Positions 1-64,000 of a stretch of DNA of 64,000 nucleotides are shown piece by piece. Both the position numbers and the translations under genes were made by a program. A model generated the notes under the pieces. The model made no database searches and had not been told where the DNA came from. It worked only from the letters and a program-made list of their open reading frames with translations. The first letter of the stretch is position 1. Each line of letters opens with the position of its first letter. Where the stretch lies: assembly GCF_004959855.1 (NCBI RefSeq), contig NZ_SPNT01000001.1, forward strand, positions 310,001 through 374,000. The letters are read 5' to 3'. Source of the DNA: Nitratireductor sp. XY-223 (GTDB taxonomy: Bacteria; Pseudomonadota; Alphaproteobacteria; Rhizobiales; Rhizobiaceae).

Positions 1-450
1 AAGGCCGGGCAGGTAGGGACTGACGAAGGGGTATAAAAAAAAGATAAGCGTGATTGCCGCAAGGATGGCGCCGACGCCGCGGCGTGCGGCCTCGAAGACG
101 AGGATGACGATAACGGCGCCGGCGTAGAAATCCCCCGGTTCCGTCAGGCCGCCGCTGAAGGCGATGTCCTTCCAGCGCGACAGGAGCCAGAGGCTGGCGC
201 CGGCGGTCGCGGCGACCAGCAGCCAAGAGACCACACGGTCGGCCGCGGTGCCTTTGGTTGCGGTCAGAATCGGCCGCGTCAGAAACAACAGGCAGAAAGC
301 CAGCATCAGATGGGTGAGGCGCATCTCCATGGTGGAGACGGCGAACAGCCCCGAAACGATGGCGAGGTGATAAAGGCCAAGGGCCAGCGCCAGCGCACCG
401 GTGACGGATTCAATTGTTATCGATTTTCGAAGATCCGACACAGACGGCAT
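1..450 (-). CDS. TRAP transporter fused permease (DctQM/12TM type), N-terminal part, cut by window edge
   Basis: The reading frame runs from an ATG at 450 on the minus strand to base 1 without a stop, giving the first 150 residues. The translation is hydrophobic, with segments near residues 15-35, 44-62, 70-92 and 118-145, as in the large fused permeases that partner TAXI-type binding proteins. It lies 69 bases downstream of the TAXI binding protein on the same strand and is probably co-transcribed. It would form the membrane channel of a sodium- or proton-driven importer. The substrate cannot be told from sequence, and the C-terminal DctM-like domain is outside the window. Confidence 0.82.
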   Translation of the reverse strand, partial: MPSVSDLRKSITIESVTGALALALGLYHLAIVSGLFAVSTMEMRLTHLMLAFCLLFLTRPILTATKGTAADRVVSWLLVAATAGASLWLLSRWKDIAFSGGLTEPGDFYAGAVIVILVFEAARRGVGAILAAITLIFFLYPFVSPYLPGL

Positions 451-519
451 GTTCTTGCACTCGCTTCGTGGGGAGACGGCGCGGCAGTCCACCGCGCCGT
501 CATCGTCGTTTCAACCGGC

Positions 520-1446
520 CTATTTGTTGAAGTAGCGCGCCGCACCCTCATGCAGCGGAATGGCCAGGTTCTTCGAATCGTCCGGGTTGATCTGACGCGC
601 ATTGGCATTTTCGGCCTTGAACTCGTCCAGATTTTCAAAGACCGCGGACGTGATGGCGAAAACCCTGTCGGCGTCCGTGTCGGACGGAACGATCAGCATG
701 TTGTTGACGCCGATGACCGTGCCGGGCGCATCGGTGCTGTAGACATCGGCGGGAATCTCCACGGATTTGAATGCGCCGTTCTTGCCGAGTGCCTCGTCAA
801 GCTTGCCGGGCGAGAACTCGATGAAACGAAGCTTGTTGCTTGCACCGGCCTGCATCACCGCCGATGCGGGATAACCGGACAGTGCGAAGGCGGCGTCGAC
901 ATTGCCGTCGGAAAGCTGGCTGAAGCCGTCCGAATAGGACAGGAAGCTGGGCGTGATGTCGTCCATGGACATGCCGTGCAGCGGCAAAAGGAAATTCATG
1001 AAGCCCAGCGTTCCGCCGCCGGCCGGTCCGACCGCGACGCGTTTGCCCTTGATGTCCTCGAAGGATTTGATGTCCGAGCCGTCGAGCACGATCATGTGCA
1101 GGACGCTGGGATGCAGCGCGGCGACGGCCTTGATGTCGATGGCGCCGCTCTTGTAGGGGCCGGCGCCCTTGGTCGCCAGGACCGCGAGATTGTTGTTGGT
1201 GATGGCGATATCGACCTCGCCCTCGCCGACGAGGCGCGGGTTCTGGACCGAGCCGCCGGTGACGACCGGGACCATGGTCAGATCGTCTCCGGCATATTTG
1301 TTCACCAGATTCGATATGCCCTGTCCGATCGGATAAAACGCGCCGCCAAGGCTCGCGGTGCCGATGCGCAGCTCTTCGGCAGCGACGGCGGTCGTGCCGG
1401 CAAAAAGCGCCGCGGCCATGCAGATGGATAGCAAGGATTTTCGCAT
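520..1446 (-). CDS. TAXI family TRAP transporter solute-binding protein
   Basis: A 308-residue protein with a signal peptide (MRKSLLSICMAAALFAGTTA, cleavage near residue 22). The mature start reads ELRIGTASLGGAFYPIGQGI, the typical opening of TAXI receptors, which bind small organic acids or amino acids in the periplasm. Length is normal for the family (about 310-330). An AT-rich upstream region (1447-1617) probably holds the promoter. The fused permease follows directly. The ligand is unknown; glutamate is one known ligand in the family, but nothing here selects it. Confidence 0.9.
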   Translation of the reverse strand: MRKSLLSICMAAALFAGTTAVAAEELRIGTASLGGAFYPIGQGISNLVNKYAGDDLTMVPVVTGGSVQNPRLVGEGEVDIAITNNNLAVLATKGAGPYKSGAIDIKAVAALHPSVLHMIVLDGSDIKSFEDIKGKRVAVGPAGGGTLGFMNFLLPLHGMSMDDITPSFLSYSDGFSQLSDGNVDAAFALSGYPASAVMQAGASNKLRFIEFSPGKLDEALGKNGAFKSVEIPADVYSTDAPGTVIGVNNMLIVPSDTDADRVFAITSAVFENLDEFKAENANARQINPDDSKNLAIPLHEGAARYFNK

Positions 1447-1617
1447 AATTGTTCCTCCCGAAATCTCCTGATCGCGCCCAATATATATATTTTATGCTGA
1501 AAAGCGAGAAAAAATCGATAAAAAATTCACGGATGCGTTACCGGTCGGCGCGCGGAGTCGCTTTCGCATGGCGCCGGCGCGCGGCATCCGTGGGAAATCA
1601 TGTTGTTTTGCCGTGCC

Positions 1618-2244
1618 TTAGCGTGGCTTGATGCCGTTGAGGAGGATCGACAGGATGGCCTCGGTGGCGTTGTCGAAAAAGCCGGGCCGGACCGTCTGTT
1701 CCGGCAGGATGGCGCGGATCTGGACGTCAAAATCGGCATAGTGCTGCGTCGTCGCCCAGATCATGAAGATCAGGTGATGGGGATCGACCGGAGCCAGCCG
1801 TCCCTCGTCGATCCACTGGCGGATCACGCGCGCCTTCTCGTCAACCAGCCGCTTGAGATTCGTTTTCAGGAAATCCTGGATCGCCGGCGCGCCGTGCAGG
1901 ATCTCGTTGGCGAACAACCGAGAGCTTTCCGGCTTCATTGCCGAAAGCTCCATCTTCAGCGCTATGTACTTGCGCAGCTCCTCGACGGGGTCGCCCGCCG
2001 GGTCGATGTGGCGGAACGGCGTCAGCCAGTCTTCCAGCGTGTTTTCCAGCACCGTGACGTAGATGTCTTCCTTGCGGGGGAAGTAGTAGAGCAGGTTGGG
2101 CTTCGACATGCCGGCCTTGTCGGCAATCTGGTCGATCGTCGAGCCGCGAAATCCGTAGTTGGAAAAGACCTCGAGTGCCGCCTCTAATATGATGCCGCGA
2201 TTGATGCCCTGTATACGCGTCCGCTTGTTGCTGGAGCTTGCCAT
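1618..2244 (-). CDS. rutR: TetR-family pyrimidine-utilisation regulator RutR
   Basis: A 208-residue TetR repressor. The helix-turn-helix lies at about residues 13-60 (IILEAALEVFSNYGFRGSTI then MSKPNLLYYFPRKEDIY). The long C-terminal domain (LFANEILHGAPAIQDFLK, IWATTQHYADFDVQIRAIL) is that of the RutR/YcdC family. RutR binds uracil or thymine and releases DNA. The gene is divergent from an aminotransferase, beta-ureidopropionase and dihydropyrimidinase set, and the shared promoter carries a palindrome close to the RutR consensus (2398-2413). The assignment rests on family, context and operator together. Confidence 0.88.
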   Translation of the reverse strand: MASSSNKRTRIQGINRGIILEAALEVFSNYGFRGSTIDQIADKAGMSKPNLLYYFPRKEDIYVTVLENTLEDWLTPFRHIDPAGDPVEELRKYIALKMELSAMKPESSRLFANEILHGAPAIQDFLKTNLKRLVDEKARVIRQWIDEGRLAPVDPHHLIFMIWATTQHYADFDVQIRAILPEQTVRPGFFDNATEAILSILLNGIKPR

Positions 2245-2397
2245 GTATCGTTAGTTTCGCTCATTTTGTGGGCAGGTAGCCTCAAATTCAGGCTTCTAGG
2301 CTTGCAACAGCTTTGTCCGGCGCGCAAGTCCCTTGTTATTTGCACCACGCTTAACAATAGCCCTTGACCGCCTCCCTGCGCTCTTCTAGCCTACATT

Positions 2398-2413
2398 TTG
2401 ACCATTCAGTCAA
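2398..2413. promoter_or_regulatory. Candidate RutR operator
   Basis: TTGACCATTCAGTCAA is an imperfect 16-nt palindrome. The left arm matches TTGACCA of the known RutR consensus (TTGACCA-NN-TGGTCAA) exactly and the right arm matches 5 of 7. It lies in the rutR/aminotransferase intergenic region, 74 bases before the chosen aminotransferase start, so RutR would repress that operon until pyrimidine is present. A TTG inside this site opens an in-frame extension of the aminotransferase frame, which argues against that start. Confidence 0.72.
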
Positions 2414-2487
2414 GTTTTTTCAACTTGGCGTTAATGGAAGCTAAAAGGCGCTCGGTGGAAAGACCGCCGAATCGGGAGGTCACGGTC

Positions 2488-3810
2488 ATGAATGCTCCGG
2501 TCACAACGAACAATCTCGACGCGTTCTGGATGCCGTTTACGGCCAATCGCCAGTTCAAGAAAAGCCCGCGCATGTTCGTCTCCGCGGACCGCATGCATTA
2601 CACGACTGCCGAGGGCAACAAGGTTCTCGACGGCACGGCCGGGCTGTGGTGCGTCAATGCCGGCCACAACCGGCCGAAGATCGTCGAGGCGATCCGCCAG
2701 CAGGCCGGCGAGCTCGACTACGCGCCCGCATTCCAGATGGGCCACCCCAAGGCGTTCGAACTCGCCTCGAAGCTGGTTCAGCTGACGCCGCCGGGGATCG
2801 ATCACGTCATGTACACCAATTCCGGCTCGGAATCGGTGGAAACGGCGCTGAAGACGGCGCTCGCCTATCACCGGGTGAAGGGCGACGGCTCGAGGTTCCG
2901 CCTGATCGGGCGCGAGCGCGGCTATCACGGCGTCAATTTCGGCGGCATTTCCGTCGGTGGCATTGTGCCGAACCGCAAGATGTTCGGGACGCTGCTGACC
3001 GGTGTCGACCATCTGCGCCATACGCACGACCCGGACCGCAACGCGTTCACGCGTTTGCAGCCGGAGCACGGTGTGGAATTCGCCGAAGACCTCGAGCGGA
3101 TCATCGCGTTGCACGACGCTTCGACGATCGCCGCCGTCATCGTCGAACCGGTGGCCGGCTCGACCGGTGTCCTGCTGCCGCCGAAAGGCTATCTCAAGCG
3201 GCTGCGCGAGATCTGCGACAAGCACGGCATCCTGCTCATTTTCGACGAGGTGATCACCGGTTTCGGCCGCTTGGGCACGCCGTTCGCGGCCGACTATTTC
3301 GACGTTGTGCCGGACATCATGGTGACCGCCAAGGGGCTGACCAACGGCGTCATTCCCATGGGGGCGGTATTCGTGAAGAACGAGATTCACGACGCCTTCA
3401 TGAATGGCCCGGAACACATGATCGAGTTCTTCCACGGCTACACCTATTCCGGCAATCCGATCGCCTCGGCGGCCGGGCTGGGGACGCTCGAGACCTACCA
3501 GGACGAAGGTCTTCTGACGCGCGGCGCGGAAATGGCGCCCTATTGGGAGGAGGCGCTGCATTCGCTGAAGGGGCTGCCGCACGTCATCGACATCCGCAAT
3601 ATCGGCCTGATCGGCGCGATCGAGCTCGAGCCGATTGCCGGCGAGCCGACGCGGCGCGCTTTCTCAGCTTTCCTCGATGCCTACAACAAGGGCCTTTTGA
3701 TCCGCACGACCGGCGATATCATTGCGCTGTCGCCGCCGTTGATCATCGAAAGGAACGAGATCGATTTCCTTGTCGACACCCTGAGCGGCGTTCTGAAATC
3801 GCTGAACTGA
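2488..3810 (+). CDS. Omega-amino acid (beta-alanine):pyruvate aminotransferase, class III PLP
   Basis: A 440-residue fold-type I class III aminotransferase. Asp253 (LIFDEVITGFGR) would pair with the PLP pyridine nitrogen and Lys282 (TAKGLTNG) would hold PLP. The start at 2488 is chosen because a GGGAGGT ribosome site lies seven bases upstream and the longer frame begins inside the operator. In this operon the likely job is transfer of the amino group of beta-alanine (or 3-aminoisobutyrate) to pyruvate, giving malonate semialdehyde, the last step of reductive uracil/thymine breakdown. Other omega-amines are possible substrates. Confidence 0.9.
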   Translation: MNAPVTTNNLDAFWMPFTANRQFKKSPRMFVSADRMHYTTAEGNKVLDGTAGLWCVNAGHNRPKIVEAIRQQAGELDYAPAFQMGHPKAFELASKLVQLTPPGIDHVMYTNSGSESVETALKTALAYHRVKGDGSRFRLIGRERGYHGVNFGGISVGGIVPNRKMFGTLLTGVDHLRHTHDPDRNAFTRLQPEHGVEFAEDLERIIALHDASTIAAVIVEPVAGSTGVLLPPKGYLKRLREICDKHGILLIFDEVITGFGRLGTPFAADYFDVVPDIMVTAKGLTNGVIPMGAVFVKNEIHDAFMNGPEHMIEFFHGYTYSGNPIASAAGLGTLETYQDEGLLTRGAEMAPYWEEALHSLKGLPHVIDIRNIGLIGAIELEPIAGEPTRRAFSAFLDAYNKGLLIRTTGDIIALSPPLIIERNEIDFLVDTLSGVLKSLN

Positions 3811-3840
3811 GAACAACAAGCATACTCAAGGAGGACACCG

Positions 3841-5088
3841 ATGACGCTGACGGGAAATATGAGGATCGACGGTGACCGGCTTTGGGATGCCCTCATGGAA
3901 ATGGCCAAGATCGGTCCCGGCGTGCGCGGCGGCAACAACCGGCAGACCCTGACTGACGAAGATGCCGAGGGCAGGGCGCTGTTCCAGAAATGGTGCGAGG
4001 ACGCCGGCATGACGATGGGCGTCGACCAGATGGGCAATATGTTCTTCCGCCGCGAGGGTACCGACCCCGATGCGCTGCCGGTCTATGTCGGAAGCCACCT
4101 CGACACCCAGCCGACGGGCGGCAAGTATGACGGTGTTCTCGGCGTCCTCGGCGGCCTTGAGATCGTCCGCACGCTCAACGACCTCAACATCAAGACCAGG
4201 CATCCGATCGTCGTCGTCAACTGGACGAACGAGGAAGGCACGCGGTTTGCGCCGGCCATGCTCGCCTCCGGTGTTTTCGCCGGCATGCACGAGCAGGACT
4301 GGGCCTACGACCGGGAAGATGCTGAGGGCAAGAAGTTCGGCGACGAGTTGAACCGTATCGGCTGGCGCGGCGACGAGGAGGTCGGCGACCGCAAGATGCA
4401 TGCCTTTTATGAGCTGCATATCGAGCAGGGCCCGATCCTCGAAGCGGAGGAAAAGGACATTGGCGTGGTCACGCACGGACAGGGGCTGTGGTGGCTGCAG
4501 GTGACGCTCACCGGCAAGGACGCGCATACGGGGTCGACCCCGATGCCGATGCGCCGCAATGCCGGCCTCGGCATGGCGCGCATCGCCGACCTCGTCCACG
4601 AAATCGCCATGAGCCACCAGCCGGAAGCGGTCGGCGCGATCGGCCATTGCGATTTCCATCCCAATTCCCGCAACGTCATCCCGGGCAAGGTGGTGTTCAC
4701 CATCGACATCCGCTCGCCGCACCGGGACGTGCTTGACGGGATGAAGGCGCGCATCGAGGCGGAGGCGCCGAAGATCGCTCACGATCTCGGTCTTGAAATC
4801 GAGATTGAGGAAGCCGGCCATTTCGATCCGGTTGCCTTCGACGAAAACTGCGTCACTTCCGTGCGCAACGCCGCGGAGCGGCTCGGCTATTCGCACCGCA
4901 ACCTTGTATCGGGCGCCGGGCATGATGCATGCTGGATCAACCGCGTGGCGCCGACTGGGATGGTGATGTGCCCCTGTGTCGACGGGCTCAGCCACAACGA
5001 GGATGAAGATATTTCGCCCGAATGGGCACGCGCCGGCGCGGACGTGCTGTTCCACGCGGTCGTGGAGACGGCGCAAATCGTAGAATAG
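3841..5088 (+). CDS. Zn-dependent M20 amidohydrolase, probable beta-ureidopropionase (N-carbamoyl-beta-alanine amidohydrolase)
   Basis: A 415-residue M20-family hydrolase of the hydantoinase/carbamoylase class. Metal-ligand motifs are visible: GSHLDTQPTGGKYDGVLG (His87, Asp98), NWTNEEGTRFAPAM (Glu131/132) and ELHIEQGP (His193). It would split N-carbamoyl-beta-alanine into beta-alanine, CO2 and ammonia. A GGAGG site lies just before the ATG, 30 bases after the aminotransferase stop. The dihydropyrimidinase follows 14 bases downstream, so the two ring-opening products are handled in one operon. A broader N-carbamoyl amino acid specificity (hydantoin use) cannot be excluded. Confidence 0.9.
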   Translation: MTLTGNMRIDGDRLWDALMEMAKIGPGVRGGNNRQTLTDEDAEGRALFQKWCEDAGMTMGVDQMGNMFFRREGTDPDALPVYVGSHLDTQPTGGKYDGVLGVLGGLEIVRTLNDLNIKTRHPIVVVNWTNEEGTRFAPAMLASGVFAGMHEQDWAYDREDAEGKKFGDELNRIGWRGDEEVGDRKMHAFYELHIEQGPILEAEEKDIGVVTHGQGLWWLQVTLTGKDAHTGSTPMPMRRNAGLGMARIADLVHEIAMSHQPEAVGAIGHCDFHPNSRNVIPGKVVFTIDIRSPHRDVLDGMKARIEAEAPKIAHDLGLEIEIEEAGHFDPVAFDENCVTSVRNAAERLGYSHRNLVSGAGHDACWINRVAPTGMVMCPCVDGLSHNEDEDISPEWARAGADVLFHAVVETAQIVE

Positions 5089-5102
5089 GTTGGGAGGCTG
5101 AC

Positions 5103-6560
5103 ATGGCAAGCACGGTAATCAAGGGTGGAACGGTCGTTACCGCCGATCTGACCTACGCGGCGGACGTCAAGGTCGAAGATGGTGTCATTACCGAAATCGG
5201 GCCGAATCTTTCGGGCGACACGCTGCTGGACGCGACCGGCTGCTACGTGATGCCGGGCGGCATCGACCCGCACACCCATCTGGAAATGCCTTTCATGGGC
5301 ACGTACTCCACCGACGATTTCGAAAGCGGCACGCGTGCGGCGCTGTCAGGCGGGACGACAATGGTTGTCGACTTCGCGCTGCCGTCTCCCGGCCAGTCGC
5401 TGCTCGAGGCGATCCAGATGTGGGACAACAAGTCGACACGGGCCAATTGCGACTACTCCTTCCACATGGCGATCACCTGGTGGGGCGAGCAGGTCTTCGA
5501 CGAGATGGAAACGGTGGTGCGCGACAAGGGCATCAACACCTTCAAGCATTTCATGGCCTACAAGGGCGCACTGATGGTGGACGACGACGAGATGTATTCG
5601 TCCTTCCAGCGCTGCGCAGAGCTCGGCGCGCTGCCGCTTGTCCATGCCGAGAACGGCGATGTGGTGGCGCAGCTCCAGGCGAAGCTGCTCGCCGACGGCA
5701 ACAACGGGCCGGAAGCGCATGCCTATTCGCGCCCGGCGGAGGTCGAGGGCGAGGCGACCAACCGCGCCATCATGATCGCCGACATGGCGCATGTGCCGCT
5801 CTATGTGGTCCACACCTCGTCCGAGCAGGCACACGAGGCGATCCGCCGGGCACGCCAGAACGGCATGCGGGTCTACGGCGAGCCGCTGATCCAGCACCTG
5901 ACGCTCGACGACAGCGAATACAAGCACCACGACTGGGACCATGCCGCGCGGCGGGTGATGTCGCCGCCGTTCCGCGACAAGAAGCACCAGGATTCGCTGT
6001 GGCACGGCCTTGCAGCCGGTTCGCTCCAGGTGGTGGCGACGGATCACTGCGCCTTCACAACGGAGCAGAAGCGCACCGGCGTCGGCGACTTCACCAAGAT
6101 CCCCAACGGCACGGGCGGTCTCGAGGACCGCATGCCGATGTTGTGGACCTATGGCGTGGTGACGGGCCGGCTGACGATGAACGAATTCGTCGCCGTAACC
6201 TCCACCAATATCGCCAAGATCCTCAACGTCTATCCGAAGAAGGGCGCCATCCTGGTCGGTGCCGACGCCGATATCGTCGTCTGGGATCCGAAGCTCGAGA
6301 AGACGATCACCGCGGAGAGCCAGCAATCTGCCATCGACTACAACGTGTTCGAAGGCAAGGAGGTCAAGGGGCTGCCGCGCTTCACGCTGAGCCGCGGACT
6401 GGTCTCGGTCGAGGACGGCACGGTCAAGACCCAGGAGGGCCACGGCAAATATGTTGCGCGCGAGCCGTTCCACGCGGTCAACAAGGCGCTTTCGAAATGG
6501 AAGGAAGTCACCGCGCCGCGCAAGGTCCAGCGGACCGGCATTCCGGCCAGCGGGGTCTGA
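5103..6560 (+). CDS. hydA: Dihydropyrimidinase (D-hydantoinase family)
   Basis: A 485-residue cyclic amidase of the amidohydrolase superfamily, normal family length. Metal ligands are seen in GGIDPHTHLEMPF (His57, His59). The lysine that becomes carboxylated is Lys154 in FMAYKG, and later ligands fall in PLVHAENGD, LYVVHTSS and VVATDHCAF. The start at 5103 is chosen for its GGGAGG ribosome site; an upstream in-frame start would overlap the previous gene by 67 bases. It opens dihydrouracil/dihydrothymine to the N-carbamoyl compounds used by the preceding enzyme. Dihydropyrimidine dehydrogenase is not in the window. Confidence 0.94.
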   Translation: MASTVIKGGTVVTADLTYAADVKVEDGVITEIGPNLSGDTLLDATGCYVMPGGIDPHTHLEMPFMGTYSTDDFESGTRAALSGGTTMVVDFALPSPGQSLLEAIQMWDNKSTRANCDYSFHMAITWWGEQVFDEMETVVRDKGINTFKHFMAYKGALMVDDDEMYSSFQRCAELGALPLVHAENGDVVAQLQAKLLADGNNGPEAHAYSRPAEVEGEATNRAIMIADMAHVPLYVVHTSSEQAHEAIRRARQNGMRVYGEPLIQHLTLDDSEYKHHDWDHAARRVMSPPFRDKKHQDSLWHGLAAGSLQVVATDHCAFTTEQKRTGVGDFTKIPNGTGGLEDRMPMLWTYGVVTGRLTMNEFVAVTSTNIAKILNVYPKKGAILVGADADIVVWDPKLEKTITAESQQSAIDYNVFEGKEVKGLPRFTLSRGLVSVEDGTVKTQEGHGKYVAREPFHAVNKALSKWKEVTAPRKVQRTGIPASGV

Positions 6561-6613
6561 TGAATGGCATTTGCCTGCGCCTCTGAAATGCAAACCAGCA
6601 CCGGGACTGCCGC

Positions 6614-7393
6614 ATGAGTGTGGTCATCGATGCGAAGGACCTGGACCTGACCTTCCAGACCAATGACGGTCCGGTCCACGCACTGTCCAACATCAACCTG
6701 CAGGTCGAGACCGGTGAGTTCGTGTCCTTCATCGGTCCGTCCGGCTGCGGCAAGACCACATTGCTTCGCGTGATCGCCGATCTCGAAAAGCCGACTGGCG
6801 GCACGATCTCGGTCAACGGCGTTTCGCCGGAACAGGCCCGGCTTGCGCGGGCCTATGGTTATGTCTTCCAGGCCGCCGCGCTTTACCCCTGGCGCACAAT
6901 CGGCGGAAACATCTCGCTGCCGCTTGAAGTCATGGGCATCTCCAAGGCCGAGCGGGCGGAACTGATCCGCAAGAACCTTGAACTCGTCAACCTGACCGGT
7001 TTCGACAAGAAGTTCCCCTGGCAGCTTTCCGGCGGCATGCAGCAGCGGGCCTCGATCGCCCGCGCGCTGTCCTTTGATCCGGACATGCTTTTAATGGACG
7101 AGCCCTTCGGTGCGCTCGACGAGATCGTCCGCGATCATCTCAACGAGCAGCTCTTGAAGCTGTGGGCACAGACCAAGAAGACCGTCGTCTTCGTCACGCA
7201 CTCCATTCCGGAAGCGGTCTTTCTTTCGACGCGCATCGTGGTCATGAGTCCGCGCCCGGGCCGTATCCACGAGATCATCGATTGCAATCTCGGCGACGAC
7301 CGGCCGCTCGATATCCGCGAGACGCCGGAGTTTCTGGAGATCGCGCAGCAGGTTCGCGAAGGCCTGCGGCAGGGGCACTCCTATGATGATTGA
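6614..7393 (+). CDS. ABC importer ATPase (nitrate/taurine/NMT1 class), probably for pyrimidines
   Basis: A 259-residue ATPase with Walker A GPSGCGKTT (residues 41-49), signature LSGGMQQR and Walker B LLMDEPFGALD. This is the SsuB/TauB/ThiZ class. It starts 53 bases after the dihydropyrimidinase stop and is followed by two permeases and a binding protein on the same strand, so all seven genes may form one RutR-controlled unit. I infer a pyrimidine or pyrimidine-like substrate from context only. The class also imports thiamine pyrimidine precursors. Confidence 0.88.
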   Translation: MSVVIDAKDLDLTFQTNDGPVHALSNINLQVETGEFVSFIGPSGCGKTTLLRVIADLEKPTGGTISVNGVSPEQARLARAYGYVFQAAALYPWRTIGGNISLPLEVMGISKAERAELIRKNLELVNLTGFDKKFPWQLSGGMQQRASIARALSFDPDMLLMDEPFGALDEIVRDHLNEQLLKLWAQTKKTVVFVTHSIPEAVFLSTRIVVMSPRPGRIHEIIDCNLGDDRPLDIRETPEFLEIAQQVREGLRQGHSYDD

Positions 7394-7438
7394 GCGATTG
7401 ACCGCCGATGCCGGTTTGCTGCCGGGGAAGGGACGCTG

Positions 7439-8335
7439 ATGCAGCAGCGAAGGGGAATTTCAAGTTTCTTCTTCGACCGGCTCCTGCCGGTGGGCACGGT
7501 CGTCGCCTTCCTGCTCGTGCTGTGGTACGGATTTGCCATGCTGCTGAACGCGCCATTCGAGCGCGACCAGGCGGCGCGCGCCAATGCGGAAATATCAACG
7601 TCACAGCTCATTCAGAACACCTTGTCGCAGGATCGGCCGGTGTTGCCGGCGCCGCATCAGGTGGCCGACGAGATCTGGAAGACGACGGCACTGAAGAAGA
7701 TCACGTCGAAGCGCAGTCTCGTGTATCATGGCTGGATCACCATTTCCTCGACGCTGCTCGGTTTCGCCATGGGAACGGCGCTCGGCATCCTGCTTGCGGT
7801 GCTGATCGTACATTCCAGGGTCCTCGACAAGAGCCTGATGCCGTGGATCATCACCAGTCAGACGATCCCCATCCTTGCCATCGCGCCGATGATTATCGTC
7901 GTCCTGAATGCGGTTAACATCTCCGGTCTTTTGCCAAAGGCGCTGATCTCGGCCTATCTGTCGTTCTTCCCGGTGGCGGTCGGCATGGTAAAGGGCCTGC
8001 GTTCCCCCGACCTGATGCATCTTGACCTGATGCGGACCTACAATGCCAGCCGTTCGCAGGTGTTCTGGAAGCTGCGCTGGCCATCGGCGGTTCCCTTCCT
8101 GTTCACGTCCATGAAGGTGGCTGTTGCCATCAGCCTCGTCGGCGCGATCGTCGGTGAATTGCCGACCGGCGCGGTCGCCGGTCTCGGTGCGCGCCTGCTG
8201 ACCGGATCCTATTACGGGCAGACGATCCAGATCTGGTCTGCACTCATTGCCGCGGCCGTCGTCGCTGCAGTTTTGGTGACGCTGGTCGATCTTGTATCGC
8301 GTATCGTCATGAAACGTATGGGGATGGTGCGATGA
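7439..8335 (+). CDS. ABC importer permease 1 (BPD_transp_1, SsuC-like)
   Basis: A 298-residue inner-membrane permease. An N-terminal membrane segment (VGTVVAFLLVLWYGFAMLL) is followed by a periplasmic stretch to about residue 95 and then the five-helix transport core. The cytoplasmic coupling region (LMRTYNASRSQVFWKLRWPS) carries the EAA-like loop. A GGGAAGGG site precedes the ATG. The four-base overlap with the next permease shows translational coupling and suggests a heterodimeric channel. Confidence 0.87.
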   Translation: MQQRRGISSFFFDRLLPVGTVVAFLLVLWYGFAMLLNAPFERDQAARANAEISTSQLIQNTLSQDRPVLPAPHQVADEIWKTTALKKITSKRSLVYHGWITISSTLLGFAMGTALGILLAVLIVHSRVLDKSLMPWIITSQTIPILAIAPMIIVVLNAVNISGLLPKALISAYLSFFPVAVGMVKGLRSPDLMHLDLMRTYNASRSQVFWKLRWPSAVPFLFTSMKVAVAISLVGAIVGELPTGAVAGLGARLLTGSYYGQTIQIWSALIAAAVVAAVLVTLVDLVSRIVMKRMGMVR

Positions 8336-9192
8336 ATTCCGGAATTCTTGTGACGGCGCTGGTCTTCTGGGCGGCCGCCTGGTTCGCGAACAACCGGCTG
8401 GCGCGCCTTCAGTTGGCAGGCGGCCCCGCCGCGCAAACGGTCAACCTGCTCATTCCAACCCTGTTTGGTGTGACACTCATCGTACTGTGGGAAGGAATTA
8501 CAGTCGGCTTCAACATTCCGAGCGTGCTGTTGCCGTCTCCAAGTATGATCTGGGAACGGATCACCTCGTCGGTGGATATTTTGTGGGCCGATTTTTACCA
8601 GACCTTCATGAAGGCGGTGCTCGCCGGCTACGCAATGGGGTGCGCATCCGGTTTTGTCGCAGCGATCATCGTCGATCGGGTGCCGTTCCTGCGCAAGGGT
8701 CTTTTGCCGATCGGCAATCTCGTGGCCGCTTTGCCGGTTATTGGAATTGCGCCGATCATGGTTATGTGGTTCGGCTTCGACTGGCATTCGAAGGCCGCCG
8801 TCGTTGTCGTCATGACTTTCTTCCCGATGCTGGTCAACACCGTCGCCGGGCTTGGCGCGAGCGGCGCGATGGAGCGCGACCTGATGCGCACCCATGCGTC
8901 GAACTACTGGCAGACGCTCATGAAGCTGCGGATTCCCGCCGCCATGCCGTTCATCTTCAACGCGCTGAAAATCAATTCCACCCTTGCCCTGATCGGAGCC
9001 ATCGTCGCCGAGTTCTTCGGCACGCCGATCGTCGGCATGGGCTTTCGCATTTCAACCGAGGTCGGTCGCATGAATATCGACATGGTCTGGGCTGAAATCT
9101 TTGTCGCGGCGCTTGCGGGTTCGCTGTCCTACGGACTGCTGGCCCTGCTGGAACGCGCCGTTACATTCTGGCATCCGTCCTACAGGAGCTGA
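8332..9192 (+). CDS. ABC importer permease 2 (BPD_transp_1)
   Basis: A 286-residue inner-membrane permease overlapping the preceding gene by ATGA. It has an N-terminal helix and a second one near residues 38-58, then the transport core (MKAVLAGYAMGCASGFVAAI onward). The coupling loop is DLMRTHASNYWQTLMKLRIP. It pairs with permease 1 and the ATPase at 6614. A binding protein follows after 41 bases. Confidence 0.87.
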   Translation: MNSGILVTALVFWAAAWFANNRLARLQLAGGPAAQTVNLLIPTLFGVTLIVLWEGITVGFNIPSVLLPSPSMIWERITSSVDILWADFYQTFMKAVLAGYAMGCASGFVAAIIVDRVPFLRKGLLPIGNLVAALPVIGIAPIMVMWFGFDWHSKAAVVVVMTFFPMLVNTVAGLGASGAMERDLMRTHASNYWQTLMKLRIPAAMPFIFNALKINSTLALIGAIVAEFFGTPIVGMGFRISTEVGRMNIDMVWAEIFVAALAGSLSYGLLALLERAVTFWHPSYRS

Positions 9193-9233
9193 CACAACAA
9201 TAAGACGGAGCCCTAACCAGAGGAGTGAATGAA

Positions 9234-10217
9234 ATGAAGAAAATACTGGCTCTAAGCCTCGGCCTCGCCATGGGGCTCGCAGCGAGCACCGCCCTGGCGG
9301 CGGACAAGCTTACCCTGCAGCTCAAATGGGTGACCCAGGCGCAGTTCGCCGGCTACTACGTTGCCAAGGACAAGGGTTTTTACGACGAGGTCGATCTCGA
9401 CGTTGAAATCAAACCCGGCGGCCCGGACATCGCACCCCCGCAGGTGATTGCCGGCGGCGGCGCCGATGTGATCATCGAATGGATGCCCGCAGCCCTGGCA
9501 TCGCGCGAAAAGGGCGTGCCGCTCGTCAATATCGCGCAGCCGTTCAAGCGCTCCGGCATGATGCTGACCTGCCTGAAGGAAAGCGGCATCACAAAGCCCG
9601 AGGACTTCCGCGGCCGCACGCTCGGCGTCTGGTTCTTCGGCAATGAATATCCGTTCCTTTCCTGGATGAGCCAACTCGGCATTCCGACGGACGGATCGGA
9701 CAACGGCGTGACCGTGCTCAAGCAGGGCTTCAACGTCGATCCGCTGCTGCAGAAGCAGGCCGACTGCATCTCGACCATGACCTACAACGAATATTGGCAG
9801 GTGATCGACGCCGGTATTGCCGCAGAAGACCTGATCACCTTCCAGTATGAAGATCAGGGCGTTGCGACGCTTGAAGACGGTCTTTACGTGCTTGAAGCGG
9901 ACCTCGACGATCCAAAGAGGGTCGACATGTTCCAGCGTTTCGTCAAGGCGTCGATGAAGGGCTGGAAATTCGCCGAGGAAAATCCCGACGAAGCAGCCGA
10001 AATCGTGCTTGAAAACGATGCGACCGGTGCCCAGACCGAAGAGCACCAGAAGCGCATGATGCGCGAGATCAACAAGCTTGTCGCCGGTTCGGACGGCACG
10101 CTGGATCCCGCAGACCACGACCGCACCGTCCAGTCGCTGCTGGCCGGCGGATCGGACCCGGTGATCACCAAGGAGCCGGAAGGTTCGCACACGGACAAGA
10201 TCACCAGCGGCATGTGA
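9234..10217 (+). CDS. ABC importer periplasmic binding protein (NMT1/THI5-like)
   Basis: A 327-residue secreted protein. The start at 9234 gives signal peptide MKKILALSLGLAMGLAASTA with cleavage after ALA and an AGGAG site eight bases upstream; a GTG at 9225 is in frame but would lie on the ribosome site. The mature N-terminus (LQLKWVTQAQFAGYYVAKDK) is typical of NMT1/THI5-like receptors. Members bind pyrimidine-type ligands such as hydroxymethyl- or formylamino-pyrimidines, which fits a pyrimidine catabolic operon. The actual ligand is inferred. Confidence 0.87.
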   Translation: MKKILALSLGLAMGLAASTALAADKLTLQLKWVTQAQFAGYYVAKDKGFYDEVDLDVEIKPGGPDIAPPQVIAGGGADVIIEWMPAALASREKGVPLVNIAQPFKRSGMMLTCLKESGITKPEDFRGRTLGVWFFGNEYPFLSWMSQLGIPTDGSDNGVTVLKQGFNVDPLLQKQADCISTMTYNEYWQVIDAGIAAEDLITFQYEDQGVATLEDGLYVLEADLDDPKRVDMFQRFVKASMKGWKFAEENPDEAAEIVLENDATGAQTEEHQKRMMREINKLVAGSDGTLDPADHDRTVQSLLAGGSDPVITKEPEGSHTDKITSGM

Positions 10218-10241
10218 TCGCTGACGTTTTTTGGATAAAGG

Positions 10242-10266
10242 AAAGGGGCCTGCGGGCCCCTTTTTC
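10242..10266 (+). terminator. Rho-independent terminator of the pyrimidine operon
   Basis: AAAGGGGCC (10242-10250) pairs with GGCCCCTTT (10255-10263) across a TGCG loop and is followed by T's. It lies 25 bases after the binding-protein stop and just before the convergent GMC oxidoreductase gene. It would end transcription of the rut-type operon. Confidence 0.85.
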
Positions 10267-10276
10267 GTTGTGTGCC

Positions 10277-11890
10277 CTAGGCCGCCCGGTCCTCCTTGAT
10301 CATGTCCGCCGCCTTCTCGGCGATCATGATGGTCGGCGCGTTGGTGTTGCCGCCGGTCAGTGTCGGCATGACGGATGCATCGACGACCCTCAGCCCGTCC
10401 ACGCCCCGGACCATCAGGCGCGGGTCGACGACGGCCATATCATCGGTGCCCATCTTGCAGGTGCCGACCGGGTGATAGACCGTGTCGGCGCGGTCGCGAA
10501 TATCCTGGCGCAATTCGTCGTCGCCGAGACCGGAATAGGGATAGACATCCTTCTTGCGGAAGGGCTGAAGGGCAGGGGCCTCGAGGATCTGGCGGGTCAT
10601 CTTGACGCCGGCAAGCAAGGAATCCTCGTCACGGCTGTCGGCCAGGAATTTCGGGTCGATGCGCGGCTGCTTCAGCGGGTCTGAATCCATGAGGCCGACC
10701 TCACCGCGCGAGTGAGGCCTCAGGATGCACACATGGCAGGAATAGCCATGGCCGATGTGCATTTTGCGATTGTGGTCGTCGACAATGCCGATCACGAAAT
10801 GGAGCTGGACGTCGGGGCGCTCAAGCGACGGGTTGGTTTTGAGAAATGCGCCCGCCTCGGCAATGGGCGATGCCAGCATGCCATTGCCGGTGCGCGCCCA
10901 TTCGAAGGCGGCGGCCACCTGCTTGTCCAGCCGCTTCGGCGTGATGCCGAGCACGTCCCACGTGCCGGTCTTGCTGGCGAAGACGTAATCGAGGTGATCC
11001 TGCAGGTTCTTGCCGACTCCGGGCAGCTCATGCACCGTCTCGATGCCGTGCGCGCCCATTTCCTCCGCCGGCCCGATGCCGGAAAGGAGAAGCAGTTGCG
11101 GCGAGTTGAATGCGCCGCCGCTTAACAGAACCTCGCGGTTGGCCTTGACCTGCTTTTCCTCGCGGCCGACGCGGTAGGCGACCCCGACCGCGCGATTGCC
11201 TTCGAAGAGGATGCGCGTGGCGTGGGCATTGGTGACGATGGTGAGATTCGGCCTGTCCTCGTTCGGATGGACATAGGCGGCGGCGGCCGAACAGCGTTCG
11301 CCGTTCTTTTCGGCACTGTGGAACTGGGTGACCTGGTAAAGGCCGACACCCTCCTGTTCCGGCCCGTTGAAATTCTCGTTGTGGACATGCTGGCATTGCT
11401 TGGAGGCTTCGATGAAGGCGTGGCTGATCGGGCGCGGCGATCGCTGGTTCGAGACCTGAAGCGGACCGCCTGTGCCGTGCAACTCGTTGCCGCCTCTTTC
11501 GTTGTTTTCCGCCTTGCGGAAATAGGGCAGGACCGCGTCGAAAGACCAGCCATCGCAGCCCAGATTCGCCCAGTCGTCGTAGTCCGAGCGGTGACCGCGG
11601 ATATAGATCATCGCATTGATGGCGCTCGAGCCGCCCAGTGCCTTGCCCCGCGGCTGGTAGCCCTGGCGCCCGTTGAGGCCCGGCTGCGGTACGGTCTCGT
11701 AGGCCCAGTTGTTGATCTTCAACGGCCAGCCGGAGAGCGTGGCCGCCGTTCCGACCGGCATGCGCACAAGCAGGCCCTTGCCGTCACCACCGGCCTCGAG
11801 CAGGCAAACCGAGACGTCGGGGTCCTCGCTCAGTCGCGCGGCGAGAACCGAGCCGGCCGAGCCGCCGCCGACGATCACATAATCAAACAT
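10277..11890 (-). CDS. GMC-family flavin oxidoreductase (choline/alcohol dehydrogenase-like)
   Basis: A 537-residue FAD enzyme of the glucose-methanol-choline family. The N-terminus FDYVIVGGGSAGSVLAARLS binds the FAD ADP moiety. GMC signature regions are PRGKALGGSSAINAMIYIRG and GAFNSPQLLLLSGIGP. The C-terminal catalytic histidine region is YHPVGTCKMG. The start at 11890 is preceded by GGGAGG; an upstream ATG in frame has no support. Choline, polyethylene glycol and long-chain alcohols are oxidised by relatives. The divergent neighbour is an alkylsulfatase-like enzyme, so a fatty alcohol is a reasonable guess, but betaine aldehyde dehydrogenase partners are absent. Confidence 0.88.
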   Translation of the reverse strand: MFDYVIVGGGSAGSVLAARLSEDPDVSVCLLEAGGDGKGLLVRMPVGTAATLSGWPLKINNWAYETVPQPGLNGRQGYQPRGKALGGSSAINAMIYIRGHRSDYDDWANLGCDGWSFDAVLPYFRKAENNERGGNELHGTGGPLQVSNQRSPRPISHAFIEASKQCQHVHNENFNGPEQEGVGLYQVTQFHSAEKNGERCSAAAAYVHPNEDRPNLTIVTNAHATRILFEGNRAVGVAYRVGREEKQVKANREVLLSGGAFNSPQLLLLSGIGPAEEMGAHGIETVHELPGVGKNLQDHLDYVFASKTGTWDVLGITPKRLDKQVAAAFEWARTGNGMLASPIAEAGAFLKTNPSLERPDVQLHFVIGIVDDHNRKMHIGHGYSCHVCILRPHSRGEVGLMDSDPLKQPRIDPKFLADSRDEDSLLAGVKMTRQILEAPALQPFRKKDVYPYSGLGDDELRQDIRDRADTVYHPVGTCKMGTDDMAVVDPRLMVRGVDGLRVVDASVMPTLTGGNTNAPTIMIAEKAADMIKEDRAA

Positions 11891-12101
11891 GGCTGAATTC
11901 CTCCCTGAGCCAATCGATTGCGGGCCGCGCCCCCACACGCAGGCGTTTACATGTAGCACATTCCGATCTAAAAAAAACAGAATGATCGGTCTTGTTTGCT
12001 GCTATTGCCTGAGGACTGCCGGGAGCGTCCGTGACAGTCCCAGTGATCGGTGTGTGTGCAATGCGCAGACTGTGGGGCGGAAACCGGGAGGGAAATCATA
12101 G

Positions 12102-13880
12102 ATGGCGCGATTTTTGTGGGGACTGGTCTGCGGGATAGTGCTGAGTGTGGTCGTGGCCGGCGGCGGACTTTACCTGGTGCTCAATCCGCCGGGTGCGAAA
12201 GCCGGCGGCGAAGCAAGAACCTTCGCGCCGGTGTCCGCTGACGCCGTCGATCCGAGCCTCGAAGCGCATACCGAGATCTTCGCCCGCAGTTTCGAGGAGG
12301 TGGTGCCCGGTATCCATCTCGCCATCGGCTACGGGCTGGCGAATGTCATCATTGTCGACGCGCCGGACGGTCTGATCATGGTCGACGCGCTGGAGAGCAT
12401 GGAAGCGGCCAACGGGCTGCTGCCGGGTATCCGGGCGCTGCGCGAAAAGACCGGCAAGGATGTGACCGACATCATCTACACCCACAACCACGCCGACCAC
12501 GTGTTCGGCGCCGGCGTCTTCACCGCCGACCAGGAGACGCCGGTGCGCATCTGGGCGCACGAGGATACCGAGGCGCGTGTCCACGAGGTCGTCAACGTGC
12601 TGCGGCCGATTATCTATGAGCGTTCCATGCGCCAATTCGGCACGTTCCTGTCTGACGGGCAGCTGGAGAACGCCGGTATCGGCCCGTTCCTGTTGACCAA
12701 CGAGAATGCCCGAATCCATTTCGAGGCCGTCAGCCACCCCATCAGCGAGAAGGAAGTGCGCCTGCAGATTGCCGGCGAGACCGTGATCATCCGGGAGGCG
12801 ATCGGCGAGACCGATGATCAGCTGATGATCTACCTGCCGGACAGGAAGGCACTGCTTCCGGCCGACAATTACTATCACGCCTTCCCCAATCTCTATGCCA
12901 TCCGCGGCACGCCGTACCGCGACGTCCTGGAATGGTCGAAGAGCATCGACGCAATGCTCGGCTTCGACATGGACGTCATGATTCCGCAGCACTCGCGCCC
13001 GGTACACGGCGCCGACGAGATCAGGAAGCGGCTCACCGACTATCGCGACGCCATACAGTTCGTCCACGACCAGACGGTGCGGATGATCAACAAGGGCATG
13101 ACGCCCGACGAGATCGTCGCGGTGCTGGAGCTGCCGCCGCACCTGGCCGCGGCGCCGCACCTGCAGCCGTTCTACGGCCGCGTCGACTGGGCCGCGCGCG
13201 CCGTGTTCTCCGGCTATCTGGGCTGGTTCTCCGGCGACCCGAAGGATTTGCTGCCGCTATCCGAGCCGCGCGAGGCCGAGCTGATGGTCGAGCTGGCCGG
13301 CGGCGCCGGCAACGTCAAAGACCACTTTAATGCCGCAATGGAACGTGGCGAGCCGGAATGGGCGCTGGTGCTGGCCTCGCATCTCGATGAAACGGGCGAC
13401 GAAGCGGCCGCCGAGATGCGGTCAATGGCGCTCGAGGCCCTTGGGGAGCGGGAAATCTCGGCGACCGGCCGCAACTATTTCCTGACCTCCGCGGCCGAAG
13501 CCGGCGGCTTTGAAATTCCGCCGGTGAAGACCTGGCTGACGCCGCAGGAAAACCTCACCGGGTTCCCGCTGCGGCCCTATCTGGAATTCCTGCAGGTCTC
13601 GTTGAAGGCGGAGGAGGTGCTCGACAAGGAAGTCGCCTATTGCTTTGCCTTCAGCGACCCTGAGGAGAACTACACGCTGCGCATCCGGCGCGGCGTCGCG
13701 ATCCTGACGGAGGAACTGTCGGGCGACTGCGTCGGCACTGTCTCGATGCCGGCCGCCACCTTCAAGGCGCTTGGCGCCAAACACACCAATCCGGCGGCCG
13801 CGCTCGCCTCCGGCGACATGCAGGTCGAGGGCGGCCTCAACGGTTTTATCGCGTTCATGGATTATTTCGAGCAGTCCTAG
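12102..13880 (+). CDS. Membrane-anchored alkylsulfatase-like metallo-beta-lactamase-fold hydrolase
   Basis: A 592-residue protein. It has an N-terminal membrane segment (about residues 4-27), a metallo-beta-lactamase domain with THNHADHVFG (metal residues 128-133), an alkylsulfatase dimerisation domain (about 330-480) and a C-terminal SCP2-like lipid-binding domain (about 485-590). This is the BDS1/SdsA/YjcS layout for hydrolysing sulfate esters of primary or secondary alcohols. The second metal site reads ADNYYHAF, where SdsA1-type enzymes have Glu-Asn-Ala, so one ligand may be Asp. A strong GGGAGGGAA site precedes the ATG. Confidence 0.84.
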   Translation: MARFLWGLVCGIVLSVVVAGGGLYLVLNPPGAKAGGEARTFAPVSADAVDPSLEAHTEIFARSFEEVVPGIHLAIGYGLANVIIVDAPDGLIMVDALESMEAANGLLPGIRALREKTGKDVTDIIYTHNHADHVFGAGVFTADQETPVRIWAHEDTEARVHEVVNVLRPIIYERSMRQFGTFLSDGQLENAGIGPFLLTNENARIHFEAVSHPISEKEVRLQIAGETVIIREAIGETDDQLMIYLPDRKALLPADNYYHAFPNLYAIRGTPYRDVLEWSKSIDAMLGFDMDVMIPQHSRPVHGADEIRKRLTDYRDAIQFVHDQTVRMINKGMTPDEIVAVLELPPHLAAAPHLQPFYGRVDWAARAVFSGYLGWFSGDPKDLLPLSEPREAELMVELAGGAGNVKDHFNAAMERGEPEWALVLASHLDETGDEAAAEMRSMALEALGEREISATGRNYFLTSAAEAGGFEIPPVKTWLTPQENLTGFPLRPYLEFLQVSLKAEEVLDKEVAYCFAFSDPEENYTLRIRRGVAILTEELSGDCVGTVSMPAATFKALGAKHTNPAAALASGDMQVEGGLNGFIAFMDYFEQS

Positions 13881-13982
13881 GCGGGCGATGTTCAGGAATT
13901 CCGGATCAGCGCCATACGCCCGCCACAGCGGTCGTGTTAGGATGGACGACAGGCGCACCACTCCAGATATCAGGAGGCTCGG

Positions 13983-14267
13983 ATGGCACTGAACAGATTC
14001 ATCATCGAACGCGATATTCCCGAAGTCGGCTCGCTCGACCGCGAGCAATTGGCCGGCGCGGCGGCAAAGTCGAACGAGGCGCTGGCCCAGCTTGCGCCCG
14101 ACATACAGTGGGTCGAGAGCTTTGTCGCGGGCGACAAGACCTTTTGCGTCTACCTGGCGAAGGATGAGGACGTGATCCGCAAACACGCCGAGATCAGCGG
14201 GTTTCCGGCAACAAAGATCACGCCGATCCGCAAGATGATCGATCCGACGACCGAAAAGGCGTCCTGA
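13983..14267 (+). CDS. DUF4242 domain small protein
   Basis: A 94-residue soluble protein matching the DUF4242 pattern: start RFIIERDIPEVGSL, middle WVESFVAGDKTFCVYLAKDE, end IRKHAEISGFPATKI. An AGGAGGC site overlaps the approach to the ATG. It lies 102 bases after the alkylsulfatase-like gene on the same strand. Members are small alpha/beta-barrel ferredoxin-like proteins, some reported as nickel-binding. No specific role is known to me. Confidence 0.8.
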   Translation: MALNRFIIERDIPEVGSLDREQLAGAAAKSNEALAQLAPDIQWVESFVAGDKTFCVYLAKDEDVIRKHAEISGFPATKITPIRKMIDPTTEKAS

Positions 14268-14359
14268 CACTCAGGAAACGTCCCAGGGATGCCGGGCACG
14301 GCGCGGCCATCGGGTCTCGCGGTTTTTTCCGTGCGTTATGGTTGTGGTAACACGTCGAT

Positions 14360-14731
14360 ATGGGCCAGGGTAAACGCACCATCTTGACGGGGATTCGCAG
14401 GGCGTTCCTGCGGCACCAGCTTTGGGTGGTCAACTGGTCGCTGGAATTGCCGGTCATATCGACTTTGTTTGTTGGCACGCTTTTTGTGTGGTTTGTTGCG
14501 CCCGCGCTGGTTCTCTCGCCGCTGTATATCTACTTGATACATAACGGGTTTCTGGGAAACGGAAATCTCGTTGCGAATACAGTGGTTATTTTCTTTTCCG
14601 GCGTAGCTGCGGTCGCACTTTTTGTGTGGCTATGGGAATGGTATCTCATCTCAGTTTGCCTGATGTTTGGCGCCAAGCAACCGGCATTTCGCAAGCAGGA
14701 AGAACTCCAGATGGAACTCTCGTCCGAATAA
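14360..14731 (+). CDS. Small hypothetical membrane protein
   Basis: A 123-residue protein with two clear membrane segments (about residues 32-59 and 71-99), a basic N-terminus and an acidic, charged C-terminal tail. I do not recognise a family. Base composition is more AT-rich than its neighbours. No good ribosome site is visible before the ATG, so the start is uncertain. It converges with hemN, ending 12 bases before the hemN stop. The hydrophobic pattern on this strand is better than on the opposite one, which favours a real gene. Confidence 0.55.
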   Translation: MGQGKRTILTGIRRAFLRHQLWVVNWSLELPVISTLFVGTLFVWFVAPALVLSPLYIYLIHNGFLGNGNLVANTVVIFFSGVAAVALFVWLWEWYLISVCLMFGAKQPAFRKQEELQMELSSE

Positions 14732-14743
14732 AGACCAGCGCCC

Positions 14744-16096
14744 TTAAACCGATACGGAGTGACGGGCCGTTCCCTTGCGCAGGTAACGGTCGAATTCCGC
14801 GGCGATGGTGCGTACATAGGGGCGTCCGGTTTCGGTCACCCGGTAGGCGCCGGCGTCCTTGACGAAAAGGTCGTGGCCGTCGGACTTCACGAGCGCGTCC
14901 GCTTCCTCCAGCACCGTTTCGGCGGGTTGGCCGAAGCGTGACCGCAACTCGTCGCCCGAAAAGCCGAAATCGCACATCAGCCGCTCGATCAGCCAGCCGC
15001 GCATCGTGTCGTCCTGCGACAGCTCAAGCCCGCGGACCGTCGCCAACCCGCCTTCGGCATCGACGCGGCGCTGGTAGTCGTGGGTGGACGGCGTGTTCTG
15101 CACGTAGCCCTGCGGCAGCCGGCCGATCGACGATGCACCGAGCCCGATCAGTGCGTCGGCATCATCGGTCGTGTAGCCCTGGAAATTGCGGCTCAGGCTG
15201 CCGTCGCTTTCGGCGCGGCTGAGCGCGTCGTGCCGGCGCGCGAAGTGGTCCATGCCGATGCGGCGATAGCCGTTTTCGGTCAGCAGTTCCGCGGCGCGGC
15301 TGGCCTGTGCGAAACGCTCTCCAACATCCGGCAGCACGCTTTCGTCGATCATGGTCTGGTGCTTCTTCATCCAGGGCACATGCGCATAGCCGAACAGCGC
15401 GACGCGGTCCGGCTTGAGCGAACGGACCTTTGCCACGGTATCGTCAATGGTTGCCAGCGACTGGTGCGGCAGGCCGTAAAGCATGTCGAGATTGACCGAC
15501 GCGACGCCGCGTGCGCGCATCACCTCCACGACAGTGCGGGTCTGCCTGAAGGTCTGCGGGCGGTTGATCGCCGCCTGGACCTTCGGGTCGAAGTCCTGGA
15601 CGCCGAGGCTGGCACGGGTGACCCCGAATTCCGCCATGGCGTCGTATTTTTCCTCGTTGAGATCGTTCGGATCCATTTCGATGCTGATTTCGGCATTGGG
15701 CGAAACATCGAAATGCATGTCGATGGCCGATCTCAGCGCCGCGAAATCCGCCGGCTCCAGCATGGTCGGCGAGCCGCCGCCGAGATGCAGGGCGGTCACC
15801 TCGGTTAATTCGCCCATCAGGCCACCGACCGTTGATATTTCTTTGTATAGCGATTGAAGATACCGCTCTATCGGCTTGTATTGACGCGTTTGTTTGGTCG
15901 TGCAGCCGCAGAACCAGCAGAGCCGGTCGCAAAACGGAATGTGGACATAGAGCGAGACCGAGCTGCCGCGCGGCAGTGCCTTAAGCCATGCCCGGTACGT
16001 CGCGTCGTCGAAGTCGCCCCTGAAATGCGGGGCCGTCGGGTAGCTGGTGTAGCGGGGCGTCGGCCTTTTCAGTTTCTCGATCAGGATGTCGTGCAT
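14744..16096 (-). CDS. hemN: Oxygen-independent coproporphyrinogen III oxidase HemN
   Basis: A 450-residue radical SAM enzyme. The 4Fe-4S motif is HIPFCDRLCWFCGC (Cys56, Cys60, Cys63, with Cys65 following). The N-terminal RPTPRYTSYPTAPHF and the Gly-rich LHLGGGSPTML are typical of true HemN rather than HemW. It converts coproporphyrinogen III to protoporphyrinogen IX for haem under low oxygen. The start at 16096 replaces a longer in-frame ATG at 16132 because HemN begins at this point. An FNR-like box at 16194-16207 lies about 100 bases upstream. Confidence 0.94.
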   Translation of the reverse strand: MHDILIEKLKRPTPRYTSYPTAPHFRGDFDDATYRAWLKALPRGSSVSLYVHIPFCDRLCWFCGCTTKQTRQYKPIERYLQSLYKEISTVGGLMGELTEVTALHLGGGSPTMLEPADFAALRSAIDMHFDVSPNAEISIEMDPNDLNEEKYDAMAEFGVTRASLGVQDFDPKVQAAINRPQTFRQTRTVVEVMRARGVASVNLDMLYGLPHQSLATIDDTVAKVRSLKPDRVALFGYAHVPWMKKHQTMIDESVLPDVGERFAQASRAAELLTENGYRRIGMDHFARRHDALSRAESDGSLSRNFQGYTTDDADALIGLGASSIGRLPQGYVQNTPSTHDYQRRVDAEGGLATVRGLELSQDDTMRGWLIERLMCDFGFSGDELRSRFGQPAETVLEEADALVKSDGHDLFVKDAGAYRVTETGRPYVRTIAAEFDRYLRKGTARHSVSV

Positions 16097-16193
16097 CAGG
16101 CAGCTCCGTGGGATTGTCCCGGAGCGCCGCAACAGTGCGGAAACGGCCGGAACAGGACTGCCGGTTGTCTACAGCAGCTCGCGCCAGCCGATA

Positions 16194-16207
16194 TTGATCC
16201 TGGTCAA
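16194..16207. promoter_or_regulatory. FNR box between hemN and fnrL
   Basis: TTGATCCTGGTCAA matches the FNR consensus TTGAT-N4-ATCAA at 9 of 10 defined positions. It lies between the divergent hemN and FNR regulator genes, about 104 bases from the hemN start and 180 from the regulator start. It probably activates hemN in low oxygen and may also autoregulate the FNR gene. Confidence 0.78.
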
Positions 16208-16386
16208 AGGGTGAGACAATTGGCTGCAGCCGGTTGCAGGAAGCGTGGAACGTGCTGAAATAAAACAAGGAATGGTGATTGCCACGCTCGTGCGGCCGGG
16301 TGTCGGGTGTCGGAGACAATAGGTCGCATTCCAGTCGAAAGTGTAATAGTAAAAAGAATGCACCGGCAGACAACCGGACTATAAAA

Positions 16387-17115
16387 ATGACAGAACAGCG
16401 CAGGGATATTCACAACTCCGAGATGCCGGCCTTGTGCCAGGCCTGCGAAGCGCGCCATCACGGCATGTGCGGGGCGCTGAATCCGGGTGAGCTGACGCAT
16501 CTGAACAAGGTCGCCAACCGCCGCGAGGTCAAGCCCGGGACGGCACTGGTCGCCGACAGCGAGCCCGTGACCCACTATTCGAACATCCTTTCTGGCGTCG
16601 TCAAACTGACGAAGATTCTCGCCGACGGGCGGCAACAGATCGTCGGTCTGCAGTTCGCTCCCGATTTTCTTGGCCGTCCGTTCAAGACGTCCAGCGACAC
16701 CAATGCCGAGTCGGCAACGACAGTGCGGCTGTGCACATTCCCGCGCAGCGCCGTCGACCGGATGATCGAGGAAAGCCCGAATCTCGAGCACAGGCTCCTG
16801 GAGCAGACGCTCAAGGAACTGGACGAGGCGCGCGGCTGGATGGTCACGCTCGGACGCAAGACGGCGGCGGAAAAGGTGGCGAGCTTCCTCTACCTGATCG
16901 CCACCAATATCGATCCCGCATCGGACGGCGGAACGGACATCTCCTTCGACCTGCCGCTGACGCGGGCCGACATTGCCGATTTTCTCGGCCTGACCATTGA
17001 AACCGTGAGCCGCCAGATGACCAAGCTGCGCAAGGACGGGGTTATCCAGATCGAGAATAACCGCCATGTGAGCGTGCCCGACATGGAAAGGCTGGCGCAC
17101 CGGGCGAGCATCTGA
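16387..17115 (+). CDS. fnrL: FNR-type oxygen-sensing Crp/Fnr regulator
   Basis: A 242-residue Crp/Fnr activator. The N-terminal cysteines LCQACEARHHGMCG (Cys17, Cys20, Cys28) and Cys116 (VRLCTF) fit the 4Fe-4S oxygen sensor of FNR/FnrL/Anr. A cyclic-nucleotide-like barrel follows (about 30-150). The C-terminal helix-turn-helix contains IETVSRQMTKL, with the Glu, Ser and Arg that read TTGAT half-sites. FNR boxes occur next to hemN and ccoN, both expected targets. The start at 16387 is chosen by homology of the Cys-rich start. Confidence 0.93.
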   Translation: MTEQRRDIHNSEMPALCQACEARHHGMCGALNPGELTHLNKVANRREVKPGTALVADSEPVTHYSNILSGVVKLTKILADGRQQIVGLQFAPDFLGRPFKTSSDTNAESATTVRLCTFPRSAVDRMIEESPNLEHRLLEQTLKELDEARGWMVTLGRKTAAEKVASFLYLIATNIDPASDGGTDISFDLPLTRADIADFLGLTIETVSRQMTKLRKDGVIQIENNRHVSVPDMERLAHRASI

Positions 17116-17242
17116 GGCGACGGCGTCGCTCCGGCCTGTCCGGTCGGGGTCGGGTCACTTAATTTGGCCATGATCGTCATTGTACAACACCAGCTTGTCT
17201 GAAACCGGGGACGCAACCTGAAACCGGTTTTGCTGTCGATCG

Positions 17243-19045
17243 ATGGGTTTGCGGATGTCAATTATCAATCGTATGGGACGTCTGCTTCCCGACTTGTCCT
17301 TGACCGTTGCCCGGTTTCCCGTTCCGTTTGCAGTCAGCGTGCTGGCGGCGATCATCGGCAACCTGGACATTGCTGAAATCATAAACCTGCCGAGTGTTTA
17401 CGACCCTCCCTACACGGTTGCCTGGCTGAAGAAGGAATCGCTCTACGGCGCCCTTGTCGCCGCCTTCCTGGCCTCCGGCGCCGCTCATTTATTTGCCGAG
17501 GCGCGGCGGCTGAATGGGGCCATGAGCCTGTTGCTTGCCCTTGTTGCCGGGGCCGCCGCCACTGTCCCGTTCTGGTTTGTCACCAGGCTGGAGTTCCAGA
17601 TTCTGATGATGTTCTGGCTTCCGGGGCTTGTGCTGCTGGTCATGGTCGCGGGCTATCTGCGAGCCGGGGGTGCGGACAACGCGATCTGGATATTCAACGC
17701 CCGGCTTGCGCTGGCCATTGTTCTTGCGACCGTTGTTGGCCTGGTGTTCTTCCTGGGCCTAGTAGCCATCGTTGAAAGTGTTGAATATCTGTTTTCCATT
17801 CGGCTCGGTTCGGACAGTACCGAACATATCCTGTGCACTGCGGTTACGCTTGTCGGGCCGGTGTTCGGGCTCTCAATGGTGTCGCGCGACCTGTCCGAGC
17901 CATTTGTCCCGCAGGAGCACTCCGGACTTCTGATCGCCGGGTCGTCGCTGCTTCTCAATTACCTGCTGATACCGATTGCCGTTGTCTATGTTGCGATACT
18001 CTACCTCTATGCCGGCAGGATTCTTCTGAACTGGGAATTGCCGCGCGGGCAGATCGGATTCATGGTGCTGCTGTTTGCGATCGGCGGAACCGGAGTCTGG
18101 TTGATCGCACAACCATGGAGACAGGGCGGATCAGCGCTCCTGCGGATCTTCCAAAGAACATGGTTCTGGTTGCTGACCGTTCCGCTCGGCCTTCTCTTCG
18201 TCGGTCTCTTTCGGCGCGTATCAGACTACGGTGTGACGCCGGAGCGCTACGGTCTGGCGCTCGTCGGACTGTGGGCGGCGGTTCTGGTCATCGGGTTCGC
18301 GTTGCGGTCGTCCTCGATCGGACCGCGGCTGATTATCGGTTCCCTTTCCGCATTGCTGCTGGTCGCGAGTTTCGGGCCCTGGGGCGCCGACCAGGTCTCC
18401 GTCCGAAGCCAGTTCTCGCGTCTGATCGTGATTTTGCAGGAGGCCGGATATCTGTCCGACGGCAAGATTGGCGCAGCGGACCGGTTCGACACCAAGCTGG
18501 CCGCCGACGGACGTTCGATTGTGTTCCTGTTGTCGGAGGCCGGGCGTCTCGATTTGCTTGCCCCGCTTTTCGCGGGGCGTGAAAACGACCCGTTTTCCGA
18601 TGGCGGCCAGCAGGCGGATGCGGGCGAGGTACTGGGTCAGCTGCAGTTGAAAGAGCAGGCAGATGACGGCTCCGTTTTCGTGAACTACGCCGGGTGGGCC
18701 GGTCCCGTGGAACTGGCGCTTTCCAACAGCGCGGTCTTCTCCGGTGGCCACCGCTTCGGAACGTCATGGGGGTCCGGACAGCGATCGGATGGCTCAGGCC
18801 CGAAGATTTTGGTCAACGGCACGAACGTTGTTGTGTCACGCGGCGACGATGTCTGGCAGGCCACAACAAAGGACCTGATCGAGCGGGCCCGGGCTGCGGA
18901 AGACGATACCTCCAGACCTTTGATTATCGAACTGGAGGGCCAACGGGGCCAAGCCAGTCTCATCATTTTCGAGATTAGCGGCTGGATCAGGGAGTCGGAG
19001 TACGAGATCGAATCCGCACATGCCGTTGTCTTGCTTCCGCGCTAG
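17243..19045 (+). CDS. DUF4153 multi-spanning membrane protein
   Basis: A 600-residue protein with about ten to twelve membrane segments in the first 380 residues and a soluble C-terminal part (about 385-600). The run LSLTVARFPVPFAVSVLAAI at the start and the overall layout match DUF4153. The function is unknown. An alternative start is the ATG at 17255 (MSIINRMG). It sits alone between the FNR regulator and the hemerythrin gene, with no obvious FNR box of its own. Confidence 0.83.
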   Translation: MGLRMSIINRMGRLLPDLSLTVARFPVPFAVSVLAAIIGNLDIAEIINLPSVYDPPYTVAWLKKESLYGALVAAFLASGAAHLFAEARRLNGAMSLLLALVAGAAATVPFWFVTRLEFQILMMFWLPGLVLLVMVAGYLRAGGADNAIWIFNARLALAIVLATVVGLVFFLGLVAIVESVEYLFSIRLGSDSTEHILCTAVTLVGPVFGLSMVSRDLSEPFVPQEHSGLLIAGSSLLLNYLLIPIAVVYVAILYLYAGRILLNWELPRGQIGFMVLLFAIGGTGVWLIAQPWRQGGSALLRIFQRTWFWLLTVPLGLLFVGLFRRVSDYGVTPERYGLALVGLWAAVLVIGFALRSSSIGPRLIIGSLSALLLVASFGPWGADQVSVRSQFSRLIVILQEAGYLSDGKIGAADRFDTKLAADGRSIVFLLSEAGRLDLLAPLFAGRENDPFSDGGQQADAGEVLGQLQLKEQADDGSVFVNYAGWAGPVELALSNSAVFSGGHRFGTSWGSGQRSDGSGPKILVNGTNVVVSRGDDVWQATTKDLIERARAAEDDTSRPLIIELEGQRGQASLIIFEISGWIRESEYEIESAHAVVLLPR

Positions 19046-19063
19046 TAGCCCCATCCTTGCGTC

Positions 19064-19588
19064 CTAGCCGGTCACCAACCCGTGCTGTCCTTCCGTCGCA
19101 GAGGCACGCAGCAGGCGCACCAGGTGCTCGTGTTCGAAGGCGATATGGCGGCGCATGGCCTCGAAGAAACCCCGCAGCATGTAGCCCGTCGCCTCCGGGT
19201 TTCCAGGCGCCTTTCCGGTTCCCAGTTCATGCAGTGCGTCGGCCAGTTCCTCGGCGAAACACTCGTCCTCGCAGTGCTCGAACCGCAGACGCATGATCGT
19301 CGTTTCAATGTCCGGGGCGGTGCCCGGGCTTTCCAGGGCCTGCGGGTAGAGGATTTCCTCCTCGAAACTGTGGATGTCGCGAAGCAGCGGCAGCAAGCGT
19401 TCGGCGAGTCGGGCGCAGGTCTGCCGGTCGATCTGACCGGGTATCGAATCGGCGATTTGCTCAAGCATGTCGCACAGGGTCAGCTGGGTCAGGTGCGCTT
19501 TTTCGAGCGCCTCCAGCGGATCGCCGTCCGGTGCGCTGAAAAACCGCGCCGATTCGTCGATCAGTTCCAGCGCCGCGGGCTGCTGCAT
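19064..19588 (-). CDS. Hemerythrin-like HHE domain protein
   Basis: A 174-residue four-helix protein. Di-iron type histidines and acids are seen in EKAHLTQLTLCDML, RDIHSFEEEILYP, RFEHCEDECFAEEL and RRHIAFEHEHLV. Such proteins bind oxygen or NO or protect iron centres, often in microaerobic or denitrifying cells. The start at 19588 has GGGAGG five bases upstream; a longer frame from 19642 has none. The gene is divergent from ccoN and the perfect FNR box at 19708-19721 lies between them. Confidence 0.84.
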   Translation of the reverse strand: MQQPAALELIDESARFFSAPDGDPLEALEKAHLTQLTLCDMLEQIADSIPGQIDRQTCARLAERLLPLLRDIHSFEEEILYPQALESPGTAPDIETTIMRLRFEHCEDECFAEELADALHELGTGKAPGNPEATGYMLRGFFEAMRRHIAFEHEHLVRLLRASATEGQHGLVTG

Positions 19589-19707
19589 CAAACCCTCCCA
19601 GACAAAGCCGCCGCGGTGCGCGGCTGGCGAAACGTCATGCAATTCGATATCAATTCAATGGCATTGAGCATAGCAGTGAGGTGTGCGCCAAAAGGTCAAT
19701 TGATGCA

Positions 19708-19721
19708 TTGATCGAGATCAA
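19708..19721. promoter_or_regulatory. Perfect FNR box upstream of ccoNOQP
   Basis: TTGATCGAGATCAA matches TTGAT-N4-ATCAA at every defined position. Its centre is about 100 bases before the ccoN ATG, allowing a class II FNR promoter with a start about 41 bases downstream. It also lies 120 bases upstream of the divergent hemerythrin gene and could act on both. Confidence 0.9.
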
Positions 19722-19813
19722 TGAAGATCGCCGCACATTTTGAAATAACGCGGCCTGCCTGGCGGGATAAGGGACCCGTCCACTTAGTTCCGCTGCCTAT
19801 TTGGGGGTAATCA

Positions 19814-21436
19814 ATGAAATTCGCTGTCGAAACCGTCGCTGTCGGTGTCGGGGCCTTCCTGGCTCTGCTCGGTGCAGCCTTTGCGCGGGACAACATGTTC
19901 GCGGCCCACATGTGGGTGCTGTTCTTCGTGTTGCTGATTTCCGTCGTCGTGATGCTGCGCAACGTCAACTTTAGCGCAGCCAAAGCCGTGCCGGAGGCCG
20001 CCGATACATCGGGCTACAACGACGAGGTGGTCAAGTACGGGGCGATTGCGACTCTCTTCTGGGGGATAATCGGCTTTCTCGTCGGCGTGGTGGTTGCCGC
20101 ACAGCTTGCCTTCCCGGATCTCAACATCGAACCCTGGTTCAATTTCGGACGCATGCGGCCCCTGCACACCTCCGCGGTGATCTTCGCCTTCGGCGGCAAC
20201 GCACTGCTGGCAACGTCCTTCTACGTCGTGCAGCGCACGACGCGGGCGCGGTTGTGGGGCGGCAACGCGGCCTGGTTCGTCTTCTGGGGTTATCAGCTCT
20301 TTATCGTCATGGCGGCGACCGGCTATCTGCTGGGCATTACCCAGAGCCGCGAATATGCGGAGCCGGAATGGTATGTGGATCTCTGGCTGACGGTGGTCTG
20401 GGTCGTCTACCTGCTGGTCTTCCTCGGCACGCTGATGAGGCGCAAGGAGCCGCATATCTATGTGGCCAACTGGTTCTATCTCGCCTTCATCGTGACGATC
20501 GCAATGTTGCATGTCGTGAACAACCTGGCGGTTCCGGTCACGTTCCTCGGCGCCAAGAGCTACTCGGCGTTTGCCGGCGTCCAGGACGCCCTGACGCAAT
20601 GGTGGTACGGCCACAACGCCGTCGGCTTCTTCCTGACGGCCGGCTTCCTCGGCATGATGTACTACTTCATTCCCAAGCAGGTGGGCCGGCCGGTCTATTC
20701 CTACCGGCTTTCCATCATCCACTTCTGGTCACTGATCTTCCTCTATATCTGGGCGGGTCCGCACCATCTGCACTACACGGCCCTGCCGGACTGGGCGCAG
20801 ACGCTCGGCATGGTCTTCTCAGTCATGCTGTGGATGCCGAGCTGGGGCGGCATGATCAACGGCCTGATGACCCTGTCGGGCGCGTGGGACAAGATCCGTA
20901 CCGATCCGATCGTTCGCATGATGGTGATCGCCGTCGCCTTCTACGGCATGTCGACCTTCGAGGGTCCGGTGATGTCGATCAAGGCGGTGAATAGTCTCAG
21001 CCACTACACGGACTGGACCATCGGTCACGTGCACTCCGGTGCGCTGGGCTGGGTCGGCATGATCTCCTTCGGGGCGGTCTACTACCTCGTGCCCAAACTG
21101 TGGCACCGCCAGCGGCTCTACTCGCTGCGGCTCGTCAACTGGCACTTCTGGCTCGCTACGCTCGGCATCGTCATCTATGCGGCGGTGATGTGGGTGGCCG
21201 GCATCCAGCAGGGCCTGATGTGGCGCGAATACGACGAGCAGGGCTTCCTGGTCTTCTCCTTCGCCGAAACCGTTGCCGCGATGAAACCCTACTACATCCT
21301 GCGGACGATTGGCGGTGCGCTGTATCTCATCGGCGGACTCATCATGGGCTACAACATCGTCATGACCATCCTCGGCCGGGAACGGGAAGAAGCGCCCATT
21401 CCGGGCAGCCAGCCCGCCATGCAGCCGGCCGAATAG
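19814..21436 (+). CDS. ccoN: cbb3-type cytochrome c oxidase subunit I
   Basis: A 540-residue catalytic haem-copper subunit with about 12 membrane helices. Ligand histidines are visible in [16 protein letters not shown] (low-spin haem b), [20 protein letters not shown] (CuB and the catalytic tyrosine), AGPHHLHYT (CuB) and [11 protein letters not shown] (haems b3 and b). It reduces oxygen to water with high affinity while pumping protons. It is first in ccoNOQP under the FNR box. Length is as expected. Confidence 0.97.
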
Positions 21437-21448
21437 GAGACAACCGAT

Positions 21449-22180
21449 ATGGCAATGATCGATAGGCACAAGATCCTAGAAAAGAACGCGACGCTGCTCC
21501 TGGTTGCCTCCCTGGTGGTGGTCAGCATCGGCGGTATCGTGGAGATCGCGCCGCTCTTTTACCTCGAGAACACGATCGAGAAGGTCAAGGGCATGCGGCC
21601 TTACTCGCCGTTGGAGCTCTCCGGGCGCAACATCTACATCCGCGAGGGCTGCTACGTCTGCCACAGCCAGATGATCCGCCCGTTCCGCGACGAGGTGGAG
21701 CGTTACGGCCCCTATTCGCTGGCAGCGGAGTCGATGTACGACCATCCGTTCCAGTGGGGCTCGAAACGTACCGGGCCGGACCTGGCCCGCGTCGGTGCGC
21801 GCTATTCGAACGAGTGGCATGTCCAGCATCTCATCGAGCCGCGGTCGGTGGTCCCGGAATCGGTGATGCCCAGCTACGCCTTCCTGCTCAACCGGGATCT
21901 GGACTACGAGAACATCGCACTTGAACTCAAGGCCAACGTCGCCGTCGGCGTTCCCTATGACGAGGCGATGGTCGAGAACGCCCGTGCCGACCTCGAGGCC
22001 CAGGCCGATCCGGACGCCGACTGGTCGGGTGTCGAGGAGCGCTATCCGAAGGCCGTTCTCGGCGATTTCGACGGCGATCCCGGAAGGCTCACGGAGATGG
22101 ATGCGCTTGTCGCCTATCTGCAGATGCTCGGAACGCTGGTCGATTTCTCCAGCTACGATCCGACATCGGGTTACCGGTAG
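21449..22180 (+). CDS. ccoO: cbb3-type cytochrome c oxidase subunit II (monohaem cytochrome c)
   Basis: A 243-residue membrane-anchored cytochrome c. One N-terminal helix (about 15-35) is followed by the haem motif CYVCH (Cys68, Cys71, His72), and ESVMPSYAF supplies the likely methionine ligand. It passes electrons from CcoP to CcoN. The gene starts 12 bases after ccoN and ends 10 bases before ccoQ. Confidence 0.97.
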
Positions 22181-22190
22181 GAGCCCGATC

Positions 22191-22367
22191 ATGGATTACC
22201 AGACAATGCGGACCTTCGCCGATAGCTGGGGCCTGCTGTTCATGGTGATCGTCTTCGTCGCGGTGGTGATCTACACGTTCCGGCCCGGCAGCAAGAAAAA
22301 GGCCGACGAGATTGCCCAGATCCCGCTGAAGGACGACGACGATCCGAACAAGGATGACAAGGAATAG
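22191..22367 (+). CDS. ccoQ: cbb3-type oxidase small subunit CcoQ
   Basis: A 58-residue protein starting MDYQTMRTFADSWGLLFMVI, with one membrane helix (about residues 12-30), the YTFRPGSKKKADEIA motif of CcoQ and an acidic tail. It stabilises the assembled oxidase. The ATG at 22191 is chosen because it fits between ccoO and ccoP; a longer in-frame opening would lie inside ccoO. Confidence 0.93.
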   Translation: MDYQTMRTFADSWGLLFMVIVFVAVVIYTFRPGSKKKADEIAQIPLKDDDDPNKDDKE

Positions 22368-22370
22368 ACG

Positions 22371-23234
22371 ATGTCTGACAGAGAAATTGACGAAATCAGC
22401 GGCACCGAGACCACCGGCCATGAGTGGGACGGCATCAAGGAACTGAACACACCGATGCCGCGCTGGTGGGTCTGGACCTTCTATGCGACCGTCGTGTGGG
22501 GCATCGGATACATGATCGCCTATCCGTCAATTCCGCTCATCAACGATGCGACCAAAGGTCTGCTGGGCTATTCGAGCCGCGCCAGCGTTGCCGAGGAGAT
22601 GGCCGCGGCCGAGGCGGTTCAGTCGCAGTATGTCGACCGTATCGCGCAAATGCCGGTGGAAGAAATTTCTTCCCATCCGGATCTCCTGCAATTCGCGATC
22701 GCCGGCGGCTCGGCCGCCTACAAGGTCAACTGTGTGCAGTGCCACGGCTCCGGGGCGCAGGGCGCGCCCGGCTACCCGAACCTCAACGACGACAGCTGGC
22801 TGTGGGGCGGCGACATCAACAGTATCTACCAGACGATCGCCCACGGCGTGCGCTTCGAGACCGACGACGATACGCGGTTCTCCGAAATGCCGGCTTTCGC
22901 CGATCTCCTGGAGCCGGAGGAAATCCGCCAGGTCGCGGCCTATGTTGTCAGCCTGACAGGCGAACCTTCGGACCCGTTGCTGGTTGCGCCGGGCGCCGAG
23001 ATCTATGCCGAGCAGTGCGCCGTCTGCCACGGTGAGGACGGCACCGGCGATATCGAGTTCGGCGCACCGAACCTCGCGGACGCGATTTGGTTCTACGGGG
23101 AGACCGAGGACGAGATCGCCGGGCAGATCGCCAATCCGAAGCACGGGGTGATGCCCGGATGGGTCGACCGGCTCGGTGAGCCGGTGATCAAGCAGCTTGC
23201 CGTGTTCGTCCACTCTTTGGGCGGCGGCCAATAG
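22371..23234 (+). CDS. ccoP: cbb3-type cytochrome c oxidase subunit III (dihaem cytochrome c)
   Basis: A 287-residue protein with an N-terminal helix (RWWVWTFYATVVWGIGYMIA, residues 31-50) and two c-haem motifs, CVQCH (121-125) and CAVCH (216-220). It accepts electrons from soluble or membrane cytochrome c. It starts three bases after the ccoQ stop. It is the last gene of ccoNOQP, and a strongly folded spacer separates it from ccoG. Confidence 0.97.
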   Translation: MSDREIDEISGTETTGHEWDGIKELNTPMPRWWVWTFYATVVWGIGYMIAYPSIPLINDATKGLLGYSSRASVAEEMAAAEAVQSQYVDRIAQMPVEEISSHPDLLQFAIAGGSAAYKVNCVQCHGSGAQGAPGYPNLNDDSWLWGGDINSIYQTIAHGVRFETDDDTRFSEMPAFADLLEPEEIRQVAAYVVSLTGEPSDPLLVAPGAEIYAEQCAVCHGEDGTGDIEFGAPNLADAIWFYGETEDEIAGQIANPKHGVMPGWVDRLGEPVIKQLAVFVHSLGGGQ

Positions 23235-23245
23235 GCATTAAACTG

Positions 23246-23300
23246 GCACTGCGGCGGCAGGAAGCCGCCTGCCGGAAAGGCAGGCAAATCGCCGCAGTGC
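23246..23300 (+). other. Structured spacer between ccoP and ccoG
   Basis: GCACTGCGGCG (23246-23256) pairs perfectly with CGCCGCAGTGC (23290-23300). Inside, GCCTGCC (23267-23273) pairs with GGCAGGC (23279-23285), and GCAGG (23258-23262) can compete for the same strand. There is no T-run, so it looks more like an mRNA-stability or attenuation element, or a terminator of unusual form, than a classical terminator. Confidence 0.6.
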
Positions 23301-23405
23301 ATCGTTCGGTCGCATGGGCGCCGGATCAATAAAGGGGCGGTATGGTGTAGGTCATAAGCGGCCGTCGGGGAGGGCAGAGGTCACCGCCCGGCGGACCAAG
23401 GCAGC

Positions 23406-25007
23406 GTGTACAACCAACCGCAACCGAAGATGACACCAATGACGGATACTCGTTCGCAAGCAACCGATGTCGAGCAGTTCGACGCCCAGGCCGTCAATGC
23501 CGCGTGGGCTCGCAAGCCGCTCTACGAGGCGCGCAAGAAGATCTTTCCGAAGCGCGCCAGCGGCCAGTTCCGCCGCTTCAAGTGGCTGGTCATGCTGGTG
23601 ACGCTGGGCATCTACTACCTGACACCGTGGCTGCGGTGGGACCGCGGACCCTATGCGCCCGATCAGGCGGTGCTCGTGGATCTCGCCAACCGGCGCTTCT
23701 ACTTCTTCTTCATCGAAATCTGGCCGCAGGAGTTCTTCTTCGTTGCCGGCCTGCTCGTCATGGCCGGCTTCGGCCTGTTCCTGGTCACCTCTGCCGTCGG
23801 GCGCGCCTGGTGCGGCTATACCTGTCCGCAGACCGTGTGGGTCGACCTGTTCCTGGTCGTCGAGCGGGCGATCGAGGGCGAACGCAACCAGCGCATGAAG
23901 CTGGACAAGGCGCCGTGGTCGGTCGACAAACTCGCCAAGCGGGTTTCCAAGCACGCGATCTGGCTGCTGATCGCCGTTGCGACCGGCGGCGCCTGGATCT
24001 TCTACTTCGCCGATGCGCCGACACTGCTGGTCAACGCGGTCACCGGGCAGGCGGAGCCGGTCGCCTATATCACCGTGGCGGTGCTGACGGCGACCACCTA
24101 CGTGTTCGGCGGGCTGATGCGCGAGCAGGTATGCACCTACATGTGCCCGTGGCCGCGCATCCAGGCGGCAATGCTGGATGAAAACTCGCTGGCCGTCACC
24201 TACAACGACTGGCGCGGAGAGCCGCGATCGCGCCATGCCAAGCGGGCGAAGGCCGAAGGCAAGACCGTCGGCGACTGCGTCGATTGCAATGCCTGTGTCG
24301 TCGTCTGCCCGATGGGCATCGACATCCGCGACGGCCAGCAGCTCGAGTGCATCACCTGCGCGCTGTGCATCGACGCCTGCGACGGGGTGATGGACAAGCT
24401 CGGCAAGCCGCGCGGGCTGATATCCTACGCGACGCTCAACGAATATTCGGAAAACATGAAGCTGGCGACGGCCGGAGGAACGACGCCGATCAATCCGGAC
24501 CTGATCCGCGACAAGGACGGATCCTTCATCGACCAGGTCAGGCATTTCGACTGGCGCATTGTCTTCCGGTTCCGCACGATGCTCTATTTCGGCATCTGGG
24601 CGCTGGTCGGACTGGCGCTGATTTTTGCGCTGCTGTCGCGCGACCGCCTCCAGGTCAATGTCCTGCACGACAGGAACCCGCTGCATGTGACGCTGTCCGA
24701 CGGATCGATCCGCAACGGCTACACGGTCAAGCTGCTCAACATGATTCCCGAACCGCGTGTGATATTTCTGTCGATCGAAGGACTGCCCGGCGCCACCATG
24801 TCGATAACGGGCATCGACCAACCGGACGGCCGGTCCTTCGCCATTCCCGTCGATCCTGATAGGCTGCGCACGATCAAGGTCTACGTCAAACAGCCGCCCG
24901 ACGAGGTGCTGCCGGGCAAGACGCAGTTCCACCTGGTGGCCGAGGACAAGGCCAGCACGGAAATGGACGTCTACAACGCGACATTCGACGCTCCGGAGGA
25001 GAAGTGA
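23406..25007 (+). CDS. ccoG: cbb3 oxidase accessory protein CcoG (FixG/RdxA)
   Basis: A membrane iron-sulfur protein of up to 533 residues. It has WCGYTCPQTVW near residue 135, EQVCTYMCPWPR near 243, two 4Fe-4S motifs (CVDCNACVVVCP and CITCALCIDAC, about 291-325), and a C-terminal Ig-like domain (about 400-530). CcoG is implicated in copper reduction for cbb3 assembly. The start is uncertain: GTG 23406 follows AAGG, while ATGs at 23430 and 23439 are in frame. Its stop overlaps the ccoH start (TGATG). Confidence 0.93.
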   Translation: MYNQPQPKMTPMTDTRSQATDVEQFDAQAVNAAWARKPLYEARKKIFPKRASGQFRRFKWLVMLVTLGIYYLTPWLRWDRGPYAPDQAVLVDLANRRFYFFFIEIWPQEFFFVAGLLVMAGFGLFLVTSAVGRAWCGYTCPQTVWVDLFLVVERAIEGERNQRMKLDKAPWSVDKLAKRVSKHAIWLLIAVATGGAWIFYFADAPTLLVNAVTGQAEPVAYITVAVLTATTYVFGGLMREQVCTYMCPWPRIQAAMLDENSLAVTYNDWRGEPRSRHAKRAKAEGKTVGDCVDCNACVVVCPMGIDIRDGQQLECITCALCIDACDGVMDKLGKPRGLISYATLNEYSENMKLATAGGTTPINPDLIRDKDGSFIDQVRHFDWRIVFRFRTMLYFGIWALVGLALIFALLSRDRLQVNVLHDRNPLHVTLSDGSIRNGYTVKLLNMIPEPRVIFLSIEGLPGATMSITGIDQPDGRSFAIPVDPDRLRTIKVYVKQPPDEVLPGKTQFHLVAEDKASTEMDVYNATFDAPEEK

Positions 25008-25507
25008 TGCACGCAATCCGCTCGATCGTCCACGGACCCTTTACAGGCTGGCACATGCTGGCGGTCATGGTGCTGTTCTTCGGTACCATCATCGGCGTCA
25101 ATGCCACGATGGCCTATCTCGCCGGCTCGAGCTGGAGCGGCCTGATCGTCAAGAACACCTATGTGGCGAGCCAGCAGTTCGATGACGACGTGGCGCGGGT
25201 CGAAGCGATGAAGGCGCGCGGCTGGACGTCGGCGATCGCGGTAAACGGAGCCTCCGTCCGCTATACGCTTGCCAATGCGCTCGGCACGCCGATTGTCGCC
25301 GACCGGGTAACCATGGCCTTCAGCCGTCCGGCGGGCGAGGATCAGGACCGGCTGATCGTATTGCGGGCGCAGGAAGACGGCAGCTATCGCGCGGGGCATG
25401 AACTTGGTGCCGGACAGTGGCTGGTCAAGGCCACGGCGACGAAGAACGGTGCGGTCGTCTACACCGATGTGCAGCGTATCGTCATCTCGACGGAAAGGAG
25501 CCGGTAA
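25007..25507 (+). CDS. ccoH: cbb3 oxidase assembly protein FixH/CcoH
   Basis: A 166-residue protein with one N-terminal membrane helix (about residues 13-34, MLAVMVLFFGTIIGVNATMAY) and a periplasmic domain, the FixH layout. YVASQQFDDDVARVEAMKAR is typical. Start and stop overlap ccoG and ccoI by one base each, showing tight translational coupling. It assists cbb3 assembly. Confidence 0.92.
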   Translation: MHAIRSIVHGPFTGWHMLAVMVLFFGTIIGVNATMAYLAGSSWSGLIVKNTYVASQQFDDDVARVEAMKARGWTSAIAVNGASVRYTLANALGTPIVADRVTMAFSRPAGEDQDRLIVLRAQEDGSYRAGHELGAGQWLVKATATKNGAVVYTDVQRIVISTERSR

Positions 25508-27804
25508 TGAGCTGCTGCGCGTCGGGAACCGAATCCGCCGTCGAACTTGAGAAGGCGTTGCATGACGGGCCTTCGGGCGAGGAACTGCGGCTGTCCAGCC
25601 GTGATCTCGGCGGCGGCCTTCGGCAGACGGATCTCAGCGTTCCGGGCATTCACTGCGGCGCCTGCATCAGGACTATAGAAAATGGCCTTAACGCGCTGAA
25701 TATAGTAAAAAATGCGCGGGTTAACATGTCGACCAAGCGGGTGAGCGTCAGGTGGTCGGACGATGCCGGCGATCCGGCTTCGATTGTCGACGCCCTGCAC
25801 CGGCTCGGCTATGAGGCGCATCTGTTCGATTTCGCCGACGACGCCGAGGACAAGACCCTCTCGATGATGCTGCGGTCGCTGGCGGTCGCCGGTTTCGCCG
25901 CCGCCAACATCATGCTGCTCTCGGTTTCGGTCTGGTCCGGAGCGGAAGCCGCGACGCGGGACCTCTTCCACTGGATCTCGGCGCTGATCGCCATACCGGC
26001 GCTCGCCTATTCCGGCCGGATATTCTTCCGCTCGGCATTTTCGGCGCTGCGGAACAGGCGGCTCAACATGGACGTTCCGATCTCGCTGGCTGTGGTTCTC
26101 GCCTTCGCGATGAGCCTGTACGAGACCATCAATTCGGGCGAGCACGCTTATTTCGATGCATCGGTCACGCTTCTGTTCTTCCTGCTGATCGGCCGCACGC
26201 TCGATCACATGATGCGCGAGAAGGCGCGTTCCGCCGTGAAGGGGCTGGCGCGGCTGTCGCCGCGCGGCGCCATGACCCGCAACCCGGACGGCTCCAGGGT
26301 CTTTCTGCCAGTGGACGATATCAAGGCCGGCATGACGATCCTGCTGGCCGCCGGCGACCGGGTTCCCGTCGATGCAAGGGTTGTTTCAGGTTCGAGCGAC
26401 CTCGACTGCTCTCTGGTCAACGGCGAGAGCGCGCCGCAGACCGTCTCCGAAGGCAGCGTGCTGCGCGCCGGAACGCTCAATCTGACCGGTCCGCTGACCA
26501 TCGAGGCGCTGGCGCCGGCAAGCCAGTCCTTCCTGGCCGAGATGCTGCAGCTCATGGAGCGCGCCGAGAGCGGCAAGGCAGGCTACCGGCGCATCGCGGA
26601 CCGGGCGGCGGAGCTCTACGCGCCGGTCGTTCACCTGGTGGCGCTGTTTTCCTTCATCGGCTGGATGATCGTCTCCGGCGACTGGCACCACTCGCTCTAC
26701 ATCGCGATTGCCGTCCTGATCATCACCTGCCCGTGTGCCCTGGCACTGGCCGTCCCGGTCGTCCAGGTGGTTGCCGCCGGCCGCCTCTTCGAGGACGGCA
26801 TCATGGCCAGGGACGGCGTGGCGATGGAGCGGCTGGCGCAGGCCGATACGATCGTCTTCGACAAGACGGGCACGCTTACGCTCGGCCGGCCGCGCCTCTT
26901 GAATGGCGATGCCATCCGGCCCGAATACCTGAAAATCGCTGCACAGCTCGGCGCCCACTCCCGGCATCCGCTGTCGCAGGCGCTGGCGCATGCCGCGGCA
27001 GCCAGGCAATCCGAACCATTTGACGCTGTCGAGGAAATCCCCGGCGCAGGCCTGGAGGCCAGGCGCGACGGCATCACCTACCGACTGGGGCGCGCCGACT
27101 GGGCCCTGGCGGTTGCCGGCAGCGGCGGCGGCGAGAACGAGGACAAGGGGCAGGCGGTGCTGAGCGCCGACGGCCGTTTCCTTGCGGCCTTTGTCTTCGA
27201 GGATCGACTGCGCAGCGGCGCAGCGGCGACCGTTGCCGAACTGAAGGCTGCGGGCTATCCGGTCGAGATCATATCCGGAGACCGGGCGGGTGTTGTCGCG
27301 CGGCTTGCGGAAACGCTCGGCATATCGCGCTATCAAAGCGGCGTGCTGCCCGGCGGGAAGGCGTCTTACGTGGCGGGTCTTGCCGACGAGGGCCGGAAGG
27401 TGCTGATGGTTGGAGACGGCCTCAACGATGCGCCGGCGCTGGTCAGCGCCTACGTATCTATGGCCCCGGCCAGCGCCGCCGATGTCGGCCGCAACGCGGC
27501 GGATTTTGTCTTCCTGCACGAGAATTTCTCGGCCGTCAGCAACGCGATCGCCGTATCGAAGAAGGCCGGGCGGTTGATCCGCCAGAATTTCGGCCTGGCG
27601 ATTGTCTACAACATGATCGCCATTCCGTCGGCCATCCTCGGCTACGCCACGCCGCTGGTCGCGGCCCTGGCCATGTCGTCCTCGTCGCTTGTGGTCGTGC
27701 TGAATGCCCTGCGCCTGAGGATCAGGAAACGCAAGGCCCGTGCCGCGGCAGCCGTCGCGCCGGAAAGCAAGCCCGGTGAAGAGGCGCTGGAGCCGGCGCA
27801 GTGA
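25507..27804 (+). CDS. ccoI: Cu-exporting P1B-type ATPase CcoI (FixI)
   Basis: A 765-residue copper-transport ATPase. It has an N-terminal metal site GIHCGACIRT (Cys50, Cys53), a CPCALA transmembrane motif (about 408-410), the phosphorylation motif DKTGT (about 452-456), and GDGLNDAPAL near the C-terminus. The extra Cys pair in MSCCAS is usual for this subfamily. It moves copper to the periplasm for cbb3 oxidase maturation. The start at 25507 overlaps the ccoH stop (TAATG). Confidence 0.95.
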   Translation: MSCCASGTESAVELEKALHDGPSGEELRLSSRDLGGGLRQTDLSVPGIHCGACIRTIENGLNALNIVKNARVNMSTKRVSVRWSDDAGDPASIVDALHRLGYEAHLFDFADDAEDKTLSMMLRSLAVAGFAAANIMLLSVSVWSGAEAATRDLFHWISALIAIPALAYSGRIFFRSAFSALRNRRLNMDVPISLAVVLAFAMSLYETINSGEHAYFDASVTLLFFLLIGRTLDHMMREKARSAVKGLARLSPRGAMTRNPDGSRVFLPVDDIKAGMTILLAAGDRVPVDARVVSGSSDLDCSLVNGESAPQTVSEGSVLRAGTLNLTGPLTIEALAPASQSFLAEMLQLMERAESGKAGYRRIADRAAELYAPVVHLVALFSFIGWMIVSGDWHHSLYIAIAVLIITCPCALALAVPVVQVVAAGRLFEDGIMARDGVAMERLAQADTIVFDKTGTLTLGRPRLLNGDAIRPEYLKIAAQLGAHSRHPLSQALAHAAAARQSEPFDAVEEIPGAGLEARRDGITYRLGRADWALAVAGSGGGENEDKGQAVLSADGRFLAAFVFEDRLRSGAAATVAELKAAGYPVEIISGDRAGVVARLAETLGISRYQSGVLPGGKASYVAGLADEGRKVLMVGDGLNDAPALVSAYVSMAPASAADVGRNAADFVFLHENFSAVSNAIAVSKKAGRLIRQNFGLAIVYNMIAIPSAILGYATPLVAALAMSSSSLVVVLNALRLRIRKRKARAAAAVAPESKPGEEALEPAQ

Positions 27805-28022
27805 GCAACCTGATCTACCTCATACCGGTGGCGTTGTTCCTCGGCGCGCTGGGGCTTGTCGCATTCCTGTGGTCCATCCGCGCGGGACAGTACGAGGACC
27901 TCGAAGGCGCCGCGCACCGCATTCTCGACGACAGCGACGAACCTTTGCCGGACGGCTCGGCTACCCGCACAGAGCGCATGTCAGCGGATGATCCGCCTCC
28001 TGGAGGCCCTCGACGACATTGA
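27801..28022 (+). CDS. ccoS: cbb3 oxidase maturation protein CcoS
   Basis: A 73-residue protein starting at GTG 27801, overlapping the ccoI stop by GTGA. One membrane helix (about 5-27, LIYLIPVALFLGALGLVAFL) is followed by WSIRAGQYEDLEGAAHRIL, the conserved CcoS block. It is needed for cofactor insertion into cbb3 oxidase. Its last 62 bases overlap the 3' end of the convergent alpha/beta hydrolase gene. Confidence 0.9.
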   Translation: MSNLIYLIPVALFLGALGLVAFLWSIRAGQYEDLEGAAHRILDDSDEPLPDGSATRTERMSADDPPPGGPRRH

Positions 28023-28788
28023 AGTGGTGACGGTCGGGCTCCTCGACGCCGACCGTGGCGGCGCCAAGTCCCTTCCAGATGCTGGCCAGCAAGGCATTCT
28101 GACGCAGGAATTCGGCGCGCTCGCCGCCGCCGACCCAGCAGATCAGGCGCGTGTCGCCGACCGGCTCCAACAGGGCAGGGCTCTCGGTCAGCGCCTCCAT
28201 CCGGTCGATATTGAGCGTGTCGTTCAGCTCCGTGCGCATCAGCGGACGCAGGTCGTGAACGCCGCTGATCGAGACCGTCAGCCGGATACGCTCGACGACG
28301 TCCGGGGGCAGAGGCGTGTTGCGGCACACCATGCGGGTCACCAGATGGCCGCCCGCCGAATGCCCGGCGAGCCGGATCGCGCCATCCACTTTGCGCGCGG
28401 CAGCGGTCACAGCCTCGCCGACTTCATCGGTGATGCCGGCGATGCGGATGTCCGGGCAAAGCGTGTAGGAAGGCAGCGCGACACTGTAGCCGTGCGCCAG
28501 GGGCCCGGCCGCCAGGTGCGACCACGACGATTTGTCGAAGGCCCGCCAGAAGCCGCCATGGACAAACACGATGAGGCCTTTCGGCGTTCCGTCCGGATGA
28601 AAGATGTCCAATGTGTTGCGCTCGCCGGCCCCGTATTCGACATCGAACTCGGCCCGGCCCGCGGCGCGGTATTCCTGGCGGAACCGTTTCGCCTGCGCCG
28701 CCCATTTCGACGGGTAATCTTCACCGCCGGGAATGTGAGGCATGTTGGCGTAGGCGTCGTCCCAGTCCGATATCTGGTGCATCAACAT
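27961..28788 (-). CDS. Alpha/beta hydrolase (esterase/kynurenine formamidase-like)
   Basis: A 275-residue serine hydrolase. The oxyanion motif is HGGFW (77-81), the nucleophile elbow GHSAGG (142-147, Ser144) and the catalytic histidine probably lies in PDRHHFNV near the C-terminus. HGGFW/HGGYW hydrolases include arylformamidases and short-chain esterases. The start may be ATG 28788 or 28782; no strong ribosome site is seen. It converges on ccoS with a 62-base coding overlap. The substrate is unknown. Confidence 0.82.
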   Translation of the reverse strand: MLMHQISDWDDAYANMPHIPGGEDYPSKWAAQAKRFRQEYRAAGRAEFDVEYGAGERNTLDIFHPDGTPKGLIVFVHGGFWRAFDKSSWSHLAAGPLAHGYSVALPSYTLCPDIRIAGITDEVGEAVTAAARKVDGAIRLAGHSAGGHLVTRMVCRNTPLPPDVVERIRLTVSISGVHDLRPLMRTELNDTLNIDRMEALTESPALLEPVGDTRLICWVGGGERAEFLRQNALLASIWKGLGAATVGVEEPDRHHFNVVEGLQEADHPLTCALCG

Positions 28789-29044
28789 GTTCTGACCGTG
28801 TGTTTCTCTCTACTCCACAGAGCTGGGCCGACACTGTGAACCGAAAGTTTCGGCCAGCGCAAGTGCCGTGCCGACATCGCGATCCCGACAACAGGGATGA
28901 AAGCGGAATTTCCGAGATTGCCTATGGTGGCGTTCGGTGCAATAGATGCGCCAATTGCCTGCCGCGGCACGTTCCGCGGCGGCGCATCGCGTGACGATCC
29001 ACAGCATCTCCTGTTGTGCAGGAGAACAGCGATTGGAGGAGGCC

Positions 29045-29281
29045 ATGACCTGCGTTTTCGTTCAGCTCCAATGCCAGCCCGGCAAGGCCTATTCCGTGGC
29101 CGACAAGCTCTATGACCGGGAGATCATATCGGAACTCTACTCGACATCGGGGGAGTTCGATCTCCTGATGAAGATCTACGTTCCGAAGGGCGAGGATATC
29201 GGCAAATACATTCATGACAATGTGCTCAACATCCCCGGCATCGCCCGGTCGCTGACCACCATGACCTTTACCGCGTTTTGA
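29045..29281 (+). CDS. Stand-alone Lrp/AsnC ligand-binding (RAM) domain protein
   Basis: A 78-residue protein with only the RAM fold of Lrp/AsnC regulators (TCVFVQLQCQPGKAYSVADK, GEFDLLMKIYVP, NIPGIARSLTTMTF). No helix-turn-helix precedes it: the upstream bases contain no fitting domain and GGAGG lies five bases before this ATG. Such proteins form oligomers and may bind amino acids or modulate full-length Lrp proteins. It is 18 bases upstream of the ferredoxin-reductase-like gene. Confidence 0.85.
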   Translation: MTCVFVQLQCQPGKAYSVADKLYDREIISELYSTSGEFDLLMKIYVPKGEDIGKYIHDNVLNIPGIARSLTTMTFTAF

Positions 29282-29299
29282 CGCCCCGGGAGCAATCCG

Positions 29300-30466
29300 A
29301 TGGCGAACGATCCCATCATCATCATCGGTGCCGGCCAGTGCGGCCAGAAGGCGACCGAAACGCTGCGCCAGCAGGGCTATGAAGGCGGTCTCGTCCTGAT
29401 CGGCGACGAGCCGCATGCGCCCTACCAGCGACCGCCGCTGTCAAAGGCGTTCCTGAAGGGTGAGATGAGCCTCGAGCGCCTGATGCTCAAAGGGCCGGAC
29501 TATTTCGATCAGTTCAACATCGACGCACGGCTGTCGCGGTGGGTCGAGAGCATCGATCCCGCCGGCCGGAGGGTCCTGCTGCACGGCGGCGAGAGCGTTG
29601 CCTATTCGAAACTGCTGCTGGCGACGGGGACGCGGTCGCGCAAGATCCCGGTGCTGCCGGGCCTCGATCTCGAGGGCGTTCACTACATGCGCACGATCGC
29701 CGATGTGCAAGCGATCATGCAGGCACTCAAGCCGGAAACGCGGATCGCGATCATCGGCGGCGGATATATCGGCCTTGAGGTGGCGTCCGCCCTGCGGTCG
29801 TTCAAACACGACGTCACGGTGATTGAGGGCATGGAGCGGGTGCTGCAGCGCGTCGTCTGCCCGCAATTGTCCGACTATTTCCACCGGCTGCATAGCTCAA
29901 GGGGTGTCGCGATCCACGTCAACGCCGTGCTCGAGGCGATTGAGGGCGCCGGTCGGGTCGAGCGGATCCGGCTGCGCGACGGCCAGGAGATCGATACCGA
30001 CATGGTGCTGATGGCGGTCGGCGCCGAGCCGGTTTGCGAACTGGCTGAGCAGGCCGGGCTGACGATCGAGAACGGTGTATCGACCGACGAGACCTGCCGG
30101 ACATCCGACCCGAATATCTATGCCGCCGGCGATTGCTCCAGCTTCTTCTCGAAGCGCTATCAGCGGCATATCCGGCTGGAAAGCGTGCAAAACGCCATCG
30201 ATCAGGGCAAACACGCGGCCGGCGCCATGCTGGGCTCCGCTGAGGTGTACGATCCGGTCCCCTGGTTCTGGTCGGACCAGTACGAGATCAAGCTGCAGAT
30301 TGCCGGTCTTTCCCAGGGATACGACCGGACCGAGGTCGAGGGAGACGAGACGGAAGATGCCTTTGCGGTGCGCTATTTTGCCGGCGACCGGCTGCTTTGC
30401 GTCGACGCCGTCAACATGCCGCGCGCCCACATGATGGCGCGTCGGGAATTGGCGAATCTGGACTGA
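29300..30466 (+). CDS. NAD(P)H:ferredoxin reductase-like FAD protein
   Basis: A 388-residue two-dinucleotide-fold flavoprotein. FAD binding is at residues 7-15 (IIGAGQCG) and NAD(P)H binding at about 150-157 (IIGGGYIGLEVAS). YAAGDCSS precedes a C-terminal reductase dimerisation domain. It is close to rhodocoxin/putidaredoxin reductases (BenD/HcaD/CamA type), which feed Rieske oxygenases or P450s. No oxygenase or ferredoxin is adjacent. It is probably co-transcribed with the RAM-domain gene. Confidence 0.88.
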   Translation: MANDPIIIIGAGQCGQKATETLRQQGYEGGLVLIGDEPHAPYQRPPLSKAFLKGEMSLERLMLKGPDYFDQFNIDARLSRWVESIDPAGRRVLLHGGESVAYSKLLLATGTRSRKIPVLPGLDLEGVHYMRTIADVQAIMQALKPETRIAIIGGGYIGLEVASALRSFKHDVTVIEGMERVLQRVVCPQLSDYFHRLHSSRGVAIHVNAVLEAIEGAGRVERIRLRDGQEIDTDMVLMAVGAEPVCELAEQAGLTIENGVSTDETCRTSDPNIYAAGDCSSFFSKRYQRHIRLESVQNAIDQGKHAAGAMLGSAEVYDPVPWFWSDQYEIKLQIAGLSQGYDRTEVEGDETEDAFAVRYFAGDRLLCVDAVNMPRAHMMARRELANLD

Positions 30467-30488
30467 ATGCGGGCGCGTCATTCCATCT

Positions 30489-30515
30489 CGTGAAAAAAAC
30501 AGTTGATTTTTCATC
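30489..30515. promoter_or_regulatory. 27-nt dyad, copy 1 (before the XRE-cupin regulator)
   Basis: Arms CGTGAAAAA and TTTTTCATC, separated by nine bases, form an inverted repeat with the same 27-nt geometry as sites at 36723-36749 and 44107-44133. It ends 72 bases before the regulator ATG. I infer an operator, possibly of that regulator itself. Confidence 0.55.
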
Positions 30516-30587
30516 AGCGTTGATGGAAGCTCGCTCGCATGTCTCGCCAGCGGACTGGCGCGTGATGCAAACGGTTTGGACGGCACA

Positions 30588-31184
30588 ATGGCGAGCGACG
30601 GCGCGCAGGCTGAAAAATACAATCCCGGCAATGTCTCGGCGGATATCGGCCGTGACATCAGGGCGATTCGGCAATCGAAGGGCATGACCCTTACCGAGAT
30701 GGCGGTGAAGCTCGGCCGGTCGATCGGCTATCTGAGCCAGGTCGAGCGCGGTATTTCGGCGCTTTCGACCGAGGAGTTGCGGCAGGTCGCGGAACTGTTC
30801 GGCGTTCCGCTCAGTTGGTTCCTGGTCCTGTCTGACGTCTCGGAGGACGAGCGCGGTCACGTGACGCGGGCCGGACTGCGACGCATGAGCGGCGACAATG
30901 AGGGCGGACTGGCGGAAGAACTTCTGTCTCCGGACCTTTCCGGATCCTACGAGGTCATCCGAAGCGTTTTTGCGCCCGGCGCGAAACTCTCCAAGCCGAC
31001 GCTGCGCATGACGGAGGAGACCGCCTACATGGTTTCCGGCACGCTGGATATCCGCATCGGCAACAGGCAATTCACGGTCCGGGCCGGCGACAGCTTCCGC
31101 TTCAAGGAAGAAGAGTTCTACTGGGAGAACAACTCCAACGAACCGGCTGTCGCCATCTGGGTCGTCTCTCCGCCAATTTACTGA
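30588..31184 (+). CDS. XRE-family regulator with C-terminal cupin domain
   Basis: A 198-residue protein. The helix-turn-helix is about residues 20-75 (IRAIRQSKGMTLTEMAVKLG then SIGYLSQVERGISALS). The cupin ligand domain is about 120-195 (EETAYMVSGTLDIRIGN, ending AIWVVSPPIY). XRE-cupin proteins commonly control amine, polyamine or sarcosine genes. The start at 30588 is chosen over a TTG 12 bases upstream. The next gene, an FAD/GcvT dehydrogenase, starts 27 bases downstream, so the two are likely one transcript. Confidence 0.88.
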   Translation: MASDGAQAEKYNPGNVSADIGRDIRAIRQSKGMTLTEMAVKLGRSIGYLSQVERGISALSTEELRQVAELFGVPLSWFLVLSDVSEDERGHVTRAGLRRMSGDNEGGLAEELLSPDLSGSYEVIRSVFAPGAKLSKPTLRMTEETAYMVSGTLDIRIGNRQFTVRAGDSFRFKEEEFYWENNSNEPAVAIWVVSPPIY

Positions 31185-31211
31185 TTTAGACCTAAAGCCA
31201 GGGAGGTTCTT

Positions 31212-33647
31212 ATGGCTGAGCTCGCTTCCCATGCCCGTATTGTCATCATCGGTGGCGGCGCCGTCGGCGCCAGTTGCCTCTACCACCTGGCCATGGCCGG
31301 CGAGACCGACGTGCTGCTTATCGAGAAGAACGAGCTAACATCGGGTTCGACCTGGCACGCGGCCGGCAACACGCCGAACTTCTCGGGCAACCTCAACCTG
31401 ATGAAGCTGCAGAACTACGGCTCGCGCCTCTACAACCGGCTCGGCGACGAGGTCGGCTACCCCATCAACCGGCACATGACCGGCGCTGTGCGCCTGGCGC
31501 ACTCCAAGGAGCGGATGCAGGAGTTCGAGCACGTCGCGGCAATGGCCAATGCGGCGGGCATGGATATGGAAGTGCTTTCGGCGCAGGAGCTGAAGGGCAG
31601 GTATTATCCCTGGCTGGAGACACACGACCTGACGGGCGGCGCCTGGGATGCCGAGGACGGCGATATCGATCCGGCGCAGCTCACCCAGGCCTTTGCCAAG
31701 GGCGCGCGCGACAAGGGCGCCAAGGTGGCGCGGTTTACCAAGGTGACCGGGCTGTCGCAGCGCGCCGACGGGACGTGGGATGTGGCGACCGACAAGGGCA
31801 GCGTCCACGCGGAAATCGTCATCAACGCCGCCGGGTACTATGCCGACGAGATCGGCCGCATGGTCGGCCGCGACATCCCGATGGTGACCATGTCGCACCA
31901 GTACCTGGTCACCGAGGCGATCGGCGAACTGGAGGCACTGGACAAGAAGGTGCCGTTGCTGCGCGACCCGGACGACAGCTACTATCTGCGCCAGGAGGGC
32001 AACGGGCTGATCCTCGGGCCCTATGAATGGAAGGCGACGCCGCACTGGCTGAAGGAAGGCACCCCCGAGGATTTTGCCTTCCAGCTCTATCCGGACGACC
32101 TGGAACGCCTGGAATGGTATATCAACGCCGCGTGCGAGCGGGTGCCGATGCTGGCGACCGGCGGCGTGCAGAAAGTGATCAACGGGCCGATCCCCTACGC
32201 ACCGGACGGCCTGCCGCTGATCGGACCGGCCCCGGGGCTGACAAATTTCTTCGAGGCGTGCGTCTTCACCTTCGGCATCTGCCAGGCGGGCGGCGCCGGC
32301 AAGGTGATTGCGGAGTTCATCACAGAGGGCGAAACGGAGCTTGACCTGTGGATGGTCGATCCGCGCCGCTTCACCGATTACGCGACCAAGACCTACGCGA
32401 CGGTCAAGGCCATCGAGGTCTATCAGAACGAATACGCGATGCATCTGCCGCACCGGCCGTGGCCGGCGGGACGGCCGGCGAAGACCTCGCCGCTTTACGG
32501 CACAATGGCGCAGCACGGCGCCCAGTTCGGCGGTTTCGGCGGCTGGGAGCGGCCGCTCTGGTTCGCCCGCGAGGGCGACCGGCCGGAACCCGACATGACC
32601 CATGGACGGCCGCATTTCGACGATGCAATCGCCGCGGAGGTCCGCACAGTCGCCGAGCGGGCGGGCCTGCTCGACCTGACCGGCTTCACGCGCTTTGAGC
32701 TGTCGGGCCCGGGCGCCGTCGACTGGCTCGACGGCATGATCACCGGAACGTTGCCGCGGCTCGGGCGCGTGTCGCTGGCCTATTTCTGCGCCGAGAGCGG
32801 CCGGGTGATCACCGAACTGACAATCACACGCCTTGACGACGACCGATTCTGGCTGATCGGCCCGGCGGCGGGCTACTGGCATGATCGCGACTGGCTCAAA
32901 CAGCATATGCCGGACGACGGTTCCGTGACGCTCGAAGACATCACGGCCCGCTACGGCACGCTGGTGCTGGCGGGGCCGAAGTCGCGGGAAATCCTGTCGG
33001 CGATCGCCGACGAGGACCTGTCGAACGCCGCGCTGCCGTGGCTCTGTGCCGCGCCGATCACGATCGGCATGGCCCGGGGACTGGTGCTGCGGGTCAATTT
33101 CGTCGGCGAACTGGGCTATGAACTCCACATGCCGATGGAGACCATGCCGGCCGTGCACAAGCAATTGCTGGAGGCGGGCGAGGAACACGGGATCGGCCAT
33201 TTCGGCATGTATGCCATGGAGTCGATGCGCCTGGAAAAGGGCTACCGCGGCTGGAAACAGGACCTTTCGTCCGAATACACGCCGCTGACCTCGGCGGTCG
33301 ACCGCTTTGTCAAGCTGAACAAGGCGCAGTTCATCGGACGCGAGGCGCTGCTTAAACAAAGCCAAGAGGGCGTTGCCGAACGTTTCGTGGCCATGGAAGT
33401 GGAGCCGGGCGACGGCACGGAGGCCCCCTATGGCAGCCCCGTCTATGCCGGCGAGGCGCGCGTCGGGCTGATCACATCCGGCGGCTTCGGCCACCGGACC
33501 GGAAAGTCGATCGCGCTCGGCTATGTCGACGCCGCGCAAACGGCGGAAGGCACGCAGCTGCTGATCGACATCTACGGGGAAAAGCGCCCGGCGACCGTGG
33601 TTCCGGAGGTTATCTACGATCCGGACAACGAACGGCTCAGGGCATAA
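31212..33647 (+). CDS. FAD-dependent dehydrogenase fused to GcvT domain (dimethylglycine/sarcosine dehydrogenase-like), copy 1
   Basis: An 811-residue two-domain enzyme. The N-terminal DAO domain has VIIGGGAVGAS (residues 11-21) and SGSTWHAAG, whose His49 corresponds to the histidine that binds FAD covalently in dimethylglycine dehydrogenase. A GcvT-like folate domain covers about residues 430-800 (FELSGPGAVDWLDGMITG; FVGELGYELHMP). This class removes N-methyl groups oxidatively and passes formaldehyde to tetrahydrofolate. It follows the XRE-cupin regulator, with GGGAGG before the ATG, and ends at a strong terminator. The substrate is not certain: dimethylglycine, sarcosine or a methyltaurine. 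Confidence 0.88.
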   Translation: MAELASHARIVIIGGGAVGASCLYHLAMAGETDVLLIEKNELTSGSTWHAAGNTPNFSGNLNLMKLQNYGSRLYNRLGDEVGYPINRHMTGAVRLAHSKERMQEFEHVAAMANAAGMDMEVLSAQELKGRYYPWLETHDLTGGAWDAEDGDIDPAQLTQAFAKGARDKGAKVARFTKVTGLSQRADGTWDVATDKGSVHAEIVINAAGYYADEIGRMVGRDIPMVTMSHQYLVTEAIGELEALDKKVPLLRDPDDSYYLRQEGNGLILGPYEWKATPHWLKEGTPEDFAFQLYPDDLERLEWYINAACERVPMLATGGVQKVINGPIPYAPDGLPLIGPAPGLTNFFEACVFTFGICQAGGAGKVIAEFITEGETELDLWMVDPRRFTDYATKTYATVKAIEVYQNEYAMHLPHRPWPAGRPAKTSPLYGTMAQHGAQFGGFGGWERPLWFAREGDRPEPDMTHGRPHFDDAIAAEVRTVAERAGLLDLTGFTRFELSGPGAVDWLDGMITGTLPRLGRVSLAYFCAESGRVITELTITRLDDDRFWLIGPAAGYWHDRDWLKQHMPDDGSVTLEDITARYGTLVLAGPKSREILSAIADEDLSNAALPWLCAAPITIGMARGLVLRVNFVGELGYELHMPMETMPAVHKQLLEAGEEHGIGHFGMYAMESMRLEKGYRGWKQDLSSEYTPLTSAVDRFVKLNKAQFIGREALLKQSQEGVAERFVAMEVEPGDGTEAPYGSPVYAGEARVGLITSGGFGHRTGKSIALGYVDAAQTAEGTQLLIDIYGEKRPATVVPEVIYDPDNERLRA

Positions 33648-33662
33648 TTTCCGAAAGCAGAA

Positions 33663-33700
33663 TCAAAAAGGCCGCGGTCTTGCAACCGCGGCCTTTTTGA
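33663..33700. terminator. Perfect 16-bp bidirectional terminator
   Basis: TCAAAAAGGCCGCGGT (33663-33678) pairs perfectly with ACCGCGGCCTTTTTGA (33685-33700) around a CTTGCA loop. A and T runs flank the GC stem, so it can stop transcription from both sides. It separates the plus-strand dehydrogenase from the minus-strand tauABC genes. Confidence 0.95.
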
Positions 33701-33714
33701 TTGGTACCGGCTTG

Positions 33715-34581
33715 TCAGCCCTTGCCCTTCCAGGGGATCAGCCAGCGCTCGAGATAGCGCATGAAGATCTCGATGATGTAGCCGATGATGCCGATGATGA
33801 TGATGCCGATCACCACGGTGTCGGTCTGCAGGAAGTTCTTGGCGATCATGATCATCGAACCGACGCCCTTGTCGGCGGCGACGAGTTCGGCTGCAACGAC
33901 GGTTCCCCAGCACACGCCCATCGCAGTGCGCAGGCCGGTGAAGATCTCCGGCAGGGCATTCGGAAGGATCACATGGCGCAGGATCTGCATCTTGGAGGCG
34001 CCGAGCGAATAGGCGGCATGGACCTTCGAGATGCGGACGCTCGAGACACCGGAGCGCGCGGCGATCGTCATGATGAACAGCGAGGCGAGGAACAGCAGGA
34101 AGATCTTCGCCGTTTCGTCAATGCCGAACCACAGGATGATCAGCGGGATCAGGGCCAGCGGCGGGATCGGCCGCATGAACTCGACGATCGGGTCGAACAG
34201 TCCGCGCGCGGTCGAGGAAAGGCCCATGGCAAATCCCAGCGGGATGCCGACAACGGCGCCGTAGAGAACGCCCGACAGGACGCGGTAGACGCTGATGCCC
34301 ACATGCTCCCAAAGCGAGACGTTGCGGAATCCTTCTGTCACCAGAAGCACGATGCGGTCGAACGTTCCGCCGACGGTCGGCCAGTAGAATTCCTTGACCA
34401 GGCCGAGGCGCGACGACAGCACCCACAGCATGATGAGGCCGCAGACGATCAGGATGCTGTAGAAGCGGCCTGAGTTGACGGCACTGGCGTCGCCGAACTT
34501 CACAGTCTTCTGGCGCGTGAACGCGTTGTCGGCGAGCCCGAGCCAGATGGCGGCCTCGGAGGGTTCCCTTTTTTCTGACAT
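33715..34581 (-). CDS. tauC: TauC-like ABC permease
   Basis: A 288-residue inner-membrane permease with about six helices. The first is near residues 40-58 (ILIVCGLIMLWVLSSRLGLV), followed by the core (SVYRVLSGVLYGAVVGIPLG) and a coupling loop (AAYSLGASKMQILRHVILPN), all typical of TauC/SsuC. It starts 20 bases after the ATPase gene and lies in the order tauA-tauB-tauC. The substrate is taken to be taurine or an N-methylated taurine because TauR-like sites and xsc are close. Confidence 0.87.
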   Translation of the reverse strand: MSEKREPSEAAIWLGLADNAFTRQKTVKFGDASAVNSGRFYSILIVCGLIMLWVLSSRLGLVKEFYWPTVGGTFDRIVLLVTEGFRNVSLWEHVGISVYRVLSGVLYGAVVGIPLGFAMGLSSTARGLFDPIVEFMRPIPPLALIPLIILWFGIDETAKIFLLFLASLFIMTIAARSGVSSVRISKVHAAYSLGASKMQILRHVILPNALPEIFTGLRTAMGVCWGTVVAAELVAADKGVGSMIMIAKNFLQTDTVVIGIIIIGIIGYIIEIFMRYLERWLIPWKGKG

Positions 34582-34601
34582 TGTTCTCTCCAGTCCCTAG
34601 T

Positions 34602-35402
34602 CTAAGCGCCGACCTGGCCCATGATTTCCTCTTCCATTTCCCAGATCATGGAGAGGATCTCCTCGCGCTTTTCGACAAAGTCCGGTCCGGCCTTGATGTC
34701 GCGCGGGCTCTTGGTCATGCCTTCGTCGGCGAAGGGAAGCTCGTAGATTTTCTCGATGCGGCCGGGCCGCGGTGCCATGACGATCAGTTTTTCGCCCAGG
34801 AACAACGCTTCCTCGACCGAGTGTGTGATCAGGATGATCGTCTTGCCGGTTTCCTTCCAGAGCTTCAGAACGAGGCCCTGCATCTTTTCGCGGGTCAGCG
34901 CGTCGAGCGCACCGAGCGGCTCGTCCATGAGGATAACGTCCGGATCGTTGGCCAGGCAACGGGCGAGGGCGACGCGCTGCTGCATGCCGCCGGAAAGCTG
35001 GTAAACCGGCTTTTCGCCGAAGTCCTGCAGGCCGACGGTCTGCAGCAGGTGATCCACCTTTTCCTTGGTCTCGGATTTCGGCTTGCCCGCCATGTTCGGC
35101 CCGAAGGCGACATTCTGCGATACGGTCAGCCATTCGAAAAGCGCGCCCTGCTGGAACACCATGCCGCGTTCGGAGCCGGGGCCGGTAACCGTGTGATGGT
35201 TGAGGCGCACTTCCCCCGACGTCGGCGCAAGGAAGCCGGCAATGATATTGAGCAGCGTGGTCTTGCCGCAGCCGGACGGGCCGAGCACGGAGACGATTTC
35301 GCCTTCCTTGATGTCAAGGCTGACATCGTGAAGGGCATGGACCTCGCCGCCGCCGGGCAGCGTGAAGACCATGGATACTTTGTCGATTGCGATGCCGGTC
35401 AA
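34602..35402 (-). CDS. tauB: TauB-like ABC ATPase
   Basis: An ATPase of about 267 residues with Walker A GPSGCGKTT, signature LSGGMQQR and Walker B VILMDEPLGALD. I choose the TTG at 35402 (LTGIAIDKVSMVF) because a GGAGAGAG site lies just upstream and TauB proteins begin this way; an ATG at 35453 would sit inside the tauA-tauB spacer hairpin. It energises uptake through TauC. Confidence 0.85.
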   Translation of the reverse strand: MTGIAIDKVSMVFTLPGGGEVHALHDVSLDIKEGEIVSVLGPSGCGKTTLLNIIAGFLAPTSGEVRLNHHTVTGPGSERGMVFQQGALFEWLTVSQNVAFGPNMAGKPKSETKEKVDHLLQTVGLQDFGEKPVYQLSGGMQQRVALARCLANDPDVILMDEPLGALDALTREKMQGLVLKLWKETGKTIILITHSVEEALFLGEKLIVMAPRPGRIEKIYELPFADEGMTKSPRDIKAGPDFVEKREEILSMIWEMEEEIMGQVGA

Positions 35403-35437
35403 TTGCTCTCTCCATATTGGAAGTGGATGAGGCGAAG

Positions 35438-35459
35438 CGGGCGGTGCGAACACCGCCCG
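35438..35459 (-). other. Intercistronic UUCG hairpin between tauA and tauB
   Basis: Read on the minus strand, CGGGCGGTG - TTCG - CACCGCCCG is a perfect nine-base stem with a UUCG tetraloop, an exceptionally stable RNA fold. It lies 14 bases after the tauA stop. Hairpins here commonly protect the upstream binding-protein message and lower downstream expression. Confidence 0.75.
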
Positions 35460-35472
35460 TCCAATCGCGGCA

Positions 35473-36459
35473 TTATTTCAGGTAGTTGGGATCGACGAAC
35501 TGTGTGTAGTCGTCAAGCGCTTCGTCCATGCCGCCGGCGGCGACCATGACGTCCGCGACACCCTTGGTCATTTCCTGGACACCGCCGCCGAGCCAGTTGG
35601 CGCCTTTCTGATCTTCCGCACTCGGGAAGCCGAAGTTGGCCATGTAGTCCTTGGTGGCCGCAGCATCCATGCCGGCCGCCTTGGCGATGATCGGATAGGC
35701 GGCATCGGGATTGGCCTTGTAGGCTTCATTTGCGGCTTCCGTCACCGCCATGAATTTTTCGACCAGGTCGGGATGTTCCTTGGAGAACTCCTCGGTGACG
35801 CTGACGATGTCGAACGTGTTGATGCCGATGGCTTCCTGTTCGGCGCCTGTCATCAGCGGCTTGCCGAATTCACGCATGCGGTTGAGCGCGCCGCCGAAGC
35901 CGCAGGCCATGGCGACATCGCCGCGGGCGAGCGCGACAGCACCGTCCGGCGGGTTCATCTGGACGAGGTTGACCTTGTTCACGTCAACGCCGAGATGTTC
36001 CATGGTGCGGAGCATCTTGTAGTGGGTGACATTACCGATGGGCGTTGCCACCTTCTTGCCTTCGAGATCCTTGGCATTGTCCTTGGTGATGCCGGCATCG
36101 TTATGCACGATGCAAAGGTCGTTTTCAGCGTAGGTGACGGCGATCCCGACCAGCTTGAGCGGCGCGCCGGTGCTGACGCCGACCACGAACGGAACGAATC
36201 CCTGGCTGTAGGCGATCTGGACATCCCCGGACACCATGGCCTGGGTCATCTCGTTGCCGTTTCCGAAGGCGCGCCAGTTGACCTTGACGCCCAATTCCTT
36301 GTCGTAGGTCTCCTCCATCTGGGCAACCTGATTCGCCGTCGGCCATTCAAGGAAATAAGCGACTGTGATCTCGTCAAGCGCGAGAGCCGCGCCGGTGCCG
36401 CAGACAGCGGACATTACCGCCCCGCTCACCAGGGCAATCAGTTTCTTTTTGATGGACAT
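35473..36459 (-). CDS. tauA: TauA-like periplasmic binding protein
   Basis: A 328-residue secreted receptor. The start at 36459 gives MSIKKKLIALVSGAVMSAVC as signal peptide with cleavage near ALALDE; a longer frame from 36492 is less likely. The mature start DEITVAYFLEWPTANQVAQM and the block IAYSQGFVPFVVGVSTGAPL resemble TauA. It is divergent from mttB and would bind taurine or a methylated taurine. Confidence 0.86.
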   Translation of the reverse strand: MSIKKKLIALVSGAVMSAVCGTGAALALDEITVAYFLEWPTANQVAQMEETYDKELGVKVNWRAFGNGNEMTQAMVSGDVQIAYSQGFVPFVVGVSTGAPLKLVGIAVTYAENDLCIVHNDAGITKDNAKDLEGKKVATPIGNVTHYKMLRTMEHLGVDVNKVNLVQMNPPDGAVALARGDVAMACGFGGALNRMREFGKPLMTGAEQEAIGINTFDIVSVTEEFSKEHPDLVEKFMAVTEAANEAYKANPDAAYPIIAKAAGMDAAATKDYMANFGFPSAEDQKGANWLGGGVQEMTKGVADVMVAAGGMDEALDDYTQFVDPNYLK

Positions 36460-36670
36460 GTTTTTCCCCTTGTTCGGACTTAGGTACATCATGGTGTCGG
36501 ATTGTTCCGACTTATTGATTCAATCGGGACATCGGGGCGAAATCCTGTCGCCAACTGCTTTGCCTGCCGGCTATCCAGCAGCGCGGTCCTTTCGAGGCAA
36601 CGCGTCAATGCTCCCGCCACTATTAGGCAATTATTGGGGTGGCCAAAGGTAGTGCCAGCCATGACTCCTG

Positions 36671-36682
36671 CTTGGTGCCAAT
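36671..36682 (-). promoter_or_regulatory. TauR-like motif (tauA side)
   Basis: On the minus strand this reads ATTGGCACCAAG, 9 of 12 positions shared with AACTGGCACCAT found before xsc. It lies 212 bases upstream of the tauA start, on the tauA coding strand. The assignment to TauR is inferred from recurrence at sulfonate genes. Confidence 0.4.
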
Positions 36683-36722
36683 CCCGGGATCAGCGCCAAT
36701 CCACTGGTTTTTTTGCCATTCT

Positions 36723-36749
36723 CATGAAAATTGTTGGTGTAATTTCACG
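36723..36749. promoter_or_regulatory. 27-nt dyad, copy 2 (before mttB)
   Basis: Arms CATGAAAAT and AATTTCACG surround nine bases; the outer arms match the site before the second GcvT-fused dehydrogenase at 17 of 18 positions. It ends 110 bases before the mttB start. Confidence 0.6.
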
Positions 36750-36750
36750 A

Positions 36751-36762
36751 AACTGGCCCTAT
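36751..36762 (+). promoter_or_regulatory. TauR-like motif (mttB side)
   Basis: AACTGGCCCTAT matches AACTGGCCCCAT (42852-42863) at 11 of 12 positions. It adjoins the 27-nt dyad and lies 97 bases before the mttB start. Confidence 0.5.
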
Positions 36763-36859
36763 AGTGTCGTGGGACGGTTCCTCATGTCCGGTCTTGTCCG
36801 TGGGACGGGCCAGATGACAGCGTCCGAATTGAGCGAGGCCGGTTGGAGGAGTGAAGCCG

Positions 36860-38443
36860 ATGTCGAAGCTTGTTGACGAGGTGGAGGTGCCGGGTGTGGA
36901 ACGGGAAAGACGCCGTTCTGGAGGACGGGAAGCTCGGCGGGCAATGCGCGCCGCACCACTGGACAAATCGGCACGACCGGTCAGACCCGGCATGCCGTCG
37001 GGCAATTACCGTCCGCTAACCCAGAACGATATGGAACGCATTCACGAGGCGGCGCTGACGATCCTCGAGGATATCGGCATGGGACAGCCGATCGAAAGCT
37101 GCATCGAAGTGTGCACGGCGGCCGGCGCGACCTACGGCGAGGACGGACGATTGCATTTCCCGCGTGCGCTGGTCATGGAAACGGTCCGCGATGCCGCCCG
37201 GGACCTGACGATCTGCGCTCAGGATCCGGCGCACGACATGACGCTGTCAGGTCAGAAAGTCCATTTCGGCACCGCCGGTGCGGCGGTTCACATCGTCGAC
37301 GTGGAAAAGCGTGAGTACCGCGAATCCGTCCTGAGCGATCTCTACGATGCCGCACGCATCGTCGAGACGCTGGACAATGTGCATTTTTTCCAAAGGCCGC
37401 TGGTCGCGCGCGACATACCCGATCCGGTGGATCTCGACATAAACACCCTTTATGCGTGCCTGCTCGGCACCACGAAGCACGTCGGCACAAGCTTTTCCGT
37501 AGGCGAGAGCGTCGGACCCTGCCTGGAACTCCTGCACATGATCGCCGGCGGTGAGGAGGCGTTCCGTGCTCGTCCGTTCGTCTCCAATTCCAACTGCTTC
37601 GTCGTGCCGCCACTGCGGTTTGCCGAAGACGCCTGCCATGTGCTCGAACAGTGTGTGCGCGGCGGCATGCCGGTACTTTTGTTGTCCGCCGGGCAGGCGG
37701 GCGCGACGGCGCCTGCGGCAATTGCCGGGGCAGTGGTGCAGGCGGTCGCCGAGGTGCTGGCCGGGCTGGTCTACGTCAACGCGATTTCGAAGGGTCATCC
37801 GGCGATCTTCGGCACCTGGCCGTTCGTGTCCGATCTGCGCACCGGCGCCATGTCGGGCGGATCCGGCGAGCAGGCCCTGCTTTCGGCCGCCTGTGCGCAG
37901 ATGGCGCATTTCTACGATCTTCCCGGCGGCGCCGCGGCCGGCATCGCCGATTCCAAGATGCCGGACGTGCAGGCAGGATATGAGAAGGGCATCACCAATG
38001 TGATGGCCGGACTGTCCGGCCTCAACATGGTCTATGAATCGGCCGGAATGCATGCCTCGCTTCTCGGATTTTCACTGGAGAGCCTGATCATCGACAACGA
38101 CATGCTGGGCCAGTGTCTGCGTTGCGTCCGCGGCGTCGAGGTGAATGACGAAACGCTCTCGCTCGCCTCGATCAAGGATGTGTGCACGAACGGACCGGGC
38201 CATTATCTCGGTCACGAGCAGACGCTGGCGCTGATGCAGACCGAATACATCTACCCGGTGATCGGCGACCGCACGAGCCCCAAGGAGTGGGTGGAAAAGG
38301 GCAGGCCCGATATTGTCGAGACGGCGATCGCGGAAAAGAACCGCATCCTGTCGTCGGTCTTTCCGCGGCATATCTCGGCGGAACTCGACAGTGCCGTCCG
38401 CAAGCGTTTCGACATCCGTCTGGCGGCGGCGGGCGACAGGTAG
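36860..38443 (+). CDS. MttB-family (trimethylamine methyltransferase superfamily) protein without pyrrolysine
   Basis: A 527-residue methyltransferase of the MttB superfamily. Family blocks include IHEAALTILEDIGMG near the start and GSGEQALLSAACAQMAHFYD with DSKMPDVQAGYEKG in the second half. The frame has no internal TAG, so it is a non-pyrrolysine member like glycine betaine methyltransferase MtgB, which transfers a methyl group from a quaternary amine to a corrinoid protein. No corrinoid protein or reactivase gene is in the window. The start at 36860 (GGAGG ten bases before) is preferred to GTG 36851. Taurine genes on both sides suggest a methylated sulfonate substrate. Confidence 0.87.
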   Translation: MSKLVDEVEVPGVERERRRSGGREARRAMRAAPLDKSARPVRPGMPSGNYRPLTQNDMERIHEAALTILEDIGMGQPIESCIEVCTAAGATYGEDGRLHFPRALVMETVRDAARDLTICAQDPAHDMTLSGQKVHFGTAGAAVHIVDVEKREYRESVLSDLYDAARIVETLDNVHFFQRPLVARDIPDPVDLDINTLYACLLGTTKHVGTSFSVGESVGPCLELLHMIAGGEEAFRARPFVSNSNCFVVPPLRFAEDACHVLEQCVRGGMPVLLLSAGQAGATAPAAIAGAVVQAVAEVLAGLVYVNAISKGHPAIFGTWPFVSDLRTGAMSGGSGEQALLSAACAQMAHFYDLPGGAAAGIADSKMPDVQAGYEKGITNVMAGLSGLNMVYESAGMHASLLGFSLESLIIDNDMLGQCLRCVRGVEVNDETLSLASIKDVCTNGPGHYLGHEQTLALMQTEYIYPVIGDRTSPKEWVEKGRPDIVETAIAEKNRILSSVFPRHISAELDSAVRKRFDIRLAAAGDR

Positions 38444-38509
38444 AAATTTGCAATAAACCACCGCAGGCTGCATGGTCCGGGCGATTGATGCGGCGTGGAG
38501 GCGATTCGG

Positions 38510-39391
38510 ATGCTCGATGGCGCGATGACGGTCTGGTTCGTTCTGACCGCGTGCAGCATCGCCTTTGTCGTCTACGATTCACTTTACAACGGAGTGACGA
38601 GCTGGGTTCAGCGCGCCGCATGGATCCTGGTCACCGCCTATACCGGGCCCGTCGGCCTGTTCTTCTACCTGCTGGCCTGCCGCAGGCCGTTCACCGGCGG
38701 TCACGACCGCTACACGGCTGCGGGCTGGAAGCAGGCGGTCAACAGCGAAATGCACTGCCTGGCAGGCGACGCGACCGGCATCCTTGCCGCGGCGCTCGTC
38801 GTTTCGTCGCTGGGGCTGGCAAACGGATGGGATATCACGGTTGAATATCTCGCCGGCTTCGTCTGCGGGCTTTTCATCTTCCAGGCGCTGATGATGATGG
38901 GCATGTATCAGGGAAATTACTTGCTGGCCGTGCGCAAGACCTTCTTCGCCGAAACGGTCTCCATGAACTTCGTGATGGCGGGAATGATCCCGACCATGGT
39001 CGTCCTGGCCCATCTTTGGGAAGGTTCGGAATCGCCGGTCAACGCAGCCTTCTGGTTCCGCATGAGCCTTGCCAGCCTCGTCGGCGGGATTGTTGCCTAT
39101 CCGATCAATTACTGGCTGGTTTCACGGCACCTCAAGCATGGTTGCATGACGTTGCCGGGCGCTGACGGGCCTGCGGGCGGCCTCGGGCACAGGTCTCCGG
39201 AACCCGCCACACACGGGCACATGGAAGGCATGCACGGCCAAGTGCATCAGGGGCACGAAATGAGCGATCACGGCGCCATGGAAATGGGCAGCCTGAGCGG
39301 CGCAGCATCTACGTCCTGGGTGGTGTTTTCGTTTGCCGTACTGTTCGCGGCGCTGGTCGGCACCGGCTATTTTGTGCCCATCCGATTCTGA
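38510..39391 (+). CDS. DUF4396 membrane protein with His/Met-rich loop
   Basis: A 293-residue protein with about six membrane helices. It matches DUF4396 (WKQAVNSEMHCLAGDATGIL, GMYQGNYLLAVRKTFFAET). A loop at about residues 212-268 is rich in His, Met and Gly (HGHMEGMHGQVHQGHEMSDH), as in copper-handling proteins. The ATG at 38510 has GGAGG eight bases upstream; a GTG at 38495 would leave that site inside the gene. It follows mttB by 66 bases on the same strand. The function is unknown. Confidence 0.84.
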   Translation: MLDGAMTVWFVLTACSIAFVVYDSLYNGVTSWVQRAAWILVTAYTGPVGLFFYLLACRRPFTGGHDRYTAAGWKQAVNSEMHCLAGDATGILAAALVVSSLGLANGWDITVEYLAGFVCGLFIFQALMMMGMYQGNYLLAVRKTFFAETVSMNFVMAGMIPTMVVLAHLWEGSESPVNAAFWFRMSLASLVGGIVAYPINYWLVSRHLKHGCMTLPGADGPAGGLGHRSPEPATHGHMEGMHGQVHQGHEMSDHGAMEMGSLSGAASTSWVVFSFAVLFAALVGTGYFVPIRF

Positions 39392-39393
39392 AA

Positions 39394-39423
39394 TCCGCGG
39401 CCCGTCCCATAGCGGGCCGCGGA
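39394..39423. terminator. Convergent GC hairpin between the DUF4396 gene and xsc
   Basis: TCCGCGGCCCG (39394-39404) pairs with CGGGCCGCGGA (39413-39423) over an eight-base loop. It lies between two convergent genes three bases after one stop and eleven before the other. It lacks a T-run on either strand, so it may act as a weak or Rho-assisted terminator. Confidence 0.65.
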
Positions 39424-39433
39424 GCGACCGGAG

Positions 39434-41209
39434 TCAGGCGCCCTGCTGGGGACGCATGTCTTCCGGATTGATGCCCGCCACCTCGACCGGTTTCTTCATG
39501 GCGTCGCGGCGGAACGGCTCGCCGAGTTCCTGGTTCAAAACGACCTCGATGAAGGTGGTTACGCCGTTTTTCTGCTCATTACAGGCTTCGTGCAGCGCCG
39601 TCGTCAGATCGTCCTGGTTGGTGACGGTGACGCCCTTCAGGCCGCAGCCCTCGGCGACCTTGGCATAGCTCAGATGCGGATCGAGCTCGGTGCCGACGAA
39701 ATTGTTGTCGAACCAGAGCGTCGTGTTGCGCTTTTCGGCGCCCCACTGGTAGTTGCGGAAGACCACCATGGTGATCGCCGGCCACTCGTCGCGGCCGCAG
39801 GACGTCATCTCGTTCATCGATATGCCGAAGGCGCCGTCGCCCGCAAATCCGACGACCGGCGTGTCGGGGCAGCCGATCTTGGCACCGAGGATGGCCGGGA
39901 AACCGTAGCCGCACGGGCCGAAGAGGCCGGGCGCCAGGTATTTGCGGCCCTTTTCGAAGGTCGGATATGCATTGCCAATGGCGCAGTTGTTGCCGATGTC
40001 GGAGGAGATGATCGCCTCCTTCGGCAGGCCGGCCTGGATGGCACGCCAGGCCATGCGCGGCGACATGCGGTTCGGCTGGTCGGCCCGGGCGTCCTGGTTC
40101 CAGGAGGTGCCCGGGTCATCATCCTCGTGATCCATGCTGGAAAGGGTCTGCAGCCAGGATGACTTGGTCTGGTGCACCAGCGCCTTGCGCTCGGCGCGGC
40201 CAGCGTCGCCGGCCGACGGGGACAGTTTTTCGAGAATCTGCCGGGCGACGGCCTTGGCGTCTCCGCAAATGCCGACGGACACTTTCTTGGTGAGTCCGAT
40301 GCGGTCCGGATTGATATCGACCTGAATGATGCTGGCATCCTTCGGCCAATAGTCGATGCCGTAGCCGGGCAGGGTGGAGAACGGGTTCAGCCGCGTGCCC
40401 AGCGCCAGCACGACGTCTGCCTGGGCGATCAGTTCCATCGCCGCCTTCGAGCCGTTGTATCCGAGCGGACCGCAGGCCAGAGGGTGGCTCCCGGGGAAGC
40501 TGTCATTGTGCTGGTAGCCGCTGGCTACCGGGGCGTCGAGGCGTTCGGCCAGCGCCCGGCAATCGTCGATGGCGCCGCCGATGACAACGCCCGCGCCGGA
40601 CAGGATCACCGGGAAGCGCGCATTCGACAGGAGCTCGGCGGCCCTTTCGATCGCGTCGGCGCCGCCGGCCGGCCGTTCCAGTCTGACGATCTGCGGCAGC
40701 TCGATGTCGATCACCTGGGTCCAGAAGTCGCGCGGCACGTTGATCTGCGCCGGCGCGGAGCCTCGAATTGCTTTCTCGATGACCCGGTTGAGGACTTCGG
40801 CCATGCGCGACGCATCGCGCACCTCTTCCTGGTAGCAGACCATGTCGCGGAACAGCGCCATTTGTTCGACTTCCTGGAAACCGCCCTGGCCGATGGTCTT
40901 GTTGGCCGCCTGCGGCGTGACCAGGAGCATCGGCGTGTGGTTCCAGTAGGCGGTCTTGATGGGCGTTACGAAATTGGTGATGCCCGGTCCGTTCTGGGCG
41001 ACGGCCATGGCGATCTTGCCGGTGGCGCGGGTGTAGCCGTCGCAGATGATACCGGCATTGGTCTCGTGGGCGCAGTCCCAGAACGTGATACCCGCCTTCG
41101 GGAACAGGTCGGAGATCGGCATCATGGCCGATCCGATAATGCCGAATGCGTGCTCGATGCCGTGCATCTGCAGAACCTTTACGAAGGCTTCCTCGGTGGT
41201 CATTTTCAT
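39434..41209 (-). CDS. xsc: Sulfoacetaldehyde acetyltransferase
   Basis: A 591-residue thiamine diphosphate enzyme. Glu49 lies in FWDCAHETNAG, the cofactor-activating glutamate region, and GFAGDGAFGISMNEM holds the ThDP/Mg motif. The N-terminal half (MHGIEHAFGIIGSAMMPISD) is diagnostic of Xsc. It converts sulfoacetaldehyde and phosphate to acetyl phosphate and sulfite. AGAGGAA precedes the ATG. A TauR-like motif lies 73 bases upstream. Pta, which uses its product, is nearby. Confidence 0.95.
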   Translation of the reverse strand: MKMTTEEAFVKVLQMHGIEHAFGIIGSAMMPISDLFPKAGITFWDCAHETNAGIICDGYTRATGKIAMAVAQNGPGITNFVTPIKTAYWNHTPMLLVTPQAANKTIGQGGFQEVEQMALFRDMVCYQEEVRDASRMAEVLNRVIEKAIRGSAPAQINVPRDFWTQVIDIELPQIVRLERPAGGADAIERAAELLSNARFPVILSGAGVVIGGAIDDCRALAERLDAPVASGYQHNDSFPGSHPLACGPLGYNGSKAAMELIAQADVVLALGTRLNPFSTLPGYGIDYWPKDASIIQVDINPDRIGLTKKVSVGICGDAKAVARQILEKLSPSAGDAGRAERKALVHQTKSSWLQTLSSMDHEDDDPGTSWNQDARADQPNRMSPRMAWRAIQAGLPKEAIISSDIGNNCAIGNAYPTFEKGRKYLAPGLFGPCGYGFPAILGAKIGCPDTPVVGFAGDGAFGISMNEMTSCGRDEWPAITMVVFRNYQWGAEKRNTTLWFDNNFVGTELDPHLSYAKVAEGCGLKGVTVTNQDDLTTALHEACNEQKNGVTTFIEVVLNQELGEPFRRDAMKKPVEVAGINPEDMRPQQGA

Positions 41210-41281
41210 TGCGGCAATTCCTCTTGACGTACGGATGGATCACGCCGAAACGCGGCGCGCGTTCCAGACTTGATAGTGGCT

Positions 41282-41293
41282 AACTGGCACCAT
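41282..41293 (+). promoter_or_regulatory. TauR-like motif before xsc
   Basis: AACTGGCACCAT lies between the xsc start (41209) and the tauR stop. It is the closest form of the motif recurring in the tauA/mttB and tauR/pta regions. Known TauR sites in Rhodobacter contain CTGGAC(C/T)TAA repeats, so the CTGG core agrees. Confidence 0.55.
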
Positions 41294-41330
41294 GCCGTAG
41301 AGCCAGATCAACCGGTAGTTTGAACCAGTG

Positions 41331-42809
41331 TCAGCCGGGCGCTATCGTGCGCACAATTCCGGCCAGACGCTCGATGCCCGGTTCGATGCGTTCCTCGGCA
41401 ATCGACGAGAAGCCGAGCCGGAAATAATTGCGATGGTTTTCGGGATCGGAGAAATAAATGTCGCCCGGTTCGATGACGATGCCCTCCTCGAGCGCCCGGC
41501 TGGCAAGCGCGTTGCAATCCAGCCATTGCGGTCCCTTCACCCAGTAGGAGGTGCCGCCGAACCCGGGCGTTTCGGCCCAGCCGGGGAAGTGCCTGTCGAG
41601 CGCTTCGCCCATGGCGATCCAGCGGTTGCGGTAGCTGCGATGCAGCCTGCCGATGAGCGTATCGTGGTGACCGAGCGCGAGAAACAGGGCCACGACGCCC
41701 TGGTTGTTGCCCGGCGGGTGGCGCAGCATCAGCCGCCGCAGGGCGCGTGCTTCGCGGATGAGCGCGGCGGGTGCCACCATGAAGCCCATGCGCAGGCCCG
41801 GCATCAGCGATTTCGACAGGCTGCCGACATAGAGCACGCGCTGACCCTGATCGAGCGATTTCAGCGCCGGCGTGGGTTCGCCCTCGTAATTGGTCTCGAA
41901 CTCGTAGTCGTCCTCGATGATCAGGCTGTTGTTGTCGACCGCCCATTCAAGCAGCGCCTTGCGCCGGTCGAGGCTCATCGTCACGTTGGTCGGGTACTGG
42001 TGGCTCGGCGTGACGAACACCAGTTCCGATCCCATGAGCTCCCTGCCCAGGGTAATGCCCTCTGAATCCACCGGGACGTTGCGGATGTGTTCGGTCCGCA
42101 GTTGAAAGATGTTGCGTATGTCCCGGTAGCCGGGATCCTCGATCGCAACGGTCGTGTCGCGTTTCACCAGCAGGCTGGAAAGCAGGTAGAGCGCATTCTG
42201 GGCGCCGAGCGTTACCAGGATCTCATCCGGATTGGCGAGAATCCCGCGGCGCGTCAGGATGCGCTGGCGAATCTGTTCGATCAGAATCCGGTCGTCCTCG
42301 GCAAAATGGTCGTTGGTCCAGGCATCAAGCCATTTACGTCCCATGGACTGGCGCATGCAGTCGCGCCACGCGGCGATCGGAAACAGGGCCGCGTCGGCCT
42401 GCCCGTAGATGAAGGGATAGGGGTAGTCGTGCCAGTTGTCCGGCTTTTCGATATTCGTCTGGCCGCTCGGCTGGACCCGGAAACGGCCGTCCCAGTCGGG
42501 TTCCGGCCGGTCCAGTTGCTCGGCCGGCTGCGGCGCCATGCTCGCCATCGTCCCGTCATGGATGTCGGGCGAGACATAGAATCCCGAACGCTCCCGGGCG
42601 ATAAGGTAACCGTCCGATGCCAGTGCCTGATAGGCCAGCATGACCGTGTTGCGCGAGACCTTCAGCCGCTTTGCCATCGCTCGCGTCGAGGGGATCGGTG
42701 CACCGACCGGCAACTGACCGGACAACATCGCCGACACCAGCATTTCGCGGATCTGGGTCTGGAGCGTCGTCATCTCCATACGTTCGACGTGGAAAAGAGA
42801 ATTGCGCAT
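41331..42809 (-). CDS. tauR: TauR, MocR/GntR-family PLP-dependent regulator of taurine genes
   Basis: A 492-residue MocR protein. The winged helix is at about residues 12-80 (LQTQIREMLVSAMLSGQLPV; VSRNTVMLAYQALASDGYLI) and the rest is an aminotransferase-like domain with the PLP lysine in SLSKSLMPGLRMG (about residue 329). TauR activates taurine uptake and breakdown genes when taurine is present. The start at 42809 follows GGGAGCG; a longer frame from 42863 would run through a TauR-like motif. It lies behind xsc on the same strand and is divergent from pta. Confidence 0.9.
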   Translation of the reverse strand: MRNSLFHVERMEMTTLQTQIREMLVSAMLSGQLPVGAPIPSTRAMAKRLKVSRNTVMLAYQALASDGYLIARERSGFYVSPDIHDGTMASMAPQPAEQLDRPEPDWDGRFRVQPSGQTNIEKPDNWHDYPYPFIYGQADAALFPIAAWRDCMRQSMGRKWLDAWTNDHFAEDDRILIEQIRQRILTRRGILANPDEILVTLGAQNALYLLSSLLVKRDTTVAIEDPGYRDIRNIFQLRTEHIRNVPVDSEGITLGRELMGSELVFVTPSHQYPTNVTMSLDRRKALLEWAVDNNSLIIEDDYEFETNYEGEPTPALKSLDQGQRVLYVGSLSKSLMPGLRMGFMVAPAALIREARALRRLMLRHPPGNNQGVVALFLALGHHDTLIGRLHRSYRNRWIAMGEALDRHFPGWAETPGFGGTSYWVKGPQWLDCNALASRALEEGIVIEPGDIYFSDPENHRNYFRLGFSSIAEERIEPGIERLAGIVRTIAPG

Positions 42810-42851
42810 GCCGCGCTCCCGTTTGCGATCGGTGACCTTCCGATCTGACTG

Positions 42852-42863
42852 AACTGGCCCCAT
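42852..42863 (+). promoter_or_regulatory. TauR-like motif before tauR
   Basis: AACTGGCCCCAT differs at one base from the copy before xsc. It lies 43 bases upstream of the tauR start, so it could mediate autoregulation. Confidence 0.5.
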
Positions 42864-42942
42864 TATGAGGCCAAACCAACCAGCTTAATCAAGGCCTGGT
42901 CTTAAGATTTGGCACGATTGGTCATGTACCGATCCATCCCCC

Positions 42943-42952
42943 GGTGCCAGTT
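42943..42952 (-). promoter_or_regulatory. TauR-like motif in inverted orientation (pta side)
   Basis: Read on the minus strand this is AACTGGCACC, identical over ten bases to the copy before xsc. With the site at 42852 it forms a widely spaced inverted pair in the tauR/pta spacer. Confidence 0.45.
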
Positions 42953-43116
42953 TGGTTGGCGGAGGCCACGCGCCCTCCCGGCAAACTATTGAATTACAAC
43001 GATGAAACGAGCTGTAGCGATCTCGAAACCGATAAACCGCCGCATCGGAACGGTGCGCTCGAAAACGCAGCGTGGGACCAGTCCTGTGTCAGAATACGCC
43101 GAAGAACGGGTCCGCT

Positions 43117-44028
43117 ATGATCAGTGAGGCGCCCGTTGAATTGCCGCACGGGCTGATGCGCCGGGCGGAGAGCGGCAAGGCTGCGAGGGCCGTTATCGCC
43201 GGGGCCGTCAGCGAAGTCGTTCTCGAAAGCGTCCGCTTGTCCATGCAGGCCGGATTGGTGGATCCTGTCCTTGTCGGGGAGCCGGAGGCCATCCGCAGCG
43301 CTGCCCCGGACATCGTGGACCGCGATGTCGAGGTGATTGCGGCCAGCGGAGACGATGAGCTCGCGCGGGCCGCTGCCTTACGCGCGTCGCGCGGCGATGT
43401 CGACATGGTGGTCAAGGGCCATGTGCACACGGACGCCTTCATGGCGGCCCTGTTGACCGAAGAGGCGGGTATCCGCCAGCCGGGCCGGCGCATGACCCAC
43501 TGTTTTCACCTGACCCTGCCGGGCCACGAGCGCCCGCTGATCATCACCGACGGCGCCGTCAATGTCGCGCCCGACCTTCAGACCAAAAAGGCGGCGATAC
43601 TCAACGCGATCAACCTGGCGCGGGCGGTCGGTATCGGCCGACCCAAGGTCGCGATCCTCTCGGCCACCGAATCGCCGCTACCGCAGATGCCCTCAAGCAT
43701 GGAGGCTATGGCGTTGAGCGAATGGGCGCTGGAGCATGTCGCCGATGCCGATGTGTTCGGCCCGCTTGCCTTCGACAACGCCGTATCCATGGCCGCCGCC
43801 CATCTGAAGGGCGTTGACCACCCGGTGGCGGGCGATGCTGATATCCTGCTGGTGCCGAGCATCGAGGTGGGCAACGCACTCTTCAAGATGATGGTCTATT
43901 TCAACTCCGCCTGCGCCGCCGGCGTGGTCCTTGGCGGTCGCATTCCGATTGTCCTCACCAGCCGGGCCGATTCGCCGCAATCGCGGCTGGCTTCCATCGC
44001 GCTCGCGAAACTTTCCGTCGCCGTCTGA
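43117..44028 (+). CDS. pta: Phosphate acetyltransferase (Pta/butyryltransferase family)
   Basis: A 303-residue short-form phosphotransacetylase. Family blocks include VRLSMQAGLVDPVLVGEPEA, DMVVKGHVHTDAFM and a C-terminal SADIL-like receptor region (ADILLVPSIEVGNALFKMM). It converts acetyl phosphate, the Xsc product, to acetyl-CoA, as in other taurine pathways with xsc-pta. The start at 43117 is chosen because the protein family begins here; the ribosome site is weak (GAAGAACGG). Confidence 0.9.
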   Translation: MISEAPVELPHGLMRRAESGKAARAVIAGAVSEVVLESVRLSMQAGLVDPVLVGEPEAIRSAAPDIVDRDVEVIAASGDDELARAAALRASRGDVDMVVKGHVHTDAFMAALLTEEAGIRQPGRRMTHCFHLTLPGHERPLIITDGAVNVAPDLQTKKAAILNAINLARAVGIGRPKVAILSATESPLPQMPSSMEAMALSEWALEHVADADVFGPLAFDNAVSMAAAHLKGVDHPVAGDADILLVPSIEVGNALFKMMVYFNSACAAGVVLGGRIPIVLTSRADSPQSRLASIALAKLSVAV

Positions 44029-44106
44029 CGCACAATCCGGTAACGAGACGCGGTAGGCTTTTTCTCCGGCGTATTTCGCATTACGGGCTGGACCTTTGCG
44101 CCGTTT

Positions 44107-44133
44107 CGTGAAAATATTGGCAAAAATTTCACG
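44107..44133. promoter_or_regulatory. 27-nt dyad, copy 3 (before the second GcvT-fused dehydrogenase)
   Basis: Arms CGTGAAAAT and AATTTCACG with nine bases between; the arms are complementary at 8 of 9 positions. The site ends 36 bases before the ATG at 44170, a position where a bound repressor would block the promoter or leader. Confidence 0.65.
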
Positions 44134-44169
44134 AGAGGCGCTGGTCGCCTCTGCCGCAGGGAGACCACC

Positions 44170-46641
44170 ATGGCCGAATTTCCCCAGCACACACGCGTCC
44201 TGATCATCGGCGGCGGCGTCGTTGGCTGTTCCGTTGCCTATCATCTGGCCCATCTCGGCTGGAGCGATGTGGTGCTGGCCGAACGCAAGCAGCTGACCAG
44301 CGGAACCACATGGCACGCGGCCGGTCTGATCGCGCAGTTGCGGGCGACGATCAACATGACGCGGCTCGCCAAATACAGCCAGGAGCTCTACGGCGGGCTC
44401 GAGGCGGAAACGGGCATTGCGACCGGGTTCAAGCGCAACGGTTCGCTCGCGGTGGCGCTGAGCGAAGACCGGATGGAGGAGTTCCTGCGCAACGCCTCGA
44501 TGGCCAAGACTCATGGCGTGGAGGTGAATGTCGTTACCGCGAACGACTGCGCGGAGATGTATCCCTACCTCAATACCGACGGTGTTGTCGGCGGCCTGCA
44601 TATTCCGCTCGACGGGCAGGGCGATCCGGCCAATATCGCCATGGCGCTTGCCCGCGGCGCGCGCAACAAGGGCGTGAAGATCTTCGAAAACACGAAGGTC
44701 GAGGCGATCCATGTCAAGGACGGTAGGGCGATCGGTGCGCGCACCGACAAGGGCGAAATCACCGCTGACATCGTCGTCAACTGTGCCGGCATGTGGGGGC
44801 ACGAGGTTGGCCGCATGGCAGGCGTCAATGTTCCGCTGCACGCATGCGAGCATTTTTATATCCTGACGGAAGCCGTGTCGGGACTTCCCGGCAACCTGCC
44901 GGTGCTGCGGGTGCCCGACGAATGCGCCTACTACAAGGAAGACGCGGGCAAAATCCTCCTCGGGGCGTTCGAGCCGGTGTCGAAACCCTGGGGCATGGAC
45001 GGCATCCCGGACGACTTCTGTTTCGACGAGCTGCCGGAGGATTTCGACCACTTCCAGCCGGTGTTGGAGATGGCTGTCGGGCGCCTGCCGCTGCTTGAAA
45101 GCGCCGGCATCCACACGTTCTTCAACGGGCCGGAGAGTTTTACACCCGACGACCGCTACCTGCTCGGGCCGTCGCCGGAAGTTGCGAATTTCTTTGTCGC
45201 CGCCGGCTTCAACTCGATCGGTATCCAGTCGGCCGGCGGTGCCGGCAAGGCGCTCGCCGAGTGGATTGTCGAGGGAGAGCCGCCCTTCGATCTGTGGGAT
45301 GTCGACATACGCCGCATGGAGCCGTTCCAGGGCAACCGCACATACCTGAAGAACCGGGTGAGCGAAACGCTGGGCCTGCTTTACGCCGATCACTACCCGT
45401 ACCGGCAATACGAATCGGCCCGCGATGTCCGCCACACACCGTTTCACGAAAAGATGGCCGAGCGGGGCGCCTGCTTCGGCGAGACGGCGGGCTGGGAGAG
45501 GCCCCACTGGTTCGTGCCCGCCGATGATCTCAAGAACGGCGTCAAACCCGAATACGAATATAGCTGGAAGCGGCAGAACTGGTTCGCCTATGCGGCCGGC
45601 GAGCACAAGGCGGTTCGCGAGAGCGCCGGCGCATTCGATCTTTCGGCCTTCGGAAAGTTCCTGGTCGAGGGTCCGGACGCCATGGATGTGTTGCAGCGCA
45701 TCTGCGCCAACGATGTCGATGTCGAGCCGGGCCGCATCGTCTACACGCAATGGCTCAACGCGCGCGGCGGCATCGAAGCGGACCTGACGGTAACGCGGCT
45801 GGCGGCGAACCGCTTCATCGTGGTGACTGGCGCTGCCGTGGCAAACCGCGATTTCACCTGGCTGACGCGTCACATACCGGACGAGGCGCGATGCATCGCC
45901 GTCGATGTGACCAGCGGCGAAGCGGTGCTCGGCGTGATGGGTCCGAATGCCAGAAGGATCCTGGAGAAGGTGACGCCCGCCGATCTCTCTAACGAGGCGT
46001 TCCCGTTCGGCTCCTGCCAGACGATCGAGCTGGGCATGGCAACGGTGCGCGCGCACCGCATCACCTATGTCGGCGAACTCGGCTGGGAGCTCTATGTCTC
46101 GGCCGATATGGCCCGCCATGTCTTCGACACGGTGATGGCAGCAGGCGAGGGCGAGGGGCTGCGCCTTGCGGGCATGCATGTGCTGGACAGCTGCCGCATG
46201 GAAAAGGCCTTTCGGCATTTCGGGCACGATATCACCGACGAGGACCATGTCCTCGAGGCCGGTCTCGGCTTCGCGGTCAGGACCGAAAAACCTGACGGCC
46301 GGTTCGGGCCGTTTATCGGCCGCGACGCCGTGCTCGAGCGCCGGCAGGCCGGTCTGACCAAGCGGCTGGTTCAGTTCCAGCTCGTCGATCCGGAACCGCT
46401 GCTGTATCACGCCGAGCCGATCGTGCGCGACGGTGAGATTGTCGGCTATCTGACATCCGGCAATTACGGGCATCACCTGGGCGGCGCGCTGGGCCTGGGC
46501 TATGTGCCGGCGCGCGACGGAGAAAGCGGCAAGGACATGCTTGCTTCGCGCTACGAGATCGAAGTCGCCGGAAAAAGATGCGAGGCGATCGCCAGCCTCA
46601 AGCCGCTCTACGATCCGAAAAGCGAGCGGATCAAACTGTAG
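44170..46641 (+). CDS. FAD-dependent dehydrogenase fused to GcvT domain (dimethylglycine dehydrogenase-like), copy 2
   Basis: An 823-residue enzyme with the same layout as the gene at 31212. FAD site LIIGGGVVGCS is at residues 11-21. SGTTWHAAGL places His49 as the probable covalent FAD ligand. The folate-binding GcvT domain lies in about residues 435-815 (VEGPDAMDVLQRICAND; YVGELGWELYVS). It should demethylate a secondary or tertiary amine. The two paralogues differ after the histidine (LIAQLRATIN here, NTPNFSGNLN in the other), so they probably act on different substrates. Confidence 0.9.
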   Translation: MAEFPQHTRVLIIGGGVVGCSVAYHLAHLGWSDVVLAERKQLTSGTTWHAAGLIAQLRATINMTRLAKYSQELYGGLEAETGIATGFKRNGSLAVALSEDRMEEFLRNASMAKTHGVEVNVVTANDCAEMYPYLNTDGVVGGLHIPLDGQGDPANIAMALARGARNKGVKIFENTKVEAIHVKDGRAIGARTDKGEITADIVVNCAGMWGHEVGRMAGVNVPLHACEHFYILTEAVSGLPGNLPVLRVPDECAYYKEDAGKILLGAFEPVSKPWGMDGIPDDFCFDELPEDFDHFQPVLEMAVGRLPLLESAGIHTFFNGPESFTPDDRYLLGPSPEVANFFVAAGFNSIGIQSAGGAGKALAEWIVEGEPPFDLWDVDIRRMEPFQGNRTYLKNRVSETLGLLYADHYPYRQYESARDVRHTPFHEKMAERGACFGETAGWERPHWFVPADDLKNGVKPEYEYSWKRQNWFAYAAGEHKAVRESAGAFDLSAFGKFLVEGPDAMDVLQRICANDVDVEPGRIVYTQWLNARGGIEADLTVTRLAANRFIVVTGAAVANRDFTWLTRHIPDEARCIAVDVTSGEAVLGVMGPNARRILEKVTPADLSNEAFPFGSCQTIELGMATVRAHRITYVGELGWELYVSADMARHVFDTVMAAGEGEGLRLAGMHVLDSCRMEKAFRHFGHDITDEDHVLEAGLGFAVRTEKPDGRFGPFIGRDAVLERRQAGLTKRLVQFQLVDPEPLLYHAEPIVRDGEIVGYLTSGNYGHHLGGALGLGYVPARDGESGKDMLASRYEIEVAGKRCEAIASLKPLYDPKSERIKL

Positions 46642-46654
46642 CTGTCCGCACCCA

Positions 46655-47060
46655 TTATGACCGCCGGCAAGCGTGCTCATGCCAGCCGGCAGCATCAACG
46701 TGTCGGTGTTGCTTAGCAAGTTGAGGTAGATTTCAACGACGGGAACGTTGGAAAACAGCTGACTTGCGCCGAATGCCGCCACCGTGACGACCGGTACTTC
46801 ATCCAGACGGGCCTGCAAGGGTCCGAGCAGGGACCGCAGGGCACCGGATGCAAGCACGGCGCCGGTGACAATAAAACATTGCCACGATGACATCCCAGTC
46901 TATGGTTTTCCATGCATCTTCAGGTTAAATGTCCCGGCTAACTAGCAGAACCAGCGCGCCGCTTCCCACTATGTGCCAGAGGCGGTTTTTTTCCGGGAGC
47001 CATTGTCGGATTGATGTAAAAAAAGAAAATCGCCATTGCGACCGCGAGGCTGAATGCCAT
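46655..47060 (-). pseudogene. Decayed ion permease (ArsB/NhaD/SLC13-like) fragment
   Basis: The minus strand carries a broken membrane protein in three frames. The first begins ATG 47060 (MAFSLAVAMAIFFFYINPT). After a frameshift near an A-run it continues LWHIVGSGALVLLVSRDI, then an in-frame TAA (46925-46927), then PEDAWKTIDWDVIVAMF. After another frameshift it continues FIVTGAVLASGALRSLL and FGASQLFSNVPVVEIYL until STLAGG. The SNVP and TIDWDVI blocks are typical of the ArsB/NhaD/CitM permease fold. Only about 135 of an expected 400 or more residues remain. It ends close to the upstream dehydrogenase stop. Confidence 0.72.
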
Positions 47061-47210
47061 GCTTTCAGCGCCCTTTGTTCAGTTATACGGACTATGTCGT
47101 TCGATGCCCATTTCAAATACGAGCGCATGGCACTGATAAAGCGAAAAGCAGTGCCACAGAGCGCATAGCCGCCTCACAGAATCAGTCCGCCAAAAAGCAG
47201 AGGCTAAACC

Positions 47211-47972
47211 ATGGACACATCAAACTCTTCATACACCGCAGTGACACCGGAATTCATGGCGTCGTATGATCACTGCACGCCAAGCGGCCATCTCCACCCT
47301 AGATGCAAGCTGAACAGGCTTGCAAACATCGGGTTGGATTGCCGGGCGGAGGTCAGCCCCGAGATCGATCTCGACGCGCTGACAGATCGCAGCTACACCC
47401 ATCTTTGTGAAACCAGCGATGATGGCTGGCTGATCGGAGGCGGTGACACCACAAAACTGGTGCGTCCGGACACTGCCCACGCTGAGATCTGGCGCATTGG
47501 TCCAGGCAAGCGCGAGGAGGGTGGATTGCCACTCGATCTGGTCGAGAAAGTGATGCGTGCCGTCAAATTTGCCCCGATTCGCGTCAAACCGCTCCGCGTT
47601 AACCTGACGCCGGCGAACGAGCTGGAGCTTCTGCTCTCGTACGAACCGGACTCGGTTATTGGAAAGCTGTTCGGCATTTTCAGTACGGTGTTGGCATGCC
47701 CTTGCGGCGACTACGGCAATCCGTTCCACATTACGATGGTGAGGGGCGTAAAATTCCGTTCCGAAGATGCGCAGAAGGCTTATTTCGCTCGGGTCGATCC
47801 GATTGTTGAGAAATGGAAGGCCGATTTTCCGGAGGGCGTCATCTTTAATGATGGCGGAGTGGATCTGTTTGAAAACCGCGAGAAGATCATAGCGCATGTG
47901 TCGCCCAGCATTGTGAGCGATGTTGCGGCGGACATAGAGCATTTGAAAACGTTGGTGACTGAAGGCACGTAG
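47211..47972 (+). CDS. Hypothetical protein, no family recognised
   Basis: A 253-residue soluble protein without signal peptide or membrane helix. A GAGG site precedes the ATG. Notable features are LHPRCKLNRLANIGLDCRAE near the N-terminus and a central CPCGDYGNPFHITMVRGVKF, where two cysteines precede a His-x-Thr. A single HxT is seen, so a two-histidine phosphodiesterase fold is only a thought. Composition is less GC-rich than its neighbours and it sits between a pseudogene and a DAO-type oxidase, 13 bases upstream of the latter. Function unknown. Confidence 0.7.
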   Translation: MDTSNSSYTAVTPEFMASYDHCTPSGHLHPRCKLNRLANIGLDCRAEVSPEIDLDALTDRSYTHLCETSDDGWLIGGGDTTKLVRPDTAHAEIWRIGPGKREEGGLPLDLVEKVMRAVKFAPIRVKPLRVNLTPANELELLLSYEPDSVIGKLFGIFSTVLACPCGDYGNPFHITMVRGVKFRSEDAQKAYFARVDPIVEKWKADFPEGVIFNDGGVDLFENREKIIAHVSPSIVSDVAADIEHLKTLVTEGT

Positions 47973-47985
47973 GCGAAGCGTAACC

Positions 47986-49134
47986 ATGACAGCCAACTTT
48001 GACATTGTCGTCATCGGCGCCGGCATTGCGGGCGCGTCGGTCGCCTACGAGCTGGCAGGCGATGCCCGCGTTGTCGTCATCGAGATGGAAAGCCATCCCG
48101 GCTACCACACGACGGGGCGCTCGGCAGCGATCTTCTCCGAGGCTTACGGGCCGGCGCCGATCCGGTGCCTGACCAGCCAATCGCGGGCGTTTTACGAGAA
48201 TCCCCCGGATGTCTTCGGACAGCATCCCCTGCTGACGTCGCGCGGGGTGCTTTATGCGGCGAGAGACGATCAGCTCGAGAGCCTCGAGGCGCTTCGGTGC
48301 AACCTGTCCGGCAATGCGGATATGCGAATGGTCGATGCCGGCGACATCGGTCGGTTGTCCCCGCTGCTGCGGCCCGGTTACGCCGTAGCCGGCCTTTACG
48401 AGGAACAGGCCAGCGATATCGACGTGAATGCACTTCACCACGGGTACCTGCGCGGCCTGAGGCGGCGCGGTGGCGAGGTGATCGTCGATTCGCAAGTGTA
48501 TTCGGCAGAACGCAGGAACGGCGTGTGGATCCTTTCCACGCGGCGTGGCACCGTGGAGGCGCCCGTCGTCGTCAACGCGGCCGGTGCGTGGGCCGATGAA
48601 CTGGCGGCGAAACTCGGCGCGAACCCCGCCGGACTTGTCCCCAAGCGCCGGACGGCTCTCGTCATCGCCGCACCGGAGGGCGCGAACCCGGACAGGTGGG
48701 CCGCGACGGTGGACGTGGATGAGCAGTTCTATCTCAAACCGGACGCCGGCCGATTGCTGATTTCTCCGGCGGATGAGACTCCGTCGGCTCCATGCGACGC
48801 GCAGCCGGAGGAGATGGATATCGCAATCTGCATCGATCGCATCCAGCGCGCGTTCAGTGTCGACGTGAAACGGGTGGAAAACTGCTGGGCAGGCCTGCGG
48901 ACCTTCGCCGAAGATCACGCGCCGGTTTGCGGTTACGACCCGGCGGTGGAGGGTTTTTTCTGGCTTGCCGGACAGGGCGGCTACGGAATCCAGTCCGCAC
49001 CGGGCCTGTCACAGCTGGCGGCATGCCTGGTGAGCGGCAAGTCCTTGCCGGACGGTCTGGAACAGCGCGGTTTCAGGGTGGCAGATGTATCGCCGCTTCG
49101 TCTGCGCCGGCGGACGGAAGTCGTCGAATCCTGA
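47986..49134 (+). CDS. DAO-family FAD-dependent amine/amino acid dehydrogenase
   Basis: A 382-residue flavoprotein with FAD motif IVVIGAGIAGASVAYEL (residues 7-23), a mid-protein NAAGAWADELA block and a C-terminal FFWLAGQGGYGIQSAPGLSQ. It resembles D-arginine dehydrogenase/D-amino acid dehydrogenase type enzymes. No taurine:pyruvate aminotransferase or tauXY gene is in the window, so this could supply the deamination or a demethylation step of the sulfonate route, but that is inference. It may be co-transcribed with the unknown gene before it. Confidence 0.82.
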   Translation: MTANFDIVVIGAGIAGASVAYELAGDARVVVIEMESHPGYHTTGRSAAIFSEAYGPAPIRCLTSQSRAFYENPPDVFGQHPLLTSRGVLYAARDDQLESLEALRCNLSGNADMRMVDAGDIGRLSPLLRPGYAVAGLYEEQASDIDVNALHHGYLRGLRRRGGEVIVDSQVYSAERRNGVWILSTRRGTVEAPVVVNAAGAWADELAAKLGANPAGLVPKRRTALVIAAPEGANPDRWAATVDVDEQFYLKPDAGRLLISPADETPSAPCDAQPEEMDIAICIDRIQRAFSVDVKRVENCWAGLRTFAEDHAPVCGYDPAVEGFFWLAGQGGYGIQSAPGLSQLAACLVSGKSLPDGLEQRGFRVADVSPLRLRRRTEVVES

Positions 49135-49172
49135 CCACTGCGGTCGAAAATGGCATAGATCGGCGGCACAAT

Positions 49173-49218
49173 GTTGAAGTTTAAAAACATTTCAACCTAA
49201 AAATTTTAAGCTTGAAAT
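49173..49218. promoter_or_regulatory. Two palindromes before the aromatic operon (candidate MarR operators)
   Basis: GTTGAAGTTT (49173-49182) faces ACATTTCAAC (49187-49196), 8 of 10 complementary. ATTTTAAGCTTGAAAT (49203-49218) is a 14-of-16 palindrome centred on AAGCTT. They lie about 90-135 bases before the first gene of the operon, which encodes a MarR repressor (52357). AT-rich palindromes of this size are typical MarR targets. Confidence 0.55.
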
Positions 49219-49308
49219 ATCTCTCAAAGGATGGCAACCTTCCCCTCATGAAACGGGCCACCGGCTTTCAATAAAGCCTCCCGGCGGCCAGCAGACAGGG
49301 ATGAGCCG

Positions 49309-51594
49309 ATGCGTATTGCATGCCTTGGAGGAGGGCCGGCCGGGCTCTATTTCGCCATCAGTATGAAATTGCGCGATCCCGAGCACGAAGTCGTGGTGAT
49401 CGAGCGCAACAGGCCGGACGACACGTTCGGCTGGGGCGTGGTGCTTTCCGACGAGACGCTGGACAACCTGCAGGAAAACGATCCGGTCAGTGCCGAGGCC
49501 ATTCGCGAGCATTTCGCCTACTGGGACGATATCGCGGTCCACTATCGCGGGACCACGGAGACCTCGACGGGACATGGTTTTTGCGGCATCGGCCGCAAGC
49601 AGCTCCTGCTGCTCCTGCAGGAAAGGGCGCGTTCGCTCGGCGTGGATCTGCGTTTCGAAACCGAGATCGACAGTGCCGCCGCCTATTCGAGTGACTACGA
49701 CCTGGTGGTCGCCTCGGACGGGCTGAACTCCAAGACCCGCAACGAGTTTTCTGAATTCTTCCGCCCTGAAATCGATGTGCGCCAGTGCAAATTCGTCTGG
49801 CTCGGAACGCATCAGAAGTTCGACGACGCCTTCACCTTCATCTTCGAGGAGACGGAACACGGCTGGATCTGGGCACACGCCTATCAGTTCGACGACGACA
49901 CGGCGACGTTTATCGTCGAGTGCCGCGAGGAGACCTGGAACAAGTTCGGCTTTGGCGACATGAGCCAGGAAGAGTCGATGGCCGTGTGCGAGAAGATCTT
50001 CGCCAAATATCTCGGCGGCCATTCGTTAATGTCGAATGCCCGGCACATCCGCGGTTCGGCCTGGCTCAACTTCCCGCGCGTGCTTTGCGAACGCTGGTCG
50101 CACGACAATGTCGTTCTGCTCGGCGATGCCGCAGCGACGGCGCATTTTTCCATCGGTTCGGGCTCGAAACTGGCCATGGAGAGCGCCATCGCGCTCGCCA
50201 ACTACCTGCACAGCGAACCGTCCATGAAGGCGGCCTTCGACCGTTACGAGGAGGAGCGCCGTGTCGAGGTTCTCAGGCTGCAGTCGGCGGCCCGCAATTC
50301 CACGGAATGGTTCGAGAATGTCGAGCGCTACCTGCATCTGGATCCCGTTCAGTTCAACTATTCGCTGCTGACGCGCTCGCAGCGTATCAGCCACGAGAAC
50401 CTGCGGATGCGCGACCCGGACTGGATGCAGCGCGCCGAAGGCTGGTTCCAGGCGCGGGCCGGCGTCAACGGCCACCGCGCGCCGATGTTCGCGCCTTACA
50501 GGCTGCGCGACATGCAGCTCGCCAATCGCGTGGTCGTCTCGCCGATGGCGCAATACAAGGCCGTCGACGGCTGTCCGACCGACTGGCACCTCGTCCACTA
50601 CGGCGAGCGGGCCAAGGGCGGTGCATCTTTGGTCTATACGGAAATGACCTGCGTCAGCCCGAAAGGGCGGATCACGCCTGGCTGTCCCGGAACCTACGCG
50701 CCGGAACACGAGGAAGCCTGGCGCAGGATCGTCGATTTCGTGCACAGCGAGACACCGGCCAAGATCTGCATGCAGCTCGGCCATTCCGGCGCGAAGGGCT
50801 CCACCCAGCTCGGCTGGGAGGAAATGGACTCTCCGCTGAAGAACGGCAACTGGCCGTTGCTGGCACCGTCGGCCATCGCCTGGTCGCCGAACAACCAGGC
50901 GCCGAAGCCCATGGATCGGGCCGACATGGACCGCGTCATCGAACAGTTCGTCGACGCCGCGCAGATGGCAGAGCGCGCCGGCTTCGACATGCTCGAAATC
51001 CACGCCGCCCATGGATATCTGTTGTCCTCGTTCATCACGCCGCTCACCAACAATCGCGACGACGAATACGGCGGATCGCTGGAAAACCGGATGCGGTTCC
51101 CGCTCGAAGTCTACCGCGCGGTGCGCGCCTGCTGGCCGGACGGGAAACCGATCTCGGTGCGCATTTCCGCCAATGACTGGGTCGGCGACGAGGGTGTCAC
51201 ACCTGACGACGCGGTGGCGATTGCCGCAATGCTCAAGGATGCCGGTGTCGATATCTGTGACGTCTCGGCGGGGCAGACGTCGATACGGGCCGAACCGGTC
51301 TACGGGCGCATGTTCCAGACGCCGTTCTCCGACCGGATCCGCAATGAAGCGGACATGGCGACCATGGCGGTCGGCAACATCTACGAGCCGGACCATGTTA
51401 ATTCCATCCTGATGGCAGGCCGCGCCGATCTTGTGTGTCTTGCGCGCCCGCATCTGGCCAATCCCTACTGGACGCTGCACACTGCGGCAGGCCTCGGCGA
51501 CACGCAGACCGAGTGGCCGCTGCCCTACCTGGCGGGGCGCGACCAGCTCGTGCGGCTCGCCGAGCGCGCCGAGGCGCAAACGATGAGGGTATGA
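49309..51594 (+). CDS. Fused aryl-CoA monooxygenase/reductase (2-aminobenzoyl-CoA monooxygenase/reductase or salicylyl-CoA 5-hydroxylase type)
   Basis: A 761-residue two-domain flavoenzyme. Residues 1-380 are an FAD aromatic hydroxylase ([36 protein letters not shown] near 272). Residues about 385-760 are an Old Yellow Enzyme domain ([40 protein letters not shown] near 565). This fusion is the hallmark of 2-aminobenzoyl-CoA monooxygenase/reductase, which hydroxylates and then reduces the ring of anthraniloyl-CoA. Salicylyl-CoA 5-hydroxylases are related, so the substrate could be either. It heads an operon with the ligase, acyl-CoA enzymes and transporter. Confidence 0.88.
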
Positions 51595-51598
51595 ATCA

Positions 51599-52360
51599 TT
51601 GGGGAAACTGAGCGGTAAACATGCGGTTGTGACCGGCGGCGGCTCCGGGGTCGGCGCGGCGATCGCGCGCAAGCTCGCTGAGGCCGGCGCGACTGTGACC
51701 GTGTCCGGACGGCGCAAGGATGCGCTCGACGAAGTGGCGAAATCCCTCGGCGGCATATCGGCCAGGACTTGCGACGTCACCGACCCCGACAGTGTTTCAG
51801 CGCTGTTCAAGTCTGTCGCCGACGACCATGGCGGCGTCGACATTGTCATAGCCAATGCCGGCGCGGCGCAGGCCTCTCCTTTCGCCAAGCTCGACCTGGA
51901 AAGCTGGCGCAAGACGATCGATGTGAACCTGACCGGGGCCTACCTCACGCTCCATGCCGGCGTCGCCGCCATGGAGAACAAGGACTGGGGCCGCATGATC
52001 ACCATCGCCTCTGTCGCCGGCCTGCGCGGGTATCCCTATGTTGCTCACTATTGCGCCGCCAAGCACGGTGTCATCGGCCTGACCCGGTCGGTGGCGATGG
52101 AGCTTGCCGCCAGCGGGATCACCGTCAACGCGATCTGCCCGGGCTACACGGAAACGCCGATGCTGACCCGGGCGCTGGACAATGTCATGGACAAGACCGG
52201 CATGAACCGGGAAGAGGCGACCAAGGCGCTGCTTAGGACCAATCCCATGGGGCGGTTCATCCAGCCGGACGAGGTGGCGCAATCGGTCCTGTGGCTGTGC
52301 GGCCCGAATTCCGGGGCGATCACCGGTCAGGCCCTGTCCGTATCGGGAGGCGAGGTATGA
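51599..52360 (+). CDS. Short-chain dehydrogenase/reductase
   Basis: A 253-residue SDR. The NAD(P) site VVTGGGSGVGAAIA is at residues 10-23, the catalytic YCAAK near 150-154 and IANAGAAQAS is the NAG block. A TTG at 51599 begins the protein five bases after the monooxygenase stop, and its stop overlaps the MarR start (ATGA). In this operon it probably oxidises the hydroxyacyl-CoA formed after ring reduction or opening. Confidence 0.88.
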   Translation: MGKLSGKHAVVTGGGSGVGAAIARKLAEAGATVTVSGRRKDALDEVAKSLGGISARTCDVTDPDSVSALFKSVADDHGGVDIVIANAGAAQASPFAKLDLESWRKTIDVNLTGAYLTLHAGVAAMENKDWGRMITIASVAGLRGYPYVAHYCAAKHGVIGLTRSVAMELAASGITVNAICPGYTETPMLTRALDNVMDKTGMNREEATKALLRTNPMGRFIQPDEVAQSVLWLCGPNSGAITGQALSVSGGEV

Positions 52361-52830
52361 GCACCGCTGTTGAAACCCTGGGCATTGAAGAGCGCGACAA
52401 GCAGCGCCTGCGGATCTGGCTGCGGCTGTTGAAGATCTCGCGCCAGATGGAGGCCGAGATCCGCGAGCGGCTGCGGGTCGAGTTCGCGACGACGCTGCCG
52501 CGGTTCGACGTGCTGGCGGCGCTTTACCGCGAACGGGACGGCATGAAGATGAGCGCGCTTTCCGCCGCGCTCATGGTCTCGAACGGCAATGTCACCGGCA
52601 TTGTCGAGCGCCTGGTTTCCGACGGGCTGGTGGTTCGGGTACCGGTCAGCGGCGACCGGCGGGCCATGATCGTGCAGTTGACCGACAAGGGCCGCGAGGA
52701 GTTCGCGCACATGGCCAAGGTCCACGAGAGCTGGATCGCATCCATGCTCAACATGCTGAGCGACGAGGACGCCGACGTCCTTGTCGATCTTCTCGACAAT
52801 GTGCAGATCAAGGGAGTGCGGACGCGATGA
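52357..52830 (+). CDS. MarR-family regulator
   Basis: A 157-residue winged-helix regulator ([60 protein letters not shown]). It is embedded in the operon, overlapping both neighbours by four bases. MarR proteins of aromatic pathways usually bind an aryl-CoA and release promoter palindromes, two of which lie at 49173-49218. The start at 52357 is fixed by the overlap. Confidence 0.88.
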
Positions 52831-53642
52831 GCAGACAGATGGCGGGTCTTGAGCCGCGGCATTTCAACTGGCGCATGGACGGCAAGGTCGCGGTGATCAC
52901 GCTCGACCGGCCGGATCGCAAGAACCCGCTGACCTTCGACAGCTACGCGGAACTGCGCGACACGTTCCGCGACATGGTCTACGCGGACGATGTCGACGCG
53001 GTCGTCTTCGGCTCGAATGGCGGCAATTTCTGTTCCGGCGGCGATGTGCACGACATCATCGGCCCGCTGCTCGACCGCGACATGAAGGGGCTGCTCGAAT
53101 TCACCCGCATGACCGGCGATCTCGTCAAGGCGATGGTCGGCTGCGGAAAGCCGATCATCGCGGCCGTCGACGGCGTGTGCGTCGGCGCCGGGGCGATTGT
53201 CGCCATGGCCTCAGATATCCGTTTCGGGACACCCGAGGCGAAGACCGCGTTCCTGTTCACCCGCGTCGGCCTTGCGGCCTGCGACATGGGCGCCTGCGCG
53301 ATCCTGCCGCGCATCATCGGCCAGGGCCGGGCATCCGAACTGCTTTTCACCGGCCGCACCATGTCGGCGGAGGAGGGCGAGCGCTGGGGCTTCTTCAACC
53401 GGCTGTTGGACGCCGATGCCCTTGAAAGCGAGGCGGTCGCCTTTGCAACGAAGCTGGCAAACGGGCCGAATTTCGGACACATGATGACCAAGACAATGCT
53501 CAAGCAGGAATGGGCGATGTCGATCGAAGAGGCGATCGAGGCGGAAGCGCAGGCGCAGGCCATCTGTATGCAGACGCGCGATTTCAAGCGCGCCTACGAT
53601 GCCTTTGTCGCCAAGGAAAAGCCCGTGTTCGAGGGAAATTGA
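52827..53642 (+). CDS. Enoyl-CoA hydratase/isomerase
   Basis: A 271-residue crotonase-fold enzyme. Oxyanion-hole blocks are [14 protein letters not shown] and [18 protein letters not shown], with catalytic-acid region [19 protein letters not shown]. It overlaps the MarR gene by ATGA and precedes the acyl-CoA dehydrogenase by two bases. It probably hydrates, or hydrolytically opens, a ring-derived CoA ester. Confidence 0.9.
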
Positions 53643-53644
53643 GC

Positions 53645-54817
53645 ATGGCCGACAGAAGCTTCCTCAACTGGCCGTTTTTCCACGACAGGCATCGCGACTA
53701 CTACGCGCGGTTCGATGCCTGGGTCGGTGAGAACCTCGCGGATATCGATCATGGCGACATCGATGAGAGCTGCCGGCGCATCGTGGCAAGGCTCGGCGAA
53801 GCCGGCTGGCTCGAGGCAAGCGCGGTAGATCCCGACGATCCGGATTCTGCCATCGATGTGCGGACGCTGTGCCTTTCGCGGGAAATTCTCGCCCGCCATG
53901 ACGGGCTTGCCGATTTCGCCTTTGCCATGCAGGGATTGGGCACCGGCGCGCTGTCCTTTTTCGGAACGCCGCAGCAGCAGGAATGGCTGAGAAAGACCCG
54001 CGGGGGCGAGGCGCTGTCCGCGTTCGCGCTCTCCGAGCCGCGTTCGGGCTCGGACGTTGCCAATATGGAGATGACTGCCACGCATGACAGTGGCGACTAC
54101 GTTCTCAACGGCGAAAAGACCTGGATCTCCAATGGCGGGATCGCCGATCTCTACACGGTCTTCGCGCGGACGGGCGAGGCCCCGGGCGCCAAAGGAATCA
54201 GTGCCTTCGTTGTGCCGGCCGACACGCCGGGGCTTCAGGTTGCCGAACGGATAAATGTTATTGCCCCGCACCCGCTTGCGCGGCTTTCTTTTGAAAATTG
54301 TCGAATTCCGGAGAGCGCCCTGATCGGCGAATCGGGCAGCGGTTTCCGAATCGCCATGTCGGTGCTCGACGTGTTCCGCTCGACCGTCGGGGCGGCAGCG
54401 CTGGGTTTCGCGCGCCGGGCGCTCGACGAGACGGTCAACCGCGCCGCAGGCCGCGAGCTGTTCGGCGCGCCGCTTTTCGATCTGCAGATGGTGCAGGGCC
54501 ACATCGCCGATATGGCGCTCGATGTCGACGCGGCGGCGCTGCTGATCTACCGGGCTGCTTGGACGAAGGACATGGGCGCCGCACGGGTGACGCGCGAAGC
54601 GGCGATGGCAAAGCTCTATGCCACCGACAAGGCGCAGGAGGTGATCGACAAGGCGGTGCAGATCCACGGCGGCGACGGCGTGCGCTCCGGCCATATCGTC
54701 GAGAGCCTTTACCGCAATATCCGGGCGCTGCGTATCTATGAGGGCGCTTCCGACGTCCAGAAAATAGTCATCGCCCGCCAGGCGCTTGCCACCGCCCAAA
54801 CCGGAGCATTGTCATGA
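53645..54817 (+). CDS. Acyl-CoA dehydrogenase
   Basis: A 390-residue FAD enzyme. [19 protein letters not shown] and [14 protein letters not shown] bind FAD and substrate; [20 protein letters not shown] is the C-terminal signature. The start at 53645 is two bases after the hydratase stop; a longer in-frame opening lies inside the hydratase. It likely oxidises a six- or seven-carbon CoA intermediate after ring cleavage. Confidence 0.9.
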
Positions 54818-56439
54818 CGCAGGCACCGCTCGGCCCGACGGCCCATACCGATACATTCACCCGCGACAACCTTCCGCCCATGGAGCGCTGGCCCGTCCTC
54901 GACATGAGCGGTTTCGACTATCCCGAACGCCTGAATGCCGGGGTGGAATTGACGGACGCCATGGTCGACAAGGGCTTTGCCGATCATACGGCCCTCATCG
55001 GCAACGGACGGCGCCGGACCTACAAGGAACTCGCCGACTGGACGAACCGCATCGCCCACGCACTCGTCGAGGATTATGGCGTCAAGCCGGGTAACCGCAT
55101 CCTCATCCGTTCGGCGAACAATCCGGCGATGGTCGCATGCTGGCTTGCGGCCACCAAGGCCGGGGCCGCTGTCGTCAATACCATGCCCATGCTGCGGGCG
55201 GCCGAGCTTGCGAAGATCGTCGACAAGGCGGAAATCTCGCTGGCGCTGTGCGACACGCGGTTGATGGACGAACTGACCCATTGCGCCAAGGACAGCAAGT
55301 TTCTTCAAAAGGTCGTCGGGTTTGACGGAACCGCCAACCACGATGCCGAACTCGACCGCATCGCCTTGAACAAACCGGTGCTCTTCGAAGCGGTCGACAC
55401 GGGCCGGGACGATGTCGCACTGCTCGGCTTTACCTCCGGCACGACCGGCGAACCGAAGGCGACGATGCACTTCCACCGCGACCTCCTGGTGATCGCCGAC
55501 GGCTATGCAAAAGAAGTGCTTGGCGTTACGCCCGACGACGTGTTCGTCGGCTCGCCGCCGCTTGCCTTTACCTTCGGTCTGGGCGGGCTGGCGATCTTTC
55601 CATTGCGTTTCGGTGCCGCCGCGACGCTGCTGGAAAGCGCCACGCCGCCGAACATGATCGACATCATCCACACCTACAAGGCGACCATCTGCTTCACCGC
55701 GCCGACCGCATACCGGGCGATGCTCGCCGCCATGGAGGAGGGGGCCGATCTCTCTTCACTGCGGGTTGCGGTTTCGGCGGGCGAGACACTGCCGCCGCCG
55801 GTCTACGAGATGTGGCGGGAAAGGACGGGCAAACCGATCCTCGACGGGATCGGCGCGACCGAGCTTTTGCACATATTCATCTCCAACCGGCTCGGCCACT
55901 CGCAGCCGGGTGCGACCGGAACGCCGGTGACCGGCTACGAGGCGCGGGTCGTCGGCGATGACATGGCCGAGTTGCCGCGCGGTGAAACGGGCAAGCTGGC
56001 GGTGCGGGGTCCGACCGGCTGCCGCTATCTGAACGATGAACGCCAGGACGACTATGTGCGCGACGGCTGGAACGTCACCGGCGATGCGTTCATGCAGGAC
56101 GAGGACGGCGTCTTCCACTTCGTCGCCCGGGCGGACGACATGATCATATCATCCGGCTACAACATCGCCGGACCGGAGGTCGAGGCGGCGCTTTTGGCGC
56201 ATGCGGATGTCGCCGAATGCGGTGTCGTCGGCGCCCCGGACGAGGAGCGCGGCCAGATCGTGGAGGCGCATGTCGTGCTGAGTGACGGCGTTTCGGCGGA
56301 CGATGTGACGATCAAGCGCCTGCAGGATCACGTCAAGGCGACGATCGCGCCGTATAAATATCCAAGATCCGTCAAGTTCATCGACGCCCTGCCCAAGACA
56401 CAGACGGGCAAGGTCCAGCGTTTTAGACTGAAGAACTAA
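54814..56439 (+). CDS. Aryl-CoA ligase (benzoate/2-aminobenzoate-CoA ligase family)
   Basis: A 541-residue adenylate-forming enzyme. The P-loop [18 protein letters not shown] is near residue 205, [18 protein letters not shown] follows, and [14 protein letters not shown] supplies the C-terminal lysine. The family profile is that of benzoate/2-aminobenzoate CoA ligases. It activates the acid taken up by the downstream transporter and hands it to the fused monooxygenase/reductase. It overlaps the acyl-CoA dehydrogenase by ATGA. Anthranilate is the favoured substrate but is not proven. Confidence 0.88.
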
Positions 56440-56461
56440 AATCACCATGGGAGGATACACA

Positions 56462-57601
56462 ATGAAAAAGCTTATTGCTGCAAGCCTGGTGGGCCTTGGC
56501 CTGACGGTGAGCGCCACCGCGCTTGCCGAACCGGTCAAGGTCGGCATGATCACGACGCTCTCCGGCGGCGGATCCGGTCTCGGCGTCGACGTGCGCGACG
56601 GCTTCCTGCTGGCCGCCAAGATGGCCGGTAACAAGGACTTGGAGGTCATCGTCGAGGACGATGCCCGCAAGCCGGATCTTGCCGTCCAGATCGCCGACAA
56701 GATGATCCAGAAGGAAAAGGTCGACGTGCTAACCGGCATCATCTGGTCGAACCTTGCAATGGCCGTCGTGCCCAGCGCCGTCGGGCAGGGCGTCTTCTAC
56801 CTTTCGCCCAATGCCGGGCCATCGATGCTGGCCGGCAAGGGCTGTCACGAGAACTACTTCAACGTCGCCTGGCAGAACGACAACCTGCACGAGGCGATGG
56901 GCGGACACGCCAACAGCGCCGGCTTCAAGAAAACCTTCATCCTGGCGCCGAACTACCCGGCCGGCAAGGACGCGCTGACCGGGTTCAAGCGCTTCTACGA
57001 GGGCGATGTCGCCGATGAGCTCTACACCAAGCTCGGCCAGACGGACTACGCCGCCGAGATCGCCCAGATCAGGGCATCCGGCGCCGACAGCGTGTTCTTC
57101 TTCCTGCCGGGCGGCATGGGCATCGCCTTCATGAAGCAGTACGCGCAATCCGGGGTCGATATTCCTGTGATGGGCCCGGCCTTCTCATTCGATCAGGGGA
57201 TCCTCGGCGCTGTCGGCGACGCTGCGCTCGGCGTCAAGAACTCCTCGCAGTGGTCGAAGGACATCGACAACCCGGCGAACAAGGCCTTCGTCGAGGCGTT
57301 CAAGGCCGAATACGACCGCCTGCCGTCGCTTTACGCCAGCCAGGGTTTCGACACGGCGAACCTCATCCTGTCGGCCATGAAAAAGGCTGACGTGAAGGAC
57401 GCCGACGCCTTCCGGGCGGCGCTCAAGGATGCCGAGTTCGACAGTGTGCGCGGCGACTTCAAGTTCGACAGCAACCAGCATCCGATCCAGGACATCTATG
57501 TCCGCGAAGTGGTCAAGGAGGGGGATGTCCTGACGAACAAGATCATCGGTATCGGGCTGGAGGACCGCTCCAGCGCCTATGTCGAGGACTGCAAGCTTTA
57601 A
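56462..57601 (+). CDS. Branched-chain-type ABC importer binding protein (aromatic acid)
   Basis: A 379-residue secreted type I receptor. The start at 56462 follows GGGAGGA and gives signal peptide MKKLIAASLVGLGLTVSATA. The mature start EPVKVGMITTLSGGGSGLGV is LivK-like. In aromatic operons such receptors bind benzoate-like acids; here anthranilate or a related acid is likely. A stable hairpin follows the stop. Confidence 0.88.
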   Translation: MKKLIAASLVGLGLTVSATALAEPVKVGMITTLSGGGSGLGVDVRDGFLLAAKMAGNKDLEVIVEDDARKPDLAVQIADKMIQKEKVDVLTGIIWSNLAMAVVPSAVGQGVFYLSPNAGPSMLAGKGCHENYFNVAWQNDNLHEAMGGHANSAGFKKTFILAPNYPAGKDALTGFKRFYEGDVADELYTKLGQTDYAAEIAQIRASGADSVFFFLPGGMGIAFMKQYAQSGVDIPVMGPAFSFDQGILGAVGDAALGVKNSSQWSKDIDNPANKAFVEAFKAEYDRLPSLYASQGFDTANLILSAMKKADVKDADAFRAALKDAEFDSVRGDFKFDSNQHPIQDIYVREVVKEGDVLTNKIIGIGLEDRSSAYVEDCKL

Positions 57602-57609
57602 CTTAACCC

Positions 57610-57637
57610 GTGCGCGGGAGCCCCGGCTCCCGCGCAC
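57610..57637 (+). other. Intercistronic hairpin after the binding-protein gene
   Basis: GTGCGCGGGAGCC (57610-57622) pairs with GGCTCCCGCGCAC (57625-57637), with no T-run after it. It lies eight bases after the binding-protein stop and before the permease genes. It probably protects the upstream mRNA or partly attenuates downstream genes, as in many ABC operons. Confidence 0.7.
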
Positions 57638-57674
57638 ATCTCCCGTAATTCGCTAGCGACAGGCCGAGCGCACG

Positions 57675-58598
57675 ATGACACTCGCCCTTTTAATCGAGCA
57701 ACTGCTCAACGGCATCCAGTTCGGGGTGATGCTGTTTCTCATGGCCGCCGGGCTGACGCTCGTCTTCGGCGTCATGGGGCTGATCAACCTGGCACACGGA
57801 TCGCTGTACATGATCGGCGCATTCCTGTGCGCGAGCGTCGCGCTTGCGACGGGTTCGTTCTGGCTCGGACTGGCTGCAAGCCTGGCGGGCGCGGCGGCTG
57901 CCGGTGCGGTTGTCGAGATTGTCGTGATCCGCCGTCTATACGACCGCGACCACCTCGACCAGGTGCTGGCCACCTTCGCGCTGATACTGATCTTTTCGGA
58001 AGGCACGCGCTGGGTGTTCGGCTCCTTCCCGCTCTATCTCGACATCCCGCAGGCGCTGCAGGGCGCGGTGGCGCTGCCGGGCGGCGCGCAATATCCGCTC
58101 TATCGCCTCTCGATCATCATCGTCGGGGTGCTTATCGCAATCGGCCTTTACCTCCTGATCTCGCGCACGCGGCTCGGCATGCGCATCCGGGCGGGCGAAT
58201 CGGATCGCGAGATGATCGGTGCGCTGGGCGTCGATATCCGCACGCTCTATACGGTCGTCTTTGCGCTCGGCGCGGCGCTGGCGGGTTTCGCCGGTGCCCT
58301 CGTCGGCGCCATTCAGTCGGTGCAGGTGGGCATGGGCGAGCCGGTGCTGATCCTGGCATTCGTCGTCATCGTCATCGGCGGCATCGGGTCCATCAAGGGA
58401 GCCCTGATCGGCGCGATCCTGGTCGGCGTCGTCGACACGCTCGGGCGCATCCTGCTGCCGGAATTGTTCGGGCTCTTCATGGGGCCGTCGCAGGCCACCT
58501 CGGTCGGCTCGGCGCTCGCGTCCATGGCCATCTACATCCTGATGGCGGTCATATTGGCGCTGAAGCCGCAGGGTCTGTTCGCCGCGGGGGCGCAATGA
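57675..58598 (+). CDS. Branched-chain-type ABC permease (LivH-like)
   Basis: A 307-residue inner-membrane permease with about eight helices. LLNGIQFGVMLFLMAAGLTL and GVMGLINLAHGSLYMIGAFL are the usual LivH opening. VVIVIGGIGSIKGALIGAIL marks the C-terminal half. Its stop overlaps the next permease start (ATGA). It forms the channel with the LivM-like partner. Confidence 0.92.
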   Translation: MTLALLIEQLLNGIQFGVMLFLMAAGLTLVFGVMGLINLAHGSLYMIGAFLCASVALATGSFWLGLAASLAGAAAAGAVVEIVVIRRLYDRDHLDQVLATFALILIFSEGTRWVFGSFPLYLDIPQALQGAVALPGGAQYPLYRLSIIIVGVLIAIGLYLLISRTRLGMRIRAGESDREMIGALGVDIRTLYTVVFALGAALAGFAGALVGAIQSVQVGMGEPVLILAFVVIVIGGIGSIKGALIGAILVGVVDTLGRILLPELFGLFMGPSQATSVGSALASMAIYILMAVILALKPQGLFAAGAQ

Positions 58599-59575
58599 GC
58601 CGCGAAACCGTCATCAACTGGGTCCTTGGCCTCGGGCTGCTCGCCGTTCCCTTCATCGCGCTGATGCAGGGCGAGCCGTTCTACATCACGCTCGCGACCA
58701 GGGTGGCCATTCTGGCGCTCGCCGGCGTCGGCCTCAACCTTGCCCTCGGTCTCGGCGGTATGGTGTCGTTCGGCCATGCGGCGTTTTTCGGCATCGGCGG
58801 CTACGCTGCCGGGATCCTGGCGACCCATGCCTTCAACCAGGAACCGCTGCTCGCATGGCCGCTGACGGTTTCCGGCAGCAGCGACATGCTGGTGATCTGG
58901 CTGGTGGCCATCGCCATATGCGCGCTCGTCGCGCTGGTGATCGGCGCGATCACGCTTCGCACCTCCGGCGTCTACTTCATCATGATCACGCTCGCCTTCG
59001 CGCAGATGATCTACTATTTCGCCATATCCTGGCCGGCCTATGGCGGCGAGGACGGCCTGTCGATCTACGTGCGCAACGGGTTCCCGGGGCTCAACACGCT
59101 CGATCCGATCCAGTTCTTCCTGATCTGCTACGCGGTGCTGATGGCCTGCCTGTTCATTTCGGCGCGGCTGCGCGATTCGCGCTTCGGCGCCGCGCTGCAG
59201 GTGGCGCGGCAGAATCCGGACCGGCTCGCCGCGACCGGCATTGCACCGTTCAATATCCGGCTCGTTGCCTTCGTGATCTCGGCCGCGATGACCGGACTTG
59301 CCGGCGCGCTGTTTGCCGACCTCAACCGTTTCGTCAGCCCGTCGATGCTGTCCTGGCATGTCTCCGGCGAAATCATGATCTTCGTCATCCTGGGCGGCGT
59401 CGGCCGCCTGTTCGGTCCGCTCGCCGGCGCGGCGCTGTTCATCGTAATGGAGTTCTATCTCGGCGGCATTACCGAGCACTGGCAACTCTTCCTCGGGATC
59501 ATACTGCTTTGCGTCGTGCTTTTCGTGCGCGGCGGCATTCTCGGGATCATGGCGGGGAGGCGGGTCCATGCCTGA
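58595..59575 (+). CDS. Branched-chain-type ABC permease (LivM-like)
   Basis: A 326-residue permease with about nine helices. AGVGLNLALGLGGMVSFGHA and GIGGYAAGILATHAF are LivM blocks, and ILGGVGRLFGPLAGAALFIV lies in the C-terminal half. The ATG at 58595 overlaps the preceding gene by four bases, and the 3' end overlaps the ATPase gene by eight. Confidence 0.92.
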   Translation: MSRETVINWVLGLGLLAVPFIALMQGEPFYITLATRVAILALAGVGLNLALGLGGMVSFGHAAFFGIGGYAAGILATHAFNQEPLLAWPLTVSGSSDMLVIWLVAIAICALVALVIGAITLRTSGVYFIMITLAFAQMIYYFAISWPAYGGEDGLSIYVRNGFPGLNTLDPIQFFLICYAVLMACLFISARLRDSRFGAALQVARQNPDRLAATGIAPFNIRLVAFVISAAMTGLAGALFADLNRFVSPSMLSWHVSGEIMIFVILGGVGRLFGPLAGAALFIVMEFYLGGITEHWQLFLGIILLCVVLFVRGGILGIMAGRRVHA

Positions 59576-60323
59576 CGCAGCTCCCGTCCTCGAACTGAAG
59601 GGGCTCCGAAAGAGCTTCGGCGCCCTGAAGGCGACCGACGACGTGTCGCTCGATGTGCGGCCCGGCGAGATCCACGCGCTGATCGGACCGAACGGCGCCG
59701 GCAAGTCGACGCTGATCCACCAGGTGGCCGGCTCGCTGACACCCGATGGCGGCGAGGTTCGCTTCAATGGCGCCGATATCAGCGGCCTGACCGTGGCGCA
59801 GCGGGTGCGGCGTGGGCTGGGGCGGACGTTCCAGGTGTCGTCCGTCGCCCCGGAATTCTCGGCGCTGCGCAATGTCATGCTGAGCGTGCAGAGCACGCAG
59901 GGCTCCAGCTTCCGGTTCTTCAGACCCGTCATGCGCGACCGGTCGCTGGTCGATGCCGCGATGGACAAGCTGGCGCTTGTCGATCTTGCCGAACGGGCCA
60001 ATGTGGTCGCGGCGGAATTGTCCCACGGCGAGCGCCGCCAGCTCGAAATGGCGATGGCGCTGGCGTTGAGGCCGAAACTGCTGCTGCTCGACGAGCCCAT
60101 GGCGGGCATGGGACCGGAGGGCTCGAAGAACCTCACCGGCTTTTTGGACGAATTGCGGAACGAGGTGCCGATCCTGCTCGTCGAGCACGACATGGAGGCC
60201 GTTTTCTCGCTCGCCGACCGCATTTCCGTATTGGTCTACGGCAGCGTGATCGCCAGCGGCAGCGTTGATGACATCCGCGCCAACAAGGATGTGCGCGAAG
60301 CCTATCTGGGGGGGGAGGACTGA
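59568..60323 (+). CDS. Branched-chain-type ABC ATPase (LivG-like)
   Basis: A 251-residue ATPase with Walker A GPNGAGKST, signature LSHGERRQLEMAMAL and Walker B LLLLDEPMAGMG. QRVRRGLGRTFQVSSVAPEF is typical of LivG. It overlaps both neighbours (eight bases before, one after). Confidence 0.93.
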   Translation: MPDAAPVLELKGLRKSFGALKATDDVSLDVRPGEIHALIGPNGAGKSTLIHQVAGSLTPDGGEVRFNGADISGLTVAQRVRRGLGRTFQVSSVAPEFSALRNVMLSVQSTQGSSFRFFRPVMRDRSLVDAAMDKLALVDLAERANVVAAELSHGERRQLEMAMALALRPKLLLLDEPMAGMGPEGSKNLTGFLDELRNEVPILLVEHDMEAVFSLADRISVLVYGSVIASGSVDDIRANKDVREAYLGGED

Positions 60324-61006
60324 TGCTCCTGCAGATCGAGGGCCTGCAATCTTTCTACGGCCGTTCCCAGGCTTTGTTCGGCGTCAACCTGGCGATGGAG
60401 GAGGGCGAGGTCGTGGCGCTGATGGGCCGCAACGGCATGGGCAAGACGACGACCATCCGGTCGCTTTGCCGCATCATGCCGTACCGTCACGGCACCGTCC
60501 GGTTCCTGAGCCACGACCTTGGGGTCATGCGGCCGCACCGGGTGGCACGGCTCGGCATCGGCCTGGTCCCGGAGGGGCGGCGGTGTTTTCCCAATCTTTC
60601 CGTGCATGAGAACCTCGTCGTCGCGGCGCGGCCGGGCGACTGGTCGCTGGAGCGGGTCGGTCGGCTGTTTCCGCGGCTGCGTGAGCGCCATAGCCAGTCG
60701 GCAAGCACCCTGTCCGGCGGCGAGCAGCAGATGCTGGCGATCGGGCGGGCGCTGATGACCAATCCCAAGCTGCTCATTCTCGACGAGGCCACGGAGGGGC
60801 TGGCGCCGGTGATCCGCCAGGAAATCTGGGCCGCGGTGCGCGAACTCAAGGGCGAGGGGCAGTCGATCCTCATCGTCGACAAGACCCTGAAGGAACTGAT
60901 GCAGCTGGCTGACCGCTGCACCATTCTCGAACGCGGGATGAGTGTCTGGGATGGAACGCCGGCCGATCTCGGCGAGGACATTCAGGACCGGTTCCTGGGC
61001 GTGTGA
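60323..61006 (+). CDS. Branched-chain-type ABC ATPase (LivF-like)
   Basis: A 227-residue ATPase with Walker A GRNGMGKTT, signature LSGGEQQMLAIGRAL and Walker B LLILDEATEGLAP, the LivF form. Its ATG overlaps the LivG-like stop (TGATG). It completes a five-gene importer dedicated to this aromatic operon. Confidence 0.93.
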   Translation: MLLQIEGLQSFYGRSQALFGVNLAMEEGEVVALMGRNGMGKTTTIRSLCRIMPYRHGTVRFLSHDLGVMRPHRVARLGIGLVPEGRRCFPNLSVHENLVVAARPGDWSLERVGRLFPRLRERHSQSASTLSGGEQQMLAIGRALMTNPKLLILDEATEGLAPVIRQEIWAAVRELKGEGQSILIVDKTLKELMQLADRCTILERGMSVWDGTPADLGEDIQDRFLGV

Positions 61007-61047
61007 CTGGAGCGAGTTGAGGGCAAGTCTATGAAGAAAGAGATGTC

Positions 61048-61443
61048 ATGAAATTCCTGCAACCTGAAGGCTGGAAACCGGCAAAGGGCTATGCCAACGG
61101 AATCCAGGCGAGCGGCCAGCTCGTGGTCACCGGCGGGCTGGTGGGCTGGAACGGCGACCAGGTGTTCGAGACCGACGACTTCGTCGGCCAGTGCGAGCAG
61201 ACGTTCCGCAACATCGTTGCTGTGCTGAGCGAGGCGGGCGCCGGGCCCGAGCACCTCGTGCGGCTGACCTGGTATGTGACCGACAAGGCCGAATATCTGG
61301 CGAACCAGCGGGAACTCGGCGCCGCCTACCGCAACGTGATCGGCCGGCACTTTCCGGCGATGGCGGTCGTCGAGGTCACGGCCCTGATGGAAGACCGTGC
61401 CAAGGTCGAGATCGAGGCGACGGCGGTTCTGCCGGACGCCTAG
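61048..61443 (+). CDS. Rid-family (YjgF/YER057c/UK114) protein lacking the canonical arginine
   Basis: A 131-residue Rid protein (AKGYANGIQASGQLVVTGGL; EHLVRLTWYVTDKAEYL; DRAKVEIEATAVL). In RidA the catalytic arginine lies in a PARS motif; here the aligned block is PAMAVVEV, so the arginine is replaced. Rid subfamilies without it are not standard imine deaminases. It ends the aromatic operon 41 bases after the last ATPase gene. A role on an enamine or imine formed from an aminobenzoyl-CoA intermediate is plausible but unproven. Confidence 0.88.
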   Translation: MKFLQPEGWKPAKGYANGIQASGQLVVTGGLVGWNGDQVFETDDFVGQCEQTFRNIVAVLSEAGAGPEHLVRLTWYVTDKAEYLANQRELGAAYRNVIGRHFPAMAVVEVTALMEDRAKVEIEATAVLPDA

Positions 61444-61455
61444 CCGGGGCCTTTC

Positions 61456-62256
61456 CTAGCCGGCGTTCAACAGCCACTCGTGCTCGGTGGCGTTGTGGAA
61501 CTTCCAGGTGCGCCGCGGACCCGCCATGACATTGAGATAGTAGAGATCGTAGCCGTGGCACGCGGCGCAGGGATGGTAACCTTTCGGCACCAGCGTGACG
61601 TCGCCGTCCTCGACAGCCATCGATTCGTCGAGCGTACGGTCGTCGGTGTAGACGCGCTGGAAGGCGAAGCCCTGCGGCGGGTTCAGGCGGTGATAGTAGG
61701 TCTCCTCGAGCAGCGATTCGTGCGGAAGATTGTCCTCGTCGTGCTTGTGCGGCGGGTAGGACGACGTGTGGCCACCCGGCGTGATGACCTCGACGACGAG
61801 CAGCGACTGCGCCGGCTGGTCCTCCGGCAGGATATTGGTCACGTAGCGCGTGTTGGTCCCGCTGCCGCGGGTCTCCTTGCTGAGATCGGAGGGCGCGATA
61901 AGCCGCGGCGGCAGATTGCCCGCCGGATCGGGCGCCGAACAGACGGCGAGTTCGAGTTCGGTTTCGGCGCTGACGCTCCAGTCTGATCCGCCGGGGACAT
62001 AAACGGCCGCCGGAACGCCGTCGAAGGGCGACATGCGCTCGCCGAGCGTGCCGAACTCCGTGCCGCCGGCGGCGACCGAACCCTTGCCGCTGACGAAGAC
62101 CAGGCATACTTCGCGGTGACCCGTTTCCGCGCTCACCTTGTCTCCCGGCCGCAGGCGGTGGAGGTCGAAACCGACATACTGCCAGCCCGCATTTTCAGGC
62201 GTGACATGGGTGATCCGGCCGTAACCGTCCTCGGGCTTCACCAGCAGTTTCGACAT
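61456..62256 (-). CDS. iolB: 5-deoxy-glucuronate isomerase
   Basis: A 266-residue cupin-fold isomerase of inositol breakdown, normal length. Blocks include HTSSYPPHKHDEDN and YYHRLNPPQGFAFQRVYTD, with GYHPCAACHGYDLYYLNVMA near the C-terminus, typical of IolB. It converts 5-deoxy-glucuronate to 2-deoxy-5-keto-gluconate. AAGGAAA precedes the ATG. It is the third gene of an iolD-iolE-iolB set on the minus strand and converges with the Rid gene. Confidence 0.94.
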   Translation of the reverse strand: MSKLLVKPEDGYGRITHVTPENAGWQYVGFDLHRLRPGDKVSAETGHREVCLVFVSGKGSVAAGGTEFGTLGERMSPFDGVPAAVYVPGGSDWSVSAETELELAVCSAPDPAGNLPPRLIAPSDLSKETRGSGTNTRYVTNILPEDQPAQSLLVVEVITPGGHTSSYPPHKHDEDNLPHESLLEETYYHRLNPPQGFAFQRVYTDDRTLDESMAVEDGDVTLVPKGYHPCAACHGYDLYYLNVMAGPRRTWKFHNATEHEWLLNAG

Positions 62257-62271
62257 GGCGGTTTCCTTGTC

Positions 62272-63168
62272 CTATGCGTCCAGACCAACAGAACGCGCCG
62301 TTTCTTTCAATGCCTCGAGGCCCATTTTCTGATAATGGTACGGATCGCGCACGGCCGAGTCCTGTTCGGCCTCGATCACCAGCCAGCCGCTATAGCCCTG
62401 TTCGACCGCCATCCTGAGGATTGGCTCAAAGGAAATCGCGCCCTCCGGATCGCCGGGCACTGTAAAGATGCCGCGCCGAACCGCCTCCAGAAAGCTGGTA
62501 TCCTCCTTCACCACTTCGCGCAACACGGCGCCGCGGACGTTCTTGGCGTGGAAGTGGCGAACGCGGCCAAAGTGCCTGTGGGCCAGCTCCAGCGGATCGA
62601 ACCCGGCAAAAAAGGCGTGGCCTGTATCGAAGAGCAGCTTTGTCGCGGGTCCCGTTTCCCCCATGAGACGGTCGATCTCCTCGAGATTCTGGATCACGGT
62701 GCCCATGTGGTGATGGTAGACAAGGTCTATGCCCTCGTCGGCGCAGGTCCGGGCCAGGTCCTCCAGCATGGTCGTAAAGCGCGCCCATTGCGCCTCATCC
62801 ATGACCGGGCGGCGGGACAACGGCACATCGTCGCGACCGTGGATGGCATTGGACGTCTCGCAAACGATGCACACGCGGCTTTCATGTGCCTTGAGCAGCG
62901 CGATCTGCTCGCGCAGGATCGCCCGTTCCGTCTCGATGTCGTTGACCAGCATGTTCAGCGAGTGCCAGCCGGAGATGAACCGCAGGCCGTGAGGCCTGAG
63001 GACCTCTCGCAAAGCTTCAGCCTCGTCGGGCATGCGATGCCCTTTCTCGATGCCGTCAAAACCGATCCTGCCGGCATCGCTCAGGCACTGCTCGAGACTG
63101 ATGTGGGCGCCGATCGTGCGGTCGTCGTCATTGGTCCAGGCAATCGGGTTGGTGCCGTATCTTATCAT
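62272..63168 (-). CDS. iolE: Myo-inosose-2 dehydratase
   Basis: A 298-residue xylose-isomerase-like TIM-barrel enzyme (IRYGTNPIAWTNDDDRTIGA; YHHHMGTVIQNLEEIDRLM; LLFDTGHAFFAGFDPLELA). It dehydrates 2-keto-myo-inositol. The start at 63168 follows GGAAG eight bases upstream; a longer frame from 63183 has a ribosome site that is too close. It lies 33 bases after iolD and 15 before iolB. Confidence 0.94.
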   Translation of the reverse strand: MIRYGTNPIAWTNDDDRTIGAHISLEQCLSDAGRIGFDGIEKGHRMPDEAEALREVLRPHGLRFISGWHSLNMLVNDIETERAILREQIALLKAHESRVCIVCETSNAIHGRDDVPLSRRPVMDEAQWARFTTMLEDLARTCADEGIDLVYHHHMGTVIQNLEEIDRLMGETGPATKLLFDTGHAFFAGFDPLELAHRHFGRVRHFHAKNVRGAVLREVVKEDTSFLEAVRRGIFTVPGDPEGAISFEPILRMAVEQGYSGWLVIEAEQDSAVRDPYHYQKMGLEALKETARSVGLDA

Positions 63169-63201
63169 CGCCGCTGCTTCCATATTCCTGACCGGTTGCC
63201 G

Positions 63202-64000
63202 TTAGCGCTGCCCCTTGCGGCCTTCCTCGTAGGCCGACCGGGCGTCGCGCACCTGCTGTCGGACACTGACTTCCGGAACGGCGACGTCCCACCAGGTGCC
63301 GCCGGCCTCGGTCGAAGGCAGCGGATCGGTGTCGATCACGATCACGGTCGTGCGGTCGCTGTCGCGCGCCGCGGCCACCGCGTTCTCGAGGTCGGCGAGT
63401 GAAGAGACCTTGTGGGCCTCGGCGCCGAGGCTCTCGGCGTGGGCGCGGAAATCGATGTCCGGCAGAACCTCGTGCCTGGCGTCCTTCAGCAGGTTGTTGA
63501 AGTTGGCGCCGCCGGTGCCCATCTGCAGCCGGTTGATGCAGGCGAAACCGCGATTGTCGAGCACGACGATGGTGATTTTCTCGCCAAGCATCACCGATGT
63601 GGCGATTTCCGAATTCATCATCAGGTAGGACCCGTCGCCCAGCATGACGACAACATCGTCGTCCGGCCGGGCCATTTTGACGCCGATACCGCCGGCGATT
63701 TCGTAACCCATGCAGGAAAAGCCGTATTCGAGGTGGAAGGAGCCGGGCTTTTCCGCCTGCCACAGCTTGTGCAACTCGCCCGGCAGGCTGCCCGCCGCGC
63801 CGACGATTGTGGTGTTCGGTGCAGCCGCCCGCTGCACGGCCCCGATGACCTGGGAATCGGAGGGCAGGGCGACGTTGGACGATGCCGTCACCGCGTCAAC
63901 GTCCTTCAGCCAGGCCGATTTGGCGGCGCCGATTGCCTCGCCGTAGCTGCCATCCGCGTGCTGGTCGCCCAGCTTTTCCGACAACGCGTTAAGCCCGACC
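63202..64000 (-). CDS. iolD: 3D-(3,5/4)-trihydroxycyclohexane-1,2-dione hydrolase, C-terminal part (cut by window edge)
   Basis: The frame is open to base 64000 and encodes the last 265 residues of a thiamine diphosphate enzyme of about 610 residues. The ThDP/Mg motif is VVVMLGDGSYLMMNSE, and EYGFSCMGYEIAGGIGVKMA and VLDNRGFACINRLQMGTGG are typical of IolD. It opens the ring of the diketone formed by IolE. The 5' part lies outside the window. Confidence 0.93.
   Translation of the reverse strand, partial: VGLNALSEKLGDQHADGSYGEAIGAAKSAWLKDVDAVTASSNVALPSDSQVIGAVQRAAAPNTTIVGAAGSLPGELHKLWQAEKPGSFHLEYGFSCMGYEIAGGIGVKMARPDDDVVVMLGDGSYLMMNSEIATSVMLGEKITIVVLDNRGFACINRLQMGTGGANFNNLLKDARHEVLPDIDFRAHAESLGAEAHKVSSLADLENAVAAARDSDRTTVIVIDTDPLPSTEAGGTWWDVAVPEVSVRQQVRDARSAYEEGRKGQR

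Follow-up and report, generated by a model that had tools for sequence, protein, structure and literature searches.

A gene island in the alphaproteobacterium Nitratireductor sp. XY-223 probably serves the catabolism of N-methylated taurine, with taurine betaine (N,N,N-trimethyltaurine) as the likeliest substrate, and hints at a route for using such compounds that has not been described before. The island lies in the window, i.e., the whole stretch of 64,000 nucleotides that was analysed (G000:C11:310001-374000), in a host genome of 6.19 Mb that is 98.7% complete. Because the gene set is conserved and its methyltransferase clade co-occurs with sulfoacetaldehyde acetyltransferase (Xsc), N-methylated taurine appears to be the best-fitting class of substrate, ahead of glycine betaine; the substrate itself, the specificity of the importer, the order of the demethylations and the deaminating step we infer. 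An earlier note on this DNA had proposed an island of this nature, and the conserved gene set, the tie between the clade and Xsc and the presence of a glycine betaine locus elsewhere in the host speak for the proposal, whereas a role of the DAO-type oxidase as deaminase and a specificity of the TauA-like protein for the methylated compound found no clear support.

Profile searches with Pfam and NCBIfam recovered all the named genes as open frames between 30588 and 49134 (Table 1). An XRE-cupin gene precedes the first DMGDH-like gene, DMG1, in the window and in many other loci. The 253-aa protein matched no Pfam or NCBIfam family and none was found in the five related islands described below (L009-L013) either, where the DUF4396 protein likewise had no tblastn match. 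On its 5' side the island is bordered by a hormone-sensitive-lipase-type gene and a ferredoxin-reductase-like gene, and on its 3' side by a salicylyl-CoA 5-hydroxylase-type gene (PRK08255, 1312 bits).

Table 1. Genes of the island, with positions in the window and the profile evidence for each.
Feature	Position	Strand	Evidence
XRE-cupin regulator	30588..31184	+	HTH_3 + Cupin_2
DMG1, DMGDH-like fusion	31212..33647	+	DAO + FAO_M + GCV_T + GCV_T_C
TauC-like permease	33715..34581	-	PRK10160 246 bits, cut-off 342
TauB-like ATPase	34602..35453	-	PRK11248 293 bits, cut-off 357
TauA-like binding protein	35473..36492	-	TIGR01729 182 bits, cut-off 304
MttB-superfamily methyltransferase	36851..38443	+	PF06253 381 bits, cut-off 25
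DUF4396 membrane protein	38495..39391	+	Pfam domain
Xsc, sulfoacetaldehyde acetyltransferase	39434..41209	-	TIGR03457 970 bits, cut-off 676
MocR-family regulator, TauR-like	41331..42863	-	GntR + aminotransferase I/II domains
Pta-type phosphotransacylase	43072..44028	+	PTA_PTB; PRK08190 284 bits, cut-off 282
DMG2, second DMGDH-like fusion	44170..46641	+	DAO + FAO_M + GCV_T + GCV_T_C
253-aa protein	47211..47972	+	
DAO-family oxidase	47986..49134	+	DAO domain

Searched with the island MttB, the GTDB genome collection yielded 510 relatives, the best 80 loci of which were analysed. At least five further genomes carry the island (L009-L013), with an MttB 83-86% identical to that of the window; these are MAGs or uncultured, three of them Rhizobiaceae and one a Rhizobiaceae group. 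By tblastn, tauABC, mttB, xsc, the tauR-like gene and DMG2 are present in all six islands (the window plus L009-L013), and DMG1 and the XRE gene in five of the six, neither lying within the L010 stretch. The earlier note had staked its proposal on the gene set being conserved together across genomes; with the recurrence in L009-L013, the set is more than a chance assembly. A Pta-type gene falls within the stretch in L010 only among these five. The DAO gene occurs in L009, L010 and L013 and is missing from L011 and L012 (two of the six islands), where DMG2 is followed by a salicylyl-CoA-type gene; DAO is thus not a constant island member.

The core of the island, i.e., MttB, DMG1 and DMG2, is also found in other settings. 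The order XRE-DMG1-DMG2-MttB or DMG1-DMG2-MttB occurs in SAR116, Hoeflea, Sinorhizobium and some Rhodobacteraceae loci. Over the window and the best 80 of the 510 relatives, contig ends included, clustering of open reading frames placed DMG2 in 47 and DMG1 in 43 of the 81 loci, the frames coming from a simple codon-usage caller so that single absences may be misses; the claims made here rest on tblastn. In Mesorhizobium and Aminobacter loci, MttB stands behind a MocR gene with no DMG gene within the stretch, and the MocR protein is 45-50% identical to that of the window, which is no proof of TauR.

Three further arrangements join the core to taurine genes. The first, on one 25-kb contig (G109/L065), runs MttB-tauC-tauB-tauA and, beyond an unrelated 8-kb stretch with SBP_bac_3, helicase, RecJ, homoserine dehydrogenase and racemase genes, DMG1-DMG2-Pta-Xsc. 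In the second (L082, L037 and L047), XRE-DMG1-DMG2-mttB adjoins soeCBA-like genes and pta, with Xsc on other contigs; the two small subunits of the soe-like genes are 44-65% identical to those of a DmsABC-type operon beside an Azospirillum xsc, here called SoeABC. Additional taurine-type genes accompany this arrangement: in L082 these are tauAB and a gene 72% identical to the Tpa-like aminotransferase of the host (L120, below), and L037 and L047 each have a tauR-like gene. In the third (L073), the core is followed by Pta-Xsc-TauR-like genes, and between core and xsc lie choline transporter genes (TIGR03414 and TIGR03415, both above cut-off) and a choline dehydrogenase gene (TIGR01810, above cut-off). 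A TauC-like gene also precedes MttB in L048. In a 65-row MttB tree, a quick one that drew on 55 of the best 80 loci with near copies dropped and placed long branches unsurely, the label 'linked', set by hand, needs five changes.

The relation between the MttB clade and Xsc was assessed in a sample of 385 genomes of the class, with three queries: the island MttB, Xsc and L001, the host's MtgB-type paralogue. Physical linkage was considered as a statistical test and dropped: the clade lies within 25 kb of xsc in 2 of the 35 placed clade genomes (G000 and G109), and the control MttB type does so in 2 of 75 (G079 and G310). Linkage being too rare, co-occurrence was used instead. The counting rules were fixed after the output had been seen. 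Clade membership was taken as 58% identity or more, plus G071 (part hits of 62% and 65%), and matches of 54% or less were dropped; Xsc was taken as 74% or more, one part hit (G112) being counted and 11 genomes with 45-49% Xsc-like proteins left out; the control was the full set of 75 genomes in which L001 had a match at E 1e-150, with best matches of 50-100%. Under these rules the clade is present in 36 genomes, Xsc in 35 and both in 24, where 3.3 would be expected. The MtgB type is found in all 36 clade genomes, and within the 75 genomes that have it Xsc accompanies the clade in 24/36 and is present in 4/39 without it, so Xsc tracks the clade and not merely richness in MttB proteins. The contrast is weaker when counted by family code (11/18 vs 4/19, p = 0.015 by a Fisher test that ignores relatedness), and with the 45-49% Xsc-like proteins admitted it stands at 27/36 vs 9/39 in the 75 control genomes. 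Among 14 clade genomes hand-picked to span the neighbourhood types, 13 possess an Xsc at 73-85%, the one miss being a 1.7-Mb MAG. A statistical tie between the MttB clade and Xsc is supported by these counts.

True Xsc is absent from 12 of the 36 clade genomes, three of which have a 45-46% Xsc-like protein and two of which are less than 85% complete. This absence is in keeping with a rather improbable alternative, in which the core acts in most genomes on a different betaine, such as gamma-butyrobetaine or beta-alanine betaine, and the tie with Xsc reflects a shared osmolyte-eating lifestyle. Hoeflea-type loci, where genes for an aldehyde dehydrogenase (best score 452 bits, to BADH, cut-off 669) and for a member of the 3-hydroxyisobutyrate dehydrogenase family come after the core, fit it as well, as does an aminobutyraldehyde dehydrogenase near the Sinorhizobium core. 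A shared lifestyle does not readily explain, however, why Xsc is so unevenly distributed among genomes that all have the MtgB type, and the window island and G109 have xsc but no aldehyde dehydrogenase among the identified genes (the scan of G109 covered all but a handful of frames that were small or at an edge).

The methyltransferase at the centre of the proposal was rightly described in the earlier note as an MttB-family protein without pyrrolysine: its Ile365 aligns with Pyl334 of MttB and its frame has no internal stop. Across 56 clade rows (the window plus 55 of the best 80 loci, near copies dropped by choice), the equivalent site is Ile in 24 and Met in 32. In the same rows, 43 charged, polar, aromatic or cysteine positions reach a conservation of 97% or more without being shared by the seven paralogues, all seven being gapped at two of them; these clade-specific positions include Arg182, Arg187, His210, Gln282, Trp323 and Glu396. 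That the conserved arginines hold a sulfonate is a guess. The island MttB is proposed to be a taurine betaine:corrinoid methyltransferase.

A second alternative, unlikely but less so than the one above, is that the core demethylates glycine betaine, dimethylglycine and sarcosine and that the taurine genes are an independent neighbour. The nearest solved relatives of the core proteins are indeed a glycine betaine methyltransferase (9yce, 204 bits for MttB) and dimethylglycine dehydrogenase, and choline genes stand beside the L073 core. Against this, the host has a separate locus of that type. The genome encodes eight PF06253 proteins, of which the island MttB is the lowest-scoring, and L001 matches 9yce at 402 bits and is therefore nearer to MtgB than the island MttB is; among solved proteins, L001 comes closest to 4yyc (955 bits), followed by the entries for glycine betaine methyltransferase (402-404 bits). 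L001 adjoins the gene for the one PF02607 corrinoid protein of the host, which is MtgC-like although below the curated cut-off (208 bits, cut-off 370) and lies 110 kb from the island among mtgB/D/E-like genes; no corrinoid gene is found inside the island. Around it are genes for a RACo-type protein, a pterin-binding MtgD-like protein, an MTHFR-like protein, a homocysteine S-methyltransferase (MtgE-like) and an OpuAC binding protein. A further DMGDH-like protein, 43% identical to DMG1, is encoded at a distance of 10 kb. The island MttB is thus probably not the glycine betaine enzyme of the host. Every clade genome has an MtgB-type relative (62% or higher in 35, and 50% in G233), yet Xsc still follows the clade. 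The constant presence of the MtgB type and the single host corrinoid protein are what would be expected if the island MttB borrows the MtgC hub (PMC12478193).

DMG1 and DMG2, two of the 11 FAO_M proteins in the host genome, both have the fusion architecture of DMGDH and sarcosine dehydrogenase, and dimethylglycine dehydrogenase is the best solved relative of DMG1 (585 bits) and the best match of DMG2 (501 bits). By family, DMG2 is proposed to demethylate dimethyltaurine, and DMG1 a tertiary or secondary N-methyltaurine. Since the pair could handle tertiary and secondary amines by itself, it might be supposed that the island degrades only di- or monomethyltaurine, or taurine, and that MttB has another job or is a leftover. 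Weinitschke et al. are said to have described, in 2006, bacterial breakdown of N-methyltaurine via an N-methyltaurine dehydrogenase with release of methylamine, and a TauA type that fits taurine clusters agrees with this idea too. It is nonetheless very improbable, as MttB is present in every arrangement seen (it was the search query) and keeps its 43 clade-specific residues in the 56 rows. The pathway proposed here, from taurine betaine, would resemble the reported dehydrogenase route in leading from an N-methylated taurine to sulfoacetaldehyde and Xsc, and would differ from it in its stepwise demethylation and quaternary substrate.

The tauABC-type importer of the earlier note is present as three genes, but TauA, TauB and TauC all score below the curated taurine-specific cut-offs (Table 1). 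The island TauA, 28% identical to that of Shinella, is of a type distinct from both the E. coli and the Shinella proteins. Taurine is contacted in E. coli TauA by Gln30, Glu106, Thr132 and Asp205 (PMC6906117); at these sites the island protein has Phe, Asp and Val, respectively, and retains Asp205. The Phe and Asp205 are common to all 20 aligned rows of the island type, which include the window and among which L065 and L128 are one contig. The Phe/Val replacements were considered as proof of a methylated ligand and dropped, as they also occur in L148 and L149, members of xsc clusters whose genomes lack the MttB clade. The TauA type is therefore not diagnostic. In the 385-genome sample, its tie to the MttB clade is strong, the two being found together in 16 of 23 genomes (expected 2.2). 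In 10 genomes it has xsc close by, and three of these (G289, G346 and G297) lack the clade. Specificity of the TauA-like protein for methylated taurine is accordingly unsupported.

On the taurine side, the identity of Xsc is secure: it is 81% identical to Shinella Xsc and is the only protein of the host genome above the TIGR03457 cut-off. The names tauR and pta, also given in the earlier note, fit in part. The regulator has the MocR architecture, an appropriate place and 43% identity to Shinella TauR, but it also passes the NCBIfam PdxR cut-off (359 bits, cut-off 320), so that the name TauR rests on place and on that identity. The Pta-type protein has a PTA_PTB domain and is just above the cut-off of PRK08190, but was unmatched by the Shinella Pta query at E 1e-4.

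The step that would release the nitrogen is less evident within the island. No TauX, TauY or TauZ was found in the window with Shinella queries, and the host genome has no TauY orthologue, the best match to Shinella TauY being 32%. The DAO-type oxidase was considered as a taurine or N-methyltaurine deaminase and rejected in that role, being neither conserved nor TauY-like (about 27-30% identity to Shinella TauY, the 27% over part of the protein); it is accessory at most. A Tpa-like aminotransferase is encoded elsewhere in the genome. All 13 class III aminotransferases of the host were scanned, and one of them, L120 (C33:485538-486797, unlinked to the island and in a partial frame), scores 464 bits (cut-off 488) against PRK07678, a model that is named only 'aminotransferase' and that we presume to be tied to Tpa. 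L120 is 70-85% identical to genes in the taurine clusters of L082, L131, L136, L155 and L156, 70-74% identical to taurine-cluster genes of L082, G117, G022 and G154, and 85% identical to the gene directly before xsc in G257. L120 is likely the Tpa of the host. An AptA-type omega-aminotransferase at 2398-3810 of the window could also deaminate taurine, an omega-amino acid aminotransferase having been reported to stand in for Tpa (PMC12625764). DMG1, DMG2 or DAO might also cleave an N-methyltaurine directly.

Taken in order, the pathway would begin with import of taurine betaine by TauABC. By analogy with MtgBCD of Ruegeria, MttB would then move one methyl group onto the single MtgC-like corrinoid protein of the host, from which an MtgD-like enzyme would pass it to tetrahydrofolate or, with an MtgE-like enzyme, to homocysteine. 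DMG2 and DMG1 would, as their family suggests, take the second and third methyl groups as methylene-tetrahydrofolate. The resulting taurine would be transaminated by L120 (at 485.5 kb of C33); alternatively, an island flavoenzyme might cleave the last N-methyl intermediate directly. Sulfoacetaldehyde would finally be converted to acetyl-CoA and sulfite via Xsc and Pta, whose family roles are established, with the Pta-type step turning acetyl phosphate into acetyl-CoA.

Several parts of this scheme have well-studied counterparts. In Ruegeria pomeroyi, MtgBCD(E) demethylates glycine betaine, and up to seven pfam06253 genes per genome were reported, with other methylated substrates, handled by the same route, suggested for the extras (PMC12478193). 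The likeness lies in a pyrrolysine-less MttB-superfamily methyltransferase, in MtgC-, MtgD-, MtgE- and RACo-like genes in the host and in DMGDH-type flavoenzymes for the later methyl groups. Unlike the Ruegeria system, the island MttB forms a separate clade, lacks a neighbouring corrinoid gene of its own and is linked with taurine genes; the word 'taurine' is absent from the main text of that paper. The same source relates that several MttB-superfamily members of anaerobes share one corrinoid protein. The island enzyme belongs to the same superfamily as MtgB, MtpB, MtcB and MtyB of these organisms, and differs from them in its alphaproteobacterial clade, its own conserved residues and its sulfonate context.

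The Shinella cluster L101 (tauR-tauABC-tauXY-xsc-tauZ-pta) shares with the island Xsc, a TauR-like regulator, a TauABC-type importer and a Pta-type enzyme; unlike it, the island showed no TauX, TauY or TauZ to the Shinella queries, has a TauA of low identity (28%) and contains MttB and two DMGDH-like enzymes. In S. meliloti, TauR, TauC and TauY are required for taurine use (PMC4254191). The Tpa-Xsc-Pta route outlined for sponge symbionts (PMC12625764) likewise has its Xsc, Pta-type and Tpa-like proteins in the host genome, where, unlike in that route as there outlined, the Tpa-like gene is unlinked and demethylases are placed in front. In the open PubMed Central literature, the titles and abstract beginnings of the matches listed indicated no gene cluster for breakdown of N-methyltaurine or taurine betaine.

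Algae and invertebrates use taurine betaine as an osmolyte, so a genetic marker of its degradation would be of value. The pathway would join the cycling of methyl (C1) groups, of nitrogen and of sulfonate sulfur. In the 2025 MtgBCD work, the substrates of extra MttB homologues in marine and soil bacteria were left open, and the present locus assigns to one MttB clade a specific, testable substrate. It is quite possible that taurine betaine demethylation is a widespread, unrecognised nutrient route of Alphaproteobacteria, including rhizobia, Hoeflea, Rhodobacteraceae and SAR116 relatives, in which a dedicated MttB clade would plug into the methionine-linked MtgC/MtgD hub and, with two equally dedicated DMGDH-like enzymes, convert a sulfonate betaine to taurine, sulfite and C1 units. 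The window would then be one of the rare places where most of this route is gathered in a single island.

The window with the proposed island for N-methylated taurine catabolism has two further features (coordinates in the table). A 253-aa protein adjoining the DAO gene matched no family in Pfam or NCBIfam searches and had no counterpart in the related islands. Elsewhere lies a gene for the omega-aminotransferase AptA; the frames after it look, by eye, like genes for an amidase and a hydantoinase and for an ABC transporter. Together they may form a cluster for pyrimidine/beta-alanine catabolism.

Coordinates of features in the window and in other genomes
Feature	Source	Position
253-aa protein	window	47211-47972
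aptA and following frames	window	2398-10217
MttB of another type near xsc	L136 (G117)	13284
MttB of another type near xsc		G079:C80:464
MttB of another type near xsc		G310:C4:77029
TauC-like permease	L128 (G109)	3930-5858
Homocysteine S-methyltransferase family gene	L046 (Hoeflea)	6467-7501
Cassette (L091)	Ruegeria pomeroyi megaplasmid NC_006569.1, stretch 337771-359222	8953-19249 within stretch

In three genomes that also carry the island's type of MttB, xsc has an MttB gene of another type no more than 25 kb away. The TauC-like permease of G109, at 642 aa, is about twice the usual length, with its transport domain at the protein's end.

Other genes accompany the core of MttB and the two DMGDH-like enzymes, DMG1 and DMG2. 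In the Hoeflea locus, a homocysteine S-methyltransferase family gene is flanked by DMG1 and DMG2, as are members of the same ORF cluster in L040 and L083, a possible direct methyl acceptor link. In SAR116 loci (L029 and relatives), a conserved block to the right of MttB encodes a 3-hydroxyacyl-CoA dehydrogenase/hydratase, an alpha/beta hydrolase, a Cys/Met-metabolism PLP enzyme and a metallo-beta-lactamase fold protein.

Three genomes with the island's MttB type that lack true Xsc (G163, G176 and G272) encode Xsc-like TPP enzymes of 45-46% identity, perhaps a second enzyme for sulfoacetaldehyde or a related aldehyde. Finally, the Ruegeria pomeroyi cassette encodes a LysR regulator, an MttB, a class III aminotransferase, two DMGDH-like enzymes and a TPP enzyme. 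Its MttB is 49% identical to that of the island; the top profile matches of the aminotransferase are GSA-type and under cut-off, and the TPP enzyme has Xsc as its top profile, also under cut-off (401/620 bits). The cassette looks like a parallel to the island, with the same logic applied to a different methylated amine.
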